Shown: positions 1-64,000 of the stretch, piece after piece
Layout of the letters: every line of letters begins with the position of its first letter
How positions within the stretch are numbered: the stretch's first letter is position 1
NCBI GenBank assembly: GCA_034509925.1
Contig: CM067531.1
Location: 6,405,319 to 6,469,318 of the forward strand
Direction of reading: 5' to 3'
Length of the DNA: 64,000 bases
From: Hirudinaria manillensis
Lineage: Eukaryota > Annelida > Clitellata > Hirudinida > Hirudinidae
Translations under genes and position numbers: made by a program
The notes under the pieces: generated by a model
The model's input: the letters and a program-made list of their open reading frames with translations, nothing else
Database searches by the model: none
What the model was told of the DNA's origin: nothing

Positions 1-247
1 TTTTGTTAATTACCTTGGCAGATGTTTTTATTTTTTGCTTTTTCTAATACATAAATCTATACGTTCACGTAGATCACATTGTTTGAGAAACAAAAACGCC
101 AGCACCATTACATGTCTATGTAATAAAAATAATAAGTTGCATTGTAATACGCGTACATATTATGTATACTAGATAAAGTGATTCACATTTATACGGGGTA
201 TACCCTTTTGTAAGTTTTCAGTGGATGTGGACTCATTTCAATTCCAG
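1..247. other. Non-coding, probable intron upstream of the ankyrin exons
   Basis: This AT-rich stretch has no recognisable coding exon. It ends in an acceptor AG at 246-247 just before the first ankyrin-repeat exon, so it is most simply the end of an intron of the gene that starts left of the window. A second possible acceptor AG lies at 220-221; it would add 26 bases to that exon in the same reading frame, but it would break the 66-codon exon size typical of two ankyrin repeats. Confidence 0.6.
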
Positions 248-3200
248 AATGGCTACACTCCCCTGCACCTGTCATCGATGTCGGGTCACCGAGCAGTCTG
301 CCAATTGCTTCTAGAAAAAGGGGCAGCGGTGAACACACCCTCAAAGAACGGTTTGACAGCTTTGCATTTGGCTGCTCAGGGAGATCACGTCGAAGTTGCG
401 AAAGCTCTCCTGCATTATTCTTGCAACATGGAAGCCAAAACAAGGGTACAAATTAAATGATGATTGTCATGAGATGCACGATTTGACATATCGTTGCCTC
501 GACAGTCTGGCTACACGCCGTTATTGCTGGCTTGTCACTTTGGCCATCTCAACATGATACGATGCTTGATAGAAAAAGAAGCCTCTGTAGACGCAATCAC
601 GAAGGTTAGAAACTATTTTGAGAATTATTTATCAAATCATTATCTTGTAGAAAACAGTCTAAACTTGAAATTTCGTATTCAGTTGGGCTACACCGCCCTT
701 CACCAGTCGGCACAACAGGGACACATCGCAGTAGTCAATCTTCTCCTGAAGCACCAGGCTTCACCGAATGTTTTGTCTCACGTAAGTTATTTTAAATTCT
801 CTGTAGTAACAATGCGATGGAAACTTGAGCAATCGAAGTCGTTAATCACTCGCTTACAGACCGGAGAAACGGCCTTATCAATAGCAGAAAGGATGGGTTA
901 CATATCTATAGTGGAGATGCTGAAAAAAGTCACAGAAATTAAAGTATCCGTGGTGCCTCATCACGAGAAATACATGGTCTTTATGCCCGAAGTAATGCAA
1001 GAATCCAACATGTCCGACACCGATGAAGAAACAGGTGCCTTGATTGGTTTGCAATTAGTAAATATAAATAGTACATATTGTTATAACAATATCTAAATAA
1101 CAAATAAACAATAATAAATAAATAGGCTTTCTTAAAAGAATTATGGTATTGGGTAATGATATCGGACTAGTACTTAAGACTAGTAATAGTACTAGCTACG
1201 AGTCTGGCGCATAATAAAACCGTATTATTGTTAATATATATTTTTTTAATCGCTTTATCTATAAGAATAATAATAATAATGATGCAACCTAAAAATTGTT
1301 CTTCCATAAAATAAATGGACGTCATTGAAAGTAACAATTGGATCATTAAACTCCTTATCTGCCCCTCAAGGAATTTGTGCATAAAAATCTTTATTTATTG
1401 AATTCCACTCAAAACAATGTTCACTGCGGAGAGATGCTATGGCTAAATTATGCACAATGCTAAGAGATACGGACTTACACGGATGGACACGAAGCTAATA
1501 CACGTAAATTTTAAAATTATCGACAGGTGACGACGGCATAGTCGACTCTCTTCAATATCTTGCACCTGATTACGTACTGCACGATGATTCCATTAGTTTC
1601 GTCAAGGTTCGTTTTATGAAGAAGCATTCGATAAATACAAGTATACTTGTATTACAAGTAAAGATCATTACAAATTATTACCATTCGTGCCTGAGTTGAT
1701 ATGGATTTTTAAAAAGAACGCTAGACTGTTTTTGCGTTTGCAGGAGGAGAAGGAAAGTTATACTGGTGAGACATCGAACATAATCAGTAATTCCCTCAAG
1801 ATGTCAATGAACCAGGAAGAAATAATGTCTGTCACCTCATCATCCATTTACCCCACAATGCCGGTTGGCATTAAGGTCGACTCAAATTGCTTGTAGTTTT
1901 TGTTTCTTCGCTTTTCTCCTTAAATATGAGTTGTTCCGAATGAATTATTCTTTCGTATAAATTTACTTTGCAGACGAATGTGGAAGCCAAGAGTGCATCG
2001 ACTCGAATGTGTAACAGCCTGCCTCCGTGTCACAGCATCTCCCCCATCAAACCGAGTTTATCCGAGGCCGACTGCCATCTGTGTGCACCTGCTTCTTATG
2101 CTACCGGCTTCACGAGCGTTTCTGCGGACAACATCACGGCCGTTCAGCACAAACTCACCGGGTTTGTTTATGGTTTATTTTTTACGTCTAAATGTGCTGG
2201 AATCATATTAAATTAATCGACATTTTATTTTCAGATCTATGATGAAATGGAGGAGGTACAATTTATTATAATTTATTACAATTTCTAATTTATTTCATAT
2301 AAAAATTGGTTTGCAAGCATTTCTTATTGCACGACTTTCCTTGCAATGGATCCGCTATTGCCACCACTACCAGCAATAAGAAATTTATGGTAATCGTAAA
2401 ACTTACATTAAACTTGCATTACTTATAAAGTCACATTATTTCATGTTTAATGACACTTTGATGGCAAACATGACTTTGACGATCTCACGAGTTGAAACGA
2501 TTCGTGATAGCTTCCTGGTGAGCTTCATGATTGATGCGAGAGGTGGAGCCTTGCAGGGGTCGAGGCATTCAGGAGTTCGTCTCATTGTACCCCCAAACAA
2601 GGCTTGCATGCCTACCAGGATCACCTGTAAACTGGTGAAGGTCACGAAGCTGGCCAATCCACCCCCACTCATGGAGGGCGAAGCACTGGCCAGCAGAATA
2701 TTGGAAATGGGCCCGGCTGGCACCAAATTCCTAGGGTAAGAATTTATTAATACGTATTTTGATTTTCTGTTGCATAATCTGTTATACTAATATTCTCTAA
2801 TATTAATTTAAATATTTGAAGGCCCATTGTAATCGAAGTTCCTCACTTTGCTTCGCTGAGGGGCAGAGAAAGAGAAATAACAATCTTGAGATCAGACTCT
2901 GGAGATATTTGGAGAGAACATACGATGCAGGCAACCGAAGAGGCTGTTCACGAAGCCCTCAACGGTTCATTTACGGGTAAGGATTCTAGATAGTTCTATG
3001 AATTCTTTTTCTTCGTCGTGTGGCTCGACAGATTGGCGTTCCCGGTCGCTACAAAATCATATTAGGTTGCGCGAGGCATTAAACTCAAAAATTGTGCTAT
3101 TATGCTAAATACCAACTATGAATTTTAAGCTTCGATTTAACGATCAGCGATAACAAAAGCGTAACGTGACAAACACAGATATCGGAAGCGTCGAGGAACT

Positions 3201-6200
3201 CGAATCGAAAAGAGTCGTGAGGATATTGACGGTCGATTTCCCTCAATATTTCGTCATCGTCACGAGATGTAGGCAGGAAGCGTGCATCGTCGGTCCCGAG
3301 GGAGGCATTTTAAGCTCCACCGTAGTCCCACAGGTCCAAGCCGTCTTCCCTCCCGGAGCTCTGCTTAAAAATATCAAAGTTGGACTGCAGGTTCGAACCT
3401 ATTTTACATTACGCCGGAAACTTTCCAATTATTTCGTTCGGCATTCGCAATTTTAGCTGCGATAGCATCGATCGGTTGCCATAGCAATGGAGAAAGCAGT
3501 GATCGAACGGGTTTTAAATCCAGGTGCAGCCCGTTTATCCTGACGTTGCTTGTCAATTGGTCGGAAACAGAGTTGCTTTCAGTCCGATCGTGACGCTGGA
3601 ACCGAGACGCAGAAAATTTCACAGACCGATCACGTTAACTGTCCCCATCCCGAAACCAACTCATAAAGGAATGTTGAACCAATGCGATCCAGATTCTCCA
3701 TCTCTTCGACTACTGTGCAGTATCACCGGTAAGAATCGTAAGTGTTTCATTCCCTACTTGTTTCTATTTCTATGTCATCATCGTCACCATCGTCTTCATG
3801 TCAGCTGTTCTTTTTGCTTTCAAATGAGATTAACAAATACATTGTGGGGATGAGTTTATACAAGGAGATGATGTTGCAGGGGGTACGTCGCCATCGCAAT
3901 GGGAGGACATCACAGGAACCACGCCACTCACTTTTATCAACAACAGCGTCACATTCACTACTTCCGTTTCAGCAAGGTTTCATTAGAGATTCACGCGGAA
4001 GAATATCCTTTCTTCTAACGAAGATTCTATTGTTTTTTTTTCTTTTACTAATTTTCTTACAGGTTCTGGATGCTGGATTGTCAGGGTATGGTCGCTACTG
4101 CTAAGTTAGCGACAGAATTACACAAGGAAATCATCATCATACCTTACATGGTTCGCTTCGTCGTATTTGCTCGACATCACACCTACAACGAGGCGAGGTT
4201 GAGAATAGTGTGCACCACTGAAGAGAAAATCGATAAAGCCCTTGAAAACAAGGAAAAGTTCGTCGAAGTGGCAAGGAGCAGAGAAGTCGAGGTGTGCAAC
4301 GGGAATACATATTGTTGAAGATATCAGACAGAATCAGACACGCTCACAATCAGATTTGTTTTTTTTTGTTGTTTCCAAATCCATTAGGTGCTCGAAGGAA
4401 AGCAATTGTATGTCGAGATGATTGGAAATTTGTGTCCCGTCATCAAAGCAGGAGAAAAGCTGTCGCTGTCGTTCAAGCCGTTCGTCGAGAACCGATTTCA
4501 ATTCACCGTCAGAATCAAAGACACGCACCAGGAACTGTTCGGGAGGTTGGCATTCGTCTTTGAACCGCGCGACGTCAGAGGGGATAAACCCGCAGCTCCC
4601 GTTTGCAACCTCAACATCGTCCTGCCGAGTGCCGTTCACAGACTTCGCTCGAAGGAGAGCACCGATGATTCGGCCAGGATGCTCAACAGAATCAGTGGTG
4701 AGGTTTTCATGCTAGAGTTTAGAATGCTTGTTGCAACACTTATTACAACCTTAACCCTTGGATGCCCAATGGGGGGTTACAAATTGTACCTCAACTTTTT
4801 TTTTTTTTAATTTTGCCAATTTTTGTGACATTATATTTTTTGTGTCCATTACAATGTCATGTAAATTTGTTTTTGAAAAGTGAAACTCTTCTTTTTTTAC
4901 AATGTTCAAAGACGTGTGGGGTACAAATGTACCCCCCCTTTGGGCAATGAACTTACGCATGTTCACAAACATTGCAGATTTTTTCAATAATAATTGAATA
5001 ATATTATAAAATATCGTACAAACACAACATATATTTATCGTAACATAAAACGGTGTTGCAACTTTAGAGTACTTACGGCTTAGATTTTCGTTTAATATAA
5101 AATAAGGATGTTATAAATCTCTGTGTGGTCAGCAATGATGATGATGATATCATGTCGAGGGAAATTCAAACGAGCAAAGTTCCCATTGATTAGAATTGTT
5201 GTTAAAGAAAAAAATAACTTTCTTCAAGTTTATAGAAACTCGATTGAAACAATAAAAAGGCTGTCAAACAAATTGTGGTGTTCCTGACGTTGAAAATAAC
5301 TGTTGTGAGATCGAGTTACAACTTATGACTCATAATGAGTTAAAATTTGTAAAAATATTAGAATTTTATTTGAGGATATCTATCTAGAAGTTTGGATAAA
5401 AAATACATAAAACATAAATACAATAAGAATTGGCTTCTCCCCGATCAAGCACAAAAGTTTTTTGTCTGGAAAACTATGGGACGTTTCTTAAAAAAAAAAC
5501 CAGTCTCTCTCTTGTAAAAAGATATTATGTATGTAAGAAATATTGAAATACCGCATAAATTATTATAAATTATGTTAATGTGCTTCATTTAGTCATGATT
5601 CTCCTCATTAAAATGTGAAAACATTCACATGCGACCATTTGGAAATCACAATTCCAACAACATTCGAACAAGAAACATTCGCCTCTTTTATTTGTCTCTT
5701 TCTCCAATCATTTATTAATTATTTGATCTAATTATATTATCATGTAATCAGCGTCCACGTATCCATCCAGTGGTGGATTAAAAGTGGATCTAATGTGAAG
5801 AGAGCCCAATTTTTATATGCACGCAACCGTGGGAGGCCTACTAAATAATTAAATTGAATATTTATCAATTCAGTATTTACACACGTTTTCCCCGGGGCTG
5901 ATCCCTCGTCAAAATTTGTCTCCCTCCTTCAAGTTTTGACCCCCAAGTGCTCTTAGATTCGCCACCGAATCCATCTACTCGTCGTTTTACCATCGTCGTC
6001 GTCATCCTCACTGCCATCGCCGTCGTCGTCATCATCGTAACCTCTACCAACTTTTCTTCTGAGTGTTGCCCCAAAGCTCCAGATATCTCTTATATGATAG
6101 GAGGACTTTACTGAAAAGTCCAACAACTTTACAACGAAATATTTCCAATCAAAGACAACTCCACCAATTAATTATAAGGAAGCGGTGGAAAAATTTCCTT

Positions 6201-7365
6201 TTCATAAAATTAATTCGGTCCTGTTTAGAGTGGCTTTTGTTAATTTCAGGAGTTTGAGACAAAATATAAAATTTAAATTTAATAATTTAATAAAATTATA
6301 TTGAATATATATATTCAAAAAATATATGAAATGCACGTTCAACCGATGTTCACCCGCTTCATGGTCTTTTGTTAAATGCGTGATGTTTTCATTGAAAATT
6401 TAAGGAATTCTTGGCACTCATTTTGAAGGTTGCGATTCACTGAAAGATTCTCTGATGAGTTCATCAATGGGATCGTCATCACATCACGGACAATCGGATG
6501 CCTCCATCGAAGAAAGAGAACTTTACAAGGTTTGCCCGGCGTTGGATGCAACCGTTTAATTTAATTATTGAGAATTTTATTTTTTTTATTAATTTTAATT
6601 AATAAGAAAATATTCAATTTCCATCGACGTCATTCATTTCGAATCTATTCGATCAAATGGTGCAATTTGATTTAGAATTCTGAATCCCTTTTCGATGCCG
6701 CTTGGAGCGAATCGGGCTCGTACGAGTCGAAAGATGTCGGTAAGTGCTTGTGTCGACTGGATTCATTTGCTCATTAAATCCTCTGCATGCGACGAATGCT
6801 GGTGGATGCTTTAGAAAACGATCACGTGCCCTACGATGACCTCCTGACCCCGGTCATCGAGGAACAGGAAAGGTCGTGCGAAGACTACGAGACGCCGTGC
6901 GAGAAGACGTTTTGCGAGTCAATCGTGGGTCCCAGAAAAGTGAATCACGTCGAAAACATCGTCGATGACGAAACTCCCGTCAATGCGGTCAAAGGTCGTA
7001 TTTGATTATAGGGGCACTGACAAGTTTCGATTAAAGAGATTATAATTGTATTATAAGGGAGAACTGACTCATTCCTATAAAAGATATCACGCATAATACG
7101 TAGTAAAAAGGAATAAATCACAGGTTCCATAGCGCTAAGTGGCTTTGCGATAGATGCGGACGGAAACCAAAACTCGCTGCTCAACAGACATGCGCAGAAG
7201 AGCATTAAACAGATCAGCGATCACCTCAGTGACATGGCCGAGAGACAAATGTATAAAGGTTTCGTTGTGTGCTGATATTTTTTCAAATGTAGACGATGGC
7301 CACGAGACATTTGAGTTTTAATTACAGATTGGCTGAAAAAATCGAGTGATCCACACAAGCAGTGA
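248..7365 (+). CDS. Ank: Ankyrin (UNC-44/Ank family), 3' part of gene, multi-exon
   Basis: Ankyrins link membrane proteins to the spectrin cytoskeleton. Exons supported by splice sites and phase: 248-445 (two ANK repeats, 66 codons), 506-604 and 683-781 (one repeat each, exactly 33 codons), 860-1034 (last repeat, [19 protein letters not shown]), 1527-1606, 1744-1875, 1974-2161, a possible 21-nt microexon 2235-2255, about 2511-2735 (first ZU5, [14 protein letters not shown]), 2822-2976, 3179-3390 (second ZU5, GPEGGILSS), 3524-3728, 3880-3976 ([20 protein letters not shown]), 4063-4291 (FWMLDC, UPA), 4388-4697 (end of UPA), then tail exons 6405-6529, 6676-6739, 6815-6994, 7124-7258 and 7328-7365. 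Junction phases agree throughout, except that the acceptor near 2511 lacks a pyrimidine tract. The final exon either stops at TGA 7363-7365 or uses the strong GTGAGT donor at 7362. The 5' part of the gene lies outside the window. The order ANK-ZU5-ZU5-UPA matches the family; a death domain after UPA was looked for and not seen. Confidence 0.95.
4698..6404 (+). other. Long ankyrin intron with no visible death-domain exon
   Basis: This 1.7-kb stretch separates the UPA exon (ends phase 1 at 4697) from the tail exon (starts phase 1 at 6405), so the two join in frame directly. It is AT-rich with scattered stops in all three forward frames. I read it for the helical death-domain pattern found at this place in other ankyrins and saw none. 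A CG-rich patch at 5890-6060 contains GTC/GAT-type trinucleotide runs and looks like simple sequence rather than an exon. Confidence 0.6.
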
Positions 7366-7440
7366 GTAGGATGTATGTTTCCATTGGATTGCACTGAATT
7401 ATGTCATTAAATTCTATGTTTTCCAACACATCGGAAGCAT

Positions 7441-7971
7441 GTCGCGAGAACATGTAGCCCAAACAGATCGTCCGATCAGAAGATGCATTAATATTCATGA
7501 GTCACTGAAGCTTTTCGCGCTTTGTGCTCTTAAGAGTTTATCTGCCTTGGGTAGTTGGGGTAGGGAATAGCACCATTGCTTGCGCCAAGTTTCCGTGCCT
7601 GCGCCAAGTTTCCGTGCCTGCGCCATCGGTAAACTCTCGGGACTCTGCTTTGTTATCAGGAATCTCGAGTAGTAGGACTGGGGTCCCCTTGGAGTAGGCT
7701 AAACACCCCCTGGGTTGAGTTCTGAAGGGATTTTGTTTCAAATTTAGGGCCCTCTCGAAGCAGGGCTAGGGTTCTGGAAGAACTGTTTTCGTAACTTTCT
7801 AAATACACTTTTATTCAATATTATTTTACTTTAGAAATAACAGTTCATAATTTTTACAATAATTATGAATGATACATGTCCCATAATCCGGTGGGCTTTT
7901 CCACTCTCACGGAGTATTTATCTTATGAATATTAATTCGTCTTCTGATTGGTCGGTCTGTTCGGTCGCGAC
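7441..7971. mobile_element. Possible MITE-like element bounded by imperfect inverted repeats
   Basis: The sequence around 7468-7505 is the inverted counterpart of 7922-7959: aligned without gaps, 31 of 38 positions match, with a shared core ATCAGAAGAnGnATTAATATTCAT. Beyond the core the arms share GTCGCGA (7441-7447 versus 7964-7970), with an indel of about 10 bp between. The interior of about 420 bp has no coding potential I recognise. This is the structure of a non-autonomous DNA transposon or a foldback, but I could not define a target-site duplication. Confidence 0.4.
7582..7619. repeat. Two tandem copies of a 19-bp unit
   Basis: The unit GCGCCAAGTTTCCGTGCCT occurs twice in direct succession (7582-7600 and 7601-7619) and a third copy begins (GCGCCA) before diverging. 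It lies inside the inverted-repeat element. Confidence 0.85.
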
Positions 7972-9579
7972 CTGCTTATCATTACGTCACGTTGAATTAC
8001 ATTACCTTACCTTGAACGACATTGAATTACACTGAGTTACATTATATTGAACTAATTCCTACAAACAGACCATCATGAAGACATGCGTAGGAACGGCAAC
8101 AAGCCTTATTTATGTCAACAATAACATCGCCTTTCAGGTTTCAACAGCGTTTTCAAGCCTTTCTATTTTAAACGGAATGTAATTCCATCAATTTTGGGCA
8201 TAGTGGTGATAGCTAGAGATGTGCATGTATGTGTGTGTGCGTGCGTGTATGCGTGTGTGATTAATATGTAAATAGTCGGCTTGTCGTGAATTTTTGGAAG
8301 TCGGTGTTTCAACTTGTTGAACTGTCAGAGACTTCGACAGATGCTCATCAATCGCTTCTCACGAGACGATGAAATTGTGCACTGACGAGTCTGAGAACAC
8401 ATCGAGTCTATGTTGTTGTTATTGTTGTTGTCATTTTTGATATCATTTTTCGATTGTATATTATGTTTTTTTTTTGTTTCCGTCCATGTTGATTTATCTT
8501 TTGTGACGCTCAGTCCGATTACAGCATCGCTGAGCTTCTCACTGATTTGGGTCATTGGATACGTGCTATGATGACTTACGGTTTGTTATTATTTTCAAGC
8601 ACTTTTGTTTCTCTTCACGAGACGATGCTTGTGAACAAACTCGTTCCACTTGATTTCATTGTTTCCATCTCTTGTGATTTTTACATCAGTTTTGTTGAGG
8701 CTCACTTTTAGACATTTTTCCTCTTTGCTTGACGTGTTATTCTATCAATTCTATAAGTTTTCTAACTCTGTAATAATGTTGCCGTTTTATATTTTATTTT
8801 TTAAATAAACTCTCGCACCTGGATCTCTCCACTAAAAAAAATCTATTTGGAGAATCAAAGAACGAAGGAGGGGGTTTCAACCATGAAAGCTTGTAAATGC
8901 TTAAAAGTAATTTTGCATTATTTGATCTTCGCAAAGTACAATATAAATTAAACATGAGAATCCTAAATTGGAATCCTAAAATAGTTGCAAAACAATCAGA
9001 TTGTCAATTTACAGCTAAAATTTGTGATTTTGGAAAGAATCATAAGATATAGTCATTTTTAGGATCATGAGTAGCACGCAGAAGCCTATGACGTGAGAGT
9101 GTAAGTTTATCTGATGATTCGTATGTTGAAGGGAATTTGAGCTCAACGATTGAGTTACTGTAGTTAATACCTTTTCAGCTGGCTGATGCCTGTTACTTGT
9201 CCAGGTACCTTACTTCTGAATTGAGATGTAACTAGATGCAATATGTAATGAATAAAAATTAAATTAATTTATCATATTAGTGATATCTTGTAGTAATAAA
9301 TTCTAAAAATTCGAAACGCGAAAGGACATCAAAAATGCGCCTTAGTTTTCTCACTGGACCGTGAAAAATAAATAATGGCACACCTTCCTCCTCCTCAGGT
9401 GTTTCGGAAGTAAACAGACATGGTCAGCCTAACTATGATTAGTTTCTTTTGTTATGGATCTAAGACATAAGGATATCTATTTTAAATCATCATGTAGTTT
9501 TAATGAAGTTATTAACACTATCGTAATTAGTGTACATATTTGTTTCGTGAGATTCATATATCAAACATTTTCGTTTTAG

Positions 9580-10370
9580 GTCACCAGAGATCAAAATGGT
9601 TCGTTCTTCAATTATTTTGTTTTGATGATGGCTTTAAGGATGCAATGATGCCTTGTTTATGGCATAAGCACCAACCCAACTAAGACCTCTAAACGATTAA
9701 TTTCGTAAACAGCAATCAAAGAGTGTTTCACTCTGTTTGACAAGGATGCTGATGGTCAAATTTCTTCTCATGAACTGGGAACAGTGATCAGATCACTGGG
9801 TATGAATCCCACTGAAGCTGAAGTAGAAGAAATAAATAGAAACGTGATCAGTGAGACTTTAACTTAATCAAACTAATGCTAAGTGCCAATTCCCAGTGTG
9901 TAATTCTCTGGAAATCATTTCAGAGAAGAATTCCTTTGGTCTCTCTGACTTGATGCAAGTGATGACTCGATTTGCTGATGATCCCAGAAATAAGGAAGAG
10001 GAGATTAAGGAAGCTTTTCGAGTATTCGATAGAGACAACACTGGCTTCATCTCTGCTGCTGAATTAAAACACGTCCTGACAAACATTGGTGAAAAACTTT
10101 CAGACAAAGAAGTTGATGAACTCATCAGGGAAATTGATGTTGATAGGAATGGCCAGGTCAATTATGAAGGTATAGCCTAGCTGCATCAGTCATATGTATT
10201 ATCTGGCCAATATGTGTTATTGTGGTAATGCATATATGGGTTTAAGGCAGCCATGTTTGCCTTGTTTAATGTTTAGGATATGGTGTATGTATCAATTTAT
10301 TTATTTATTAATTAATTTCATAAAATTTTTTATTCCCATGGCAGATGTTGTCAGACTCATGTGTGGCTAG
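9580..10370 (+). CDS. Calmodulin-like EF-hand protein, 5' exon not found
   Basis: Exons are 9580-9598 (VTRDQN), 9713-9850, 9924-10169 and 10345-10370 ending in TAG; all junctions are phase 1 and consistent. The protein reads like calmodulin: EF1 loop [12 protein letters not shown] is canonical; the EF2 region ([16 protein letters not shown]) has lost the acidic ligands and is one residue short; EF3 is [14 protein letters not shown]4 is [12 protein letters not shown], with Asp instead of Glu at the bidentate position 12. The helix before EF4 ([16 protein letters not shown]) is close to calmodulin. The C-terminus is only VVRLMCG after EF4. The in-frame ATG at 9596 is not the start: it is read out of frame at the end of the first exon. 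AATAAA signals follow at about 10438. It is probably a divergent calcium sensor paralogue; it could also be an ageing duplicate, because EF2 is degenerate. Confidence 0.88.
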
Positions 10371-10518
10371 AGCAGAGAAAATTTGTAAGCTGTGATTCAA
10401 ACTTCAGTGTCCAATGAATTATTATTGAATGCATTTCAATAAAAAGACCAAATAAATTCTTGAAAATGTCTATTTCTGATTTATTGTACCTTTGAGTTCC
10501 AGAATGGAATTAATGTAT
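10371..10518 (+). other. 3' UTR and flank of the calmodulin-like gene
   Basis: This short stretch holds poly(A)-signal matches (AATAAA at about 10438 and again at about 10450) and ends in the GTAT target duplication of the LTR element at 10515-10518. Confidence 0.6.
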
Positions 10519-10815
10519 TGTTGGATCCCTAGATCCAATAAATTGAATAATATTTAAAATTATATTGCCGATTAATTATTTTAATAATTAATTAAATTTA
10601 GTGGCAATATAATTTGAGAATTAAATTGGTGCTATTCAGACTCTTTGGTTATGTACCTTTGACAAATGGATTTATATCGGAAAGTAGAGCGAGAGTAATA
10701 GAAACAGCAGATTTCAAGACTTAATCAATTAAGCATTTTACATCTTCCAAGCCATCTGACAACTTTCAATAAACCTGCCCCTCTATAATTAGTTTGAGGA
10801 CCCCGGGTTATTACA
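10519..10815 (+). repeat. 5' LTR of SAP-LTR element copy 1
   Basis: The LTR is 297 bp, starts TGTTGGATCC and ends TTATTACA. It contains AATAAA at about 10768 as a likely poly(A) signal and a TAATTAATTA-rich U3 with an inverted motif around ATATTGCC...GGCAATAT (about 10562-10612). Confidence 0.93.
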
Positions 10816-10816
10816 T

Positions 10817-10834
10817 TGGTGTCAGGAGTTGGAT
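10817..10834 (+). promoter_or_regulatory. Primer-binding-site-like sequence, copy 1
   Basis: TGGTGTCAGGAGTTGGAT lies one base after the LTR. It begins with TGG, the complement of the CCA end of a tRNA, as expected for a retrotransposon minus-strand primer site. The matching tRNA was not identified. Confidence 0.7.
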
Positions 10835-10897
10835 TTAGAAGTTAAAGGGTATCCAAAAGTAACTAAAGTAGAAGCTTGTTTAGTTGAAAAGTGAACG

Positions 10898-11953
10898 ATG
10901 CCGAAGTACTTGGATGAATTGTACGTGCCTCGATTGAGACAAGAATTGAGAGAGCGTGGCCTGGATTGGAAAGGCACGAAAGCTGAGATACGAGAGCGAC
11001 TTGGGGCATGGCTGACAGAGAATGGCCATGACCCAGAGGAATACGAATTCGAGAATCCATCCCATAAAAAGATGGATGAATTTCTTGATTTTATGAAAAA
11101 GTCCGTAGATGAGATGAGGGAATGTATTAGGAGTATTAGGGGTGATTTGAAAAACAGAACGGTTCCGTGTCAGAATGCCTCTTTGGTTTCTGATGGAAAC
11201 TCTACTGAGAAGAGTTCTGATGTTCCAAGTACCGTTTCTGGCAGCATTGGGATGGAGTCATTAGAAGGCACATCCAACCACAGTGCGTACGTGTCTCCAG
11301 AAACTCTGTGCGTGATGGCAGACTTAGAGAACTCGACGTTGGAGCCCATAGAGTTACCAGATCAGGTCGAGTCGTCAGCAGGGCCCAGAGAGCTCACGGA
11401 GGTTTTAGTGGAGCAAGTGGGGCTTTCGGAGGAGCCTGTGGGATTGCCGGTGGATCATGTGGAGTTGTTGGTGCAGCTCGAGGAGTTACTGATGAGTCAC
11501 GTGGAGTTGCCGGTGGAGCACACGGATTTGATGGTGGAACAAGTAGAGTCTACAGAACAGCCTATGGATTTACCAGCGGATGTTTCGGCTCCATTGGAAA
11601 TAACAGAAGGGAGTGCTCGGGATTTCAGGAGAGTGCCTAGCATGGAAAGTGGAGCAGGTGATCCTGAGGAGAGTCTGGGATCTGGCGACATCGTGGAGCA
11701 GGAGAGTGTGCATAGAAATGGCGATGTTCCGCGGCTGAAACTTGCGGGACGCAGAAGTAAAAGGGAGGAGACAGAAATCCCAGAAGATGACAAAGCAAAT
11801 GGATCTGGGATTTGCAGCCATGAGATTTTTGGAAGATCGGATCCTATTCCGAGAGTAAAAATGAAAATGGGAATAGATGTCTGTTCGGGACGAACAGATT
11901 TAAGGAGGGGGCAGTGTTGGATCCCTAGATCCAATAAATTGAATAATATTTAA
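10898..11953 (+). CDS. SAP-domain protein of LTR element copy 1 (351 aa)
   Basis: Residues about 3-40 fit the SAP DNA/RNA-binding helix-extended-helix motif (YVPRLRQELRERGLDWKGTK followed by AEIRERL). A charged linker with EF and KK motifs follows, then from about residue 140 a long acidic, Glu/Val/Leu-rich region with repeated phrases such as EQVESTEQPMDLP, and a basic C-terminus. There is no CCHC knuckle and no pol domain. SAP motifs occur at the start of Gag in some Gypsy-type elements, so this may be a reduced Gag; that is inference. The frame stays open through the polypurine tract and stops about 39 bases inside the 3' LTR. The ATG at 10898 is the first in frame after the PBS. Confidence 0.85.
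   Translation: MPKYLDELYVPRLRQELRERGLDWKGTKAEIRERLGAWLTENGHDPEEYEFENPSHKKMDEFLDFMKKSVDEMRECIRSIRGDLKNRTVPCQNASLVSDGNSTEKSSDVPSTVSGSIGMESLEGTSNHSAYVSPETLCVMADLENSTLEPIELPDQVESSAGPRELTEVLVEQVGLSEEPVGLPVDHVELLVQLEELLMSHVELPVEHTDLMVEQVESTEQPMDLPADVSAPLEITEGSARDFRRVPSMESGAGDPEESLGSGDIVEQESVHRNGDVPRLKLAGRRSKREETEIPEDDKANGSGICSHEIFGRSDPIPRVKMKMGIDVCSGRTDLRRGQCWIPRSNKLNNI
11902..11914 (+). promoter_or_regulatory. Polypurine tract, copy 1
   Basis: AAGGAGGGGGCAG sits directly before the TGTTGG start of the 3' LTR, the position of the plus-strand primer in LTR retrotransposons. Confidence 0.85.
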
Positions 11954-12211
11954 AATTATATTGCCGATTAATTATTTTAATAATTAATTAAATTTAGTGG
12001 CAATATAATTTGAGAATTAAATTGGTGCTATTCAGACTCTTTGGTTATGTACCTTTGACAAATGGATTTATATCGGAAAGTAGAGCGAGAGTAATAGAAA
12101 CAGCAGATTTCAAGACTTAATCAATTAAGCATTTTACATCTTCCAAGCCATCTGACAACTTTCAATAAACCTGCCCCTCTATAATTAGTTTGAGGACCCT
12201 GGGTTATTACA
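11915..12211 (+). repeat. 3' LTR of SAP-LTR element copy 1
   Basis: It has the same 297-bp length and sequence as the 5' LTR apart from about one substitution near its end, and is followed by the target duplication GTAT. Confidence 0.93.
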
Positions 12212-12215
12212 GTAT

Positions 12216-12640
12216 ATTGAAGACATAATTTGTCAAGGGAACTTTCAATTAATCAATAGCTCTAATTTATTCTCTATTTTATTGTATTTTGGTCGAATTT
12301 TAATCGTTAATATTCAAAATACTATTGATTCTAATCTGTAGCACTTATTAATAGGTCGAAAGGTGTCATGTCTGATTAGAAATATTCGTTTGAAGAAATA
12401 GTTATGTTATGAAAGATTTTGTGGAGTCTTCAGATAAGCCAGAGGGTACACATAATATTGAATATTATTCTCAAAATCATTCAACATCTTTCATATCATC
12501 TGTTGTTTCCGACAATGCAGGGTGTAGTAGTCACACACTCGAGGTCTTCAATGCAAATCAGCATGGGAAAATAAAGTCCCTATCTGACCAATAGGTTGAA
12601 ATCGATTTGAATCTTATTATTAAAATAGCATTGACCCAAC
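12216..12640. other. AT-rich spacer, no gene recognised
   Basis: I see no recognisable feature. A 61-codon forward reading frame at 12409-12594 has no family resemblance and ordinary composition; it is most likely chance. Confidence 0.5.
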
Positions 12641-13720
12641 TTGAGATGCCGGCAAAAGGACAACAAATAGTATCGCATAAGGCCAACGTTGCCATTCAGT
12701 AACCACAGGGATATGTGCACGGCAAAATCGATTGGTTTGATACCATCCAAGCGTTTCTTTTTCATTCCATCCAGGCCTGGGGCATCATCTTTAAGATCTC
12801 GCAAAGCCGTTCTTCTATGCAGCTGACGGAGCTTCCAGGTCATAACAAAGTCCGCAAACTGAAACCACTGGTCTATCGTCTTAAATCGATTTTTGTGAAA
12901 ATATGGTTTCCCAGAACTGTAGCAACTTTGCATGCGGTAAGGGTTTTGATTCCTCGTTATACTCTTCATTCAAAATTGAACGAGTTGCTGAGGACAAATT
13001 TTTCCGGAACATCCCTTGAACCTTTTTCCGTTGCCTTTTCTCTCATTCCGCCTTAACTCCTTCTTGGATGCTCGGATCTTTGTTGTTAGAAATTGCCTGG
13101 CCTGATTTCCCGTTTTGCTTTTATTTGAATTGACGCAAGAAGTAGGCGCAACCTTCGGATGCTTTCTTTCATCTCGGCCAGCTACTCTCTTTCCACGGTG
13201 CCATTCTAAACTCTCAATCCACTGCATGTATTCTTTGTCAATCAACCGGCTTTTTGAGTCCACGTCCGTGACTTTGTTCAACAGCTCAGAGAGCTCCTCG
13301 CATGACAGTTTTATGTATTTGTAGTTTGAGAGTATAAACTGTTTTAATTGTATTTCGGTGTTAACAGTTGATTCGATTTGGGATGCTGTGAGTGTGGGAT
13401 GCATGGCATATTTCGCTGACAGAGCATGTTGTTTTCTAAATGATGAAGTTGTTCAGAAATTTGCGGTACCCTGGCTTGTTTCTGATCTTTCTTATTGTCT
13501 CAACTGGGATGTCCGGTAAGTGTCTGTGGAGCACAAGGTTGATTTGTTTTTTTCCAGTGAATTCAGCCTCCATTCGGCGTTGGCTGTGTCGGTCCAGAGG
13601 CCGTCCACCCTTGGCGGAGCCGAAGTCGTTTCCATCACACAGTTGGATGCAGATTGAATTTCTGATCCTTCAGATTAAATTTCTAATCCTCCATTCTATT
13701 CTGGCCTGGTAATCTTCCAA
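12640..13720 (-). pseudogene. R2/R4-like non-LTR retrotransposon remnant, N-terminal half
   Basis: On the minus strand, broken frames match the large retrotransposon ORF at 57610-60927. About 13450-13510 encodes HLPDIPVETIRKIRNKPGY (Myb-like region); 12970-13404 encodes the linker (LKQFILSNYKYI...LIDKEYMQWIESL) and a basic region with KKELRRNER; 12700-12970 encodes the start of the RT domain (ALRDLKDDAPGLDG...DFAVHISLWLL). Frameshifts and stops separate the pieces, and the rest of RT and the endonuclease are missing. Its 5' side abuts the (TAA)n tract at 13778-13852. Confidence 0.8.
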
Positions 13721-13776
13721 TATACTTCTGTATGGGGATTGTTTTATTAATAACAATAATAATAAAATTAAGGAGC

Positions 13777-13777
<1 letters not shown>

Positions 13778-13852
<75 letters not shown>
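13778..13852. repeat. (TAA)n microsatellite between two head-to-head retroelement pieces
   Basis: About 25 units of TAA/ATA, preceded by a short broken TAA run at 13747-13765. It separates the 5' side of the minus-strand remnant from the 5' truncation point of the plus-strand element. Confidence 0.9.
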
Positions 13853-13854
13853 GG

Positions 13855-14895
<1,041 letters not shown>

Positions 14896-17335
14896 GCTCC
14901 GCAATTCAACAGACAAGACCACACATCAGGAGCTAATTGACAAAGAATATAGCAAGTGGACAGAAAATCTTCTCCCTTCAATAACCGGTAAACAATTCAT
15001 CCAAAAGACTTCGAAACGACCAACACAAAAGAAAAGTACAAAACCAAACAATGCCAAAGGTCGAATGTTCGTGAAAGCAAAGACTAGGCTCAGCAAAAAA
15101 GAACTGAGAACCATTGAAAGACAGAGACAAAGGAAAGTAATTCAAGATTTGTTCAGGAAAAATCCAGCAGCAGGGGCACGGGCAGTGTTGGCAGAGGAAT
15201 TCAAAGAAAAGTCAAAGGCAACTCCAGGAAAAGAATTGATCGATTATTGGGAGCAGGTCTTCTCAAAAAAGTCAGTTGAAGACGATAGACCAGTGACAGT
15301 TGTTGGCGGAACTCTGTATGATTTAGAATTGCCAGTCACCAGCGATGAGGTGAATTCTGCTATTAGAGGTCTCCGAGATGCTGCGCCAGGACACGACAAA
15401 TTAAAGAAAGAGCACATAGGAGGGATCAAGAACATTGACTTTGCAGTTCACATGTCACTGTGGCTGTTAACTGGTTTGCCCCCGTCTTTATTCAAAATTG
15501 GGATCGTCACATGCATTCCAAAAATAAGTGGAGCCACCAACCCAAGCGAGTTCAGACCCATCACAGTGAGCCCAATCATTGGTCGACTCTTTCATAGGAT
15601 CCTGAACAGACGGATGATCTCCTTCTTGCCGTTGTCTCCGCGCCAAAAAGCGTTTCGTCAAGGAGATGGTCTGGCCGATAATATATGGTTGGTGAAGTCA
15701 CTCATCAAGAAAAAGAAGCAGGAACTGAAAAAGTTAAATTTGACTTTCGTAGACGTATCCAAAGCGTTTGATTCAGTTTCTCATCAATCAATCATGAGAG
15801 CTGCTTCTCGACTCGGGGCGCCTCCATTGTTTATCAATTACTTGACAGAACTGTACAGAAATAGTTGGGTTCAAATCAAGAGTGCAGACGGAATTAGTAA
15901 TCGCATTCAAGTGGGCAGAGGCGTCAAGCAAGGAGATCCAATGTCTCCTATGCTTTTCAATGCCGTTATTGACATGGTCCTTAACGAAGTGGACAAGTCA
16001 ATCGGCGTAACAGGAGACGCTGAGTCCAAAATAAAATGCAACTACGTTGTCTTTGCTGACGACCTCTTGCTGATGTCTACAACAGACGTTGGAATGCTGA
16101 TGATGCTTCAACAACTTGAAGGAGGAATGTCAAAGGTGGGATTAGCGATGAATCCAATCAAGTGCGCATCTCTCCGCACCGAGATAAACATCGCAAAAAG
16201 ATCGTGGATTGTTAATCCGGAACCATACCTTGAAGTGCAACACACGAAAATCACTGCACTAAATATCATTGAAACCTACAAATATCTTGGTATTGAGATT
16301 GGGGCACGATTAAAATATGCATCAATAGCAGAAAAAATTAAAAAAGACCTACACTCCATTTCGCGCCCCCCTTTGGAACCACATCAGCGGCTCTTCATTC
16401 TCAGAACTCATCTCATGCCTGGCCTTGTACACCATCTCAGCTTCGAAAAAATAAGCCTCAAGTCTTTGAATGCCGCAGACGTCACCATTAGACGAACAGT
16501 TCGACATTGGTTGAAATTGCCGAAGGACGTCCCCAATGCATTCCTGTATGCCCCAGTCCGACTAGGAGGTCTCGGAATCCTTCAACTTCGGAAATGGATT
16601 CTAAATATAAGAATTCGTCGCATGTCTCAGGTCTTAAAAGAAGCCAAAGCGAATAGAGACCAATTCATGCTGGACGTACTCGGGGGCGGAACGACAGTAA
16701 TGGGAGAAGTCAGGAAGTTTGGTCTCCCACAGAATTGTACAGACGCCAAAACAATGGGCATCATGACGTCAGATCAATGGATCAACTGCGTGAAGGTTAG
16801 AGCCGCGGTCCTACACAACAGATTGCGGGAATCGAGATCCAAGATGTATTTGAGCACTCTCTGCACTGCTGGATGCCGGACTGAGGAGTCGCTGGGCCAT
16901 ATTATACAGCGGTGCCATGTTACCGATGGTCCTAGACATGTTAGACACAACTCCATTTTGGCCATGTTAGGAAGCAAACTTGAGAAGATGGGGTTTACTA
17001 CCAGCATCGAACCCAGAATCCCGACGATAGAAGGAACAAAGGAACAAAACTGATTTGTGCGCATGGAAAGGCTCCACATACGTCGTGTGTGACGTGGCAG
17101 TGGCATCGGATATTGCTGACTTGAATAAAATACATGCTTCAAAAGTCGCAAAGTATGACCTTCCGGGAATCCACCAATGGATGAAGGAAAATAATCCGAT
17201 GCCAGAACAACGGAGTCAGAAAGGTACCATCACCGCCCTGGTCTTGAACTGGAGAGGAGCAATAGTAGAAGAGTCTTGGAGGGTTTGGAGAAGATTTGGG
17301 GTCTCGAGAATAATAATAATAATAAAATTATTATA
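14896..17335 (+). pseudogene. 5'-truncated R2/R4-like non-LTR retrotransposon with RT and endonuclease
   Basis: A continuous frame from the TAA tract to TGA at 17051-17053 encodes a linker (DKEYSKWTENL), the RT domain (RPITVSPIIGRLFHRI; LTFVDVSKAFDSVSHQS; VKQGDPMSPMLFN; catalytic FADDLLLMS at about 16052) and a CCHC knuckle (CRTEESLGHIIQRC). The endonuclease continues in another frame from 17055 (LCAWKGSTYVV...DVAVAS...KVAKYDL). The break lies at the PD motif, next to an 8-bp tandem duplication GGAACAAA x2 at 17033-17048. The C2H2 and Myb-like N-terminus seen in the 57.6-60.9 kb relative is missing, so the copy is 5'-truncated at the TAA tract. The 3' end is a short AATAAT run at about 17309-17325. 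Confidence 0.9.
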
Positions 17336-17381
17336 ATATTTATAAAAATAAATATTATTATTATTAGGTTTGTGTTAATAC

Positions 17382-17676
17382 TGTTGGATCCCTAGATCCA
17401 ATAAATTGAAGAATAATTAAAATTATATTGCCGATTAATTAATTTAATAATTAATTAAATTTAGTGGCAATATAATTTGAGAATTAATTGGTGCTATTCA
17501 GACTCTTTGGTTATGTACCTTGACAAATGGATTTATCTCGGAAAGTAGAGCGAGAATTAGGGAAACAGCAGATTTCAAGACTTAGACATTCGAGCATTGT
17601 GCATCTTCCAAGCCATCTGACAACTTTCAATAAACCTGACCTTCTATAATTAGTTTGAGGACCCCGGGTTATTACA
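17382..17676 (+). repeat. 5' LTR of SAP-LTR element copy 2
   Basis: The LTR is 295 bp, TGTTGG...TTACA, identical by eye to the 3' LTR at 19049-19343. Confidence 0.93.
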
Positions 17677-17677
17677 T

Positions 17678-17695
17678 TGGTGTCAGGAGTGGGAT
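17678..17695 (+). promoter_or_regulatory. Primer-binding-site-like sequence, copy 2
   Basis: TGGTGTCAGGAGTGGGAT lies one base after the LTR; it differs from the copy 1 site by one base (G for T). Confidence 0.7.
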
Positions 17696-17758
17696 TTAGA
17701 GTTAAAAGGGTGTCCAAAAGTAACTAAAGTAGAAGCTTGTTTAATTGAAAAGTGAAGG

Positions 17759-19087
17759 ATGCCGAAGTACTTGGATGAATTGTACGTGCCTCGATTGAGA
17801 CAAGAATTGAGAGATCGTGGCCTGGATTGGAAAGGCACGAAAGCTGAGATACGGGAGCGACTTGGGACATGGCTGACAGAGAATGGCCATGACCCAGAGG
17901 AATACGAATTCGAGAATCCATCCCATAAAAAAATGGAAGAATTTCTTGATTTTATGAAAAAGTCCGTAGATGAGTTGAGGAGGAGTATTAGGGGCGATTT
18001 GAAAAACACAGCGATTCCATGTCAGGATGTCTCGCTGGTTTCGGGTGAAAACTCTACCGAGAAGAGTCCTGTTGGTTCTTTTGAATTCGAGTCCGAATAT
18101 AGTAAGTGGCGGAGAAAGTTTGCAGAGAACTCTAGGAGGACTATTAGGGGCGATTTGGAAAACACAGCGATTCCGCGTCAGGATGCCTCTTTGGTTTCTG
18201 GTGGAAACTCTACTGAGAAGAGTTCTGATGTTCCAAGTACCGTTTCTGGCAGCATTGGGATGGAGTCATTAGAAGGCACATCCAACCACAGTACGTGCGT
18301 GTCTCCAGAAACTCTGTGCGTGATGGCAGACTTAGAGAACTCGACGTTGGAGCCCATAGAGTTATCAGATCAGGTCGAGTCGTCAGCAGGGCCCAGAGAG
18401 CTCAAAGAGGTTTTAGTGGAGCAAGTGGAACTTTCGGAGGAGCCTGTGGGATTGCCGGTGGATCATGTGGAGTTGTTGGTGCAGCCCGAGGAGTTACTGA
18501 TGAGTCACGTGGAGTTGCCGGTGGAGCGCACGGATTTGATGGTGGAACAAGTAGAGTCTACAGAACAGCCAATGGATTTCCCGACAGAGTCTGCGAAGTT
18601 ATTAGTACCGCCCGAGGAGTCACCGATGAAGGACATTGAGTTACCAGTGAAGCACACGAAGTTGATGGTGGAACAAGTAGAGTCTACAGAACAGCCCATG
18701 GATTTACCAGCTGATGTTTCGGCTCCATTGGAAATAACAGAAGGGAGTGCTCGGGATTTCGGGGGAGTGCCTAGCAAGGAAAATGGAGCAGGTGATCCTG
18801 TAGAGAGTCTGAGATCTGGCGGCATGGTGGAGCAGGATGTTGAGCATAGAAATGGCGATGTTCCGCGACTGAAACTTGCGGGACACAGAAGCAAAAGTGA
18901 GGAAACAGAAATCCCAGAAGATGGCAAAGCAAATGGATCTGGGATTTGCAGCCATGAGATTGTTGGAAGATTGGATCCTATTCCTAGAGTAAAAATGAAA
19001 ATGGGAATAGATGTCTGTTCGGGACGAACAGATTTAAGGAGGGGGCAGTGTTGGATCCCTAGATCCAATAAATTGAAGAATAATTAA
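17759..19087 (+). CDS. SAP-domain protein of LTR element copy 2 (442 aa)
   Basis: It has the same SAP motif at residues about 3-40 as copy 1. It is longer because of two internal segmental additions: a second IRGDLENTAIP-type block (about residues 100-145, with the unique phrase EFESEYSKWRRKF) and an extra acidic repeat ending again in EQVESTEQPMD. The acidic region therefore contains that phrase twice. The frame again remains open through the polypurine tract and ends inside the 3' LTR. No enzymatic domain is present. Conservation of an open frame despite length change suggests recent selection or recent origin; a substitution-rate test would decide. Confidence 0.85.
   Translation: MPKYLDELYVPRLRQELRDRGLDWKGTKAEIRERLGTWLTENGHDPEEYEFENPSHKKMEEFLDFMKKSVDELRRSIRGDLKNTAIPCQDVSLVSGENSTEKSPVGSFEFESEYSKWRRKFAENSRRTIRGDLENTAIPRQDASLVSGGNSTEKSSDVPSTVSGSIGMESLEGTSNHSTCVSPETLCVMADLENSTLEPIELSDQVESSAGPRELKEVLVEQVELSEEPVGLPVDHVELLVQPEELLMSHVELPVERTDLMVEQVESTEQPMDFPTESAKLLVPPEESPMKDIELPVKHTKLMVEQVESTEQPMDLPADVSAPLEITEGSARDFGGVPSKENGAGDPVESLRSGGMVEQDVEHRNGDVPRLKLAGHRSKSEETEIPEDGKANGSGICSHEIVGRLDPIPRVKMKMGIDVCSGRTDLRRGQCWIPRSNKLKNN
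19036..19048 (+). promoter_or_regulatory. Polypurine tract, copy 2
   Basis: AAGGAGGGGGCAG directly precedes the 3' LTR, the same as in copy 1. Confidence 0.85.
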
Positions 19088-19343
19088 AATTATATTGCCG
19101 ATTAATTAATTTAATAATTAATTAAATTTAGTGGCAATATAATTTGAGAATTAATTGGTGCTATTCAGACTCTTTGGTTATGTACCTTGACAAATGGATT
19201 TATCTCGGAAAGTAGAGCGAGAATTAGGGAAACAGCAGATTTCAAGACTTAGACATTCGAGCATTGTGCATCTTCCAAGCCATCTGACAACTTTCAATAA
19301 ACCTGACCTTCTATAATTAGTTTGAGGACCCCGGGTTATTACA
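19049..19343 (+). repeat. 3' LTR of SAP-LTR element copy 2
   Basis: The LTR is 295 bp and is followed by the target duplication ATAC at 19344-19347. Confidence 0.93.
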
Positions 19344-19347
19344 ATAC

Positions 19348-19726
19348 GCTTTATCTTTAGATTGAATGCTGACAAAATTGTAGAAAAACATATTTTATCA
19401 TAAATTGTTATTACGGAATATTTTACGATAAATTATGTTTTAATGAAACATCATCACTAAATATAAATAAATTAATGGTAATATAATTAATTAAATAGTT
19501 ATTGGAAAATTCTGAGAAGAGCTTTTTCTGTAAAATATTCAGTAAATGGAATCAATAGAAATATTAAACCTTGTTATAAAGTACCAGGGATATTTTCAGA
19601 ATTATCCCATTTATTTGAAATTTCTTCATTTCAATGGAGAGATAAAATGTATAATTCGAATTTAATGAAATGATTTAATATTAGTTTAAATATAAATTAA
19701 AAATGCACTGACATTTCAAGGTCTGC

Positions 19727-19785
<59 letters not shown>

Positions 19786-20122
19786 GTTGTTGTTGTTTTA
19801 TTTTTTATAATTAAAAAAATAGAGCTAGAAATCAATCAAGAGGAACGGCAAAATAATGATCATACTACTCCTCGCTTGCGGCTTTTTTCAGACTTTAGAA
19901 TCTTTTCTTTCGGCCATCTTGAGATCACGTGAGTAGGAAAAAAGACTCTAAATAAGAAGGACGATAGCGCCATTATAATTTCTAGGATCATTAGGAAACC
20001 ATCGAATGACATGTCGACTTCCTCTCCGCATTTATTCAGTCCGCCATGTTTGGATCTCTGTCCAAGACTTTCAGCGTCAGCCTGGGTTATTTGTAATAAT
20101 TTTGCAGATAATAAATTATGAG
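19348..20122. other. AT-rich spacer with (TTA)n tract
   Basis: No gene is recognised. A (TTA)n microsatellite occupies about 19727-19785 followed by TTG repeats. The strand and motif match the TAA tracts that host retroelements nearby, but no element sits in this one. Confidence 0.6.
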
Positions 20123-20820
<698 letters not shown>

Positions 20821-22781
20821 AGCGATCGTCATCATTATCATAATCGAACCGAATCGACTTAGGAAGGTGTCGGAGAAAAACCCGAAAGGCGTCGGTACCG
20901 GTCTTTTCGCCGGAAGAAGCCAAGAGGTTCTGGAAGCGAAATTGAAAATGAAACGACTCTGGTGGAGTACGTGAACAAACTGAGAAGTCTCAACGCAGGC
21001 GGCAAGAACTGTTGTACTACGGGTAGCGAGGGGTCGTTGTCCAGGTGGGCCGAGGTCGCCAAAAGGCTCCGTTGGGGGAGTTGTTCCAGTAGGTGCAGTA
21101 GGGTGGTGCTCATCTCCGTCAACTTTGCATTCCTAGTGAGTTGTGCCACGATGGCAGTGGTGGTGGTGGTGGTGATGATGATGACGACAATACTGATGAT
21201 GACGAAGAGTAGGATGACGACGACGATGGTGATGACGACTACTTTTATCGACTGGATATTATTTATCAATCACCCACGTGGAAAATATAGTTGATTGATT
21301 GGCGGCAATAAGTATTTACGTTAATTTATTATTTTAATAAGTTTAATGAATAACATGGTATCGTAATGTTGACTTAATGAGAAGACAAGCAGCCATGAAT
21401 TGTCGAACAAACGGCCAATTTTCTCTCCAATTATTCTTCGTTCGCTTTCAAACCCTTCCGCCCACAAAACACCTCGTCTTCTGGTCGCCGATATCGCCGG
21501 TGTGCGCCTATCTTGCGTGATTTCCTAGAACCGCTTCAAAACATGGAAAAGGGCGCCCCAGACTCAGGATCATAACTGAATTGCATATTGAATATATGTC
21601 TCATGAGCCGAAATCGCTCATGAGGGGGCTATGAATCCCCTCTCCCCCTACGGTTGTCTCGGTGCCGGCCCAGAGAGGGTCATTAAAGAGTGGAGCGTTT
21701 AAAACGCGAGACGACAACAAATCCGTTGAGGGGAAAACTGGAGAATTGAAAGATAGATGCGGACAGTTTAGCGACCGTCTCGGAGTTTCGCAAGTATTTG
21801 CTCGTGTGAGAGCCAGCAGTTGGGCAGGAATGCCGGACGGGTGGGGGTGGTCAGAAGGATTGACGGGCAGAAGGATAGGTGGATGGATGAATGAACGAAC
21901 GAACGAGAGAACAAATAAATACTTGGAAGAGAGGATGGGTGTTTGTCAAGTCGGTAAAGCCCATAAAAATATTTCGCTAAACTTCGCATAAATCCAGAAC
22001 AAAATGACGTCTAAATTCAGGCAAGACGGGGAAAGAAAGAGAGTTGAAAATTATTATTTTTTTAAATATAAACTTTTAAAACATTTGAGAGAAAAAATTA
22101 AATGATGCTAAATGGATTTTCTTCTATATCAAATCTTTAAAAAAATCGGTTATATCGTTCGATCTTTTATTTTAAGATGGGTTTAATTTATCCCTAAGAT
22201 GGGCTGGGGCTAGGTGGAGGAATGGTCTCCTCAACAAAAATCTAATCACGCTTTACCCTTATCCATTGTCTGTCCATCACTCAAATGTATGATGTAATCC
22301 ACCAACTCGGCTTCTTCAAAGTGCGTCTAAATCTACTCAAGCTGCAGCCTCATTACGGCTACCCAAACTACCCAAAATCGGCCCATTCTACTCAAAGCCG
22401 ACCCAAGATAGACGCCCTACCCATAACAAACCCGGAGAGCCCACCCAAACCACTTTATACTCGCAGTCACTCCCCTCATACGTCCGGTGCATTTAAGTGA
22501 AGGCCTGGAGATCATAAATATCAATATTCTATCTTGAAAGAGAAACAACCTTCGATTGGAATTTATTCCTTCTATCCATGAGCATCACCTTCTCCGCGTC
22601 CTGGACATCATCAGGATCTGAGGAAAAGTGAGGAGAAGGAGGATAATTAGATTTTATTCTATTTTATTACTTTATTAAGTTATATTGAACACTCTCCCTA
22701 AGCATAACTATATGACTATGACTATTTTTTTTTAAATTGCCTGGCTACATGACTTAAATCTTACCTCAGTGCCTTTACATC
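20821..22781. other. Spacer; one GC-richer patch of uncertain coding status
   Basis: From 20860 to about 21150 base composition rises and a forward frame (about 20880-21290) runs without stops; part reads NETTLVEYVNKLRSLNAGG, followed by a GTG/ATG simple repeat. I recognise no family and no clear splice sites, so I do not call a gene. The rest (21300-22780) is AT-rich with small simple repeats (for example GAAC at about 21893-21908) and nothing I can identify. Confidence 0.4.
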
Positions 22782-22950
22782 TGTTGTGGTGGCGCACCAA
22801 TAGGAGCGAGGCGCGGCAATCCTATTGTGTAAGGCCACTATAAATTATTCCGTTTTCGCTCTTTGTCTATCGATGTCGTAATAAGTGTAGCGAATAAAGC
22901 TACTTAAACGTTTGTCTTAGACTAGTTATCTTCGATCGAACGATATAACA
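22782..22950 (+). mobile_element. Solo LTR with 5-bp target duplication
   Basis: The 169-bp sequence begins TGTTGTGGTGGCGCACC and ends GATATAACA, contains a TATAAATT box at about 22848 and GAATAAAGC (poly(A) signal) at about 22894, and is flanked by ACATC on both sides (22777-22781 and 22951-22955). This is the signature of an LTR retrotransposon reduced to one LTR by recombination. No internal region follows. Confidence 0.8.
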
Positions 22951-22955
22951 ACATC

Positions 22956-23239
22956 CCTTCGGTATTATATTGTGCACGTTAAATATTCGATAAATAAATG
23001 TAAATGCATCCCCTCCATAAATATCTAAGTCTCTTAATTCATGTTTATGTTTTGTGCTTCGAGGATTATACTGATGAGTGTCACTCTCCTGCTACATCAA
23101 CTAATATTTCTGCATAGGGAAGTGCTAACCTTAAATTTTCCTGTAGAGTCTTCAGACATATCTTATTTTTCTTCAAAAGAAGTGAATTTTAATGCACACC
23201 TACCCAAGAATGGTCATCAAACCTCATAGCAAGATGCCA
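22956..23239. other. Spacer, nothing recognised
   Basis: AT-rich DNA; a 62-codon forward frame (23041-23229) has no resemblance I know. Confidence 0.4.
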
Positions 23240-23560
23240 AAGATTAATCTATGTAGACCAGCATGGGCAGTTGAAGATCATTCGTTTAATACTCGGGCCA
23301 CATATTTTAACCAAAACAGAAGCTTCTGAGCAACCAGGAATGTTAAAGCATGCTGAACATTCCGGTCCCATCGAAAAGAGTTGTGCTGATTGGTTCATGA
23401 AATTCGTACTCTGATCGCAACTGACAATCACTCGGTAAAGAAAAGACAGAGAACACTTGAATCAAAATATCACAAACAGCTTGAGCACTCAACGAACGCA
23501 AAGGGTAAGTCATCTCACGTTGAGAAAAGATCAACATCATTAAGGGCATAATTAAACTTG
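23240..23560 (-). pseudogene. Gypsy-type integrase core remnant
   Basis: On the minus strand two overlapping frames together resemble the integrase catalytic core: PLRSLSAQAVCDILIQVFS in one frame and VSCDQSTNFMNQSAQLF, then FNIPGCSEASVLV, in the other. The family pattern is a core Asp followed by a SNF motif and an HPEA-type motif. The frame change at about 23420 and the altered HPEA (GCSEA) show it is dead. Confidence 0.7.
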
Positions 23561-23999
23561 GGTTTCATATCACCAGACCATAGACCAACAGTCTTTGAGA
23601 TTTGTATAACCTCATTACTTGTTTCAGGGTACACAGGAAAGATTAATTGATTCCAACAATTAAGCAATATCTCGAGTTATAATGACCTCCTCATACAAAC
23701 AAGGAACAACTGCAAATCACAATGCAACATCTGGTGCAATGTTAGTGGTTCCGGAAGCTATAATGCAATAGGATGTGACTATTAGTCTTACAATCCCTAC
23801 ACACTCAGGATTAAACCAGATATCATGATTTGCTTTTGGGTAATAATATTCAAAGGACGGATTAGATCAGCAACAAGCTTCTGCACCACTATCAATCAAG
23901 TGCAGGAATTGTAAGAAAGTGTTAAGAGCCCACCAGTTACAAATAATTTAAAGTTAAAATCTGTTTAATTTCGTACAACTTAACCTTCAAAACATTACT
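23561..23999. other. Spacer, no feature recognised
   Basis: AT-rich DNA with frequent stops; it may be further decayed transposon sequence, but I cannot support a call. Confidence 0.4.
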
Positions 24000-24615
24000 T
24001 AAAAAAAACACAGGGTTTTTATGGCTGACTTGATTTTATGGCCTTGTTGATTTCATCGAGAATGGTTCAACTGGTCCCAATACCAAGCTTTTTGAACGAT
24101 TCTCGAAGGAATGGAATAAGATGGATAAATGGATAAAGCAAGGATCAAGAGCAGTTCAACAGATCATTCCATTTTGGACATCCTTGGATCTCAGAAAGAA
24201 AGTTTAATGCAATTCTTTCGATACCAATTGCTTGAATTCCATCCTAGAGATGATTGCAAGGAGTTGTTGGAGTTGGCACTTAATTTCTTTGGTGATGACT
24301 CTTTTGTGCTCCAGGAGCTCGATGGACGTCCAAAATAACATTTTGTCTCAAAATTTATTTATTTCGGTCACAATTTTATCTGACAGTGCCTGAGTTATCT
24401 GGTCTCATTCAGCCACAAAGTCCAACAATTGAAGGTTATTAATGATGATGCAGAACGTGGCATCTCCTTAATAAAAGACTTTAATTCCGTGCTAATCAAG
24501 AGGATCAGAAGCAATACCTGCTCCAGGTTGTTGAAATGCATAGGCAACATTTTCCTATGTCTAAGAAATCAATCATTATTGAGAAACTAGCTAGTAGTGG
24601 ATTTTAGTCAAATTT
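24000..24615 (+). pseudogene. Fragment of an uncharacterised transposon-associated protein family
   Basis: Separate forward frames read SILDILGSQKESLMQFFRYQ, then FHPRDDCKELLELALNFFGD, then PGARWTSKIT after a frameshift at about 24310, then (about 24430-24600) NDDAERGISLI and DQKQYLLQVVEMHRQHFPMS. I recognise this order from a large uncharacterised protein family that recurs near transposons in many invertebrates (RDDYRELLELA, PGAMHHARWM, NDxAERGI, LLQVVExHR blocks). The function is unknown. Here the copy is broken by frameshifts and stops. Confidence 0.5.
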
Positions 24616-24919
24616 TTGCATTTTTTTTTTGAAAGTCTGTTTTTTTTTATAACATTTTGAAGATTAATTTGTACAAAATTAAACAGATTTATTAAAAAAA
24701 AAACTAAAATATTTCTTGTTATCGAATTTAACCATGTAAAATGTGCGCAACATGCAATTTCCACTATTATAAGCAATGTTTAAGCACTGGGATGTTCAAG
24801 ATGCTATAGACAGTTCTAAATGACATTTGATTTACCTAAACTTTTGTGTATAGCCTTAGAAATGTAAAAGGAACAAATTTCTGGAACGGGAATTAACAGT
24901 TTAAAAAAAAAATTTTAAT

Positions 24920-27404
24920 TGGCAGCCTACTGTGCACTTTCAAACTCCTTTCGGCAGATTTAGAATGATGTGCTCCCCATTCGGAATTACCAGCACTGGA
25001 AGTATTTCAAAGAATTAACGCATCAATATTTGGGGATATCAATGGGGTTCAAATCATATTTGATGATTTGATTGTGGCAGCAAAAGATAAACTAGAACAT
25101 GACAGAATCTTGAGTGAGGTTTTCAGCAGGGCCTTGAAGAATGGTGTCCATTTTAATATGGGAAAAATCCAGTACTGCATTGGATCAGTGAAGTATATGG
25201 GCCACATAGTAACAGATCAAGGGGTCAAAGCAGATCCAGAGAAAGTAGCAGCAATCGTGGACATGCCACCGCCTCAATCAATAGCAGACCTAAGAAGATT
25301 AATGGGAATGCTGGCCTACATCACTAAATTCATCCCAAAGATGACTAACTCTATGGAACCACTGAGGTCTCTCCTTAAGAAAAATTCCAGTTTTCAGTGG
25401 TTGGAAAATCACACAGTGGCTTTCAAGCAGATCAAGCAAACTGTCGCTAGCCTACCAATATTGAATTTTTTCAATCTCGGGAGCGAAATTGTGATACAAG
25501 CAGATGCACCAAGCTACGGATTAGGGGCATGTTTGTGCCAAAAAGAGGGGCCGATAGCATATGCAAGCCGTTCCTTGACGGATTGCGAATGCAATTACAC
25601 CCAAATCAAGAAAGAAATGTTCGCAATAATGTATGCTTGCAACAAGTCTGATAGTTATATCTATGGGCGGTTACTGTTCACACAGATCACACACCGCTCG
25701 AATCTATAAAAAAAATCCATTCACGATACTTCTCCCCGTCTTCAGAGATTACTTATGAAACTTCTATGTTACCAATTAACAGTCAAATCCGTACCAGTTA
25801 AAGATTTATACATTCCCGACACTCTCCAGAGCACCCCATACCAACATGTTTTTCTCAAACCAGAGCTGGAGAAATGGCATTAGCCGTTCACACACTCATG
25901 TGCTCCCTCAGCATTCCACCAGACAGGCAGCAAGATTTTGGAACATTAGGGGACCCACAGTTAGCACAAGTCATCGATTACATTAGAAATGGATGGCCTC
26001 ATACCAAAGCCGAAGCTTCTGAGAATGTACGGCCCTTTTGGGATTGCAGGCAGGACATCACGCTTGCTGATGTTAGTATTGATGAAAGACCAATTGATAC
26101 ATCCGTTCTGTGAGCGTAAGAATCTTCTAGGAAAGCTGCATGTTGCTCACCAAGGCATTGACAAAATGAAAAAGCTAGCTAGAAATTACGTCTATTGGCC
26201 AGGCATTGATAAAGACATAGAAAAATATGTGTTATCTTGTAATGTGTGCCTCAATAATCATAATCTACCAAAAAAGGAGATCTTGATGCCCATGACATCC
26301 CAGATAGGCCATGGCAGAAAGTCAGAATGGACATTCACTTTTGATGCTCAGGACAATCTTATAATAGTCGATTACTTTAGCAAATTTTTCGAAGCGATTC
26401 AATTGCAAAATAAGACAGCTTATTGTTATTGTTACTGTTATTAATCATCTAAAAGCAACCTTTACGAGACATGGCATCCCGATGACATTGGTATAAGACA
26501 ATATGACGTTTAACTCAGAGTTGCCACAAATTTGCTGGAGATTGGGGATTCCAATGGCAGTATGCAAGTAATGCACGTTCAAATGGAATGGTGGAAAGGC
26601 ACATTCAAACTGTTAAGAATATACTGAAAAAAGCAAAAAAGACAGGACAGACAAATTTCTAGCACTGCTCAGCCTAAGGAACACCCTGATTTCAGGAATG
26701 AATGCATCACCCGCACAACTCCTACTTAGCTGAAGATTGCGGGATGTATTACCATTTGTAGGGAAACAGTTAGAACCCACTGTGATCCCACAAGCCAGGC
26801 AACAACTAAAGCAGATTCAAGATATGTCTAAGAATAATCATGAAAAGCACCACGCAACTCAGTATCGGACCCTCTATCTTGGTAACAAGGTGAGATTTAG
26901 GGTTGGAAATGGATAGAGGAAAGGAAAGGTTAAAGCACTTGACGGACCCAGGAAGTATAGAGTAACAACTGAAAATGGTCAGGAGTTCGTGCAAAACAGA
27001 CAATTTTTGTTTCCAACACTTGAGGTAGAGCCTTGGATTTGTTTAGCACCAGCAAGTCAAAATGCTAGGGTCAGTCAGCCTTCACTGATTGTAGCATCGG
27101 AGTTGCAGGTGTTCAGTGCTGCCCTGTCCAAAATCCCTGTTACAGCCATTCCGGTTGACAAGCCGGAAGTGGCTGGGTATATATAAATAGCGTGGAACAT
27201 TCTAGAACTTTGGGGGAAGGAACTTTTGTTTTACGTATAGTTAATGTCGATGGACAATAAAGTAGCGTTTCCGATTAGGAATAAAGTACTTTAAATTCAG
27301 AAACAGTTGTTTGCAGCAACAATCCCCTTGAGCTGAAGATACGAACAACAAAGCACGGAAAGGTGGTGAAACCTCCAGTTCGGTACGGTTTTGAATGAAA
27401 GGCC
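24920..27404 (+). pseudogene. Decayed Gypsy pol: RT, RNase H, integrase
   Basis: Pieces in order: 24930-25060 QTPFGRFRMMCSPFGI (RT, frameshifted); 25068-25709 RT thumb and RNase H (FDDLIVAAKDKLEHDRIL, MGHIVTDQGVKADPEKV, DLRRLMGMLAYITKFIPKM, QADAPSYGLGACL); 25874-26113 and 26120-26444 linker and integrase zinc-binding and core (LLGKLHVAHQGIDKMKKLAR, YWPGIDKDIEKYV, then DYFSKFFEAIQL); 26450-27030 integrase end (LGNKVRFRVGNG); and a terminal KVVKPPVRYGFE at about 27363-27398. At least five frame breaks separate them, so no protein can be made. Confidence 0.88.
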
Positions 27405-27425
27405 TGGGAGGGGGGGGGGAGGAGA
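27405..27425 (+). promoter_or_regulatory. Polypurine tract of the decayed Gypsy element
   Basis: A G/A-only run (GGGAGGGGGGGGGAGGAGA) directly follows the pol terminus and precedes TGTAATG, which would be the start of a 3' LTR. Confidence 0.6.
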
Positions 27426-28296
27426 TGTAATGTAATTGCACAATTATATTACATAATAACGTGATTTATTATTTAAATATAATTTGATGTACAATTCATA
27501 GTCTTTTGGGATGCAGGTCCACATAGAATTGTTTCTTAATAGACTTTCAATAAACTGAAAAGTTTGCACATCTGCATTGAAGTCGGGGCACTCACAAATA
27601 CCATCAGGAAAATGAAAATTTATCGACGAACACCCATTTGAACAAACGAGTATGGAAAGGAGCTGCTTCAATGCACTTCACGACTACGGGGTTACTGACA
27701 TTCTCAGTACCATGATAGGCTGAAGTACGTACATCTTCACCTCTTGAGATACTACAACGACTAACCTTAACTTCGATACTTGGAAATGTATCTCTCGGGT
27801 TATTTGTTCATTCTTCCTGAAAGAATCCTTGATTTCAAAGTACCATGAGTCGAAAGATCCTTAAGTTTACATCAAGATTTTCTTGAATGATCATTTTAGT
27901 GGCAATTGAAACATAAATCCAGGTTCGTGTACCATTTGTGATTTCCCTTTACCCCAACCTTCTCATCCTTCGGTGGATCACCTACCTTTTCCTTCCCCAC
28001 CCCTGCTCTAGAACTGTTGTAACTCATCCGTGCCAATCTTGATCGCAACCCCAAACATAATCGTCTATGATTGGCGACGATATGTCATGAGTTAACCAAT
28101 TACCTGTTTCTTGTGCGAGCACACAATCAACACATTGCGGAGGCATTAATTATTTAAGTCGATCAGCAAGAGACCAACTAAACTATCAGAGTTGTGCACA
28201 TACACTCTTCAAATAGTAAGTTAGGGCCATATATAATTCAGAAGCAACATATAAATAAGTATCATCCAGATGCTTTTTAATAGACAGAAAATATTC
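27426..28296. other. Possible decayed 3' LTR, then unidentified sequence
   Basis: The sequence starts TGTAATG after the polypurine tract, so a 3' LTR probably begins here. I could not find its end or a matching 5' LTR. The remainder to 28296 holds no recognised feature. Confidence 0.4.
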
Positions 28297-28548
28297 TCAA
28301 AGCAAAATGGGACTAACTCGAAATTCACGAAGGATTATTTCTTTCAAGGATTCATAATCTATCAATTTATCAATCGGTAAACGACTCACCAAAGCACGAG
28401 CTCTAGAGTTAACCAGCGTCAAAAGAACCTTCACATGCGAATCATCACCATCGGGCTGAATTACAAAATATTTTTCCAACAAACTAAAGAAAGGATGGAA
28501 GCTTCTGTAGCAAGCGGTCTTTAGGATCTTTGGGGACGTGGCTAGCAA
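28297..28548 (-). pseudogene. Gag fragment (LTR retrotransposon), minus strand
   Basis: The 83-codon frame contains FHPFFSLLEKYFVIQPDGDD and SRARALVSRLPIDKL, then YESLKEIILREFRVSP. This matches the capsid start of Gypsy/Mag-type Gag (W/FxxxLExxF ... ARxLxSRL ... YExLKxxLLREF). No flanking Gag sequence continues it. Confidence 0.75.
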
Positions 28549-28634
28549 GACCTTGTTGTTGTTATTTCCTTTTCAGGTGAGCGAGTAGTGTTAAAGAACT
28601 TGTTTGATCAATAAACGACAGCTGTAGGCTACAA

Positions 28635-28660
28635 TGGTGACCCCAACGTAATTTTAGAAA
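28635..28660 (+). promoter_or_regulatory. Primer-binding-site-like sequence of a second Gypsy fragment
   Basis: TGGTGACCCCAACGT follows ...GTAGGCTACAA, a likely LTR end with AATAAA at about 28611. TGGTGACCCCGACG-type sites are common in Gypsy/Mag elements. Confidence 0.6.
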
Positions 28661-28699
28661 CACTCGGATCTACAACGGAAACTCACGACATTTCGGTTA

Positions 28700-29111
28700 A
28701 ACCAATCGCATGTCATTTTGGAGGCCCAGTTCAACATTGCCTTTATATCGACCAGCTCCATCAGGTTTTGCCACGCCTTGTCTGCACTTCCGTCTTCACC
28801 ATCTAGAACCGTAGATGATTGCTTCGGCCAACAATGAGGATCTCAAGATGGCGGTCATTCAATAACATGAAGCCACCAGGACTGAGATGCTTGAGAAATT
28901 CCTCAGAGACAACCCGTTAACAAGGAAACCATCGCCATTCCTCCAAGAAATGAGATCAGTTGCCGGAAAGTTTGGAATAGGGGGAGAGCTGATCAGACAT
29001 CGGTTTCTGCAAGCCTTTCCAAATAACATATCTTCAATCTTGAAATGTCAGAAGTCGACCCCACTGGAGGAATGAGGGATTCTCGCAGAAGAATTAATGT
29101 TGCTCACAAAA
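28700..29111 (+). pseudogene. Gypsy Gag fragment truncated by the RPL10A array
   Basis: Downstream of the primer site, broken frames read EAQFNIAFISTSS, then MLEKFLRDNPL and KPSPFLQEMRSVAGKFGIGG, then RHRFLQAFPNNI, the central helices of Gag. A stop interrupts at 29073. The homology ends where the tandem array begins. Confidence 0.75.
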
Positions 29112-29436
29112 AAAACAAATCAAAATAAGTATTGTAATCATCTAAAACTATTTTTCAGAAGTTGATTCATTTTTGTATATATTTAATATTAAACCCAAAT
29201 GAAAATGAATAGAACTTTATTTATTCAAAAAAATTATGGAAGTTATAAATGTGCAGCCGTTACCTTATAATCTTTAAACGAAATTTATGAAACATTAAAT
29301 TTTAAAATATAATTTTTATTTAATATTAACATAGAACCCAAATAAATTTTTAATATATTAAAGTCAGAAATTACATTAATTTATTATTTATTATTTAAAT
29401 TTATAAATTTATTAACTTATAAATTTATAAATTGAA

Positions 29437-29508
29437 TACATCCTGTATCTAGAAACATCCTATATCTAGAAACATAAACACATCCTATATGTAGAAACAT
29501 AAACTCAT
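29437..29508. repeat. Short tandem repeat in the RPL10A promoter region
   Basis: Three imperfect copies of a roughly 23-bp motif ACATCCTATATCTAGAAACA lie immediately upstream of the inferred transcription start. It recurs in every unit of the array. Confidence 0.7.
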
Positions 29509-29520
29509 CCTTTTTCCGCT
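29509..29520 (+). promoter_or_regulatory. Putative 5' TOP initiator of RPL10A
   Basis: CCTTTTTCCGC, a C followed by a pyrimidine run, lies 25 bp before the ATG. Ribosomal-protein mRNAs of animals start with such a terminal oligopyrimidine tract and are controlled by TOR-dependent translation. The start site itself is inferred. Confidence 0.5.
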
Positions 29521-29533
29521 GTCTGCCATCGCT

Positions 29534-30463
29534 ATGAGGTTCGTGCCATGCAGTTGTATTTCGAAGTTTTACAGTCAATCATATCTTTTTACATTAGTTA
29601 ATCGTATCGCGGAGTTGTATTTTTATTAACGAGAAATAAGTGGATTTTGTGTTTTTATGCAGTAAGGTATCGAGAGATAACTTGTTGGAAGGCGTCAACG
29701 CCGTCATTACTCACAGCCAAGAAAAGAAGAGGAAGTTTGTCGAAACCGTCGAACTTCAGATCTCTCTCAAGAACTATGATCCTCAGAAAGACAAGCGTTT
29801 CTCTGGAACCGTGAGACTGGGGAATATTCCCAGGCCAAAGATGTCCGTTTGCGTTTTGGGAGACCAGCAGCATTGTGATGAAGCAAAGGCTAACAATATC
29901 GAGTGCATGGATGCTGAGGCTCTGAAGAAGATGAACAAGAACAAGAAGCTTGTCAAGAAGCTGGGTAAGCTAAACATTATCCTGAGGATGTTTTTACAGA
30001 TATTTGTGTCCAGTATAATTATATACAGACTTAACTTATGTCATATTTTGAACAGCTAAGCAGTACGATACCTTCCTTGCTTCTGACTCCCTCATCAAGC
30101 AGATCCCACGTATCCTTGGTCCAGGTTTGAACAAGGCTGGAAAGTTCCCTAGCATGATCAGCCACGGTGAATCCATGACAGGAAAGGTCGAGGAAGTGAA
30201 AGGCACCATTAAGTTCCAGATGAAGAAGGTAACATACAGTCATTTAGAGTATATTTAAGCAGTATTGATAGCAATATGAATCTAAATGGTAGGTACTCTG
30301 CTTGGCCGTTGCTGTCGGACACGCTGACATGACTCCCGAAGAGTTGGCTTCCAACGTCACTATATCGATCAACTTCTTGGTATCTTTGCTAAAGAAGAAC
30401 TGGCAGAACGTCAGGTCATTGTACATCAAGAGCACCATGGGTTCACCTCAAAGGCTTTACTAA
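29534..30463 (+). CDS. RPL10A: 60S ribosomal protein L10a (uL1), array copy 1
   Basis: RPL10A is the L1-stalk protein of the large cytosolic ribosomal subunit. Four exons: 29534-29538 (ATG AG), 29663-29964, 30056-30228, 30293-30463 (TAA), total 216 aa, the usual length. Motifs: [111 protein letters not shown]. Splice sites are GT-AG and phases agree (2, 1, 0). The start is fixed by the tiny first exon, whose AG joins T to give Ser2, as in other animals. This copy has AKQYDTF where animals normally have AKKYDAF. It is probably functional, but those two changes are odd. Confidence 0.96.
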
Positions 30464-30536
30464 GTGGAATTATTGATGCTTTACTAAGTGGAATTATTGA
30501 TGCTTCACATTTGTTGGAAAATAAATTTCCAGAGAT

Positions 30537-30663
30537 GCTAAAGAAGAACTGGCAGAACGTCAGGTCATTGTACATCAAGAGCACCATGGGTCCAACTCAA
30601 AGGCTTTACTAAGTGGAATTATTGATGCTTTACATTTGTTGGAAAATAAATTTCCAGAGACGC
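30537..30663 (+). pseudogene. Partial duplication of RPL10A exon 4 and 3' UTR
   Basis: From CTAAAGAAGAACTGGCAGAACG the last 24 codons of exon 4 (ending GPTQRLY instead of GSPQRLY) and about 60 bp of 3' UTR with AATAAA are repeated directly behind the gene. There is no acceptor in front of it. The original 3' UTR also carries an extra 24-bp repeat (CTAAGTGGAATTATTGATGC). Equivalent segments follow every copy. Confidence 0.9.
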
Positions 30664-30720
30664 TCATCTGAGAGCTTTGTTGATGTTAGCAACAAACGTT
30701 AGCTTCCAACGTCACTATGA

Positions 30721-30984
30721 CAAACATTTTACCGTATTCGATCCGGACAATTTGTCTGGCTCAGAATCTACAGGGTTCGACAAGCCCTCGAAGCACCTTA
30801 CCAAGGCCCTTACAAAGTCCTTCATGCAAAGGAGAACATTGTGAAGATAGACGGACGACTCCTCTCATTGTGTCTCGCAAGTCCGAGTCAAACTGACCAA
30901 CCTATCATCTCCCCAGTCCTCTGGAGTCATGGATGCAGTCCTAATGCCTCAAGTACATCAGAGCACTCCTTCAACAGGATTTAA
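30721..30984 (+). pseudogene. Gypsy integrase C-terminal (GPY/F) fragment, unit 1
   Basis: An 88-codon stop-free stretch ending in TAA reads FVWLRIYRVRQALEAPYQGP followed by YKVL. This is the GPY/F module at the end of Gypsy integrases. It begins abruptly after the exon-4 duplication and has no upstream integrase, so it is an isolated tail inserted beside the gene and copied with it. Confidence 0.8.
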
Positions 30985-31236
30985 CCACAAGATCGGGACG
31001 TAAAGTCACATTCCATCCCAAGAACCATTACTTTTATTTCTGAATATGCATTCCGCATAGACCCAGGGACAACCAGGAGAGCCTGGTGGCGACCTGGAAA
31101 GACAGGTGACGTCTCGGAAAGACGAGGTCGCGGTTGGGCTAGCGACCCACGCGATAAAACGACCGCTACTTTACCGAACAACGAGATATGCCCCCATGGT
31201 CCCAGCCGAAAGGAGGGGGAGAATGACGGACCATCA

Positions 31237-31887
31237 ATGGACTCAAGGCTTGACCTGGCTACCAACAGACTTCCGAGTACGACTAACGCCCCGGACAATG
31301 GCATGTCGGGTAGCAGATGCGAGTGCGGAAGAACGTTCGCGACCGAAAGGGGACTGAAGACCCATCGATCCAAGACAAATTGCGGGTGCAAGGCACAGAG
31401 ACAGCGTACTACCGCGAAGGTGCGGGTAGATAAAACGCCGGACGAAACCGGACCGGAGTCACACCACAGTTCCGTGTGTGTCCGAGTCTCATGCCCAGGA
31501 CAAGACCCCCCGAGAGCTAGGATCAGGTTCCCTCGAGGAAGCGATAAGGAAAGCCGGTCAGGACTGGATGAGGAGCTGAAGCGAGGGCTGAAGAAAGTCC
31601 TGAAGGATGGATCAGTGAAGTCCTTCAGCGACTTCATTTACGTCAAATGTGTCGGAAAGTTTGGGGTCATCCCTGCAAAGGAACCTCAGAAGGTGTATGA
31701 ATCCAGGCGACAGCGCGAACTTAACCGCCTAAAGGGCGAGAAAAAGGCGCTCCGCCGGCGGTGGAAAGTGGCCAAAAGCTTAGGCTTGGGAAGGCTCTCG
31801 TTGGCCTCTTTATGCCATCACGTGCCAGACTGGAGCGACTATCGAAAGCTCTCGTTGTCTTCTTTCGTCGCTACACTCAGCCGCTGA
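31237..31887 (+). CDS. C2H2-finger N-terminal ORF of a non-LTR element, unit 1
   Basis: The 216-aa frame has a single finger CECGRTFATERGLKTHRSKT (residues about 28-47, with a further Cys), a basic Arg/Lys-rich middle and a C-terminal helix-rich part (VYESRRQRELNRLKGEKKAL). Such fingers open the protein of several non-LTR retrotransposons, and an RT fragment lies 1.2 kb downstream in the same unit. The RT domain is not joined to this ORF: AT-rich DNA intervenes. The minus-strand 218-codon frame over the same DNA is a shadow. I take it as a retroelement fragment that has stayed open because the array is young. Confidence 0.6.
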   Translation: MDSRLDLATNRLPSTTNAPDNGMSGSRCECGRTFATERGLKTHRSKTNCGCKAQRQRTTAKVRVDKTPDETGPESHHSSVCVRVSCPGQDPPRARIRFPRGSDKESRSGLDEELKRGLKKVLKDGSVKSFSDFIYVKCVGKFGVIPAKEPQKVYESRRQRELNRLKGEKKALRRRWKVAKSLGLGRLSLASLCHHVPDWSDYRKLSLSSFVATLSR

Positions 31888-33119
31888 AGCGACTAATTTA
31901 TGTCTAAATGTACTGTATGCATTGTGTCTTGCTAATCTTGATTAAAATCATTCATTTCTCTTGCACGGGTTCAATCATAAAAGCTGTTCTGACAGCTGAC
32001 AAGGAAAGATTTCCCATGAAGATTTAGATGCTGTTTAGAACAATCAATTTTGTCTCAATAAACATACCACGAGTGCCTATGGTTTTCTTCTTTTGGTTTT
32101 GGGGCATATTGCAAGAACTCTGAGCTGACCTTAGTTAAATTATTCCTCTTTGATAAGAATGTGCTGATTAGTACTTTCAATCTTAATAGATTTTCTGTTC
32201 CACGAAGCTTCAGATACTGTTTAGAACATTAAACATCAATTTTGTCTTAATAAACATACCACAAATGTACGTGGTTTTCTTCCTTTGATATCTTTTACAA
32301 TCTTAATAGATGCAATCCTAAAGCTGGGAAGTTTAAACATCATTTGGCCTTAATAAAAATACTACAAAAGAAATGTGGTTGTTTGTATTTCACAAAATTT
32401 ACATATTAATTATAAAAAAAAAAGCAAGTACAATGGCATGGGAATAGCATTAATTTTATTGAGAGTTAGGAGCTGAGACTGTTGGGAGATTTTGAAAAAA
32501 CTTGACCAACCACAATAAGCTAAAATTTACATTGAATTGTTTACTGAGGTCATAACCTGTCAATAATGTTACAAAAATTTTGGTCACAAAAATTAATATA
32601 TAACAAGAACTCAAATGAGCAATAAAAACACAACGAGCATTCCAATTAAAATTTAATGAGGCCTTAATCTGTTAAAATTAATGAGGTACAATGATGAAAG
32701 TTGATCAAGAAGCGTCTATATCAAACTACATATTCATGAACATGTTGGAATCGTAACACTGAAATAGTGTTGGCTCCTACAAATAGAGTCCTGCGTGAAC
32801 CACGACCTGTAGTTGGGAAACTGACGGAGACGATGCCGGGGCGGCATTGGCGTTCGAAAAACAAAAACCTGAAAAATGCTATAAAATTATGTTTCGAATC
32901 TATAAAAAAATTGATTAAATAACAACTGGACTCATGTAATTTAATAATTGATTGACACCGCCAAGATGTATGCGACGACCCCACGCATGGTCTGCAGCCA
33001 GCTTAATGCTCCGATCCTCGGCATGGGCTGTTAATAAGCAAAAGGAATGTATGCAACCTTTTTTTAATTTTATTTTTAGATGACTTTAAACTTAAATTTG
33101 AATATATAAATAATACGTA
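31888..33119. other. AT-rich part of the repeat unit with three decayed direct repeats
   Basis: Three diverged direct repeats (about 32030-32100, 32200-32280, 32310-32395) share ...TTTAGAAC...AATTTTGTCTnAATAAACATACCAC...GTGGTTTTCTTC, each with an AATAAA-type signal. They resemble repeated 3' UTR ends. A possible minus-strand exon pair follows: about 32955-33031 (AHAEDRSIKLAADHAWGRR, acceptor at 33032) and about 32770-32860; I recognise no family. The rest is AT-rich without features. Confidence 0.5.
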
Positions 33120-33855
33120 GTGTTACGTCTGTACGTAGTGTGGCTGGACCTAGCAAACGCATATGGGTCGGGGCCGCATCAACTCTTGTGGAAGACGTTG
33201 GAGGCACACCATGTGCCTCAGCCCGTTATCCATATCCTCCAGGAATATTTTAACGGGTTCATGATGCGTTTCTCCACCCAAGCGTACACGACGAAGTGGG
33301 TTCCTCTGCAGGTCGGGATAGCCATGGGGTGTGCGATCTCTCCGACCCTGTTCGTACTGGCGATGCAGATCCTACTGAAGGCAGTTGGGTCCGACATTCC
33401 AGAGGCGCACATTGGTAAGGGTGTGTACATGCCTCCAATAAAGGCATTCATGGACGACACCACCCTGATTATGAATAGGAAGCGAATCGTTCAGGAAACC
33501 CTGGACAAGCTGGACGACTTGCTAGGATGGTGTCGTATGGCCTTCAAACCTGCGAAGTCCTTTGGTTAGAGGGAAAATTTGCGGGGACGCGTTCTTCGAG
33601 GTGGCGGGACAACGAATCCCTACAGTATCCGAGGAGCCTGTGAAGAGCCTAGGAAGGATGTTTGACGACTCGCTCACCGACAAGAGCATGAAGAACGCCA
33701 TAGTCACGCAAACCAGTAAGGGGCTGCAAGCGATCGAGGCGGCGCCGCTCCAGGGTCGTTTCAAAGTGTGGCTTTTGCAGTTTGTGCTCCTGCCCAGACT
33801 CCTTTGGCCTTTGACCATCTATGAGATTGGTCTATCGGCGGTCGGCTTTCAGTAG
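33120..33855 (+). pseudogene. Non-LTR reverse transcriptase fragment, unit 1
   Basis: 33120-33569 encodes VVWLDLANAYGSGPHQLLWK, WVPLQVGIAMGCAISPTLFV and the catalytic-type FMDDTTLIMN; after a frameshift at about 33560 it continues at 33562-33855 with VAGQRIPTVSEEPVKSLGRM and FKVWLLQFVLLPRLLWPLTI. I know this RT family from many aquatic invertebrates and fish genomes. Both ends are missing. A stop (TAG at 33853) ends the homology at an inverted junction. Confidence 0.85.
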
Positions 33856-34093
33856 TCGCTCCAGTCTGGCACGTGATGGCATAAAGAGGCCAATGAGAGC
33901 CTTCCAAAGCCTAAGCTTTTGAGTCCGCACATAGAAACCGACAGGGACATCCGGCTGATCACCGGATGCGGCCCACCCCCTTAGAACGTCAGGGGTTTCA
34001 AAGGGCCGAAACGTTCGAAGATGGGGGTCCTTCTCTGAGGATCCCTGTCGGAAAGCTCCGAGGAGGAGTTTCCGGCATCTAATGGTGTTATAC
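33846..34093 (-). repeat. Inverted fragment of the C2H2 ORF 3' region and unit junction
   Basis: About 75 bp at 33846-33920 is the near-perfect reverse complement of 31783-31860 (shared core GGCCTCTTTATGCCATCACG and TGCCAGACTGGAGCGACTA). The rest to 34093 is unidentified. Each unit therefore holds an inverted repeat about 2 kb apart, evidence that the retroelement was rearranged before amplification. Confidence 0.8.
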
Positions 34094-34515
34094 AAAACAA
34101 ATCAAAATAAGTATTGTAATCATCTAAAACTATTTTTCAGAAGTTGATTCATTTTTGTATATATTTAATATTAAACCCAAATGAAAATGAATAGAACTTT
34201 ATTTATTCAAAAAAATTATGGAAGTTATAAATGTGCAGCCGTTACCTTATAATCTTTAAACGAAATTTATGAAACATTAAATTTTAAAATATAATTTTTA
34301 TTTAATATTAACATAGAACCCAAATAAATTTTTAATATATTAAAGTCAGAAATTACATTAATTTATTATTTATTATTTAAATTTATAAATTTATTAACTT
34401 ATAAATTTATAAATTGAATACATCCTGTATCTAGAAACATCCTATATCTAGAAACATAAACACATCCTATATGTAGAAACATAAACTCATCCTTTTTCCG
34501 CTGTCTGCCATCGCT

Positions 34516-35445
34516 ATGAGGTTCGTGCCATGCAGTTGTATTTCGAAGTTTTACAGTCAATCATATCTTTTTACATTAGTTAATCGTATCGCGGAGTTGT
34601 ATTTTTATTAACGAGAAATAAGTGGATTTTGTGTTTTTATGCAGTAAGGTATCGAGAGATAACTTGTTGGAAGGCGTCAACGCCGTCATTACTCACAGCC
34701 AAGAAAAGAAGAGGAAGTTTGTCGAAACCGTCGAACTTCAGATCTCTCTCAAGAACTATGATCCTCAGAAAGACAAGCGTTTCTCTGGAACCGTGAGACT
34801 GGGGAATATTCCCAGGCCAAAGATGTCCGTTTGCGTTTTGGGAGACCAGCAGCATTGTGATGAAGCAAAGGCTAACAATCTCGAGTGCATGGATGCTGAG
34901 GCTCTGAAGAAGATGAACAAGAACAAGAAGCTTGTCAAGAAGCTGGGTAAGCTAAACATTATCCTGAGGATGTTTTTACAGATATTTGTGTCCAGTATAA
35001 GTATATACAGACTTAACTTATGTCACATTTTGAACAGCTAAGAAGTACGATGCCTTCCTTGCTTCTGACTCCCTCATCAAGCAGATCCCACGTATCCTTG
35101 GTCCAGGTTTGAACAAGGCTGGAAAGTTCCCTAGCATGATCAGCCACGGTGAATCCATGACAGGAAAGGTCGAGGAAGTGAAAGGCACCATTAAGTTCCA
35201 GATGAAGAAGGTAACATACAGTCATTTAGAGTATATTTAAGCAGTATTGATAGCAATATGAATCTAAATGGTAGGTACTCTGCTTGGCCGTTGCTGTCGG
35301 ACACGCTGACATGACTCCCGAAGAGTTGGCTTCCAACGTCACTATATCGATCAACTTCTTGGTATCTTTGCTAAAGAAGAACTGGCAGAACGTCAGGTCA
35401 TTGTACATCAAGAGCACCATGGGTTCACCTCAAAGGCTTTACTAA
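34516..35445 (+). CDS. RPL10A: 60S ribosomal protein L10a (uL1), array copy 2, consensus-like
   Basis: It has the same four-exon structure as copy 1. This is the only copy with AKKYDAF at the start of exon 3, the residues conserved across animals, and with NNLECMD in place of NNIECMD in exon 2. It also has its own intron 2 changes (AGTATAAGTATATAC, GTCACATTTTG). It is the best candidate for the ancestral or main expressed gene; that is inference from conservation. Confidence 0.97.
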
Positions 35446-35702
35446 GTGGAATTATTGATGCTTTACTAAGTGGAATTATTGATGCTTCACATTTGTTGGA
35501 AAATAAATTTCCAGAGATGCTAAAGAAGAACTGGCAGAACGTCAGGTCATTGTACATCAAGAGCACCATGGGTCCAACTCAAAGGCTTTACTAAGTGGAA
35601 TTATTGATGCTTTACATTTGTTGGAAAATAAATTTCCAGAGACGCTCATCTGAGAGCTTTGTTGATGTTAGCAACAAACGTTAGCTTCCAACGTCACTAT
35701 GA

Positions 35703-35966
35703 CAAACATTTTACCGTATTCGATCCGGACAATTTGTCTGGCTCAGAATCTACAGGGTTCGACAAGCCCTCGAAGCACCTTACCAAGGCCCTTACAAAGT
35801 CCTTCATGCAAAGGAGAACATTGTGAAGATAGACGGACGACTCCTCTCATTGTGTCTCGCAAGTCCGAGTCAAACTGACCAACCTATCATCTCCCCAGTC
35901 CTCTGGAGTCATGGATGCAGTCCTAATGCCTCAAGTACATCAGAGCACTCCTTCAACAGGATTTAA
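35703..35966 (+). pseudogene. Gypsy integrase tail fragment, unit 2
   Basis: Same stop-free 88-codon GPY/F tail, at the same offset from its RPL10A copy. Confidence 0.8.
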
Positions 35967-36218
35967 CCACAAGATCGGGACGTAAAGTCACATTCCATCC
36001 CAAGAACCATTACTTTTATTTCTGAATATGCATTCCGCATAGACCCAGGGACAACCAGGAGAGCCTGGTGGCGACCTGGAAAGACAGGTGACGTCTCGGA
36101 AAGACGAGGTCGCGGTTGGGCTAGCGACCCACGCGATAAAACGACCGCTACTTTACCGAACAACGAGATATGCCCCCATGGTCCCAGCCGAAAGGAGGGG
36201 GAGAATGACGGACCATCA

Positions 36219-36869
36219 ATGGACTCAAGGCTTGACCTGGCTACCAACAGACTTCCGAGTACGACTAACGCCCCGGACAATGGCATGTCGGGTAGCAGAT
36301 GCGAGTGCGGAAGAACGTTCGCGACCGAAAGGGGACTGAAGACCCATCGATCCAAGACAAATTGCGGGTGCAAGGCACAGAGACAGCGTACTACCGCGAA
36401 GGTGCGGGTAGATAAAACGCCGGACGAAACCGGACCGGAGTCACACCACAGTTCCGTGTGTGTCCGAGTCTCATGCCCAGGACAAGACCCCCCGAGAGCT
36501 AGGATCAGGTTCCCTCGAGGAAGCGATAAGGAAAGCCGGTCAGGACTGGATGAGGAGCTGAAGCGAGGGCTGAAGAAAGTCCTGAAGGATGGATCAGTGA
36601 AGTCCTTCAGCGACTTCATTTACGTCAAATGTGTCGGAAAGTTTGGGGTCATCCCTGCAAAGGAACCTCAGAAGGTGTATGAATCCAGGCGACAGCGCGA
36701 ACTTAACCGCCTAAAGGGCGAGAAAAAGGCGCTCCGCCGGCGGTGGAAAGTGGCCAAAAGCTTAGGCTTGGGAAGGCTCTCGTTGGCCTCTTTATGCCAT
36801 CACGTGCCAGACTGGAGCGACTATCGAAAGCTCTCGTTGTCTTCTTTCGTCGCTACACTCAGCCGCTGA
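36219..36869 (+). CDS. C2H2-finger retroelement ORF, unit 2
   Basis: Identical 216-aa product to unit 1. Unlike the RPL10A gene of this unit, it shows no unit-2-specific change. Confidence 0.6.
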   Translation: MDSRLDLATNRLPSTTNAPDNGMSGSRCECGRTFATERGLKTHRSKTNCGCKAQRQRTTAKVRVDKTPDETGPESHHSSVCVRVSCPGQDPPRARIRFPRGSDKESRSGLDEELKRGLKKVLKDGSVKSFSDFIYVKCVGKFGVIPAKEPQKVYESRRQRELNRLKGEKKALRRRWKVAKSLGLGRLSLASLCHHVPDWSDYRKLSLSSFVATLSR

Positions 36870-38099
36870 AGCGACTAATTTATGTCTAAATGTACTGTAT
36901 GCATTGTGTCTTGCTAATCTTGATTAAAATCATTCATTTCTCTTGCACGGGTTCAATCATAAAAGCTGTTCTGACAGCTGACAAGGAAAGATTTCCCATG
37001 AAGATTTAGATGCTGTTTAGAACAATCAATTTTGTCTCAATAAACATACCACGAGTGCCTATGGTTTTCTTCTTTTGGTTTTGGGGCATATTGCAAGAAC
37101 TCTGAGCTGACCTTAGTTAAATTATTCCTCTTTGATAAGAATGTGCTGATTAGTACTTTCAATCTTAATAGATTTTCTGTTCCACGAAGCTTCAGATACT
37201 GTTTAGAACATTAAACATCAATTTTGTCTTAATAAACATACCACAAATGTACGTGGTTTTCTTCCTTTGATATCTTTTACAATCTTAATAGATGCAATCC
37301 TAAAGCTGGGAAGTTTAAACATCATTTGGCCTTAATAAAAATACTACAAAAGAAATGTGGTTGTTTGTAATTCACAAAATTTACATATTAATTATAAAAA
37401 AAAGCAAATACAATGGCATGGGAATAGCATTAATTTTATTGAGAGTTAGGAGCTGAGACTGTTGGGAGATTTTGAAAAAACTTGACCAACCACAATAAGC
37501 TAAAATTTACATTGAATTGTTTACTGAGGTCATAACCTGTCAATAATGTTACAAAAATTTTGGTCACAAAAATTAATATATAACAAGAACTCAAATGAGC
37601 AATAAAAACACAACGAGCATTCCAATTAAAATTTAATGAGGCCTTAATCTGTTAAAATTAATGAGGTACAATGATGAAAGTTGATCAAGAAGCGTCTATA
37701 TCAAACTACATATTCATGAACATGTTGGAATCGTAACACTGAAATAGTGTTGGCTCCTACAAATAGAGTCCTGCGTGAACCACGACCTGTAGTTGGGAAA
37801 CTGACGGAGACGATGCCGGGGCGGCATTGGCGTTCGAAAAACAAAAACCTGAAAAATGCTATAAAATTATGTTTCGAATCTATAAAAAAATTGATTAAAT
37901 AACAACTGGACTCATGTAATTTAATAATTGATTGACACCGCCAAGATGTATGCGACGACCCCACGCATGGTCTGCAGCCAGCTTAATGCTCCGATCCTCG
38001 GCATGGGCTGTTAATAAGCAAAAGGAATGTATGCAACCTTTTTTTAATTTTATTTTTAGATGACTTTAAACTTAAATTTGAATATATAAATAATACGTA

Positions 38100-38835
38100 G
38101 TGTTACGTCTGTACGTAGTGTGGCTGGACCTAGCAAACGCATATGGGTCGGGGCCGCATCAACTCTTGTGGAAGACGTTGGAGGCACACCATGTGCCTCA
38201 GCCCGTTATCCATATCCTCCAGGAATATTTTAACGGGTTCATGATGCGTTTCTCCACCCAAGCGTACACGACGAAGTGGGTTCCTCTGCAGGTCGGGATA
38301 GCCATGGGGTGTGCGATCTCTCCGACCCTGTTCGTACTGGCGATGCAGATCCTACTGAAGGCAGTTGGGTCCGACATTCCAGAGGCGCACATTGGTAAGG
38401 GTGTGTACATGCCTCCAATAAAGGCATTCATGGACGACACCACCCTGATTATGAATAGGAAGCGAATCGTTCAGGAAACCCTGGACAAGCTGGACGACTT
38501 GCTAGGATGGTGTCGTATGGCCTTCAAACCTGCGAAGTCCTTTGGTTAGAGGGAAAATTTGCGGGGACGCGTTCTTCGAGGTGGCGGGACAACGAATCCC
38601 TACAGTATCCGAGGAGCCTGTGAAGAGCCTAGGAAGGATGTTTGACGACTCGCTCACCGACAAGAGCATGAAGAACGCCATAGTCACGCAAACCAGTAAG
38701 GGGCTGCAAGCGATCGAGGCGGCGCCGCTCCAGGGTCGTTTCAAAGTGTGGCTTTTGCAGTTTGTGCTCCTGCCCAGACTCCTTTGGCCTTTGACCATCT
38801 ATGAGATTGGTCTATCGGCGGTCGGCTTTCAGTAG
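38100..38835 (+). pseudogene. Non-LTR RT fragment, unit 2
   Basis: Same frameshifted RT piece, with the break at the same point (about 38540). Confidence 0.85.
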
Positions 38836-39495
38836 TCGCTCCAGTCTGGCACGTGATGGCATAAAGAGGCCAATGAGAGCCTTCCAAAGCCTAAGCTTTT
38901 GAGTCCGCACATAGAAACCGACAGGGACATCCGGCTGATCACCGGATGCGGCCCACCCCCTTAGAACGTCAGGGGTTTCAAAGGGCCGAAACGTTCGAAG
39001 ATGGGGGTCCTTCTCTGAGGATCCCTGTCGGAAAGCTCCGAGGAGGAGTTTCCGGCATCTAATGGTGTTATACAAAACAAATCAAAATAAGTATTGTAAT
39101 CATCTAAAACTATTTTTCAGAAGTTGATTCATTTTTGTATATATTTAATATTAAACCCAAATGAAAATGAATAGAACTTTATTTATTCAAAAAAATTATG
39201 GAAGTTATAAATGTGCAGCCGTTACCTTATAATCTTTAAACGAAATTTATGAAACATTAAATTTTAAAATATAATTTTTATTTAATATTAACATAGAACC
39301 CAAATAAATTTTTAATATATTAAAGTCAGAAATTACATTAATTTATTATTTATTATTTAAATTTATAAATTTATTAACTTATAAATTTATAAATTGAATA
39401 CATCCTGTATCTAGAAACATCCTATATCTAGAAACATAAACACATCCTATATGTAGAAACATAAACTCATCCTTTTTCCGCTGTCTGCCATCGCT

Positions 39496-40425
39496 ATGAG
39501 GTTCGTGCCATGCAGTTGTATTTCGAAGTTTTACAGTCAATCATATCTTTTTACATTAGTTAATCGTATCGCGGAGTTGTATTTTTATTAACGAGAAATA
39601 AGTGGATTTTGTGTTTTTATGCAGTAAGGTATCGAGAGATAACTTGTTGGAAGGCGTCAACGCCGTCATTACTCACAGCCAAGAAAAGAAGAGGAAGTTT
39701 GTCGAAACCGTCGAACTTCAGATCTCTCTCAAGAACTATGATCCTCAGAAAGACAAGCGTTTCTCTGGAACCGTGAGACTGGGGAATATTCCCAGGCCAA
39801 AGATGTCCGTTTGCGTTTTGGGAGACCAGCAGCATTGTGATGAAGCAAAGGCTAACAATATCGAGTGCATGGATGCTGAGGCTCTGAAGAAGATGAACAA
39901 GAACAAGAAGCTTGTCAAGAAGCTGGGTAAGCTAAACATTATCCTGAGGATGTTTTTACAGATATTTGTGTCCAGTATAATTATATACAGACTTAACTTA
40001 TGTCATATTTTGAACAGCTAAGCAGTACGATACCTTCCTTGCTTCTGACTCCCTCATCAAGCAGATCCCACGTATCCTTGGTCCAGGTTTGAACAAGGCT
40101 GGAAAGTTCCCTAGCATGATCAGCCACGGTGAATCCATGACAGGAAAGGTCGAGGAAGTGAAAGGCACCATTAAGTTCCAGATGAAGAAGGTAACATACA
40201 GTCATTTAGAGTATATTTAAGCAGTATTGATAGCAATATGAATCTAAATGGTAGGTACTCTGCTTGGCCGTTGCTGTCGGACACGCTGACATGACTCCCG
40301 AAGAGTTGGCTTCCAACGTCACTATATCGATCAACTTCTTGGTATCTTTGCTAAAGAAGAACTGGCAGAACGTCAGGTCATTGTACATCAAGAGCACCAT
40401 GGGTTCACCTCAAAGGCTTTACTAA
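39496..40425 (+). CDS. RPL10A: 60S ribosomal protein L10a (uL1), array copy 3
   Basis: Intact 216-aa frame with the copy 1 variant residues (AKQYDTF, NNIECMD). No copy-specific coding change was seen. Confidence 0.96.
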
Positions 40426-40682
40426 GTGGAATTATTGATGCTTTACTAAGTGGAATTATTGATGCTTCACATTTGTTGGAAAATAAATTTCCAGAGATGC
40501 TAAAGAAGAACTGGCAGAACGTCAGGTCATTGTACATCAAGAGCACCATGGGTCCAACTCAAAGGCTTTACTAAGTGGAATTATTGATGCTTTACATTTG
40601 TTGGAAAATAAATTTCCAGAGACGCTCATCTGAGAGCTTTGTTGATGTTAGCAACAAACGTTAGCTTCCAACGTCACTATGA

Positions 40683-40946
40683 CAAACATTTTACCGTATT
40701 CGATCCGGACAATTTGTCTGGCTCAGAATCTACAGGGTTCGACAAGCCCTCGAAGCACCTTACCAAGGCCCTTACAAAGTCCTTCATGCAAAGGAGAACA
40801 TTGTGAAGATAGACGGACGACTCCTCTCATTGTGTCTCGCAAGTCCGAGTCAAACTGACCAACCTATCATCTCCCCAGTCCTCTGGAGTCATGGATGCAG
40901 TCCTAATGCCTCAAGTACATCAGAGCACTCCTTCAACAGGATTTAA
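40683..40946 (+). pseudogene. Gypsy integrase tail fragment, unit 3
   Basis: Same GPY/F remnant directly behind the exon-4 duplication. Confidence 0.8.
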
Positions 40947-41198
40947 CCACAAGATCGGGACGTAAAGTCACATTCCATCCCAAGAACCATTACTTTTATT
41001 TCTGAATATGCATTCCGCATAGACCCAGGGACAACCAGGAGAGCCTGGTGGCGACCTGGAAAGACAGGTGACGTCTCGGAAAGACGAGGTCGCGGTTGGG
41101 CTAGCGACCCACGCGATAAAACGACCGCTACTTTACCGAACAACGAGATATGCCCCCATGGTCCCAGCCGAAAGGAGGGGGAGAATGACGGACCATCA

Positions 41199-41849
41199 AT
41201 GGACTCAAGGCTTGACCTGGCTACCAACAGACTTCCGAGTACGACTAACGCCCCGGACAATGGCATGTCGGGTAGCAGATGCGAGTGCGGAAGAACGTTC
41301 GCGACCGAAAGGGGACTGAAGACCCATCGATCCAAGACAAATTGCGGGTGCAAGGCACAGAGACAGCGTACTACCGCGAAGGTGCGGGTAGATAAAACGC
41401 CGGACGAAACCGGACCGGAGTCACACCACAGTTCCGTGTGTGTCCGAGTCTCATGCCCAGGACAAGACCCCCCGAGAGCTAGGATCAGGTTCCCTCGAGG
41501 AAGCGATAAGGAAAGCCGGTCAGGACTGGATGAGGAGCTGAAGCGAGGGCTGAAGAAAGTCCTGAAGGATGGATCAGTGAAGTCCTTCAGCGACTTCATT
41601 TACGTCAAATGTGTCGGAAAGTTTGGGGTCATCCCTGCAAAGGAACCTCAGAAGGTGTATGAATCCAGGCGACAGCGCGAACTTAACCGCCTAAAGGGCG
41701 AGAAAAAGGCGCTCCGCCGGCGGTGGAAAGTGGCCAAAAGCTTAGGCTTGGGAAGGCTCTCGTTGGCCTCTTTATGCCATCACGTGCCAGACTGGAGCGA
41801 CTATCGAAAGCTCTCGTTGTCTTCTTTCGTCGCTACACTCAGCCGCTGA
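41199..41849 (+). CDS. C2H2-finger retroelement ORF, unit 3
   Basis: Same 216-aa frame, open, no change seen. Confidence 0.6.
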   Translation: MDSRLDLATNRLPSTTNAPDNGMSGSRCECGRTFATERGLKTHRSKTNCGCKAQRQRTTAKVRVDKTPDETGPESHHSSVCVRVSCPGQDPPRARIRFPRGSDKESRSGLDEELKRGLKKVLKDGSVKSFSDFIYVKCVGKFGVIPAKEPQKVYESRRQRELNRLKGEKKALRRRWKVAKSLGLGRLSLASLCHHVPDWSDYRKLSLSSFVATLSR

Positions 41850-43081
41850 AGCGACTAATTTATGTCTAAATGTACTGTATGCATTGTGTCTTGCTAATCT
41901 TGATTAAAATCATTCATTTCTCTTGCACGGGTTCAATCATAAAAGCTGTTCTGACAGCTGACAAGGAAAGATTTCCCATGAAGATTTAGATGCTGTTTAG
42001 AACAATCAATTTTGTCTCAATAAACATACCACGAGTGCCTATGGTTTTCTTCTTTTGGTTTTGGGGCATATTGCAAGAACTCTGAGCTGACCTTAGTTAA
42101 ATTATTCCTCTTTGATAAGAATGTGCTGATTAGTACTTTCAATCTTAATAGATTTTCTGTTCCACGAAGCTTCAGATACTGTTTAGAACATTAAACATCA
42201 ATTTTGTCTTAATAAACATACCACAAATGTACGTGGTTTTCTTCCTTTGATATCTTTTACAATCTTAATAGATGCAATCCTAAAGCTGGGAAGTTTAAAC
42301 ATCATTTGGCCTTAATAAAAATACTACAAAAGAAATGTGGTTGTTTGTATTTCACAAAATTTACATATTAATTATAAAAAAAAAAGCAAGTACAATGGCA
42401 TGGGAATAGCATTAATTTTATTGAGAGTTAGGAGCTGAGACTGTTGGGAGATTTTGAAAAAACTTGACCAACCACAATAAGCTAAAATTTACATTGAATT
42501 GTTTACTGAGGTCATAACCTGTCAATAATGTTACAAAAATTTTGGTCACAAAAATTAATATATAACAAGAACTCAAATGAGCAATAAAAACACAACGAGC
42601 ATTCCAATTAAAATTTAATGAGGCCTTAATCTGTTAAAATTAATGAGGTACAATGATGAAAGTTGATCAAGAAGCGTCTATATCAAACTACATATTCATG
42701 AACATGTTGGAATCGTAACACTGAAATAGTGTTGGCTCCTACAAATAGAGTCCTGCGTGAACCACGACCTGTAGTTGGGAAACTGACGGAGACGATGCCG
42801 GGGCGGCATTGGCGTTCGAAAAACAAAAACCTGAAAAATGCTATAAAATTATGTTTCGAATCTATAAAAAAATTGATTAAATAACAACTGGACTCATGTA
42901 ATTTAATAATTGATTGACACCGCCAAGATGTATGCGACGACCCCACGCATGGTCTGCAGCCAGCTTAATGCTCCGATCCTCGGCATGGGCTGTTAATAAG
43001 CAAAAGGAATGTATGCAACCTTTTTTTAATTTTATTTTTAGATGACTTTAAACTTAAATTTGAATATATAAATAATACGTA

Positions 43082-43817
43082 GTGTTACGTCTGTACGTAG
43101 TGTGGCTGGACCTAGCAAACGCATATGGGTCGGGGCCGCATCAACTCTTGTGGAAGACGTTGGAGGCACACCATGTGCCTCAGCCCGTTATCCATATCCT
43201 CCAGGAATATTTTAACGGGTTCATGATGCGTTTCTCCACCCAAGCGTACACGACGAAGTGGGTTCCTCTGCAGGTCGGGATAGCCATGGGGTGTGCGATC
43301 TCTCCGACCCTGTTCGTACTGGCGATGCAGATCCTACTGAAGGCAGTTGGGTCCGACATTCCAGAGGCGCACATTGGTAAGGGTGTGTACATGCCTCCAA
43401 TAAAGGCATTCATGGACGACACCACCCTGATTATGAATAGGAAGCGAATCGTTCAGGAAACCCTGGACAAGCTGGACGACTTGCTAGGATGGTGTCGTAT
43501 GGCCTTCAAACCTGCGAAGTCCTTTGGTTAGAGGGAAAATTTGCGGGGACGCGTTCTTCGAGGTGGCGGGACAACGAATCCCTACAGTATCCGAGGAGCC
43601 TGTGAAGAGCCTAGGAAGGATGTTTGACGACTCGCTCACCGACAAGAGCATGAAGAACGCCATAGTCACGCAAACCAGTAAGGGGCTGCAAGCGATCGAG
43701 GCGGCGCCGCTCCAGGGTCGTTTCAAAGTGTGGCTTTTGCAGTTTGTGCTCCTGCCCAGACTCCTTTGGCCTTTGACCATCTATGAGATTGGTCTATCGG
43801 CGGTCGGCTTTCAGTAG
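43082..43817 (+). pseudogene. Non-LTR RT fragment, unit 3
   Basis: Same RT piece with the same frameshift and the same terminal TAG. Confidence 0.85.
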
Positions 43818-44477
43818 TCGCTCCAGTCTGGCACGTGATGGCATAAAGAGGCCAATGAGAGCCTTCCAAAGCCTAAGCTTTTGAGTCCGCACATAGAAAC
43901 CGACAGGGACATCCGGCTGATCACCGGATGCGGCCCACCCCCTTAGAACGTCAGGGGTTTCAAAGGGCCGAAACGTTCGAAGATGGGGGTCCTTCTCTGA
44001 GGATCCCTGTCGGAAAGCTCCGAGGAGGAGTTTCCGGCATCTAATGGTGTTATACAAAACAAATCAAAATAAGTATTGTAATCATCTAAAACTATTTTTC
44101 AGAAGTTGATTCATTTTTGTATATATTTAATATTAAACCCAAATGAAAATGAATAGAACTTTATTTATTCAAAAAAATTATGGAAGTTATAAATGTGCAG
44201 CCGTTACCTTATAATCTTTAAACGAAATTTATGAAACATTAAATTTTAAAATATAATTTTTATTTAATATTAACATAGAACCCAAATAAATTTTTAATAT
44301 ATTAAAGTCAGAAATTACATTAATTTATTATTTATTATTTAAATTTATAAATTTATTAACTTATAAATTTATAAATTGAATACATCCTGTATCTAGAAAC
44401 ATCCTATATCTAGAAACATAAACACATCCTATATGTAGAAACATAAACTCATCCTTTTTCCGCTGTCTGCCATCGCT

Positions 44478-45407
44478 ATGAGGTTCGTGCCATGCAGTTG
44501 TATTTCGAAGTTTTACAGTCAATCATATCTTTTTACATTAGTTAATCGTATCGCGGAGTTGTATTTTTATTAACGAGAAATAAGTGGATTTTGTGTTTTT
44601 ATGCAGTAAGGTATCGAGAGATAACTTGTTGGAAGGCGTCAACGCCGTCATTACTCACAGCCAAGAAAAGAAGAGGAAGTTTGTCGAAACCGTCGAACTT
44701 CAGATCTCTCTCAAGAACTATGATCCTCAGAAAGACAAGCGTTTCTCTGGAACCGTGAGACTGGGGAATATTCCCAGGCCAAAGATGTCCGTTTGCGTTT
44801 TGGGAGACCAGCAGCATTGTGATGAAGCAAAGGCTAACAATATCGAGTGCATGGATGCTGAGGCTCTGAAGAAGATGAACAAGAACAAGAAGCTTGTCAA
44901 GAAGCTGGGTAAGCTAAACATTATCCTGAGGATGTTTTTACAGATATTTGTGTCCAGTATAATTATATACAGACTTAACTTATGTCATATTTTGAACAGC
45001 TAAGCAGTACGATACCTTCCTTGCTTCTGACTCCCTCATCAAGCAGATCCCACGTATCCTTGGTCCAGGTTTGAACAAGGCTGGAAAGTTCCCTAGCATG
45101 ATCAGCCACGGTGAATCCATGACAGGAAAGGTCGAGGAAGTGAAAGGCACCATTAAGTTCCAGATGAAGAAGGTAACATACAGTCATTTAGAGTATATTT
45201 AAGCAGTATTGATAGCAATATGAATCTAAATGGTAGGTACTCTGCTTGGCCGTTGCTGTCGGACACGCTGACATGACTCCCGAAGAGTTGGCTTCCAACG
45301 TCACTATATCGATCAACTTCTTGGTATCTTTGCTAAAGAAGAACTGGCAGAACGTCAGGTCATTGTACATCAAGAGCACCATGGGTTCACCTCAAAGGCT
45401 TTACTAA
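44478..45407 (+). CDS. RPL10A: 60S ribosomal protein L10a (uL1), array copy 4
   Basis: Intact, with the AKQYDTF variant. Coding sequence matches copies 1 and 3 by eye. Confidence 0.96.
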
Positions 45408-45664
45408 GTGGAATTATTGATGCTTTACTAAGTGGAATTATTGATGCTTCACATTTGTTGGAAAATAAATTTCCAGAGATGCTAAAGAAGAACTGGCAGA
45501 ACGTCAGGTCATTGTACATCAAGAGCACCATGGGTCCAACTCAAAGGCTTTACTAAGTGGAATTATTGATGCTTTACATTTGTTGGAAAATAAATTTCCA
45601 GAGACGCTCATCTGAGAGCTTTGTTGATGTTAGCAACAAACGTTAGCTTCCAACGTCACTATGA

Positions 45665-45928
45665 CAAACATTTTACCGTATTCGATCCGGACAATTTGTC
45701 TGGCTCAGAATCTACAGGGTTCGACAAGCCCTCGAAGCACCTTACCAAGGCCCTTACAAAGTCCTTCATGCAAAGGAGAACATTGTGAAGATAGACGGAC
45801 GACTCCTCTCATTGTGTCTCGCAAGTCCGAGTCAAACTGACCAACCTATCATCTCCCCAGTCCTCTGGAGTCATGGATGCAGTCCTAATGCCTCAAGTAC
45901 ATCAGAGCACTCCTTCAACAGGATTTAA
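45665..45928 (+). pseudogene. Gypsy integrase tail fragment, unit 4
   Basis: Same GPY/F remnant. Confidence 0.8.
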
Positions 45929-46180
45929 CCACAAGATCGGGACGTAAAGTCACATTCCATCCCAAGAACCATTACTTTTATTTCTGAATATGCATTCCGC
46001 ATAGACCCAGGGACAACCAGGAGAGCCTGGTGGCGACCTGGAAAGACAGGTGACGTCTCGGAAAGACGAGGTCGCGGTTGGGCTAGCGACCCACGCGATA
46101 AAACGACCGCTACTTTACCGAACAACGAGATATGCCCCCATGGTCCCAGCCGAAAGGAGGGGGAGAATGACGGACCATCA

Positions 46181-46831
46181 ATGGACTCAAGGCTTGACCT
46201 GGCTACCAACAGACTTCCGAGTACGACTAACGCCCCGGACAATGGCATGTCGGGTAGCAGATGCGAGTGCGGAAGAACGTTCGCGACCGAAAGGGGACTG
46301 AAGACCCATCGATCCAAGACAAATTGCGGGTGCAAGGCACAGAGACAGCGTACTACCGCGAAGGTGCGGGTAGATAAAACGCCGGACGAAACCGGACCGG
46401 AGTCACACCACAGTTCCGTGTGTGTCCGAGTCTCATGCCCAGGACAAGACCCCCCGAGAGCTAGGATCAGGTTCCCTCGAGGAAGCGATAAGGAAAGCCG
46501 GTCAGGACTGGATGAGGAGCTGAAGCGAGGGCTGAAGAAAGTCCTGAAGGATGGATCAGTGAAGTCCTTCAGCGACTTCATTTACGTCAAATGTGTCGGA
46601 AAGTTTGGGGTCATCCCTGCAAAGGAACCTCAGAAGGTGTATGAATCCAGGCGACAGCGCGAACTTAACCGCCTAAAGGGCGAGAAAAAGGCGCTCCGCC
46701 GGCGGTGGAAAGTGGCCAAAAGCTTAGGCTTGGGAAGGCTCTCGTTGGCCTCTTTATGCCATCACGTGCCAGACTGGAGCGACTATCGAAAGCTCTCGTT
46801 GTCTTCTTTCGTCGCTACACTCAGCCGCTGA
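46181..46831 (+). CDS. C2H2-finger retroelement ORF, unit 4
   Basis: Same 216-aa frame. This unit is the longest (4,983 bp) because of an extra A in a poly(A) run near 47360. Confidence 0.6.
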   Translation: MDSRLDLATNRLPSTTNAPDNGMSGSRCECGRTFATERGLKTHRSKTNCGCKAQRQRTTAKVRVDKTPDETGPESHHSSVCVRVSCPGQDPPRARIRFPRGSDKESRSGLDEELKRGLKKVLKDGSVKSFSDFIYVKCVGKFGVIPAKEPQKVYESRRQRELNRLKGEKKALRRRWKVAKSLGLGRLSLASLCHHVPDWSDYRKLSLSSFVATLSR

Positions 46832-48064
46832 AGCGACTAATTTATGTCTAAATGTACTGTATGCATTGTGTCTTGCTAATCTTGATTAAAATCATTCATT
46901 TCTCTTGCACGGGTTCAATCATAAAAGCTGTTCTGACAGCTGACAAGGAAAGATTTCCCATGAAGATTTAGATGCTGTTTAGAACAATCAATTTTGTCTC
47001 AATAAACATACCACGAGTGCCTATGGTTTTCTTCTTTTGGTTTTGGGGCATATTGCAAGAACTCTGAGCTGACCTTAGTTAAATTATTCCTCTTTGATAA
47101 GAATGTGCTGATTAGTACTTTCAATCTTAATAGATTTTCTGTTCCACGAAGCTTCAGATACTGTTTAGAACATTAAACATCAATTTTGTCTTAATAAACA
47201 TACCACAAATGTACGTGGTTTTCTTCCTTTGATATCTTTTACAATCTTAATAGATGCAATCCTAAAGCTGGGAAGTTTAAACATCATTTGGCCTTAATAA
47301 AAATACTACAAAAGAAATGTGGTTGTTTGTATTTCACAAAATTTACATATTAATTATAAAAAAAAAAAGCAAGTACAATGGCATGGGAATAGCATTAATT
47401 TTATTGAGAGTTAGGAGCTGAGACTGTTGGGAGATTTTGAAAAAACTTGACCAACCACAATAAGCTAAAATTTACATTGAATTGTTTACTGAGGTCATAA
47501 CCTGTCAATAATGTTACAAAAATTTTGGTCACAAAAATTAATATATAACAAGAACTCAAATGAGCAATAAAAACACAACGAGCATTCCAATTAAAATTTA
47601 ATGAGGCCTTAATCTGTTAAAATTAATGAGGTACAATGATGAAAGTTGATCAAGAAGCGTCTATATCAAACTACATATTCATGAACATGTTGGAATCGTA
47701 ACACTGAAATAGTGTTGGCTCCTACAAATAGAGTCCTGCGTGAACCACGACCTGTAGTTGGGAAACTGACGGAGACGATGCCGGGGCGGCATTGGCGTTC
47801 GAAAAACAAAAACCTGAAAAATGCTATAAAATTATGTTTCGAATCTATAAAAAAATTGATTAAATAACAACTGGACTCATGTAATTTAATAATTGATTGA
47901 CACCGCCAAGATGTATGCGACGACCCCACGCATGGTCTGCAGCCAGCTTAATGCTCCGATCCTCGGCATGGGCTGTTAATAAGCAAAAGGAATGTATGCA
48001 ACCTTTTTTTAATTTTATTTTTAGATGACTTTAAACTTAAATTTGAATATATAAATAATACGTA

Positions 48065-48800
48065 GTGTTACGTCTGTACGTAGTGTGGCTGGACCTAGCA
48101 AACGCATATGGGTCGGGGCCGCATCAACTCTTGTGGAAGACGTTGGAGGCACACCATGTGCCTCAGCCCGTTATCCATATCCTCCAGGAATATTTTAACG
48201 GGTTCATGATGCGTTTCTCCACCCAAGCGTACACGACGAAGTGGGTTCCTCTGCAGGTCGGGATAGCCATGGGGTGTGCGATCTCTCCGACCCTGTTCGT
48301 ACTGGCGATGCAGATCCTACTGAAGGCAGTTGGGTCCGACATTCCAGAGGCGCACATTGGTAAGGGTGTGTACATGCCTCCAATAAAGGCATTCATGGAC
48401 GACACCACCCTGATTATGAATAGGAAGCGAATCGTTCAGGAAACCCTGGACAAGCTGGACGACTTGCTAGGATGGTGTCGTATGGCCTTCAAACCTGCGA
48501 AGTCCTTTGGTTAGAGGGAAAATTTGCGGGGACGCGTTCTTCGAGGTGGCGGGACAACGAATCCCTACAGTATCCGAGGAGCCTGTGAAGAGCCTAGGAA
48601 GGATGTTTGACGACTCGCTCACCGACAAGAGCATGAAGAACGCCATAGTCACGCAAACCAGTAAGGGGCTGCAAGCGATCGAGGCGGCGCCGCTCCAGGG
48701 TCGTTTCAAAGTGTGGCTTTTGCAGTTTGTGCTCCTGCCCAGACTCCTTTGGCCTTTGACCATCTATGAGATTGGTCTATCGGCGGTCGGCTTTCAGTAG
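48065..48800 (+). pseudogene. Non-LTR RT fragment, unit 4
   Basis: Same frameshifted RT piece. Confidence 0.85.
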
Positions 48801-49460
48801 TCGCTCCAGTCTGGCACGTGATGGCATAAAGAGGCCAATGAGAGCCTTCCAAAGCCTAAGCTTTTGAGTCCGCACATAGAAACCGACAGGGACATCCGGC
48901 TGATCACCGGATGCGGCCCACCCCCTTAGAACGTCAGGGGTTTCAAAGGGCCGAAACGTTCGAAGATGGGGGTCCTTCTCTGAGGATCCCTGTCGGAAAG
49001 CTCCGAGGAGGAGTTTCCGGCATCTAATGGTGTTATACAAAACAAATCAAAATAAGTATTGTAATCATCTAAAACTATTTTTCAGAAGTTGATTCATTTT
49101 TGTATATATTTAATATTAAACCCAAATGAAAATGAATAGAACTTTATTTATTCAAAAAAATTATGGAAGTTATAAATGTGCAGCCGTTACCTTATAATCT
49201 TTAAACGAAATTTATGAAACATTAAATTTTAAAATATAATTTTTATTTAATATTAACATAGAACCCAAATAAATTTTTAATATATTAAAGTCAGAAATTA
49301 CATTAATTTATTATTTATTATTTAAATTTATAAATTTATTAACTTATAAATTTATAAATTGAATACATCCTGTATCTAGAAACATCCTATATCTAGAAAC
49401 ATAAACACATCCTATATGTAGAAACATAAACTCATCCTTTTTCCGCTGTCTGCCATCGCT

Positions 49461-50390
49461 ATGAGGTTCGTGCCATGCAGTTGTATTTCGAAGTTTTACA
49501 GTCAATCATATCTTTTTACATTAGTTAATCGTATCGCGGAGTTGTATTTTTATTAACGAGAAATAAGTGGATTTTGTGTTTTTATGCAGTAAGGTATCGA
49601 GAGATAACTTGTTGGAAGGCGTCAACGCCGTCATTACTCACAGCCAAGAAAAGAAGAGGAAGTTTGTCGAAACCGTCGAACTTCAGATCTCTCTCAAGAA
49701 CTATGATCCTCAGAAAGACAAGCGTTTCTCTGGAACCGTGAGACTGGGGAATATTCCCAGGCCAAAGATGTCCGTTTGCGTTTTGGGAGACCAGCAGCAT
49801 TGTGATGAAGCAAAGGCTAACAATATCGAGTGCATGGATGCTGAGGCTCTGAAGAAGATGAACAAGAACAAGAAGCTTGTCAAGAAGCTGGGTAAGCTAA
49901 ACATTATCCTGAGGATGTTTTTACAGATATTTGTGTCCAGTATAATTATATACAGACTTAACTTATGTCATATTTTGAACAGCTAAGCAGTACGATACCT
50001 TCCTTGCTTCTGACTCCCTCATCAAGCAGATCCCACGTATCCTTGGTCCAGGTTTGAACAAGGCTGGAAAGTTCCCTAGCATGATCAGCCACGGTGAATC
50101 CATGACAGGAAAGGTCGAGGAAGTGAAAGGCACCATTAAGTTCCAGATGAAGAAGGTAACATACAGTCATTTAGAGTATATTTAAGCAGTATTGATAGCA
50201 ATATGAATCTAAATGGTAGGTACTCTGCTTGGCCGTTGCTGTCGGACACGCTGACATGACTCCCGAAGAGTTGGCTTCCAACGTCACTATATCGATCAAC
50301 TTCTTGGTATCTTTGCTAAAGAAGAACTGGCAGAACGTCAGGTCATTGTACATCAAGAGCACCATGGGTTCACCTCAAAGGCTTTACTAA
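49461..50390 (+). CDS. RPL10A: 60S ribosomal protein L10a (uL1), array copy 5
   Basis: Intact, with the AKQYDTF variant; no copy-specific change seen. Confidence 0.96.
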
Positions 50391-50647
50391 GTGGAATTAT
50401 TGATGCTTTACTAAGTGGAATTATTGATGCTTCACATTTGTTGGAAAATAAATTTCCAGAGATGCTAAAGAAGAACTGGCAGAACGTCAGGTCATTGTAC
50501 ATCAAGAGCACCATGGGTCCAACTCAAAGGCTTTACTAAGTGGAATTATTGATGCTTTACATTTGTTGGAAAATAAATTTCCAGAGACGCTCATCTGAGA
50601 GCTTTGTTGATGTTAGCAACAAACGTTAGCTTCCAACGTCACTATGA

Positions 50648-50911
50648 CAAACATTTTACCGTATTCGATCCGGACAATTTGTCTGGCTCAGAATCTACAG
50701 GGTTCGACAAGCCCTCGAAGCACCTTACCAAGGCCCTTACAAAGTCCTTCATGCAAAGGAGAACATTGTGAAGATAGACGGACGACTCCTCTCATTGTGT
50801 CTCGCAAGTCCGAGTCAAACTGACCAACCTATCATCTCCCCAGTCCTCTGGAGTCATGGATGCAGTCCTAATGCCTCAAGTACATCAGAGCACTCCTTCA
50901 ACAGGATTTAA
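50648..50911 (+). pseudogene. Gypsy integrase tail fragment, unit 5
   Basis: Same GPY/F remnant. Confidence 0.8.
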
Positions 50912-51163
50912 CCACAAGATCGGGACGTAAAGTCACATTCCATCCCAAGAACCATTACTTTTATTTCTGAATATGCATTCCGCATAGACCCAGGGACAAC
51001 CAGGAGAGCCTGGTGGCGACCTGGAAAGACAGGTGACGTCTCGGAAAGACGAGGTCGCGGTTGGGCTAGCGACCCACGCGATAAAACGACCGCTACTTTA
51101 CCGAACAACGAGATATGCCCCCATGGTCCCAGCCGAAAGGAGGGGGAGAATGACGGACCATCA

Positions 51164-51814
51164 ATGGACTCAAGGCTTGACCTGGCTACCAACAGACTTC
51201 CGAGTACGACTAACGCCCCGGACAATGGCATGTCGGGTAGCAGATGCGAGTGCGGAAGAACGTTCGCGACCGAAAGGGGACTGAAGACCCATCGATCCAA
51301 GACAAATTGCGGGTGCAAGGCACAGAGACAGCGTACTACCGCGAAGGTGCGGGTAGATAAAACGCCGGACGAAACCGGACCGGAGTCACACCACAGTTCC
51401 GTGTGTGTCCGAGTCTCATGCCCAGGACAAGACCCCCCGAGAGCTAGGATCAGGTTCCCTCGAGGAAGCGATAAGGAAAGCCGGTCAGGACTGGATGAGG
51501 AGCTGAAGCGAGGGCTGAAGAAAGTCCTGAAGGATGGATCAGTGAAGTCCTTCAGCGACTTCATTTACGTCAAATGTGTCGGAAAGTTTGGGGTCATCCC
51601 TGCAAAGGAACCTCAGAAGGTGTATGAATCCAGGCGACAGCGCGAACTTAACCGCCTAAAGGGCGAGAAAAAGGCGCTCCGCCGGCGGTGGAAAGTGGCC
51701 AAAAGCTTAGGCTTGGGAAGGCTCTCGTTGGCCTCTTTATGCCATCACGTGCCAGACTGGAGCGACTATCGAAAGCTCTCGTTGTCTTCTTTCGTCGCTA
51801 CACTCAGCCGCTGA
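51164..51814 (+). CDS. C2H2-finger retroelement ORF, unit 5
   Basis: Same 216-aa frame, no change seen. Confidence 0.6.
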   Translation: MDSRLDLATNRLPSTTNAPDNGMSGSRCECGRTFATERGLKTHRSKTNCGCKAQRQRTTAKVRVDKTPDETGPESHHSSVCVRVSCPGQDPPRARIRFPRGSDKESRSGLDEELKRGLKKVLKDGSVKSFSDFIYVKCVGKFGVIPAKEPQKVYESRRQRELNRLKGEKKALRRRWKVAKSLGLGRLSLASLCHHVPDWSDYRKLSLSSFVATLSR

Positions 51815-53046
51815 AGCGACTAATTTATGTCTAAATGTACTGTATGCATTGTGTCTTGCTAATCTTGATTAAAATCATTCATTTCTCTTGCACGGGTTCA
51901 ATCATAAAAGCTGTTCTGACAGCTGACAAGGAAAGATTTCCCATGAAGATTTAGATGCTGTTTAGAACAATCAATTTTGTCTCAATAAACATACCACGAG
52001 TGCCTATGGTTTTCTTCTTTTGGTTTTGGGGCATATTGCAAGAACTCTGAGCTGACCTTAGTTAAATTATTCCTCTTTGATAAGAATGTGCTGATTAGTA
52101 CTTTCAATCTTAATAGATTTTCTGTTCCACGAAGCTTCAGATACTGTTTAGAACATTAAACATCAATTTTGTCTTAATAAACATACCACAAATGTACGTG
52201 GTTTTCTTCCTTTGATATCTTTTACAATCTTAATAGATGCAATCCTAAAGCTGGGAAGTTTAAACATCATTTGGCCTTAATAAAAATACTACAAAAGAAA
52301 TGTGGTTGTTTGTATTTCACAAAATTTACATATTAATTATAAAAAAAAAAGCAAGTACAATGGCATGGGAATAGCATTAATTTTATTGAGAGTTAGGAGC
52401 TGAGACTGTTGGGAGATTTTGAAAAAACTTGACCAACCACAATAAGCTAAAATTTACATTGAATTGTTTACTGAGGTCATAACCTGTCAATAATGTTACA
52501 AAAATTTTGGTCACAAAAATTAATATATAACAAGAACTCAAATGAGCAATAAAAACACAACGAGCATTCCAATTAAAATTTAATGAGGCCTTAATCTGTT
52601 AAAATTAATGAGGTACAATGATGAAAGTTGATCAAGAAGCGTCTATATCAAACTACATATTCATGAACATGTTGGAATCGTAACACTGAAATAGTGTTGG
52701 CTCCTACAAATAGAGTCCTGCGTGAACCACGACCTGTAGTTGGGAAACTGACGGAGACGATGCCGGGGCGGCATTGGCGTTCGAAAAACAAAAACCTGAA
52801 AAATGCTATAAAATTATGTTTCGAATCTATAAAAAAATTGATTAAATAACAACTGGACTCATGTAATTTAATAATTGATTGACACCGCCAAGATGTATGC
52901 GACGACCCCACGCATGGTCTGCAGCCAGCTTAATGCTCCGATCCTCGGCATGGGCTGTTAATAAGCAAAAGGAATGTATGCAACCTTTTTTTAATTTTAT
53001 TTTTAGATGACTTTAAACTTAAATTTGAATATATAAATAATACGTA

Positions 53047-53782
53047 GTGTTACGTCTGTACGTAGTGTGGCTGGACCTAGCAAACGCATATGGGTCGGGG
53101 CCGCATCAACTCTTGTGGAAGACGTTGGAGGCACACCATGTGCCTCAGCCCGTTATCCATATCCTCCAGGAATATTTTAACGGGTTCATGATGCGTTTCT
53201 CCACCCAAGCGTACACGACGAAGTGGGTTCCTCTGCAGGTCGGGATAGCCATGGGGTGTGCGATCTCTCCGACCCTGTTCGTACTGGCGATGCAGATCCT
53301 ACTGAAGGCAGTTGGGTCCGACATTCCAGAGGCGCACATTGGTAAGGGTGTGTACATGCCTCCAATAAAGGCATTCATGGACGACACCACCCTGATTATG
53401 AATAGGAAGCGAATCGTTCAGGAAACCCTGGACAAGCTGGACGACTTGCTAGGATGGTGTCGTATGGCCTTCAAACCTGCGAAGTCCTTTGGTTAGAGGG
53501 AAAATTTGCGGGGACGCGTTCTTCGAGGTGGCGGGACAACGAATCCCTACAGTATCCGAGGAGCCTGTGAAGAGCCTAGGAAGGATGTTTGACGACTCGC
53601 TCACCGACAAGAGCATGAAGAACGCCATAGTCACGCAAACCAGTAAGGGGCTGCAAGCGATCGAGGCGGCGCCGCTCCAGGGTCGTTTCAAAGTGTGGCT
53701 TTTGCAGTTTGTGCTCCTGCCCAGACTCCTTTGGCCTTTGACCATCTATGAGATTGGTCTATCGGCGGTCGGCTTTCAGTAG
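53047..53782 (+). pseudogene. Non-LTR RT fragment, unit 5 (last copy)
   Basis: Same frameshifted RT piece. The sixth unit ends before reaching this segment, so this is the last one. Confidence 0.85.
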
Positions 53783-54442
53783 TCGCTCCAGTCTGGCACG
53801 TGATGGCATAAAGAGGCCAATGAGAGCCTTCCAAAGCCTAAGCTTTTGAGTCCGCACATAGAAACCGACAGGGACATCCGGCTGATCACCGGATGCGGCC
53901 CACCCCCTTAGAACGTCAGGGGTTTCAAAGGGCCGAAACGTTCGAAGATGGGGGTCCTTCTCTGAGGATCCCTGTCGGAAAGCTCCGAGGAGGAGTTTCC
54001 GGCATCTAATGGTGTTATACAAAACAAATCAAAATAAGTATTGTAATCATCTAAAACTATTTTTCAGAAGTTGATTCATTTTTGTATATATTTAATATTA
54101 AACCCAAATGAAAATGAATAGAACTTTATTTATTCAAAAAAATTATGGAAGTTATAAATGTGCAGCCGTTACCTTATAATCTTTAAACGAAATTTATGAA
54201 ACATTAAATTTTAAAATATAATTTTTATTTAATATTAACATAGAACCCAAATAAATTTTTAATATATTAAAGTCAGAAATTACATTAATTTATTATTTAT
54301 TATTTAAATTTATAAATTTATTAACTTATAAATTTATAAATTGAATACATCCTGTATCTAGAAACATCCTATATCTAGAAACATAAACACATCCTATATG
54401 TAGAAACATAAACTCATCCTTTTTCCGCTGTCTGCCATCGCT

Positions 54443-55372
54443 ATGAGGTTCGTGCCATGCAGTTGTATTTCGAAGTTTTACAGTCAATCATATCTTTTTA
54501 CATTAGTTAATCGTATCGCGGAGTTGTATTTTTATTAACGAGAAATAAGTGGATTTTGTGTTTTTATGCAGTAAGGTATCGAGAGATAACTTGTTGGAAG
54601 GCGTCAACGCCGTCATTACTCACAGCCAAGAAAAGAAGAGGAAGTTTGTCGAAACCGTCGAACTTCAGATCTCTCTCAAGAACTATGATCCTCAGAAAGA
54701 CAAGCGTTTCTCTGGAACCGTGAGACTGGGGAATATTCCCAGGCCAAAGATGTCCGTTTGCGTTTTGGGAGACCAGCAGCATTGTGATGAAGCAAAGGCT
54801 AACAATATCGAGTGCATGGATGCTGAGGCTCTGAAGAAGATGAACAAGAACAAGAAGCTTGTCAAGAAGCTGGGTAAGCTAAACATTATCCTGAGGATGT
54901 TTTTACAGATATTTGTGTCCAGTATAATTATATACAGACTTAACTTATGTCATATTTTGAACAGCTAAGCAGTACGATACCTTCCTTGCTTCTGACTCCC
55001 TCATCAAGCAGATCCCACGTATCCTTGGTCCAGGTTTGAACAAGGCTGGAAAGTTCCCTAGCATGATCAGCCACGGTGAATCCATGACAGGAAAGGTCGA
55101 GGAAGTGAAAGGCACCATTAAGTTCCAGATGAAGAAGGTAACATACAGTCATTTAGAGTATATTTAAGCAGTATTGATAGCAATATGAATCTAAATGGTA
55201 GGTACTCTGCTTGGCCGTTGCTGTCGGACACGCTGACATGACTCCCGAAGAGTTGGCTTCCAACGTCACTATATCGATCAACTTCTTGGTATCTTTGCTA
55301 AAGAAGAACTGGCAGAACGTCAGGTCATTGTACATCAAGAGCACCATGGGTTCACCTCAAAGGCTTTACTAA
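54443..55372 (+). CDS. RPL10A: 60S ribosomal protein L10a (uL1), array copy 6
   Basis: Intact, with the AKQYDTF variant, in the truncated terminal unit. Its promoter region and 3' UTR are complete, so truncation of the unit does not touch the gene. Confidence 0.96.
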
Positions 55373-55629
55373 GTGGAATTATTGATGCTTTACTAAGTGG
55401 AATTATTGATGCTTCACATTTGTTGGAAAATAAATTTCCAGAGATGCTAAAGAAGAACTGGCAGAACGTCAGGTCATTGTACATCAAGAGCACCATGGGT
55501 CCAACTCAAAGGCTTTACTAAGTGGAATTATTGATGCTTTACATTTGTTGGAAAATAAATTTCCAGAGACGCTCATCTGAGAGCTTTGTTGATGTTAGCA
55601 ACAAACGTTAGCTTCCAACGTCACTATGA

Positions 55630-55893
55630 CAAACATTTTACCGTATTCGATCCGGACAATTTGTCTGGCTCAGAATCTACAGGGTTCGACAAGCCCTCGA
55701 AGCACCTTACCAAGGCCCTTACAAAGTCCTTCATGCAAAGGAGAACATTGTGAAGATAGACGGACGACTCCTCTCATTGTGTCTCGCAAGTCCGAGTCAA
55801 ACTGACCAACCTATCATCTCCCCAGTCCTCTGGAGTCATGGATGCAGTCCTAATGCCTCAAGTACATCAGAGCACTCCTTCAACAGGATTTAA
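55630..55893 (+). pseudogene. Gypsy integrase tail fragment, unit 6
   Basis: Same GPY/F remnant. Confidence 0.8.
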
Positions 55894-56145
55894 CCACAAG
55901 ATCGGGACGTAAAGTCACATTCCATCCCAAGAACCATTACTTTTATTTCTGAATATGCATTCCGCATAGACCCAGGGACAACCAGGAGAGCCTGGTGGCG
56001 ACCTGGAAAGACAGGTGACGTCTCGGAAAGACGAGGTCGCGGTTGGGCTAGCGACCCACGCGATAAAACGACCGCTACTTTACCGAACAACGAGATATGC
56101 CCCCATGGTCCCAGCCGAAAGGAGGGGGAGAATGACGGACCATCA

Positions 56146-56796
56146 ATGGACTCAAGGCTTGACCTGGCTACCAACAGACTTCCGAGTACGACTAACGCCC
56201 CGGACAATGGCATGTCGGGTAGCAGATGCGAGTGCGGAAGAACGTTCGCGACCGAAAGGGGACTGAAGACCCATCGATCCAAGACAAATTGCGGGTGCAA
56301 GGCACAGAGACAGCGTACTACCGCGAAGGTGCGGGTAGATAAAACGCCGGACGAAACCGGACCGGAGTCACACCACAGTTCCGTGTGTGTCCGAGTCTCA
56401 TGCCCAGGACAAGACCCCCCGAGAGCTAGGATCAGGTTCCCTCGAGGAAGCGATAAGGAAAGCCGGTCAGGACTGGATGAGGAGCTGAAGCGAGGGCTGA
56501 AGAAAGTCCTGAAGGATGGATCAGTGAAGTCCTTCAGCGACTTCATTTACGTCAAATGTGTCGGAAAGTTTGGGGTCATCCCTGCAAAGGAACCTCAGAA
56601 GGTGTATGAATCCAGGCGACAGCGCGAACTTAACCGCCTAAAGGGCGAGAAAAAGGCGCTCCGCCGGCGGTGGAAAGTGGCCAAAAGCTTAGGCTTGGGA
56701 AGGCTCTCGTTGGCCTCTTTATGCCATCACGTGCCAGACTGGAGCGACTATCGAAAGCTCTCGTTGTCTTCTTTCGTCGCTACACTCAGCCGCTGA
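56146..56796 (+). CDS. C2H2-finger retroelement ORF, unit 6
   Basis: Same 216-aa frame, the last copy; the array stops 361 bp downstream. Confidence 0.6.
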   Translation: MDSRLDLATNRLPSTTNAPDNGMSGSRCECGRTFATERGLKTHRSKTNCGCKAQRQRTTAKVRVDKTPDETGPESHHSSVCVRVSCPGQDPPRARIRFPRGSDKESRSGLDEELKRGLKKVLKDGSVKSFSDFIYVKCVGKFGVIPAKEPQKVYESRRQRELNRLKGEKKALRRRWKVAKSLGLGRLSLASLCHHVPDWSDYRKLSLSSFVATLSR

Positions 56797-57157
56797 AGCG
56801 ACTAATTTATGTCTAAATGTACTGTATGCATTGTGTCTTGCTAATCTTGATTAAAATCATTCATTTCTCTTGCACGGGTTCAATCATAAAAGCTGTTCTG
56901 ACAGCTGACAAGGAAAGATTTCCCATGAAGATTTAGATGCTGTTTAGAACAATCAATTTTGTCTCAATAAACATACCACGAGTGCCTATGGTTTTCTTCT
57001 TTTGGTTTTGGGGCATATTGCAAGAACTCTGAGCTGACCTTAGTTAAATTATTCCTCTTTGATAAGAATGTGCTGATTAGTACTTTCAATCTTAATAGAT
57101 TTTCTGTTCCACGAAGCTTCAGATACTGTTTAGAACATTAAACATCAATTTTGTCTT

Positions 57158-57609
57158 GACTCAATTGGGGCAGTCAATCTAGTTGATGGTTGGATGTTAT
57201 TTAACATTTAATTGGTGTGTAATGTGAAAGTTGGTTTTATTTGGGACTGGTTTATGGTGTTATGGTAAAAATTATTTCTTTTTTTTTTTTAATTTTATTT
57301 TCTCGGCCTCACACCCAAAACACAAACAACAATATTCCGACGGCCTCTCCAAAGTTTAGTGTCCGCACTAGGGCCCGAGATCACCCTGGACATTCGGTCA
57401 GAAGGTGAAATCACGATCGAACGCGCCGAGTAACGTCAACTGCCAATGTCATTGAGAATTCGCAGTCCGAGAAAGTGCGATTGCCCTCGGAAGTGGGCAC
57501 CTGTGAGCCCTCCAGATTTTGTAACTGTGACTGAGGACCGAGAGCACAACGTACATTAAACTCGTCTTCGAAGCGCCGCACTCTCTCCAGAATCTGTATG
57601 ATTCTGCAC
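57158..57609 (-). other. 3' region of the minus-strand retrotransposon and array flank
   Basis: On the minus strand 57449-57609 still carries coding sequence in another frame (CNWRGVMSAESYRFW), matching NWRGAIVEESWRVWRRFG at the end of the 14.9-17.3 kb relative. Beyond it an AT-rich tail includes an A-rich run at about 57279-57300. The boundary between element and array flank is probably within 57158-57300. Confidence 0.6.
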
Positions 57610-60600
57610 TCATGACTCCTCTCCAGTTGCAAACGCAGGCGCCAACCTTTGGAAGCATTCTTTGGACGCCGCTGGGGCATTCCTCAGCATCCAATCATGA
57701 ACATCTTTAAGGTCGTACTTTGAAACCTTGCTCTCATGACACTTGTCTAAATCATAATCATCGGATGTCACGGCAACATCAGTCACTATGTAGAGGTCAC
57801 GTGTCCAGGCACACAAATCAGGAATTTTGAGTCCCTTTTCTGTGGGAATACGGGGCTCTATTACCGTAGTATAACCCCTTCTTCGTAATTCCCGTTCTAA
57901 TTCCCTAACGACAGCGTTGTGTCTCTCGTGCCTTGGGCCATCCGTTCTCGGGCATCTCTGGATCATGTGGCCCAGCGATTCGAAAGAATTGCAGCCCTCC
58001 CCGCATCTCCTTGAAGCCAGGGGATTCCATCTCGATGCTCGGAGTCTGCAGTGAAGGGCGGCCGCTCGGACTTTTATGCATTTGATGTATTGGCCAGATG
58101 GAACTCTTGGAACCGCTGATGAAATCCAATCACTCACTCCAATTCCTCTGGTGAATGATCTTAATCCATAACCGTCTACAGTTTTGTATAGGCTCTCTGA
58201 GGCCGCCACTTTCCAATCCAGTTTTGCTTGTTTTGCCTCCGACGTTCCAAATTTCCGGAATTCTCTCATGATCAGGGTGTTGTTCCTAAGAACATCCAAC
58301 AGGAATTCATCTTTACGACCACCTGTCTCAGAGAAGATATCTGTCAATCTATTTATTCTGAGCCGGGGAACCCATTGTTTAAGTGGAAGTATTCCCAGAC
58401 CACCGGATTTGACGGGAGCATGGTAAAATGGCTTTGGGACATCCTTTGGAAGATGAAGCCATTGTCTTGTTGCTTTCCTAATCGCGGTATCTGAGGAACT
58501 CAGAGAACCGAGGTTGACCTCGCCAAAGGTAAGTTGGTGAACGATGCTTGGTATCAGATGGACTTTTAGAATATATAGGCGTTGGCAAGGCTTAATTGGT
58601 GCTTTTGAAATGGAGTTGAGAGACTTTTGAATTTCATAACCTATCGACACTGGCTGCTTTCGAACTCCAATCTGTATCCCCAGGTATTTGTAAGTCTGTG
58701 AGACGTCTATTGCTTTGATATCCTGTGATTCGAATTTAATGTAGGGCGTAGGATTGATTATCCAGCGTTTTTCCTTGCAATGAGTTTCCGTTCGGAGTGT
58801 GGCGCACTTGTTTGGATTGATCTTAAGTCCTGCGCTGCCCATTGCAGTTTCAAGTTGCTCCATCAACTTCTTCATTCCGATGTCCGTTGTTGACATCACT
58901 ACCAGATCATCAGCGAATGCAATATAATTGCATGTGATCGCCGAATTTCTGCCAGCCGTGACACCAATTGATTGATCCAGTTCGCTGGTTATCATATCCA
59001 TGACCGCATTGAATAAGTGAGGGGACATCGGGTCTCCTTGACGAACTCCCCTTTTCACCTGTACCCCTCTAGTAAGTACTCCCTCGACTTTAAAGTGAAC
59101 CTCGCTTTCTTTGTACAGTTCCTCTAAGTAGTTTAGGAGGAGAGGTGGAGTGCCGAGTCTGGCAGCAGCCCTGAGGATAGATTTATGGGATACTGAGTCG
59201 AAAGCTTTGGTGACGTCGACAAATGTCAGGTTAAGTTTTTGGATCTGTTCTTTCTTTTTTTGAATTATTGATTTGATGAGAAAGAGATTTTGTGCAATGC
59301 CATCCCCCGGACAGAAAGCTTTTTGTCTCGATGAGAGGGGCCAATTCCCCAACATTCTACCTCCAAGGATGCGATGGAAGAGACGCGCCATAATCGGACC
59401 CACAGTGATAGGTCGATAATCGCTCGGAGTCGAGGCCTCTTTATTCTTCGGAATGAATGTGACGATTCCCGATTTGAATGATGCGGGAGGTACTCCAGTT
59501 AGCAACCAGAGAGACATGTGAACAGCCAGATCGTCATAACTGAATTTTGCAAGATGCCTTTTTCGAATGCCATCCTGTCCAGGGCTGTTGTCCTTTAGTC
59601 CCCGGAATGCGATCTCTACATCCCATCTGGTGATCGGATCTTGCATTTCTGTTGCGATGTCTCTGATCGTCACCAGAGGCCTGTCATCCTCCACCGATGT
59701 CTCCTCAAAGATCTCGCTCCAATAATCCGCCAACCCCGCAGGGAAAGCGCCTGTCTGGACTTCATATTCTCCTTTCAAAACCGAGTGCGCTGCCGATGTT
59801 GGACTTTTTCGGAAAAGTTTTTGCAGACTAGCATAGCACTTCTGTCGCTCTAACTTTTTTTGTTCCTTCTTTGACACCCTGATTTTTGTCTTCCGGAAAG
59901 TTCTGCATTGGTTTTCTGATTTGCTTTGGACATGATCGTTGTTTCTATGGGCACTCTCAGCACGATTGGCAGGTTGTTTGGGATCACTGCTATTGATCTT
60001 TTGTGGAACCTGAATTGAGATCCACTTTTCATATTCCTTATTAATCAGTGAGATTCTCTCTGTTCTCGGGAGCTTCTCGTTTATGAGGTTGGAGAACTCT
60101 TCACCATCTAGATGGATCATTTGGTATCTTTCAATCACAAACTGTTTCAACTTCAACTGATTGTCTATTGCCATTGAGTTACTGATTATTTTCTCTTGCT
60201 CCCCATTCGTAGGCGGCACTCCTAAAATCTGGTTTTCAGTCTTTCTCAAGGCCACAGAATCCTGAAAGGCATTGCTTAGAAGGCTCTTATAACCAGGCTT
60301 GTTTCTGATTCTCTTTATGCGCCTAACACTCACATCCGGGAAGTGTCTGGAGAGGGCGATATTGATTCTCTTCCTTTCCTGATCATTAAGTCCAGCTTCA
60401 GCTCTCGACATATTCCTCCATAGCTCTTTTGAATGTCCCGAGTGAACTTCCTCATATGATTCTTCGCACACAGAATTTCTACTCGCAGTCAGCTCAGTTG
60501 GACTCTCGGCTACTGACGTCTGAATATTTTCTGAGGACCTGGTTTTACTGATGCATTGCTGGAGAATAGTTCTGTATTCTGTCTGTCTCCTATGTCCTCG

Positions 60601-60927
60601 AATGGAGGCCAAAGTTCGGTGAGGGAAATGTTTGTGGAGTTCAATGTTGATGAATCTAACTCCTTGTTGCTTCAGTTCCATCTCCAACATTGCCATCACA
60701 TGGGATTCCTCTTTATCCCATCTACATTTTCCGTAGCTTTTCCCTAACCTTTTTGCGTGACACTGAACTGGATGGACGCGACTTTCGTGAATCTTTGCTC
60801 CTTTTGATGTTTTGAATTCCGCATCACAATATTCGCATTTTGGCTGTACAGTCACTGGAGTCTCAGAAGGGCCAGAACAGTCTTTCACCTTTGTGAGAGC
60901 CAACAAGGTGCGCGCGCGGGTTTGCAT
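57610..60927 (-). CDS. R2/R4-like non-LTR retrotransposon polyprotein (1,105 aa)
   Basis: This single ORF encodes the protein that copies element RNA into DNA at a nicked target. Domains: C2H2 finger CEYCDAEFKTSKGAKIHESR (about residues 30-53); two Myb-like or helical DNA-binding stretches (about 65-230, including FPDVSVRRIKRIRNKPGY); basic linker; RT (about 430-720) with SPGQDGIRKRHL, RPITVGPIMARLFHRI, FVDVTKAFDSVSHKS, RQGDPMSPHLFNAVMDM and catalytic FADDLVVMS (about 670); CCHC knuckle CNSFESLGHMIQRC (about 975); RHERHN; and the restriction-like endonuclease PDLCAW...DVAVTSD...KVSKYDL (about 1035-1065). All catalytic motifs look intact. The frame ends early: homologous C-terminal sequence continues in another frame downstream, so one indel near 57640 has cut roughly the last 40-70 residues. 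The start at 60927 precedes the finger by about 30 residues, as in relatives. Confidence 0.93.
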   Translation of the reverse strand: MQTRARTLLALTKVKDCSGPSETPVTVQPKCEYCDAEFKTSKGAKIHESRVHPVQCHAKRLGKSYGKCRWDKEESHVMAMLEMELKQQGVRFINIELHKHFPHRTLASIRGHRRQTEYRTILQQCISKTRSSENIQTSVAESPTELTASRNSVCEESYEEVHSGHSKELWRNMSRAEAGLNDQERKRINIALSRHFPDVSVRRIKRIRNKPGYKSLLSNAFQDSVALRKTENQILGVPPTNGEQEKIISNSMAIDNQLKLKQFVIERYQMIHLDGEEFSNLINEKLPRTERISLINKEYEKWISIQVPQKINSSDPKQPANRAESAHRNNDHVQSKSENQCRTFRKTKIRVSKKEQKKLERQKCYASLQKLFRKSPTSAAHSVLKGEYEVQTGAFPAGLADYWSEIFEETSVEDDRPLVTIRDIATEMQDPITRWDVEIAFRGLKDNSPGQDGIRKRHLAKFSYDDLAVHMSLWLLTGVPPASFKSGIVTFIPKNKEASTPSDYRPITVGPIMARLFHRILGGRMLGNWPLSSRQKAFCPGDGIAQNLFLIKSIIQKKKEQIQKLNLTFVDVTKAFDSVSHKSILRAAARLGTPPLLLNYLEELYKESEVHFKVEGVLTRGVQVKRGVRQGDPMSPHLFNAVMDMITSELDQSIGVTAGRNSAITCNYIAFADDLVVMSTTDIGMKKLMEQLETAMGSAGLKINPNKCATLRTETHCKEKRWIINPTPYIKFESQDIKAIDVSQTYKYLGIQIGVRKQPVSIGYEIQKSLNSISKAPIKPCQRLYILKVHLIPSIVHQLTFGEVNLGSLSSSDTAIRKATRQWLHLPKDVPKPFYHAPVKSGGLGILPLKQWVPRLRINRLTDIFSETGGRKDEFLLDVLRNNTLIMREFRKFGTSEAKQAKLDWKVAASESLYKTVDGYGLRSFTRGIGVSDWISSAVPRVPSGQYIKCIKVRAAALHCRLRASRWNPLASRRCGEGCNSFESLGHMIQRCPRTDGPRHERHNAVVRELERELRRRGYTTVIEPRIPTEKGLKIPDLCAWTRDLYIVTDVAVTSDDYDLDKCHESKVSKYDLKDVHDWMLRNAPAASKECFQRLAPAFATGEES

Positions 60928-61273
60928 TGTTTACTTCTTGTTCTTTCCGACGATTCTTCAAGTTGAATTAAATCCAAAAATTCACAAAAACATCGACTAG
61001 CAGACGTACTCGGAAGCAAACAAGCTTAAAATGACTTCTTTCTCTTCTGTTTTCCTGAAGTTGTGGAGTCTAGAACAATGCAAGATGTCGACAGAAAAAT
61101 TTACGCTGTTCAACTTCAGTTTTTCCCCTTTGAACTTGAGAATGGTCTCACAATCCTAAACGGAATGTAGGGGACACGAAATGGTCAGAAAAAAAGCAAA
61201 ACTGCCGCAAAAACCGTAAAATTATCGAAAATTCGCGAAAAACAGCCGCACGACCACTCGCTCGAGACGCGAA
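60928..61273 (-). other. 5' UTR of the minus-strand retrotransposon
   Basis: About 345 bp between the ATG and the (ATT)n tract is relatively CG-containing (for example CGCGAGTG-like runs at 61190-61270) and non-coding. It is probably the element's 5' UTR, with a boundary at the microsatellite. Confidence 0.55.
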
Positions 61274-61296
61274 ATATTATTATTATTATTATTATA
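61274..61296. repeat. (ATT)n tract at the 5' end of the retrotransposon
   Basis: About seven ATT units (TAA on the element's strand) lie exactly where the element's 5' end is expected. Confidence 0.8.
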
Positions 61297-62693
61297 TGTG
61301 TAAATATATTTGATTTAGTAATATTCCTTGGCTAGCTATTTCTCTCGATATGTTTTTAACGGAAGCCAATTTAAAAGCACTTAAAAGAGTAGAAATTTGT
61401 TTAATTCGTAAATAATATACGAGCAAAAATACGAACAAGTCATGCGACATTACACATATTATCAACTTTTAACTTTACAGCAAGATTAATATGCAGGGAG
61501 AGAATAATTGAAAGACGTGTTCGAGTAATAACCGGACCATCATGTCCATAAGTATATTCCGTAAAGAGACGGAAGTATCATCTTATTCGTTTGAATTTAC
61601 GTCATGCCTTTTCGGTACAGTTGGGCGTTGCAAATGCATGAATTTTTGATAGCAAGCAAATTGCTTCAGTGATCCAGGCATGGACTGTTGCCTTCCATGT
61701 GAAAACTTTCTTCAAATGCTCAGATAGTCTATTTTCGTGGAGCAATTGTTGGATTTTAACGGGAATATTTTATCAGTTAATCATCAAAATAGGGGAATAT
61801 CTGGGATTGGAACAGGTTATATTCTTCATTTATTGATGAATCTTTTCTAATGATTGTCGCGGCGATTCTAAGGACAATTTAAAATTAAGTGTATGCTTCG
61901 GTGTTGATAGTAGTCGCCATTTTCTTGTAAAATGTTCGCCATTGCCTGAATGCCAACAAATTGTGTTGGATGGTTTTCGCCCGAAATAACGTTTTGATAT
62001 TCAGTGTTCGATGTCAGCTTTCATTTCATAGGCGATTTCGCATGGAATTTATTTTATTTTTGCATCTGAATGGCATTGAATTTGAATTATTTCCAATTCT
62101 TCCCAGTTGAAAAAAAAACTGTTTGTAATAACGTTTTATTCGTGGAAGTCGCGAGTCGGTGGATTAGAAGAAATGGATTGAATACTGAAATTGTACGAGA
62201 AATTCTATGATGAAAATATTTTCAGGAAGTGCTTGGAGAGGCGATTCTCCCGAGCTCCAAGCACAGGAATGCTGCTCTTTCTACGAGTGAGTTGTTGATC
62301 GTGACATTCGCTAAGTACGTTGATATCTCGCAAGCACGAATCCTGTCTCATTCCAAACATTGATTTTAGCGTATCGATCGGAAGCACCAACTTTTGAGTC
62401 AATAATTGATAAAACAGAAATAAATGTTGGAAATTGAAAGCATTCATTGAGCTACAAAATAGGCATTTCAGAATTGCTGTTCATAAAGTGTCCTCCTCGA
62501 CTCGTACATTTCGCATCCTTGTCGCGATGTGACGATGTGCACATTGCACACATTGAGATTGTAACTAAGACTTTTCGTCTCAGAGCTCGAAAAGCATGCA
62601 ACATTGAACGCAGAAAATGAGCATCCGAATTAATTTTCAATTGCAAATATTATTACTCGCATAAGAATGAGATTGTCAACAACTGTCACACAG
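61297..62693. other. Intergenic or upstream intron of the stomatin gene
   Basis: No exon is recognised. AT-rich DNA, with several short open frames but no family match. Upstream exons encoding the stomatin N-terminus and start codon may be hidden here. Confidence 0.5.
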
Positions 62694-63088
62694 TTGCGAG
62701 CACATTCATTCGTGGAGAGAAGAACTTCTGCGGTTCTGTCCTGACCGTGTTAAGCTGGCTTCTAATTTTCCTCACTATGCCTCTATCGTTGTGTCTGTGC
62801 CTCAAGGTTTGCCATAGACTTATGGAGCATCTCGAGATAATGAACGTCGTCCTTCTATTTGAACAGGTAGTCCAAGAATACGAAAGGGCTGTCATATTCA
62901 GACTCGGAAGACTTTTACAGCATGGTGCAAAAGGACCTGGTAATGAATGGATTGATTAAAAGCTCAAAAAGTACCGTTCGTGTCCATTTTTAATCTCTTC
63001 GGCAGGATTATTCTTTGTCATTCCATGTACAGATTCCTATACAAAAGTTGATCTGAGGACAGTTTCATTCGATGTACCGCCACAAGAA
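62694..63088 (+). CDS. Stomatin/MEC-2-like SPFH protein, first recognisable exons
   Basis: Stomatins are monotopic membrane proteins that bind cholesterol and modulate ion channels. Exon 62694-62806 encodes a hydrophobic hairpin (VLTVLSWLLIFLTMPLS) with the conserved Pro and nearby Cys residues suited to palmitoylation. Exon 62867-62939 encodes VVQEYERAVIFRLGRL, the start of the SPFH/PHB domain, and AKGPG. Exon 63006-63088 encodes LFFVIPCTDSYTKVDLRTVS, then FDVPPQE. Phases are 0, 1, 0. The next expected block (VLTRDSVTVSVDAVVY-like) is not in the remaining window, so a long intron follows and the gene continues outside. The acceptor at 62693 is a choice among several. Confidence 0.92.
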
Positions 63089-63253
63089 GTTTGCAGTTTC
63101 ATTTATTTTCATAGCAAAATGTCGACTTCGTGTATTAACATGAAGATTAAAGGTTAAAATTGGAATCCATTACAATTGAACGCGCAAATATTGCTTGTTA
63201 ATGAATCGGAATTAGTACCTAAACGTTTATGGTGTGGAAACAGGTAAGCAAAT

Positions 63254-63303
<50 letters not shown>

Positions 63304-64000
63304 TGTCGTCATCGTCGTCGTCATCGTCAGCATCATCATTATTAATAGTAGCACTATTGTTATTTCTTCTGACCGAGCAATCAAATGATCCAAGGTCAAA
63401 CAATGAACTGAAATGTTACTTCCTAATATAATATGTATGTCCAACTCTGGGTATTGAGAAATGAAAAATTAATCAATCAGTCGATCAATCAATCAATCAA
63501 TCAATTAAACAAATTAAAAACTAAATTGATTCAAGCAAAAATATAATTCAGTCATTTCAGTTCAAGAGATTTTCTGTTTTAACTAATATTATGTATAGAA
63601 CCATTGTTGTCCCTTTCATTGCTTCATCCTCTCTGGTTCTTTCTTCTTTTAGTTTGTTTGAAATACTTCTGGCAAAGCTGCATACGTTCCTTATTTGAGA
63701 GGTTTTGATTTGGGATTTTTGATTTAAATACTTTAAATACTTAATGAGTATTACACCTTTTCAATTTGTAATGTCGTCCAAAATCGAGCTTCTAGTAATT
63801 AAGTTCTTATATTTAACGAGCAATGGTCTTGGTTTTGGAGAATCAACATATTTACCGATCGTAAACATTTTCACAATTTCTTCATCTATTGTATAGCTTA
63901 CTACATCTTTCAGAAGTCTTATCAAATTTTCTTTATTTTTGAGCGGAGGGGCAGCTTCGAAGTTGGGAAGGCAAATTTAGCTAGGGGCAAATTTTACAAA
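63089..64000 (+). other. Intron of the stomatin-like gene with simple repeats
   Basis: It contains an (ATC)n tract at about 63254-63303 with degenerate ATC/GTC continuation to 63340, and an (AATC)n tract at about 63470-63505. No exon was recognised to the end of the window. Confidence 0.6.

Follow-up and report, generated by a model that had tools for sequence, protein, structure and literature searches.

A head-to-tail array of six intact RPL10A genes in Hirudinaria manillensis, a candidate recent amplification of a weakly constrained paralogue

The 64,000-nucleotide stretch of DNA analysed here (the window) lies on contig C6 of the 148.4 Mb assembly, and self-comparison established that positions 29112-57157 represent one head-to-tail array of five complete units (4,980-4,983 bp) and a sixth that is cut at 3,137 bp, the self-identity being 99.91-100% for shifts of one to five units. 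The array limits, the unit lengths and the six reading frames bear out the original prediction of about 5.6 units with six intact RPL10A copies, while its proposal that a 4.98-kb unit with transposon debris was recently amplified agrees with the near-identity of the units, the intact frames and the retrotransposon fragments (TE1 and TE2) within the unit. The units, their genes, the parts of unit 1 and the related sequence to the left of the array are as follows.

29112..34093, + strand: unit 1, 4,982 bp; gene, 3' duplicate, segment b, TE1, segment d (RPL10A upstream), TE2
34094..39073, + strand: unit 2, 4,980 bp; divergent unit
39074..44055, + strand: unit 3, 4,982 bp; same sequence as unit 1
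44056..49038, + strand: unit 4, 4,983 bp; homopolymer with one extra A
49039..54020, + strand: unit 5, 4,982 bp; same sequence as unit 1
54021..57157, + strand: unit 6; 3,137 bp, truncated within segment d; complete gene
29534..30463, + strand: RPL10A copy 1; exons 29534-29538, 29663-29964, 30056-30228 and 30293-30463; 216 aa, intact
34516..35445, + strand: RPL10A copy 2; exons 34516-34520, 34645-34946, 35038-35210 and 35275-35445
39496..40425, + strand: RPL10A copy 3, intact
44478..45407, + strand: RPL10A copy 4, intact
49461..50390, + strand: RPL10A copy 5, intact
54443..55372, + strand: RPL10A copy 6, intact
30536..30687, + strand: 3' duplicate (unit 1), a 152-bp second copy of the exon 4 end and 3' UTR, 97.4% identical to the single-copy locus
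30688..30718, + strand: filler at the unit joint (unit 1), with 17 nt identical to array-gene exon 4, after which clear segment b homology begins
30709..31054, + strand: segment b (unit 1; BLAST extent), found 5' of the gene at the single-copy locus
31057..31893, + strand: TE1 (unit 1), 5' part of a reverse transcriptase (RT) retrotransposon, with 118 bp of this element in inverted orientation
31896..33114, + strand: segment d (unit 1), immediately 5' of RPL10A at the single-copy locus
33127..34081, + strand: TE2 (unit 1), RT-coding fragment and 3' part from the retrotransposon family of TE1, between segment d and the gene
28751..29111, + strand: segment a, left of the array, differing from the single-copy locus at 20 of 361 bases; the collinear duplication ends here on this side
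22951..24717, + strand: further collinear pieces (22951-23748 and 24649-24717), with about 4.4% substitutions relative to the single-copy locus

In all six units RPL10A splices to an intact 651-bp frame (216 aa and a stop codon) across introns of 124, 91 and 64 bp, the exons match the Ribosomal_L1 profile PF00687, and no stop, frameshift or lost splice site was observed. The protein of copy 2 departs from those of the other array copies at residues 81, 105 and 108. The start region of copy 1 (29504-29538) is pyrimidine-rich, and we take it to be TOP-like; AATAAA is present 3' of the array RPL10A stop codon. The three introns in each of the six copies rule out processed ribosomal protein (RP) retropseudogenes, and disabled non-processed duplicates were rejected as frames and splice sites are whole in all six. 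No publication on this array was found in the titles and starts of abstracts of the open-licence literature, and a search of leech literature for 'ribosomal protein L10a' returned, by title and start of abstract, no match about leech RPL10A.

The assembly holds seven RPL10A genes, the seventh being located at C6:7489690-7490624 (minus strand), approximately 1.03 Mb past the array end on the same contig and inverted relative to the array. This single-copy gene is intact, has the exon structure of the array genes and encodes a protein alignable over its full length with L10a chains of fly and vertebrates; its locus is without TE2, so that the upstream region reads AAATAATGGTGTTATAC uninterrupted. 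The idea that the genome's only RPL10A had been amplified is thus not supported, as another intact copy without the retrotransposon insertion exists 1.03 Mb away. Homology to the single-copy locus continues left of the array in collinear pieces (22951-29111), where segment a is at most 77% identical to other repeat copies, and these pieces together with RPL10A and its upstream region span about 7.8 kb and are present twice on C6. Three stretches were not counted in this segmental duplication: 28502-28631, an inverted 41-bp match at 23957-23997, and 19727-20123, which is 94.5% identical to the single-locus neighbourhood but breaks the collinear order. The array is not a haplotig of the single gene, given a noncoding divergence of about 3.8%, inverted placement about 1.03 Mb apart on one contig, and retrotransposon fragments on one side only. 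Two extra L1-family matches on C4 were likewise rejected as RPL10A, since they belong to a diverged L1-domain gene, and blastn of the unit gave no match there.

The joint is common to all six units, with zero variable columns in their alignment (its sequence was read in unit 1), and the 17-nt exon 4 copy within it carries array-type bases; this copy was not found in 30 kb around the single-copy locus. The scraps copied from exon 4 suggest template switching. Segment b presumably resembles an LTR-retrotransposon fragment, and the element of TE1 is, on our assumption, zinc-finger-like. An exact 15-nt string from the end of TE2 had no match in the comparison sequences searched, which places the 3' end of the element only to within some bases.

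Differences between units are concentrated in unit 2, which is distinguished from units 1, 3 and 5 by seven substitutions and a 2-base homopolymer difference, and from unit 6 by five substitutions in the shared 3,137 bp; no difference separates units 1, 3, 5 and 6 over the length compared, and unit 4 has one extra A. The substitutions and homopolymer differences noted in the original prediction are therefore real features of the assembly, yet its reading of them as evidence of distinct molecules holds for unit 2 (and, by one homopolymer base, unit 4) and not for units 1, 3, 5 and 6, which are indistinguishable. Within the gene the unit types differ by three nonsynonymous, no synonymous and two intronic changes, and these five substitutions are clustered (P=1.5e-4), so that simple point mutation does not account for them. 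Six of the seven unit 2 substitutions match the state of the single-copy locus. A single tract of gene conversion from the single gene was rejected, as the array state occurs at 892 and 910-926 between the five single-locus-like sites; ancestral-state retention, or a tract from an unseen array-type allele, would fit the sequence pattern better, and polishing with mis-mapped short reads is a possible source of the clustering.

Noncoding divergence between the array and the single locus amounts to 127 substitutions in 3,327 aligned bases (3.8%, ten stretches), ranging from 2.2% in segment d to 11% in intron 2, and the low value in segment d indicates that the neutral rate is not uniform. The genes differ by 10 amino-acid and 5 synonymous codon changes, as may be expected of a weakly constrained paralogue. 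By NG86, dN, dS and dN/dS relative to the single gene are 0.0207, 0.0420 and 0.49 for unit 1 and 0.0148, 0.0419 and 0.35 for unit 2, with higher YN00 ratios of 0.59 and 0.49, respectively. For unit 1 (11 nonsynonymous and 5 synonymous base changes) neutrality was not rejected (P=0.36), while omega values of 0.05 (P=5e-7) and 0.166 (P=0.004) were; for unit 2 (8:5) neutrality gave P=0.20 and omega 0.166 was weakly rejected (P=0.035). Compared with 5 of the 31 matched PDB chains, five of the ten amino-acid differences fall on the array side (55, 105, 108, 171 and 211, with array-type residues that include G55, A171 and S211), three on the single-gene side (81, 135 and 186), which suggests change in the single gene as well, and two (183 and 184) were assigned to neither. 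None of these 5 chains (of 31) has the unit 1 residue at position 55, 108 or 171, where the single gene carries the common residue (108 and 171) or a like one (55). Twenty noncoding indel events in 3,327 bases predict about 2.0 in a neutral coding branch, the chance of none being about 0.14, and the absence of frameshifts is accordingly weak evidence either way. The array genes thus appear, from their sequences, to retain promoter-proximal sequence, splice sites and frame with little detectable amino-acid constraint, and the intact frames would mostly reflect youth, as is also indicated by the identity of units 1, 3, 5 and 6 where compared. Ribosomal uL1 most likely comes from the single gene at C6:7489690-7490624.

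We lean towards the view that a weakly constrained RPL10A paralogue was amplified in tandem very recently to give the array. Comparison of the loci shows that RPL10A and its upstream region are present twice on C6, about 1.03 Mb apart and inverted, and that one of the two carries a pair of RT-retrotransposon fragments, of which one separates the upstream segment from the promoter-proximal region; the array would descend from this segmental duplicate, a relative of the single-copy locus that gained the fragments. From the structure of the joint, a replication-type template switch from the 3' end of the gene to upstream segment b may have generated the first tandem duplication, leaving the exon 4 scraps behind, and unequal exchange could subsequently have produced 5.6 units in the unit-type order D-A-D-D-D-D.

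That the array is instead a functional, selected paralogue, providing higher dosage or a tissue-specific alternative uL1 as with fly RP duplicates, is unlikely but is the strongest of the other explanations. It is in keeping with the retention of six frames, splice sites, TOP-like start region and AATAAA, and with three positions where a residue found in other animals is carried by the array and is lacking in the single gene. An RpL10A duplicate of restricted expression also exists in the fly, where RpL10Aa, likely a retrogene, and RpL10Ab have a pairwise Ka/Ks of 0.05 and 71% of 7 cDNA clones of the duplicate are testis-derived (PMC2246290, in the portion available), and mammalian RP duplicates are often conserved, to judge from the accessible text of PMC4219774. 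However, recency by itself can account for the intact frames, three unit 1 substitutions hit residues constant in the 5 PDB chains compared (of 31 matched), and the array dN/dS exceeds that of the fly pair some seven- to tenfold. Mean pairwise Ka/Ks values given for mammalian RP genes in that text are 0.166 for DNA-level duplicates (n=3), 0.295 for intact retroduplicates and 0.455 for retropseudogenes (PMC4219774); unit 1 lies near the retropseudogene mean, while the lower value of unit 2, 0.35, is closer to intact retroduplicates and counts against weak constraint.

It is less probable still that the copy number is an assembly product, one or a few real units having been expanded or homogenised by the assembler or polisher. 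A mis-count is conceivable, with no sequence difference among units 1, 3, 5 and 6 and a single discriminating homopolymer base in the 18 kb of units 3-6; retrotransposon monomers were also assembled as near-identical 3,972-bp arrays, and, provided that the assembly is the published one for H. manillensis, its description gives HiFi reads of mean 18.73 kb with Illumina polishing, which can blur units. On the other hand, the seven substitutions of unit 2 (five in the part shared with unit 6) require at least two unit types and the unusual joint is common to all units. Furthermore, assemblers collapse repeats more often than they expand them. That the array encodes a fast-evolving alternative uL1, expressed from some six intact copies beside one conserved gene, with adaptive residues and a second ribosome class, we regard as very improbable. 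Dispersal by a retrotransposon, whose ends would enclose the gene and have relocated or multiplied it in the manner reported for Penelope elements and intron-containing host genes in a rotifer, is hardly credible: fragments of one family do flank the gene on both sides in the units and that family forms head-to-tail arrays, but inter-locus homology passes beyond the fragments on the left, so the duplication is not framed by the element, and Pfam identified RVT_1 and zf-RVT but no GIY-YIG domain in one open element copy.

The array probably belongs to the tandem gene arrays made by a nonhomologous joint and unequal exchange, all units sharing one head-to-tail joint, and is an unusual but understandable gene duplication. 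In the accessible portion of PMC2246290, Drosophila RpL10Aa/RpL10Ab similarly provides a second RPL10A locus in an animal, although the leech array has introns, about six tandem copies and an NG86 dN/dS of 0.35-0.49. The same source describes RpS14a/RpS14b, a tandem pair with introns kept that is attributed to unequal exchange, and CG11386/CG33222, where near-identical copies of RpS6 exon 3 stand in tandem, an arrangement ascribed to sequential unequal crossovers; the latter are partial, whereas each leech unit holds a complete open gene (PMC2246290). In yeast CUP1, likewise, a single gene became an array via a nonhomologous joint and unequal crossovers alter repeat number, but CUP1 arrays are tied to copper resistance in the text available, while the leech array is without known benefit and its founder is a diverged paralogue (PMC4232551). 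Mammalian RP duplicates are mostly retrocopies (PMC4219774); the leech array copy arose at the DNA level and retains introns and promoter region.

As RP genes are regarded as dosage-sensitive, a six-copy array tempts one to a story of selection; a further intact gene and a weakly constrained paralogue indicate that selection for extra copies of an essential gene is not needed to produce such an array, and intact frames in a young array do not prove function. This is a recent case in which the founding joint is still legible, and it may be useful for understanding how tandem amplification begins. No open-licence literature was found on tandem arrays of restriction-like-endonuclease non-LTR elements; the retrotransposon family of TE1 and TE2 itself forms head-to-tail arrays of near-identical 3,972-bp monomers in the same genome. 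Among three other RP families tested, RPL3, RPS3A and RPL19, each has one main locus.

Self-comparison of the window established a single tandem array, at 29112-57157, composed of five full units of approximately 4.98 kb and a sixth ending after 3,137 bp, with RPL10A present in all six units in an intact 651-bp frame split into four exons by introns 124, 91 and 64 bp long. The original prediction of a tandem amplification carrying six intact RPL10A copies and transposon debris was borne out, the debris being TE1 and TE2, fragments which are parts of one retrotransposon family. The small differences noted between units are real, but as an argument for distinct molecules they hold for unit 2 and, by one homopolymer base, for unit 4: pairwise comparison found 7 substitutions between unit 2 and each other unit (5 for the shorter unit 6) and one additional homopolymer A in unit 4, and units 1, 3, 5 and 6 showed zero pairwise differences over the compared length. 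Across the 18,084 bp of units 3-6 a single base discriminates between units, and this length is close to the mean HiFi read of 18.73 kb which, together with Illumina polishing, is reported for the published H. manillensis assembly, likely the one analysed here; by this reasoning the copy number of six is an estimate by the assembler. Intact frames such as those seen here are expected of any intact founder in a young array.

The window corresponds to C6:6405319-6469318 of a genome (G000; 148,429,096 bases, 23 contigs) in which the annelid erythrocruorin-linker family PF16915 has eight matches, seven of them above the cut-off, compared with 0 of 14 prokaryote controls. A search of this genome for the L1 family returned 23 exon matches, 18 of which lie in the array, three in a further, single RPL10A gene at C6:7489.7-7490.6 kb (minus) and two in a diverged gene on contig C4. 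Of the 17 hits to the unit's gene part in a DNA search, six are the array copies, two are pieces of the single locus and nine are short. In control family searches, RPS3A gave three matches, all at one C4 place, RPL19 one match, on C2, and RPL3 five, four of them at one C3 place and the fifth, above the cut-off, on C5. The single gene encodes an intact 216-aa protein.

Exons of the single RPL10A gene
C6:7490620-7490624, minus strand, exon
C6:7490193-7490494, minus strand, exon
C6:7489925-7490097, minus strand, exon
C6:7489690-7489860, minus strand, exon

The two loci share an older segmental duplication; to the left of the array the pieces 22951-23748, 24649-24717 and 28751-29111 are collinear with the single locus at approximately 4.4-5.5% substitutions. 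The last of these, segment a, is 93% identical to the single locus compared with at most 77% for any other repeat copy among the matches listed there, and it was probably duplicated together with the gene. A further candidate, 28502-28631, is 83% identical to the single locus versus up to 84% elsewhere (92% over 39 bases), and was treated as an independent repeat. Noncoding divergence between array and single locus amounts to 127/3,327 (3.8%) over ten stretches.

Noncoding substitutions, array against single locus
Segments a, b and d: 20/361; 11/333; 26/1,164
Left-flank pieces: 14/314; 21/478; 3/69
Promoter side: 10/330
Introns: 8/124; 10/90; 4/64

Relative to the single locus and in the direction of the gene, each unit consists of the gene, then a 152-bp duplicate of the end of exon 4 and the 3′ UTR, filler, segment b, TE1, segment d and TE2, followed by the next gene. 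Segment d adjoins the gene directly at the single locus (AAATAATGGTGTTATAC), whereas in the array TE2 lies between them, followed by TAATGG, and the single locus therefore looks like an empty site for TE2.

Unit 2 is in the single-locus state at six of its seven substitutions (unit positions 787, 908, 933, 950, 959 and 3317), and it alone is changed at position 3277. The best reading is therefore that unit 2 represents the older type (A) and the remaining units a derived one (D), arranged D-A-D-D-D-D. As the types differ by 7/4,980 (0.14%) and the loci by approximately 3.8%, the age of the array would be roughly a few per cent of that of the segmental duplication. Five of the seven substitutions fall within 172 bp (unit positions 787-959; window 34880-35052), a clustering beyond chance (P=1.5e-4), and each of the five matches the single locus, whereas neighbouring sites in unit 2 do not.

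The joint from the 3′ end of the gene to segment b contains, beside the 152-bp copy, 17 nt that match exon 4 of the array gene exactly; the unit has this 17-mer twice, and it was not found in 30 kb of the single locus. Repair by template switching typically leaves such locally copied scraps at joints, and the copied exon-4 scraps suggest that such switching may have formed the unit joint. At codon 183 the 17-nt scrap has the array-type ACT (versus ATG), indicating that the joint arose after that change, while the 152-bp copy retains proline-211 (CCA) and is thus probably older than the P211S change.

Compared with the single gene, unit 1 has 10 amino-acid-changing and 5 synonymous codons (NG86 dN 0.0207, dS 0.0420; YN00 0.0220/0.0370), and unit 2 has 7 and 5 (NG86 0.0148, 0.0419; YN00 0.0164/0.0335). 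Were one branch fully constrained and the other free, the expected dN would be about half of the noncoding divergence, 0.019, to which that of unit 1 is close. Binomial tests gave P=0.36 for neutrality, P=0.004 for omega 0.166 and P=5e-7 for omega 0.05 with unit 1, and P=0.20, P=0.035 and P=6e-5, respectively, with unit 2. Yardsticks by the Nei-Gojobori method, from PMC4219774, are 0.166 for DNA-level duplicates (n=3), 0.295 for intact retroduplicates and 0.455 for retropseudogenes. Coding differences between units within the array number three nonsynonymous and zero synonymous.

Residues were compared with five of the 31 matched PDB chains, all of them distant outgroups. The five agree at residues 55 (K), 108 (A) and 171 (V), where the array deviates (unit 2 not at 108), the single gene having R at residue 55. 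At residues 105 and 211 the single gene, but not unit 1, agrees with some of the chains; at 81, 135 and 186 the reverse applies, and at 183 and 184 neither matches any. Judged by five distant chains only, five of the 10 changes would point to the array side, three to the single gene and two to neither, and the single gene seems to have undergone change as well.

The family of TE1 and TE2 occurs at many places (best 40 of 259 and best 40 of 676 candidates scored), and its copy in L050, a stretch on C4, has a 1,232-aa open frame with Pfam matches to RVT_1 (4e-24) and zf-RVT (5e-7). The family itself forms head-to-tail arrays of period 3,972 bp at C4:10157738-10182251 (at least six copies among the matches listed; ends read from L050 and L051), on C2 at ~4.05-4.06 Mb (L052) and on C1 at ~8.774-8.778 Mb, and array copies are near-identical where compared, with 1 mismatch in 4,290 bp (L050) and 3 mismatches and 1 gap in 4,177 (L052). 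An isolated copy on C6 (L053) carries terminal direct repeats of 318 bp. The copies seem alike at the 3′ end and unlike at the 5′ end, these ends being approximate to within some bases. An open frame at L050:3-1544, ~200 bp upstream of the C4 array start, putatively encodes the second-largest RNA polymerase subunit. This organisation is similar to the pseudo-LTR tandem arrangement described for Penelope elements, yet the one open copy searched with Pfam yielded no GIY-YIG domain.

Close to the RPL10A array, the long open frame at 57610-60930 (minus) is reverse-transcriptase-like with an RVT_1 match, and that at 14696-17053 (plus) reads like a reverse transcriptase, the two elements being 64% alike over 868 bp. 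Sequence from ~57272 onward, starting ~114 bp beyond the right end of the array, recurs at 98-100% in at least 39 other places (40 of 117 candidates scored). A direct repeat ~7 kb apart, 10516-12211 and 17379-19343, has pieces 92-96% identical, each copy with a 352-443-aa open frame starting, after one residue, MPKYLDELYVPRLRQEL. The stretch 20123-20845 is (ATC)n, with 241 units at 98% matches and several frames open.
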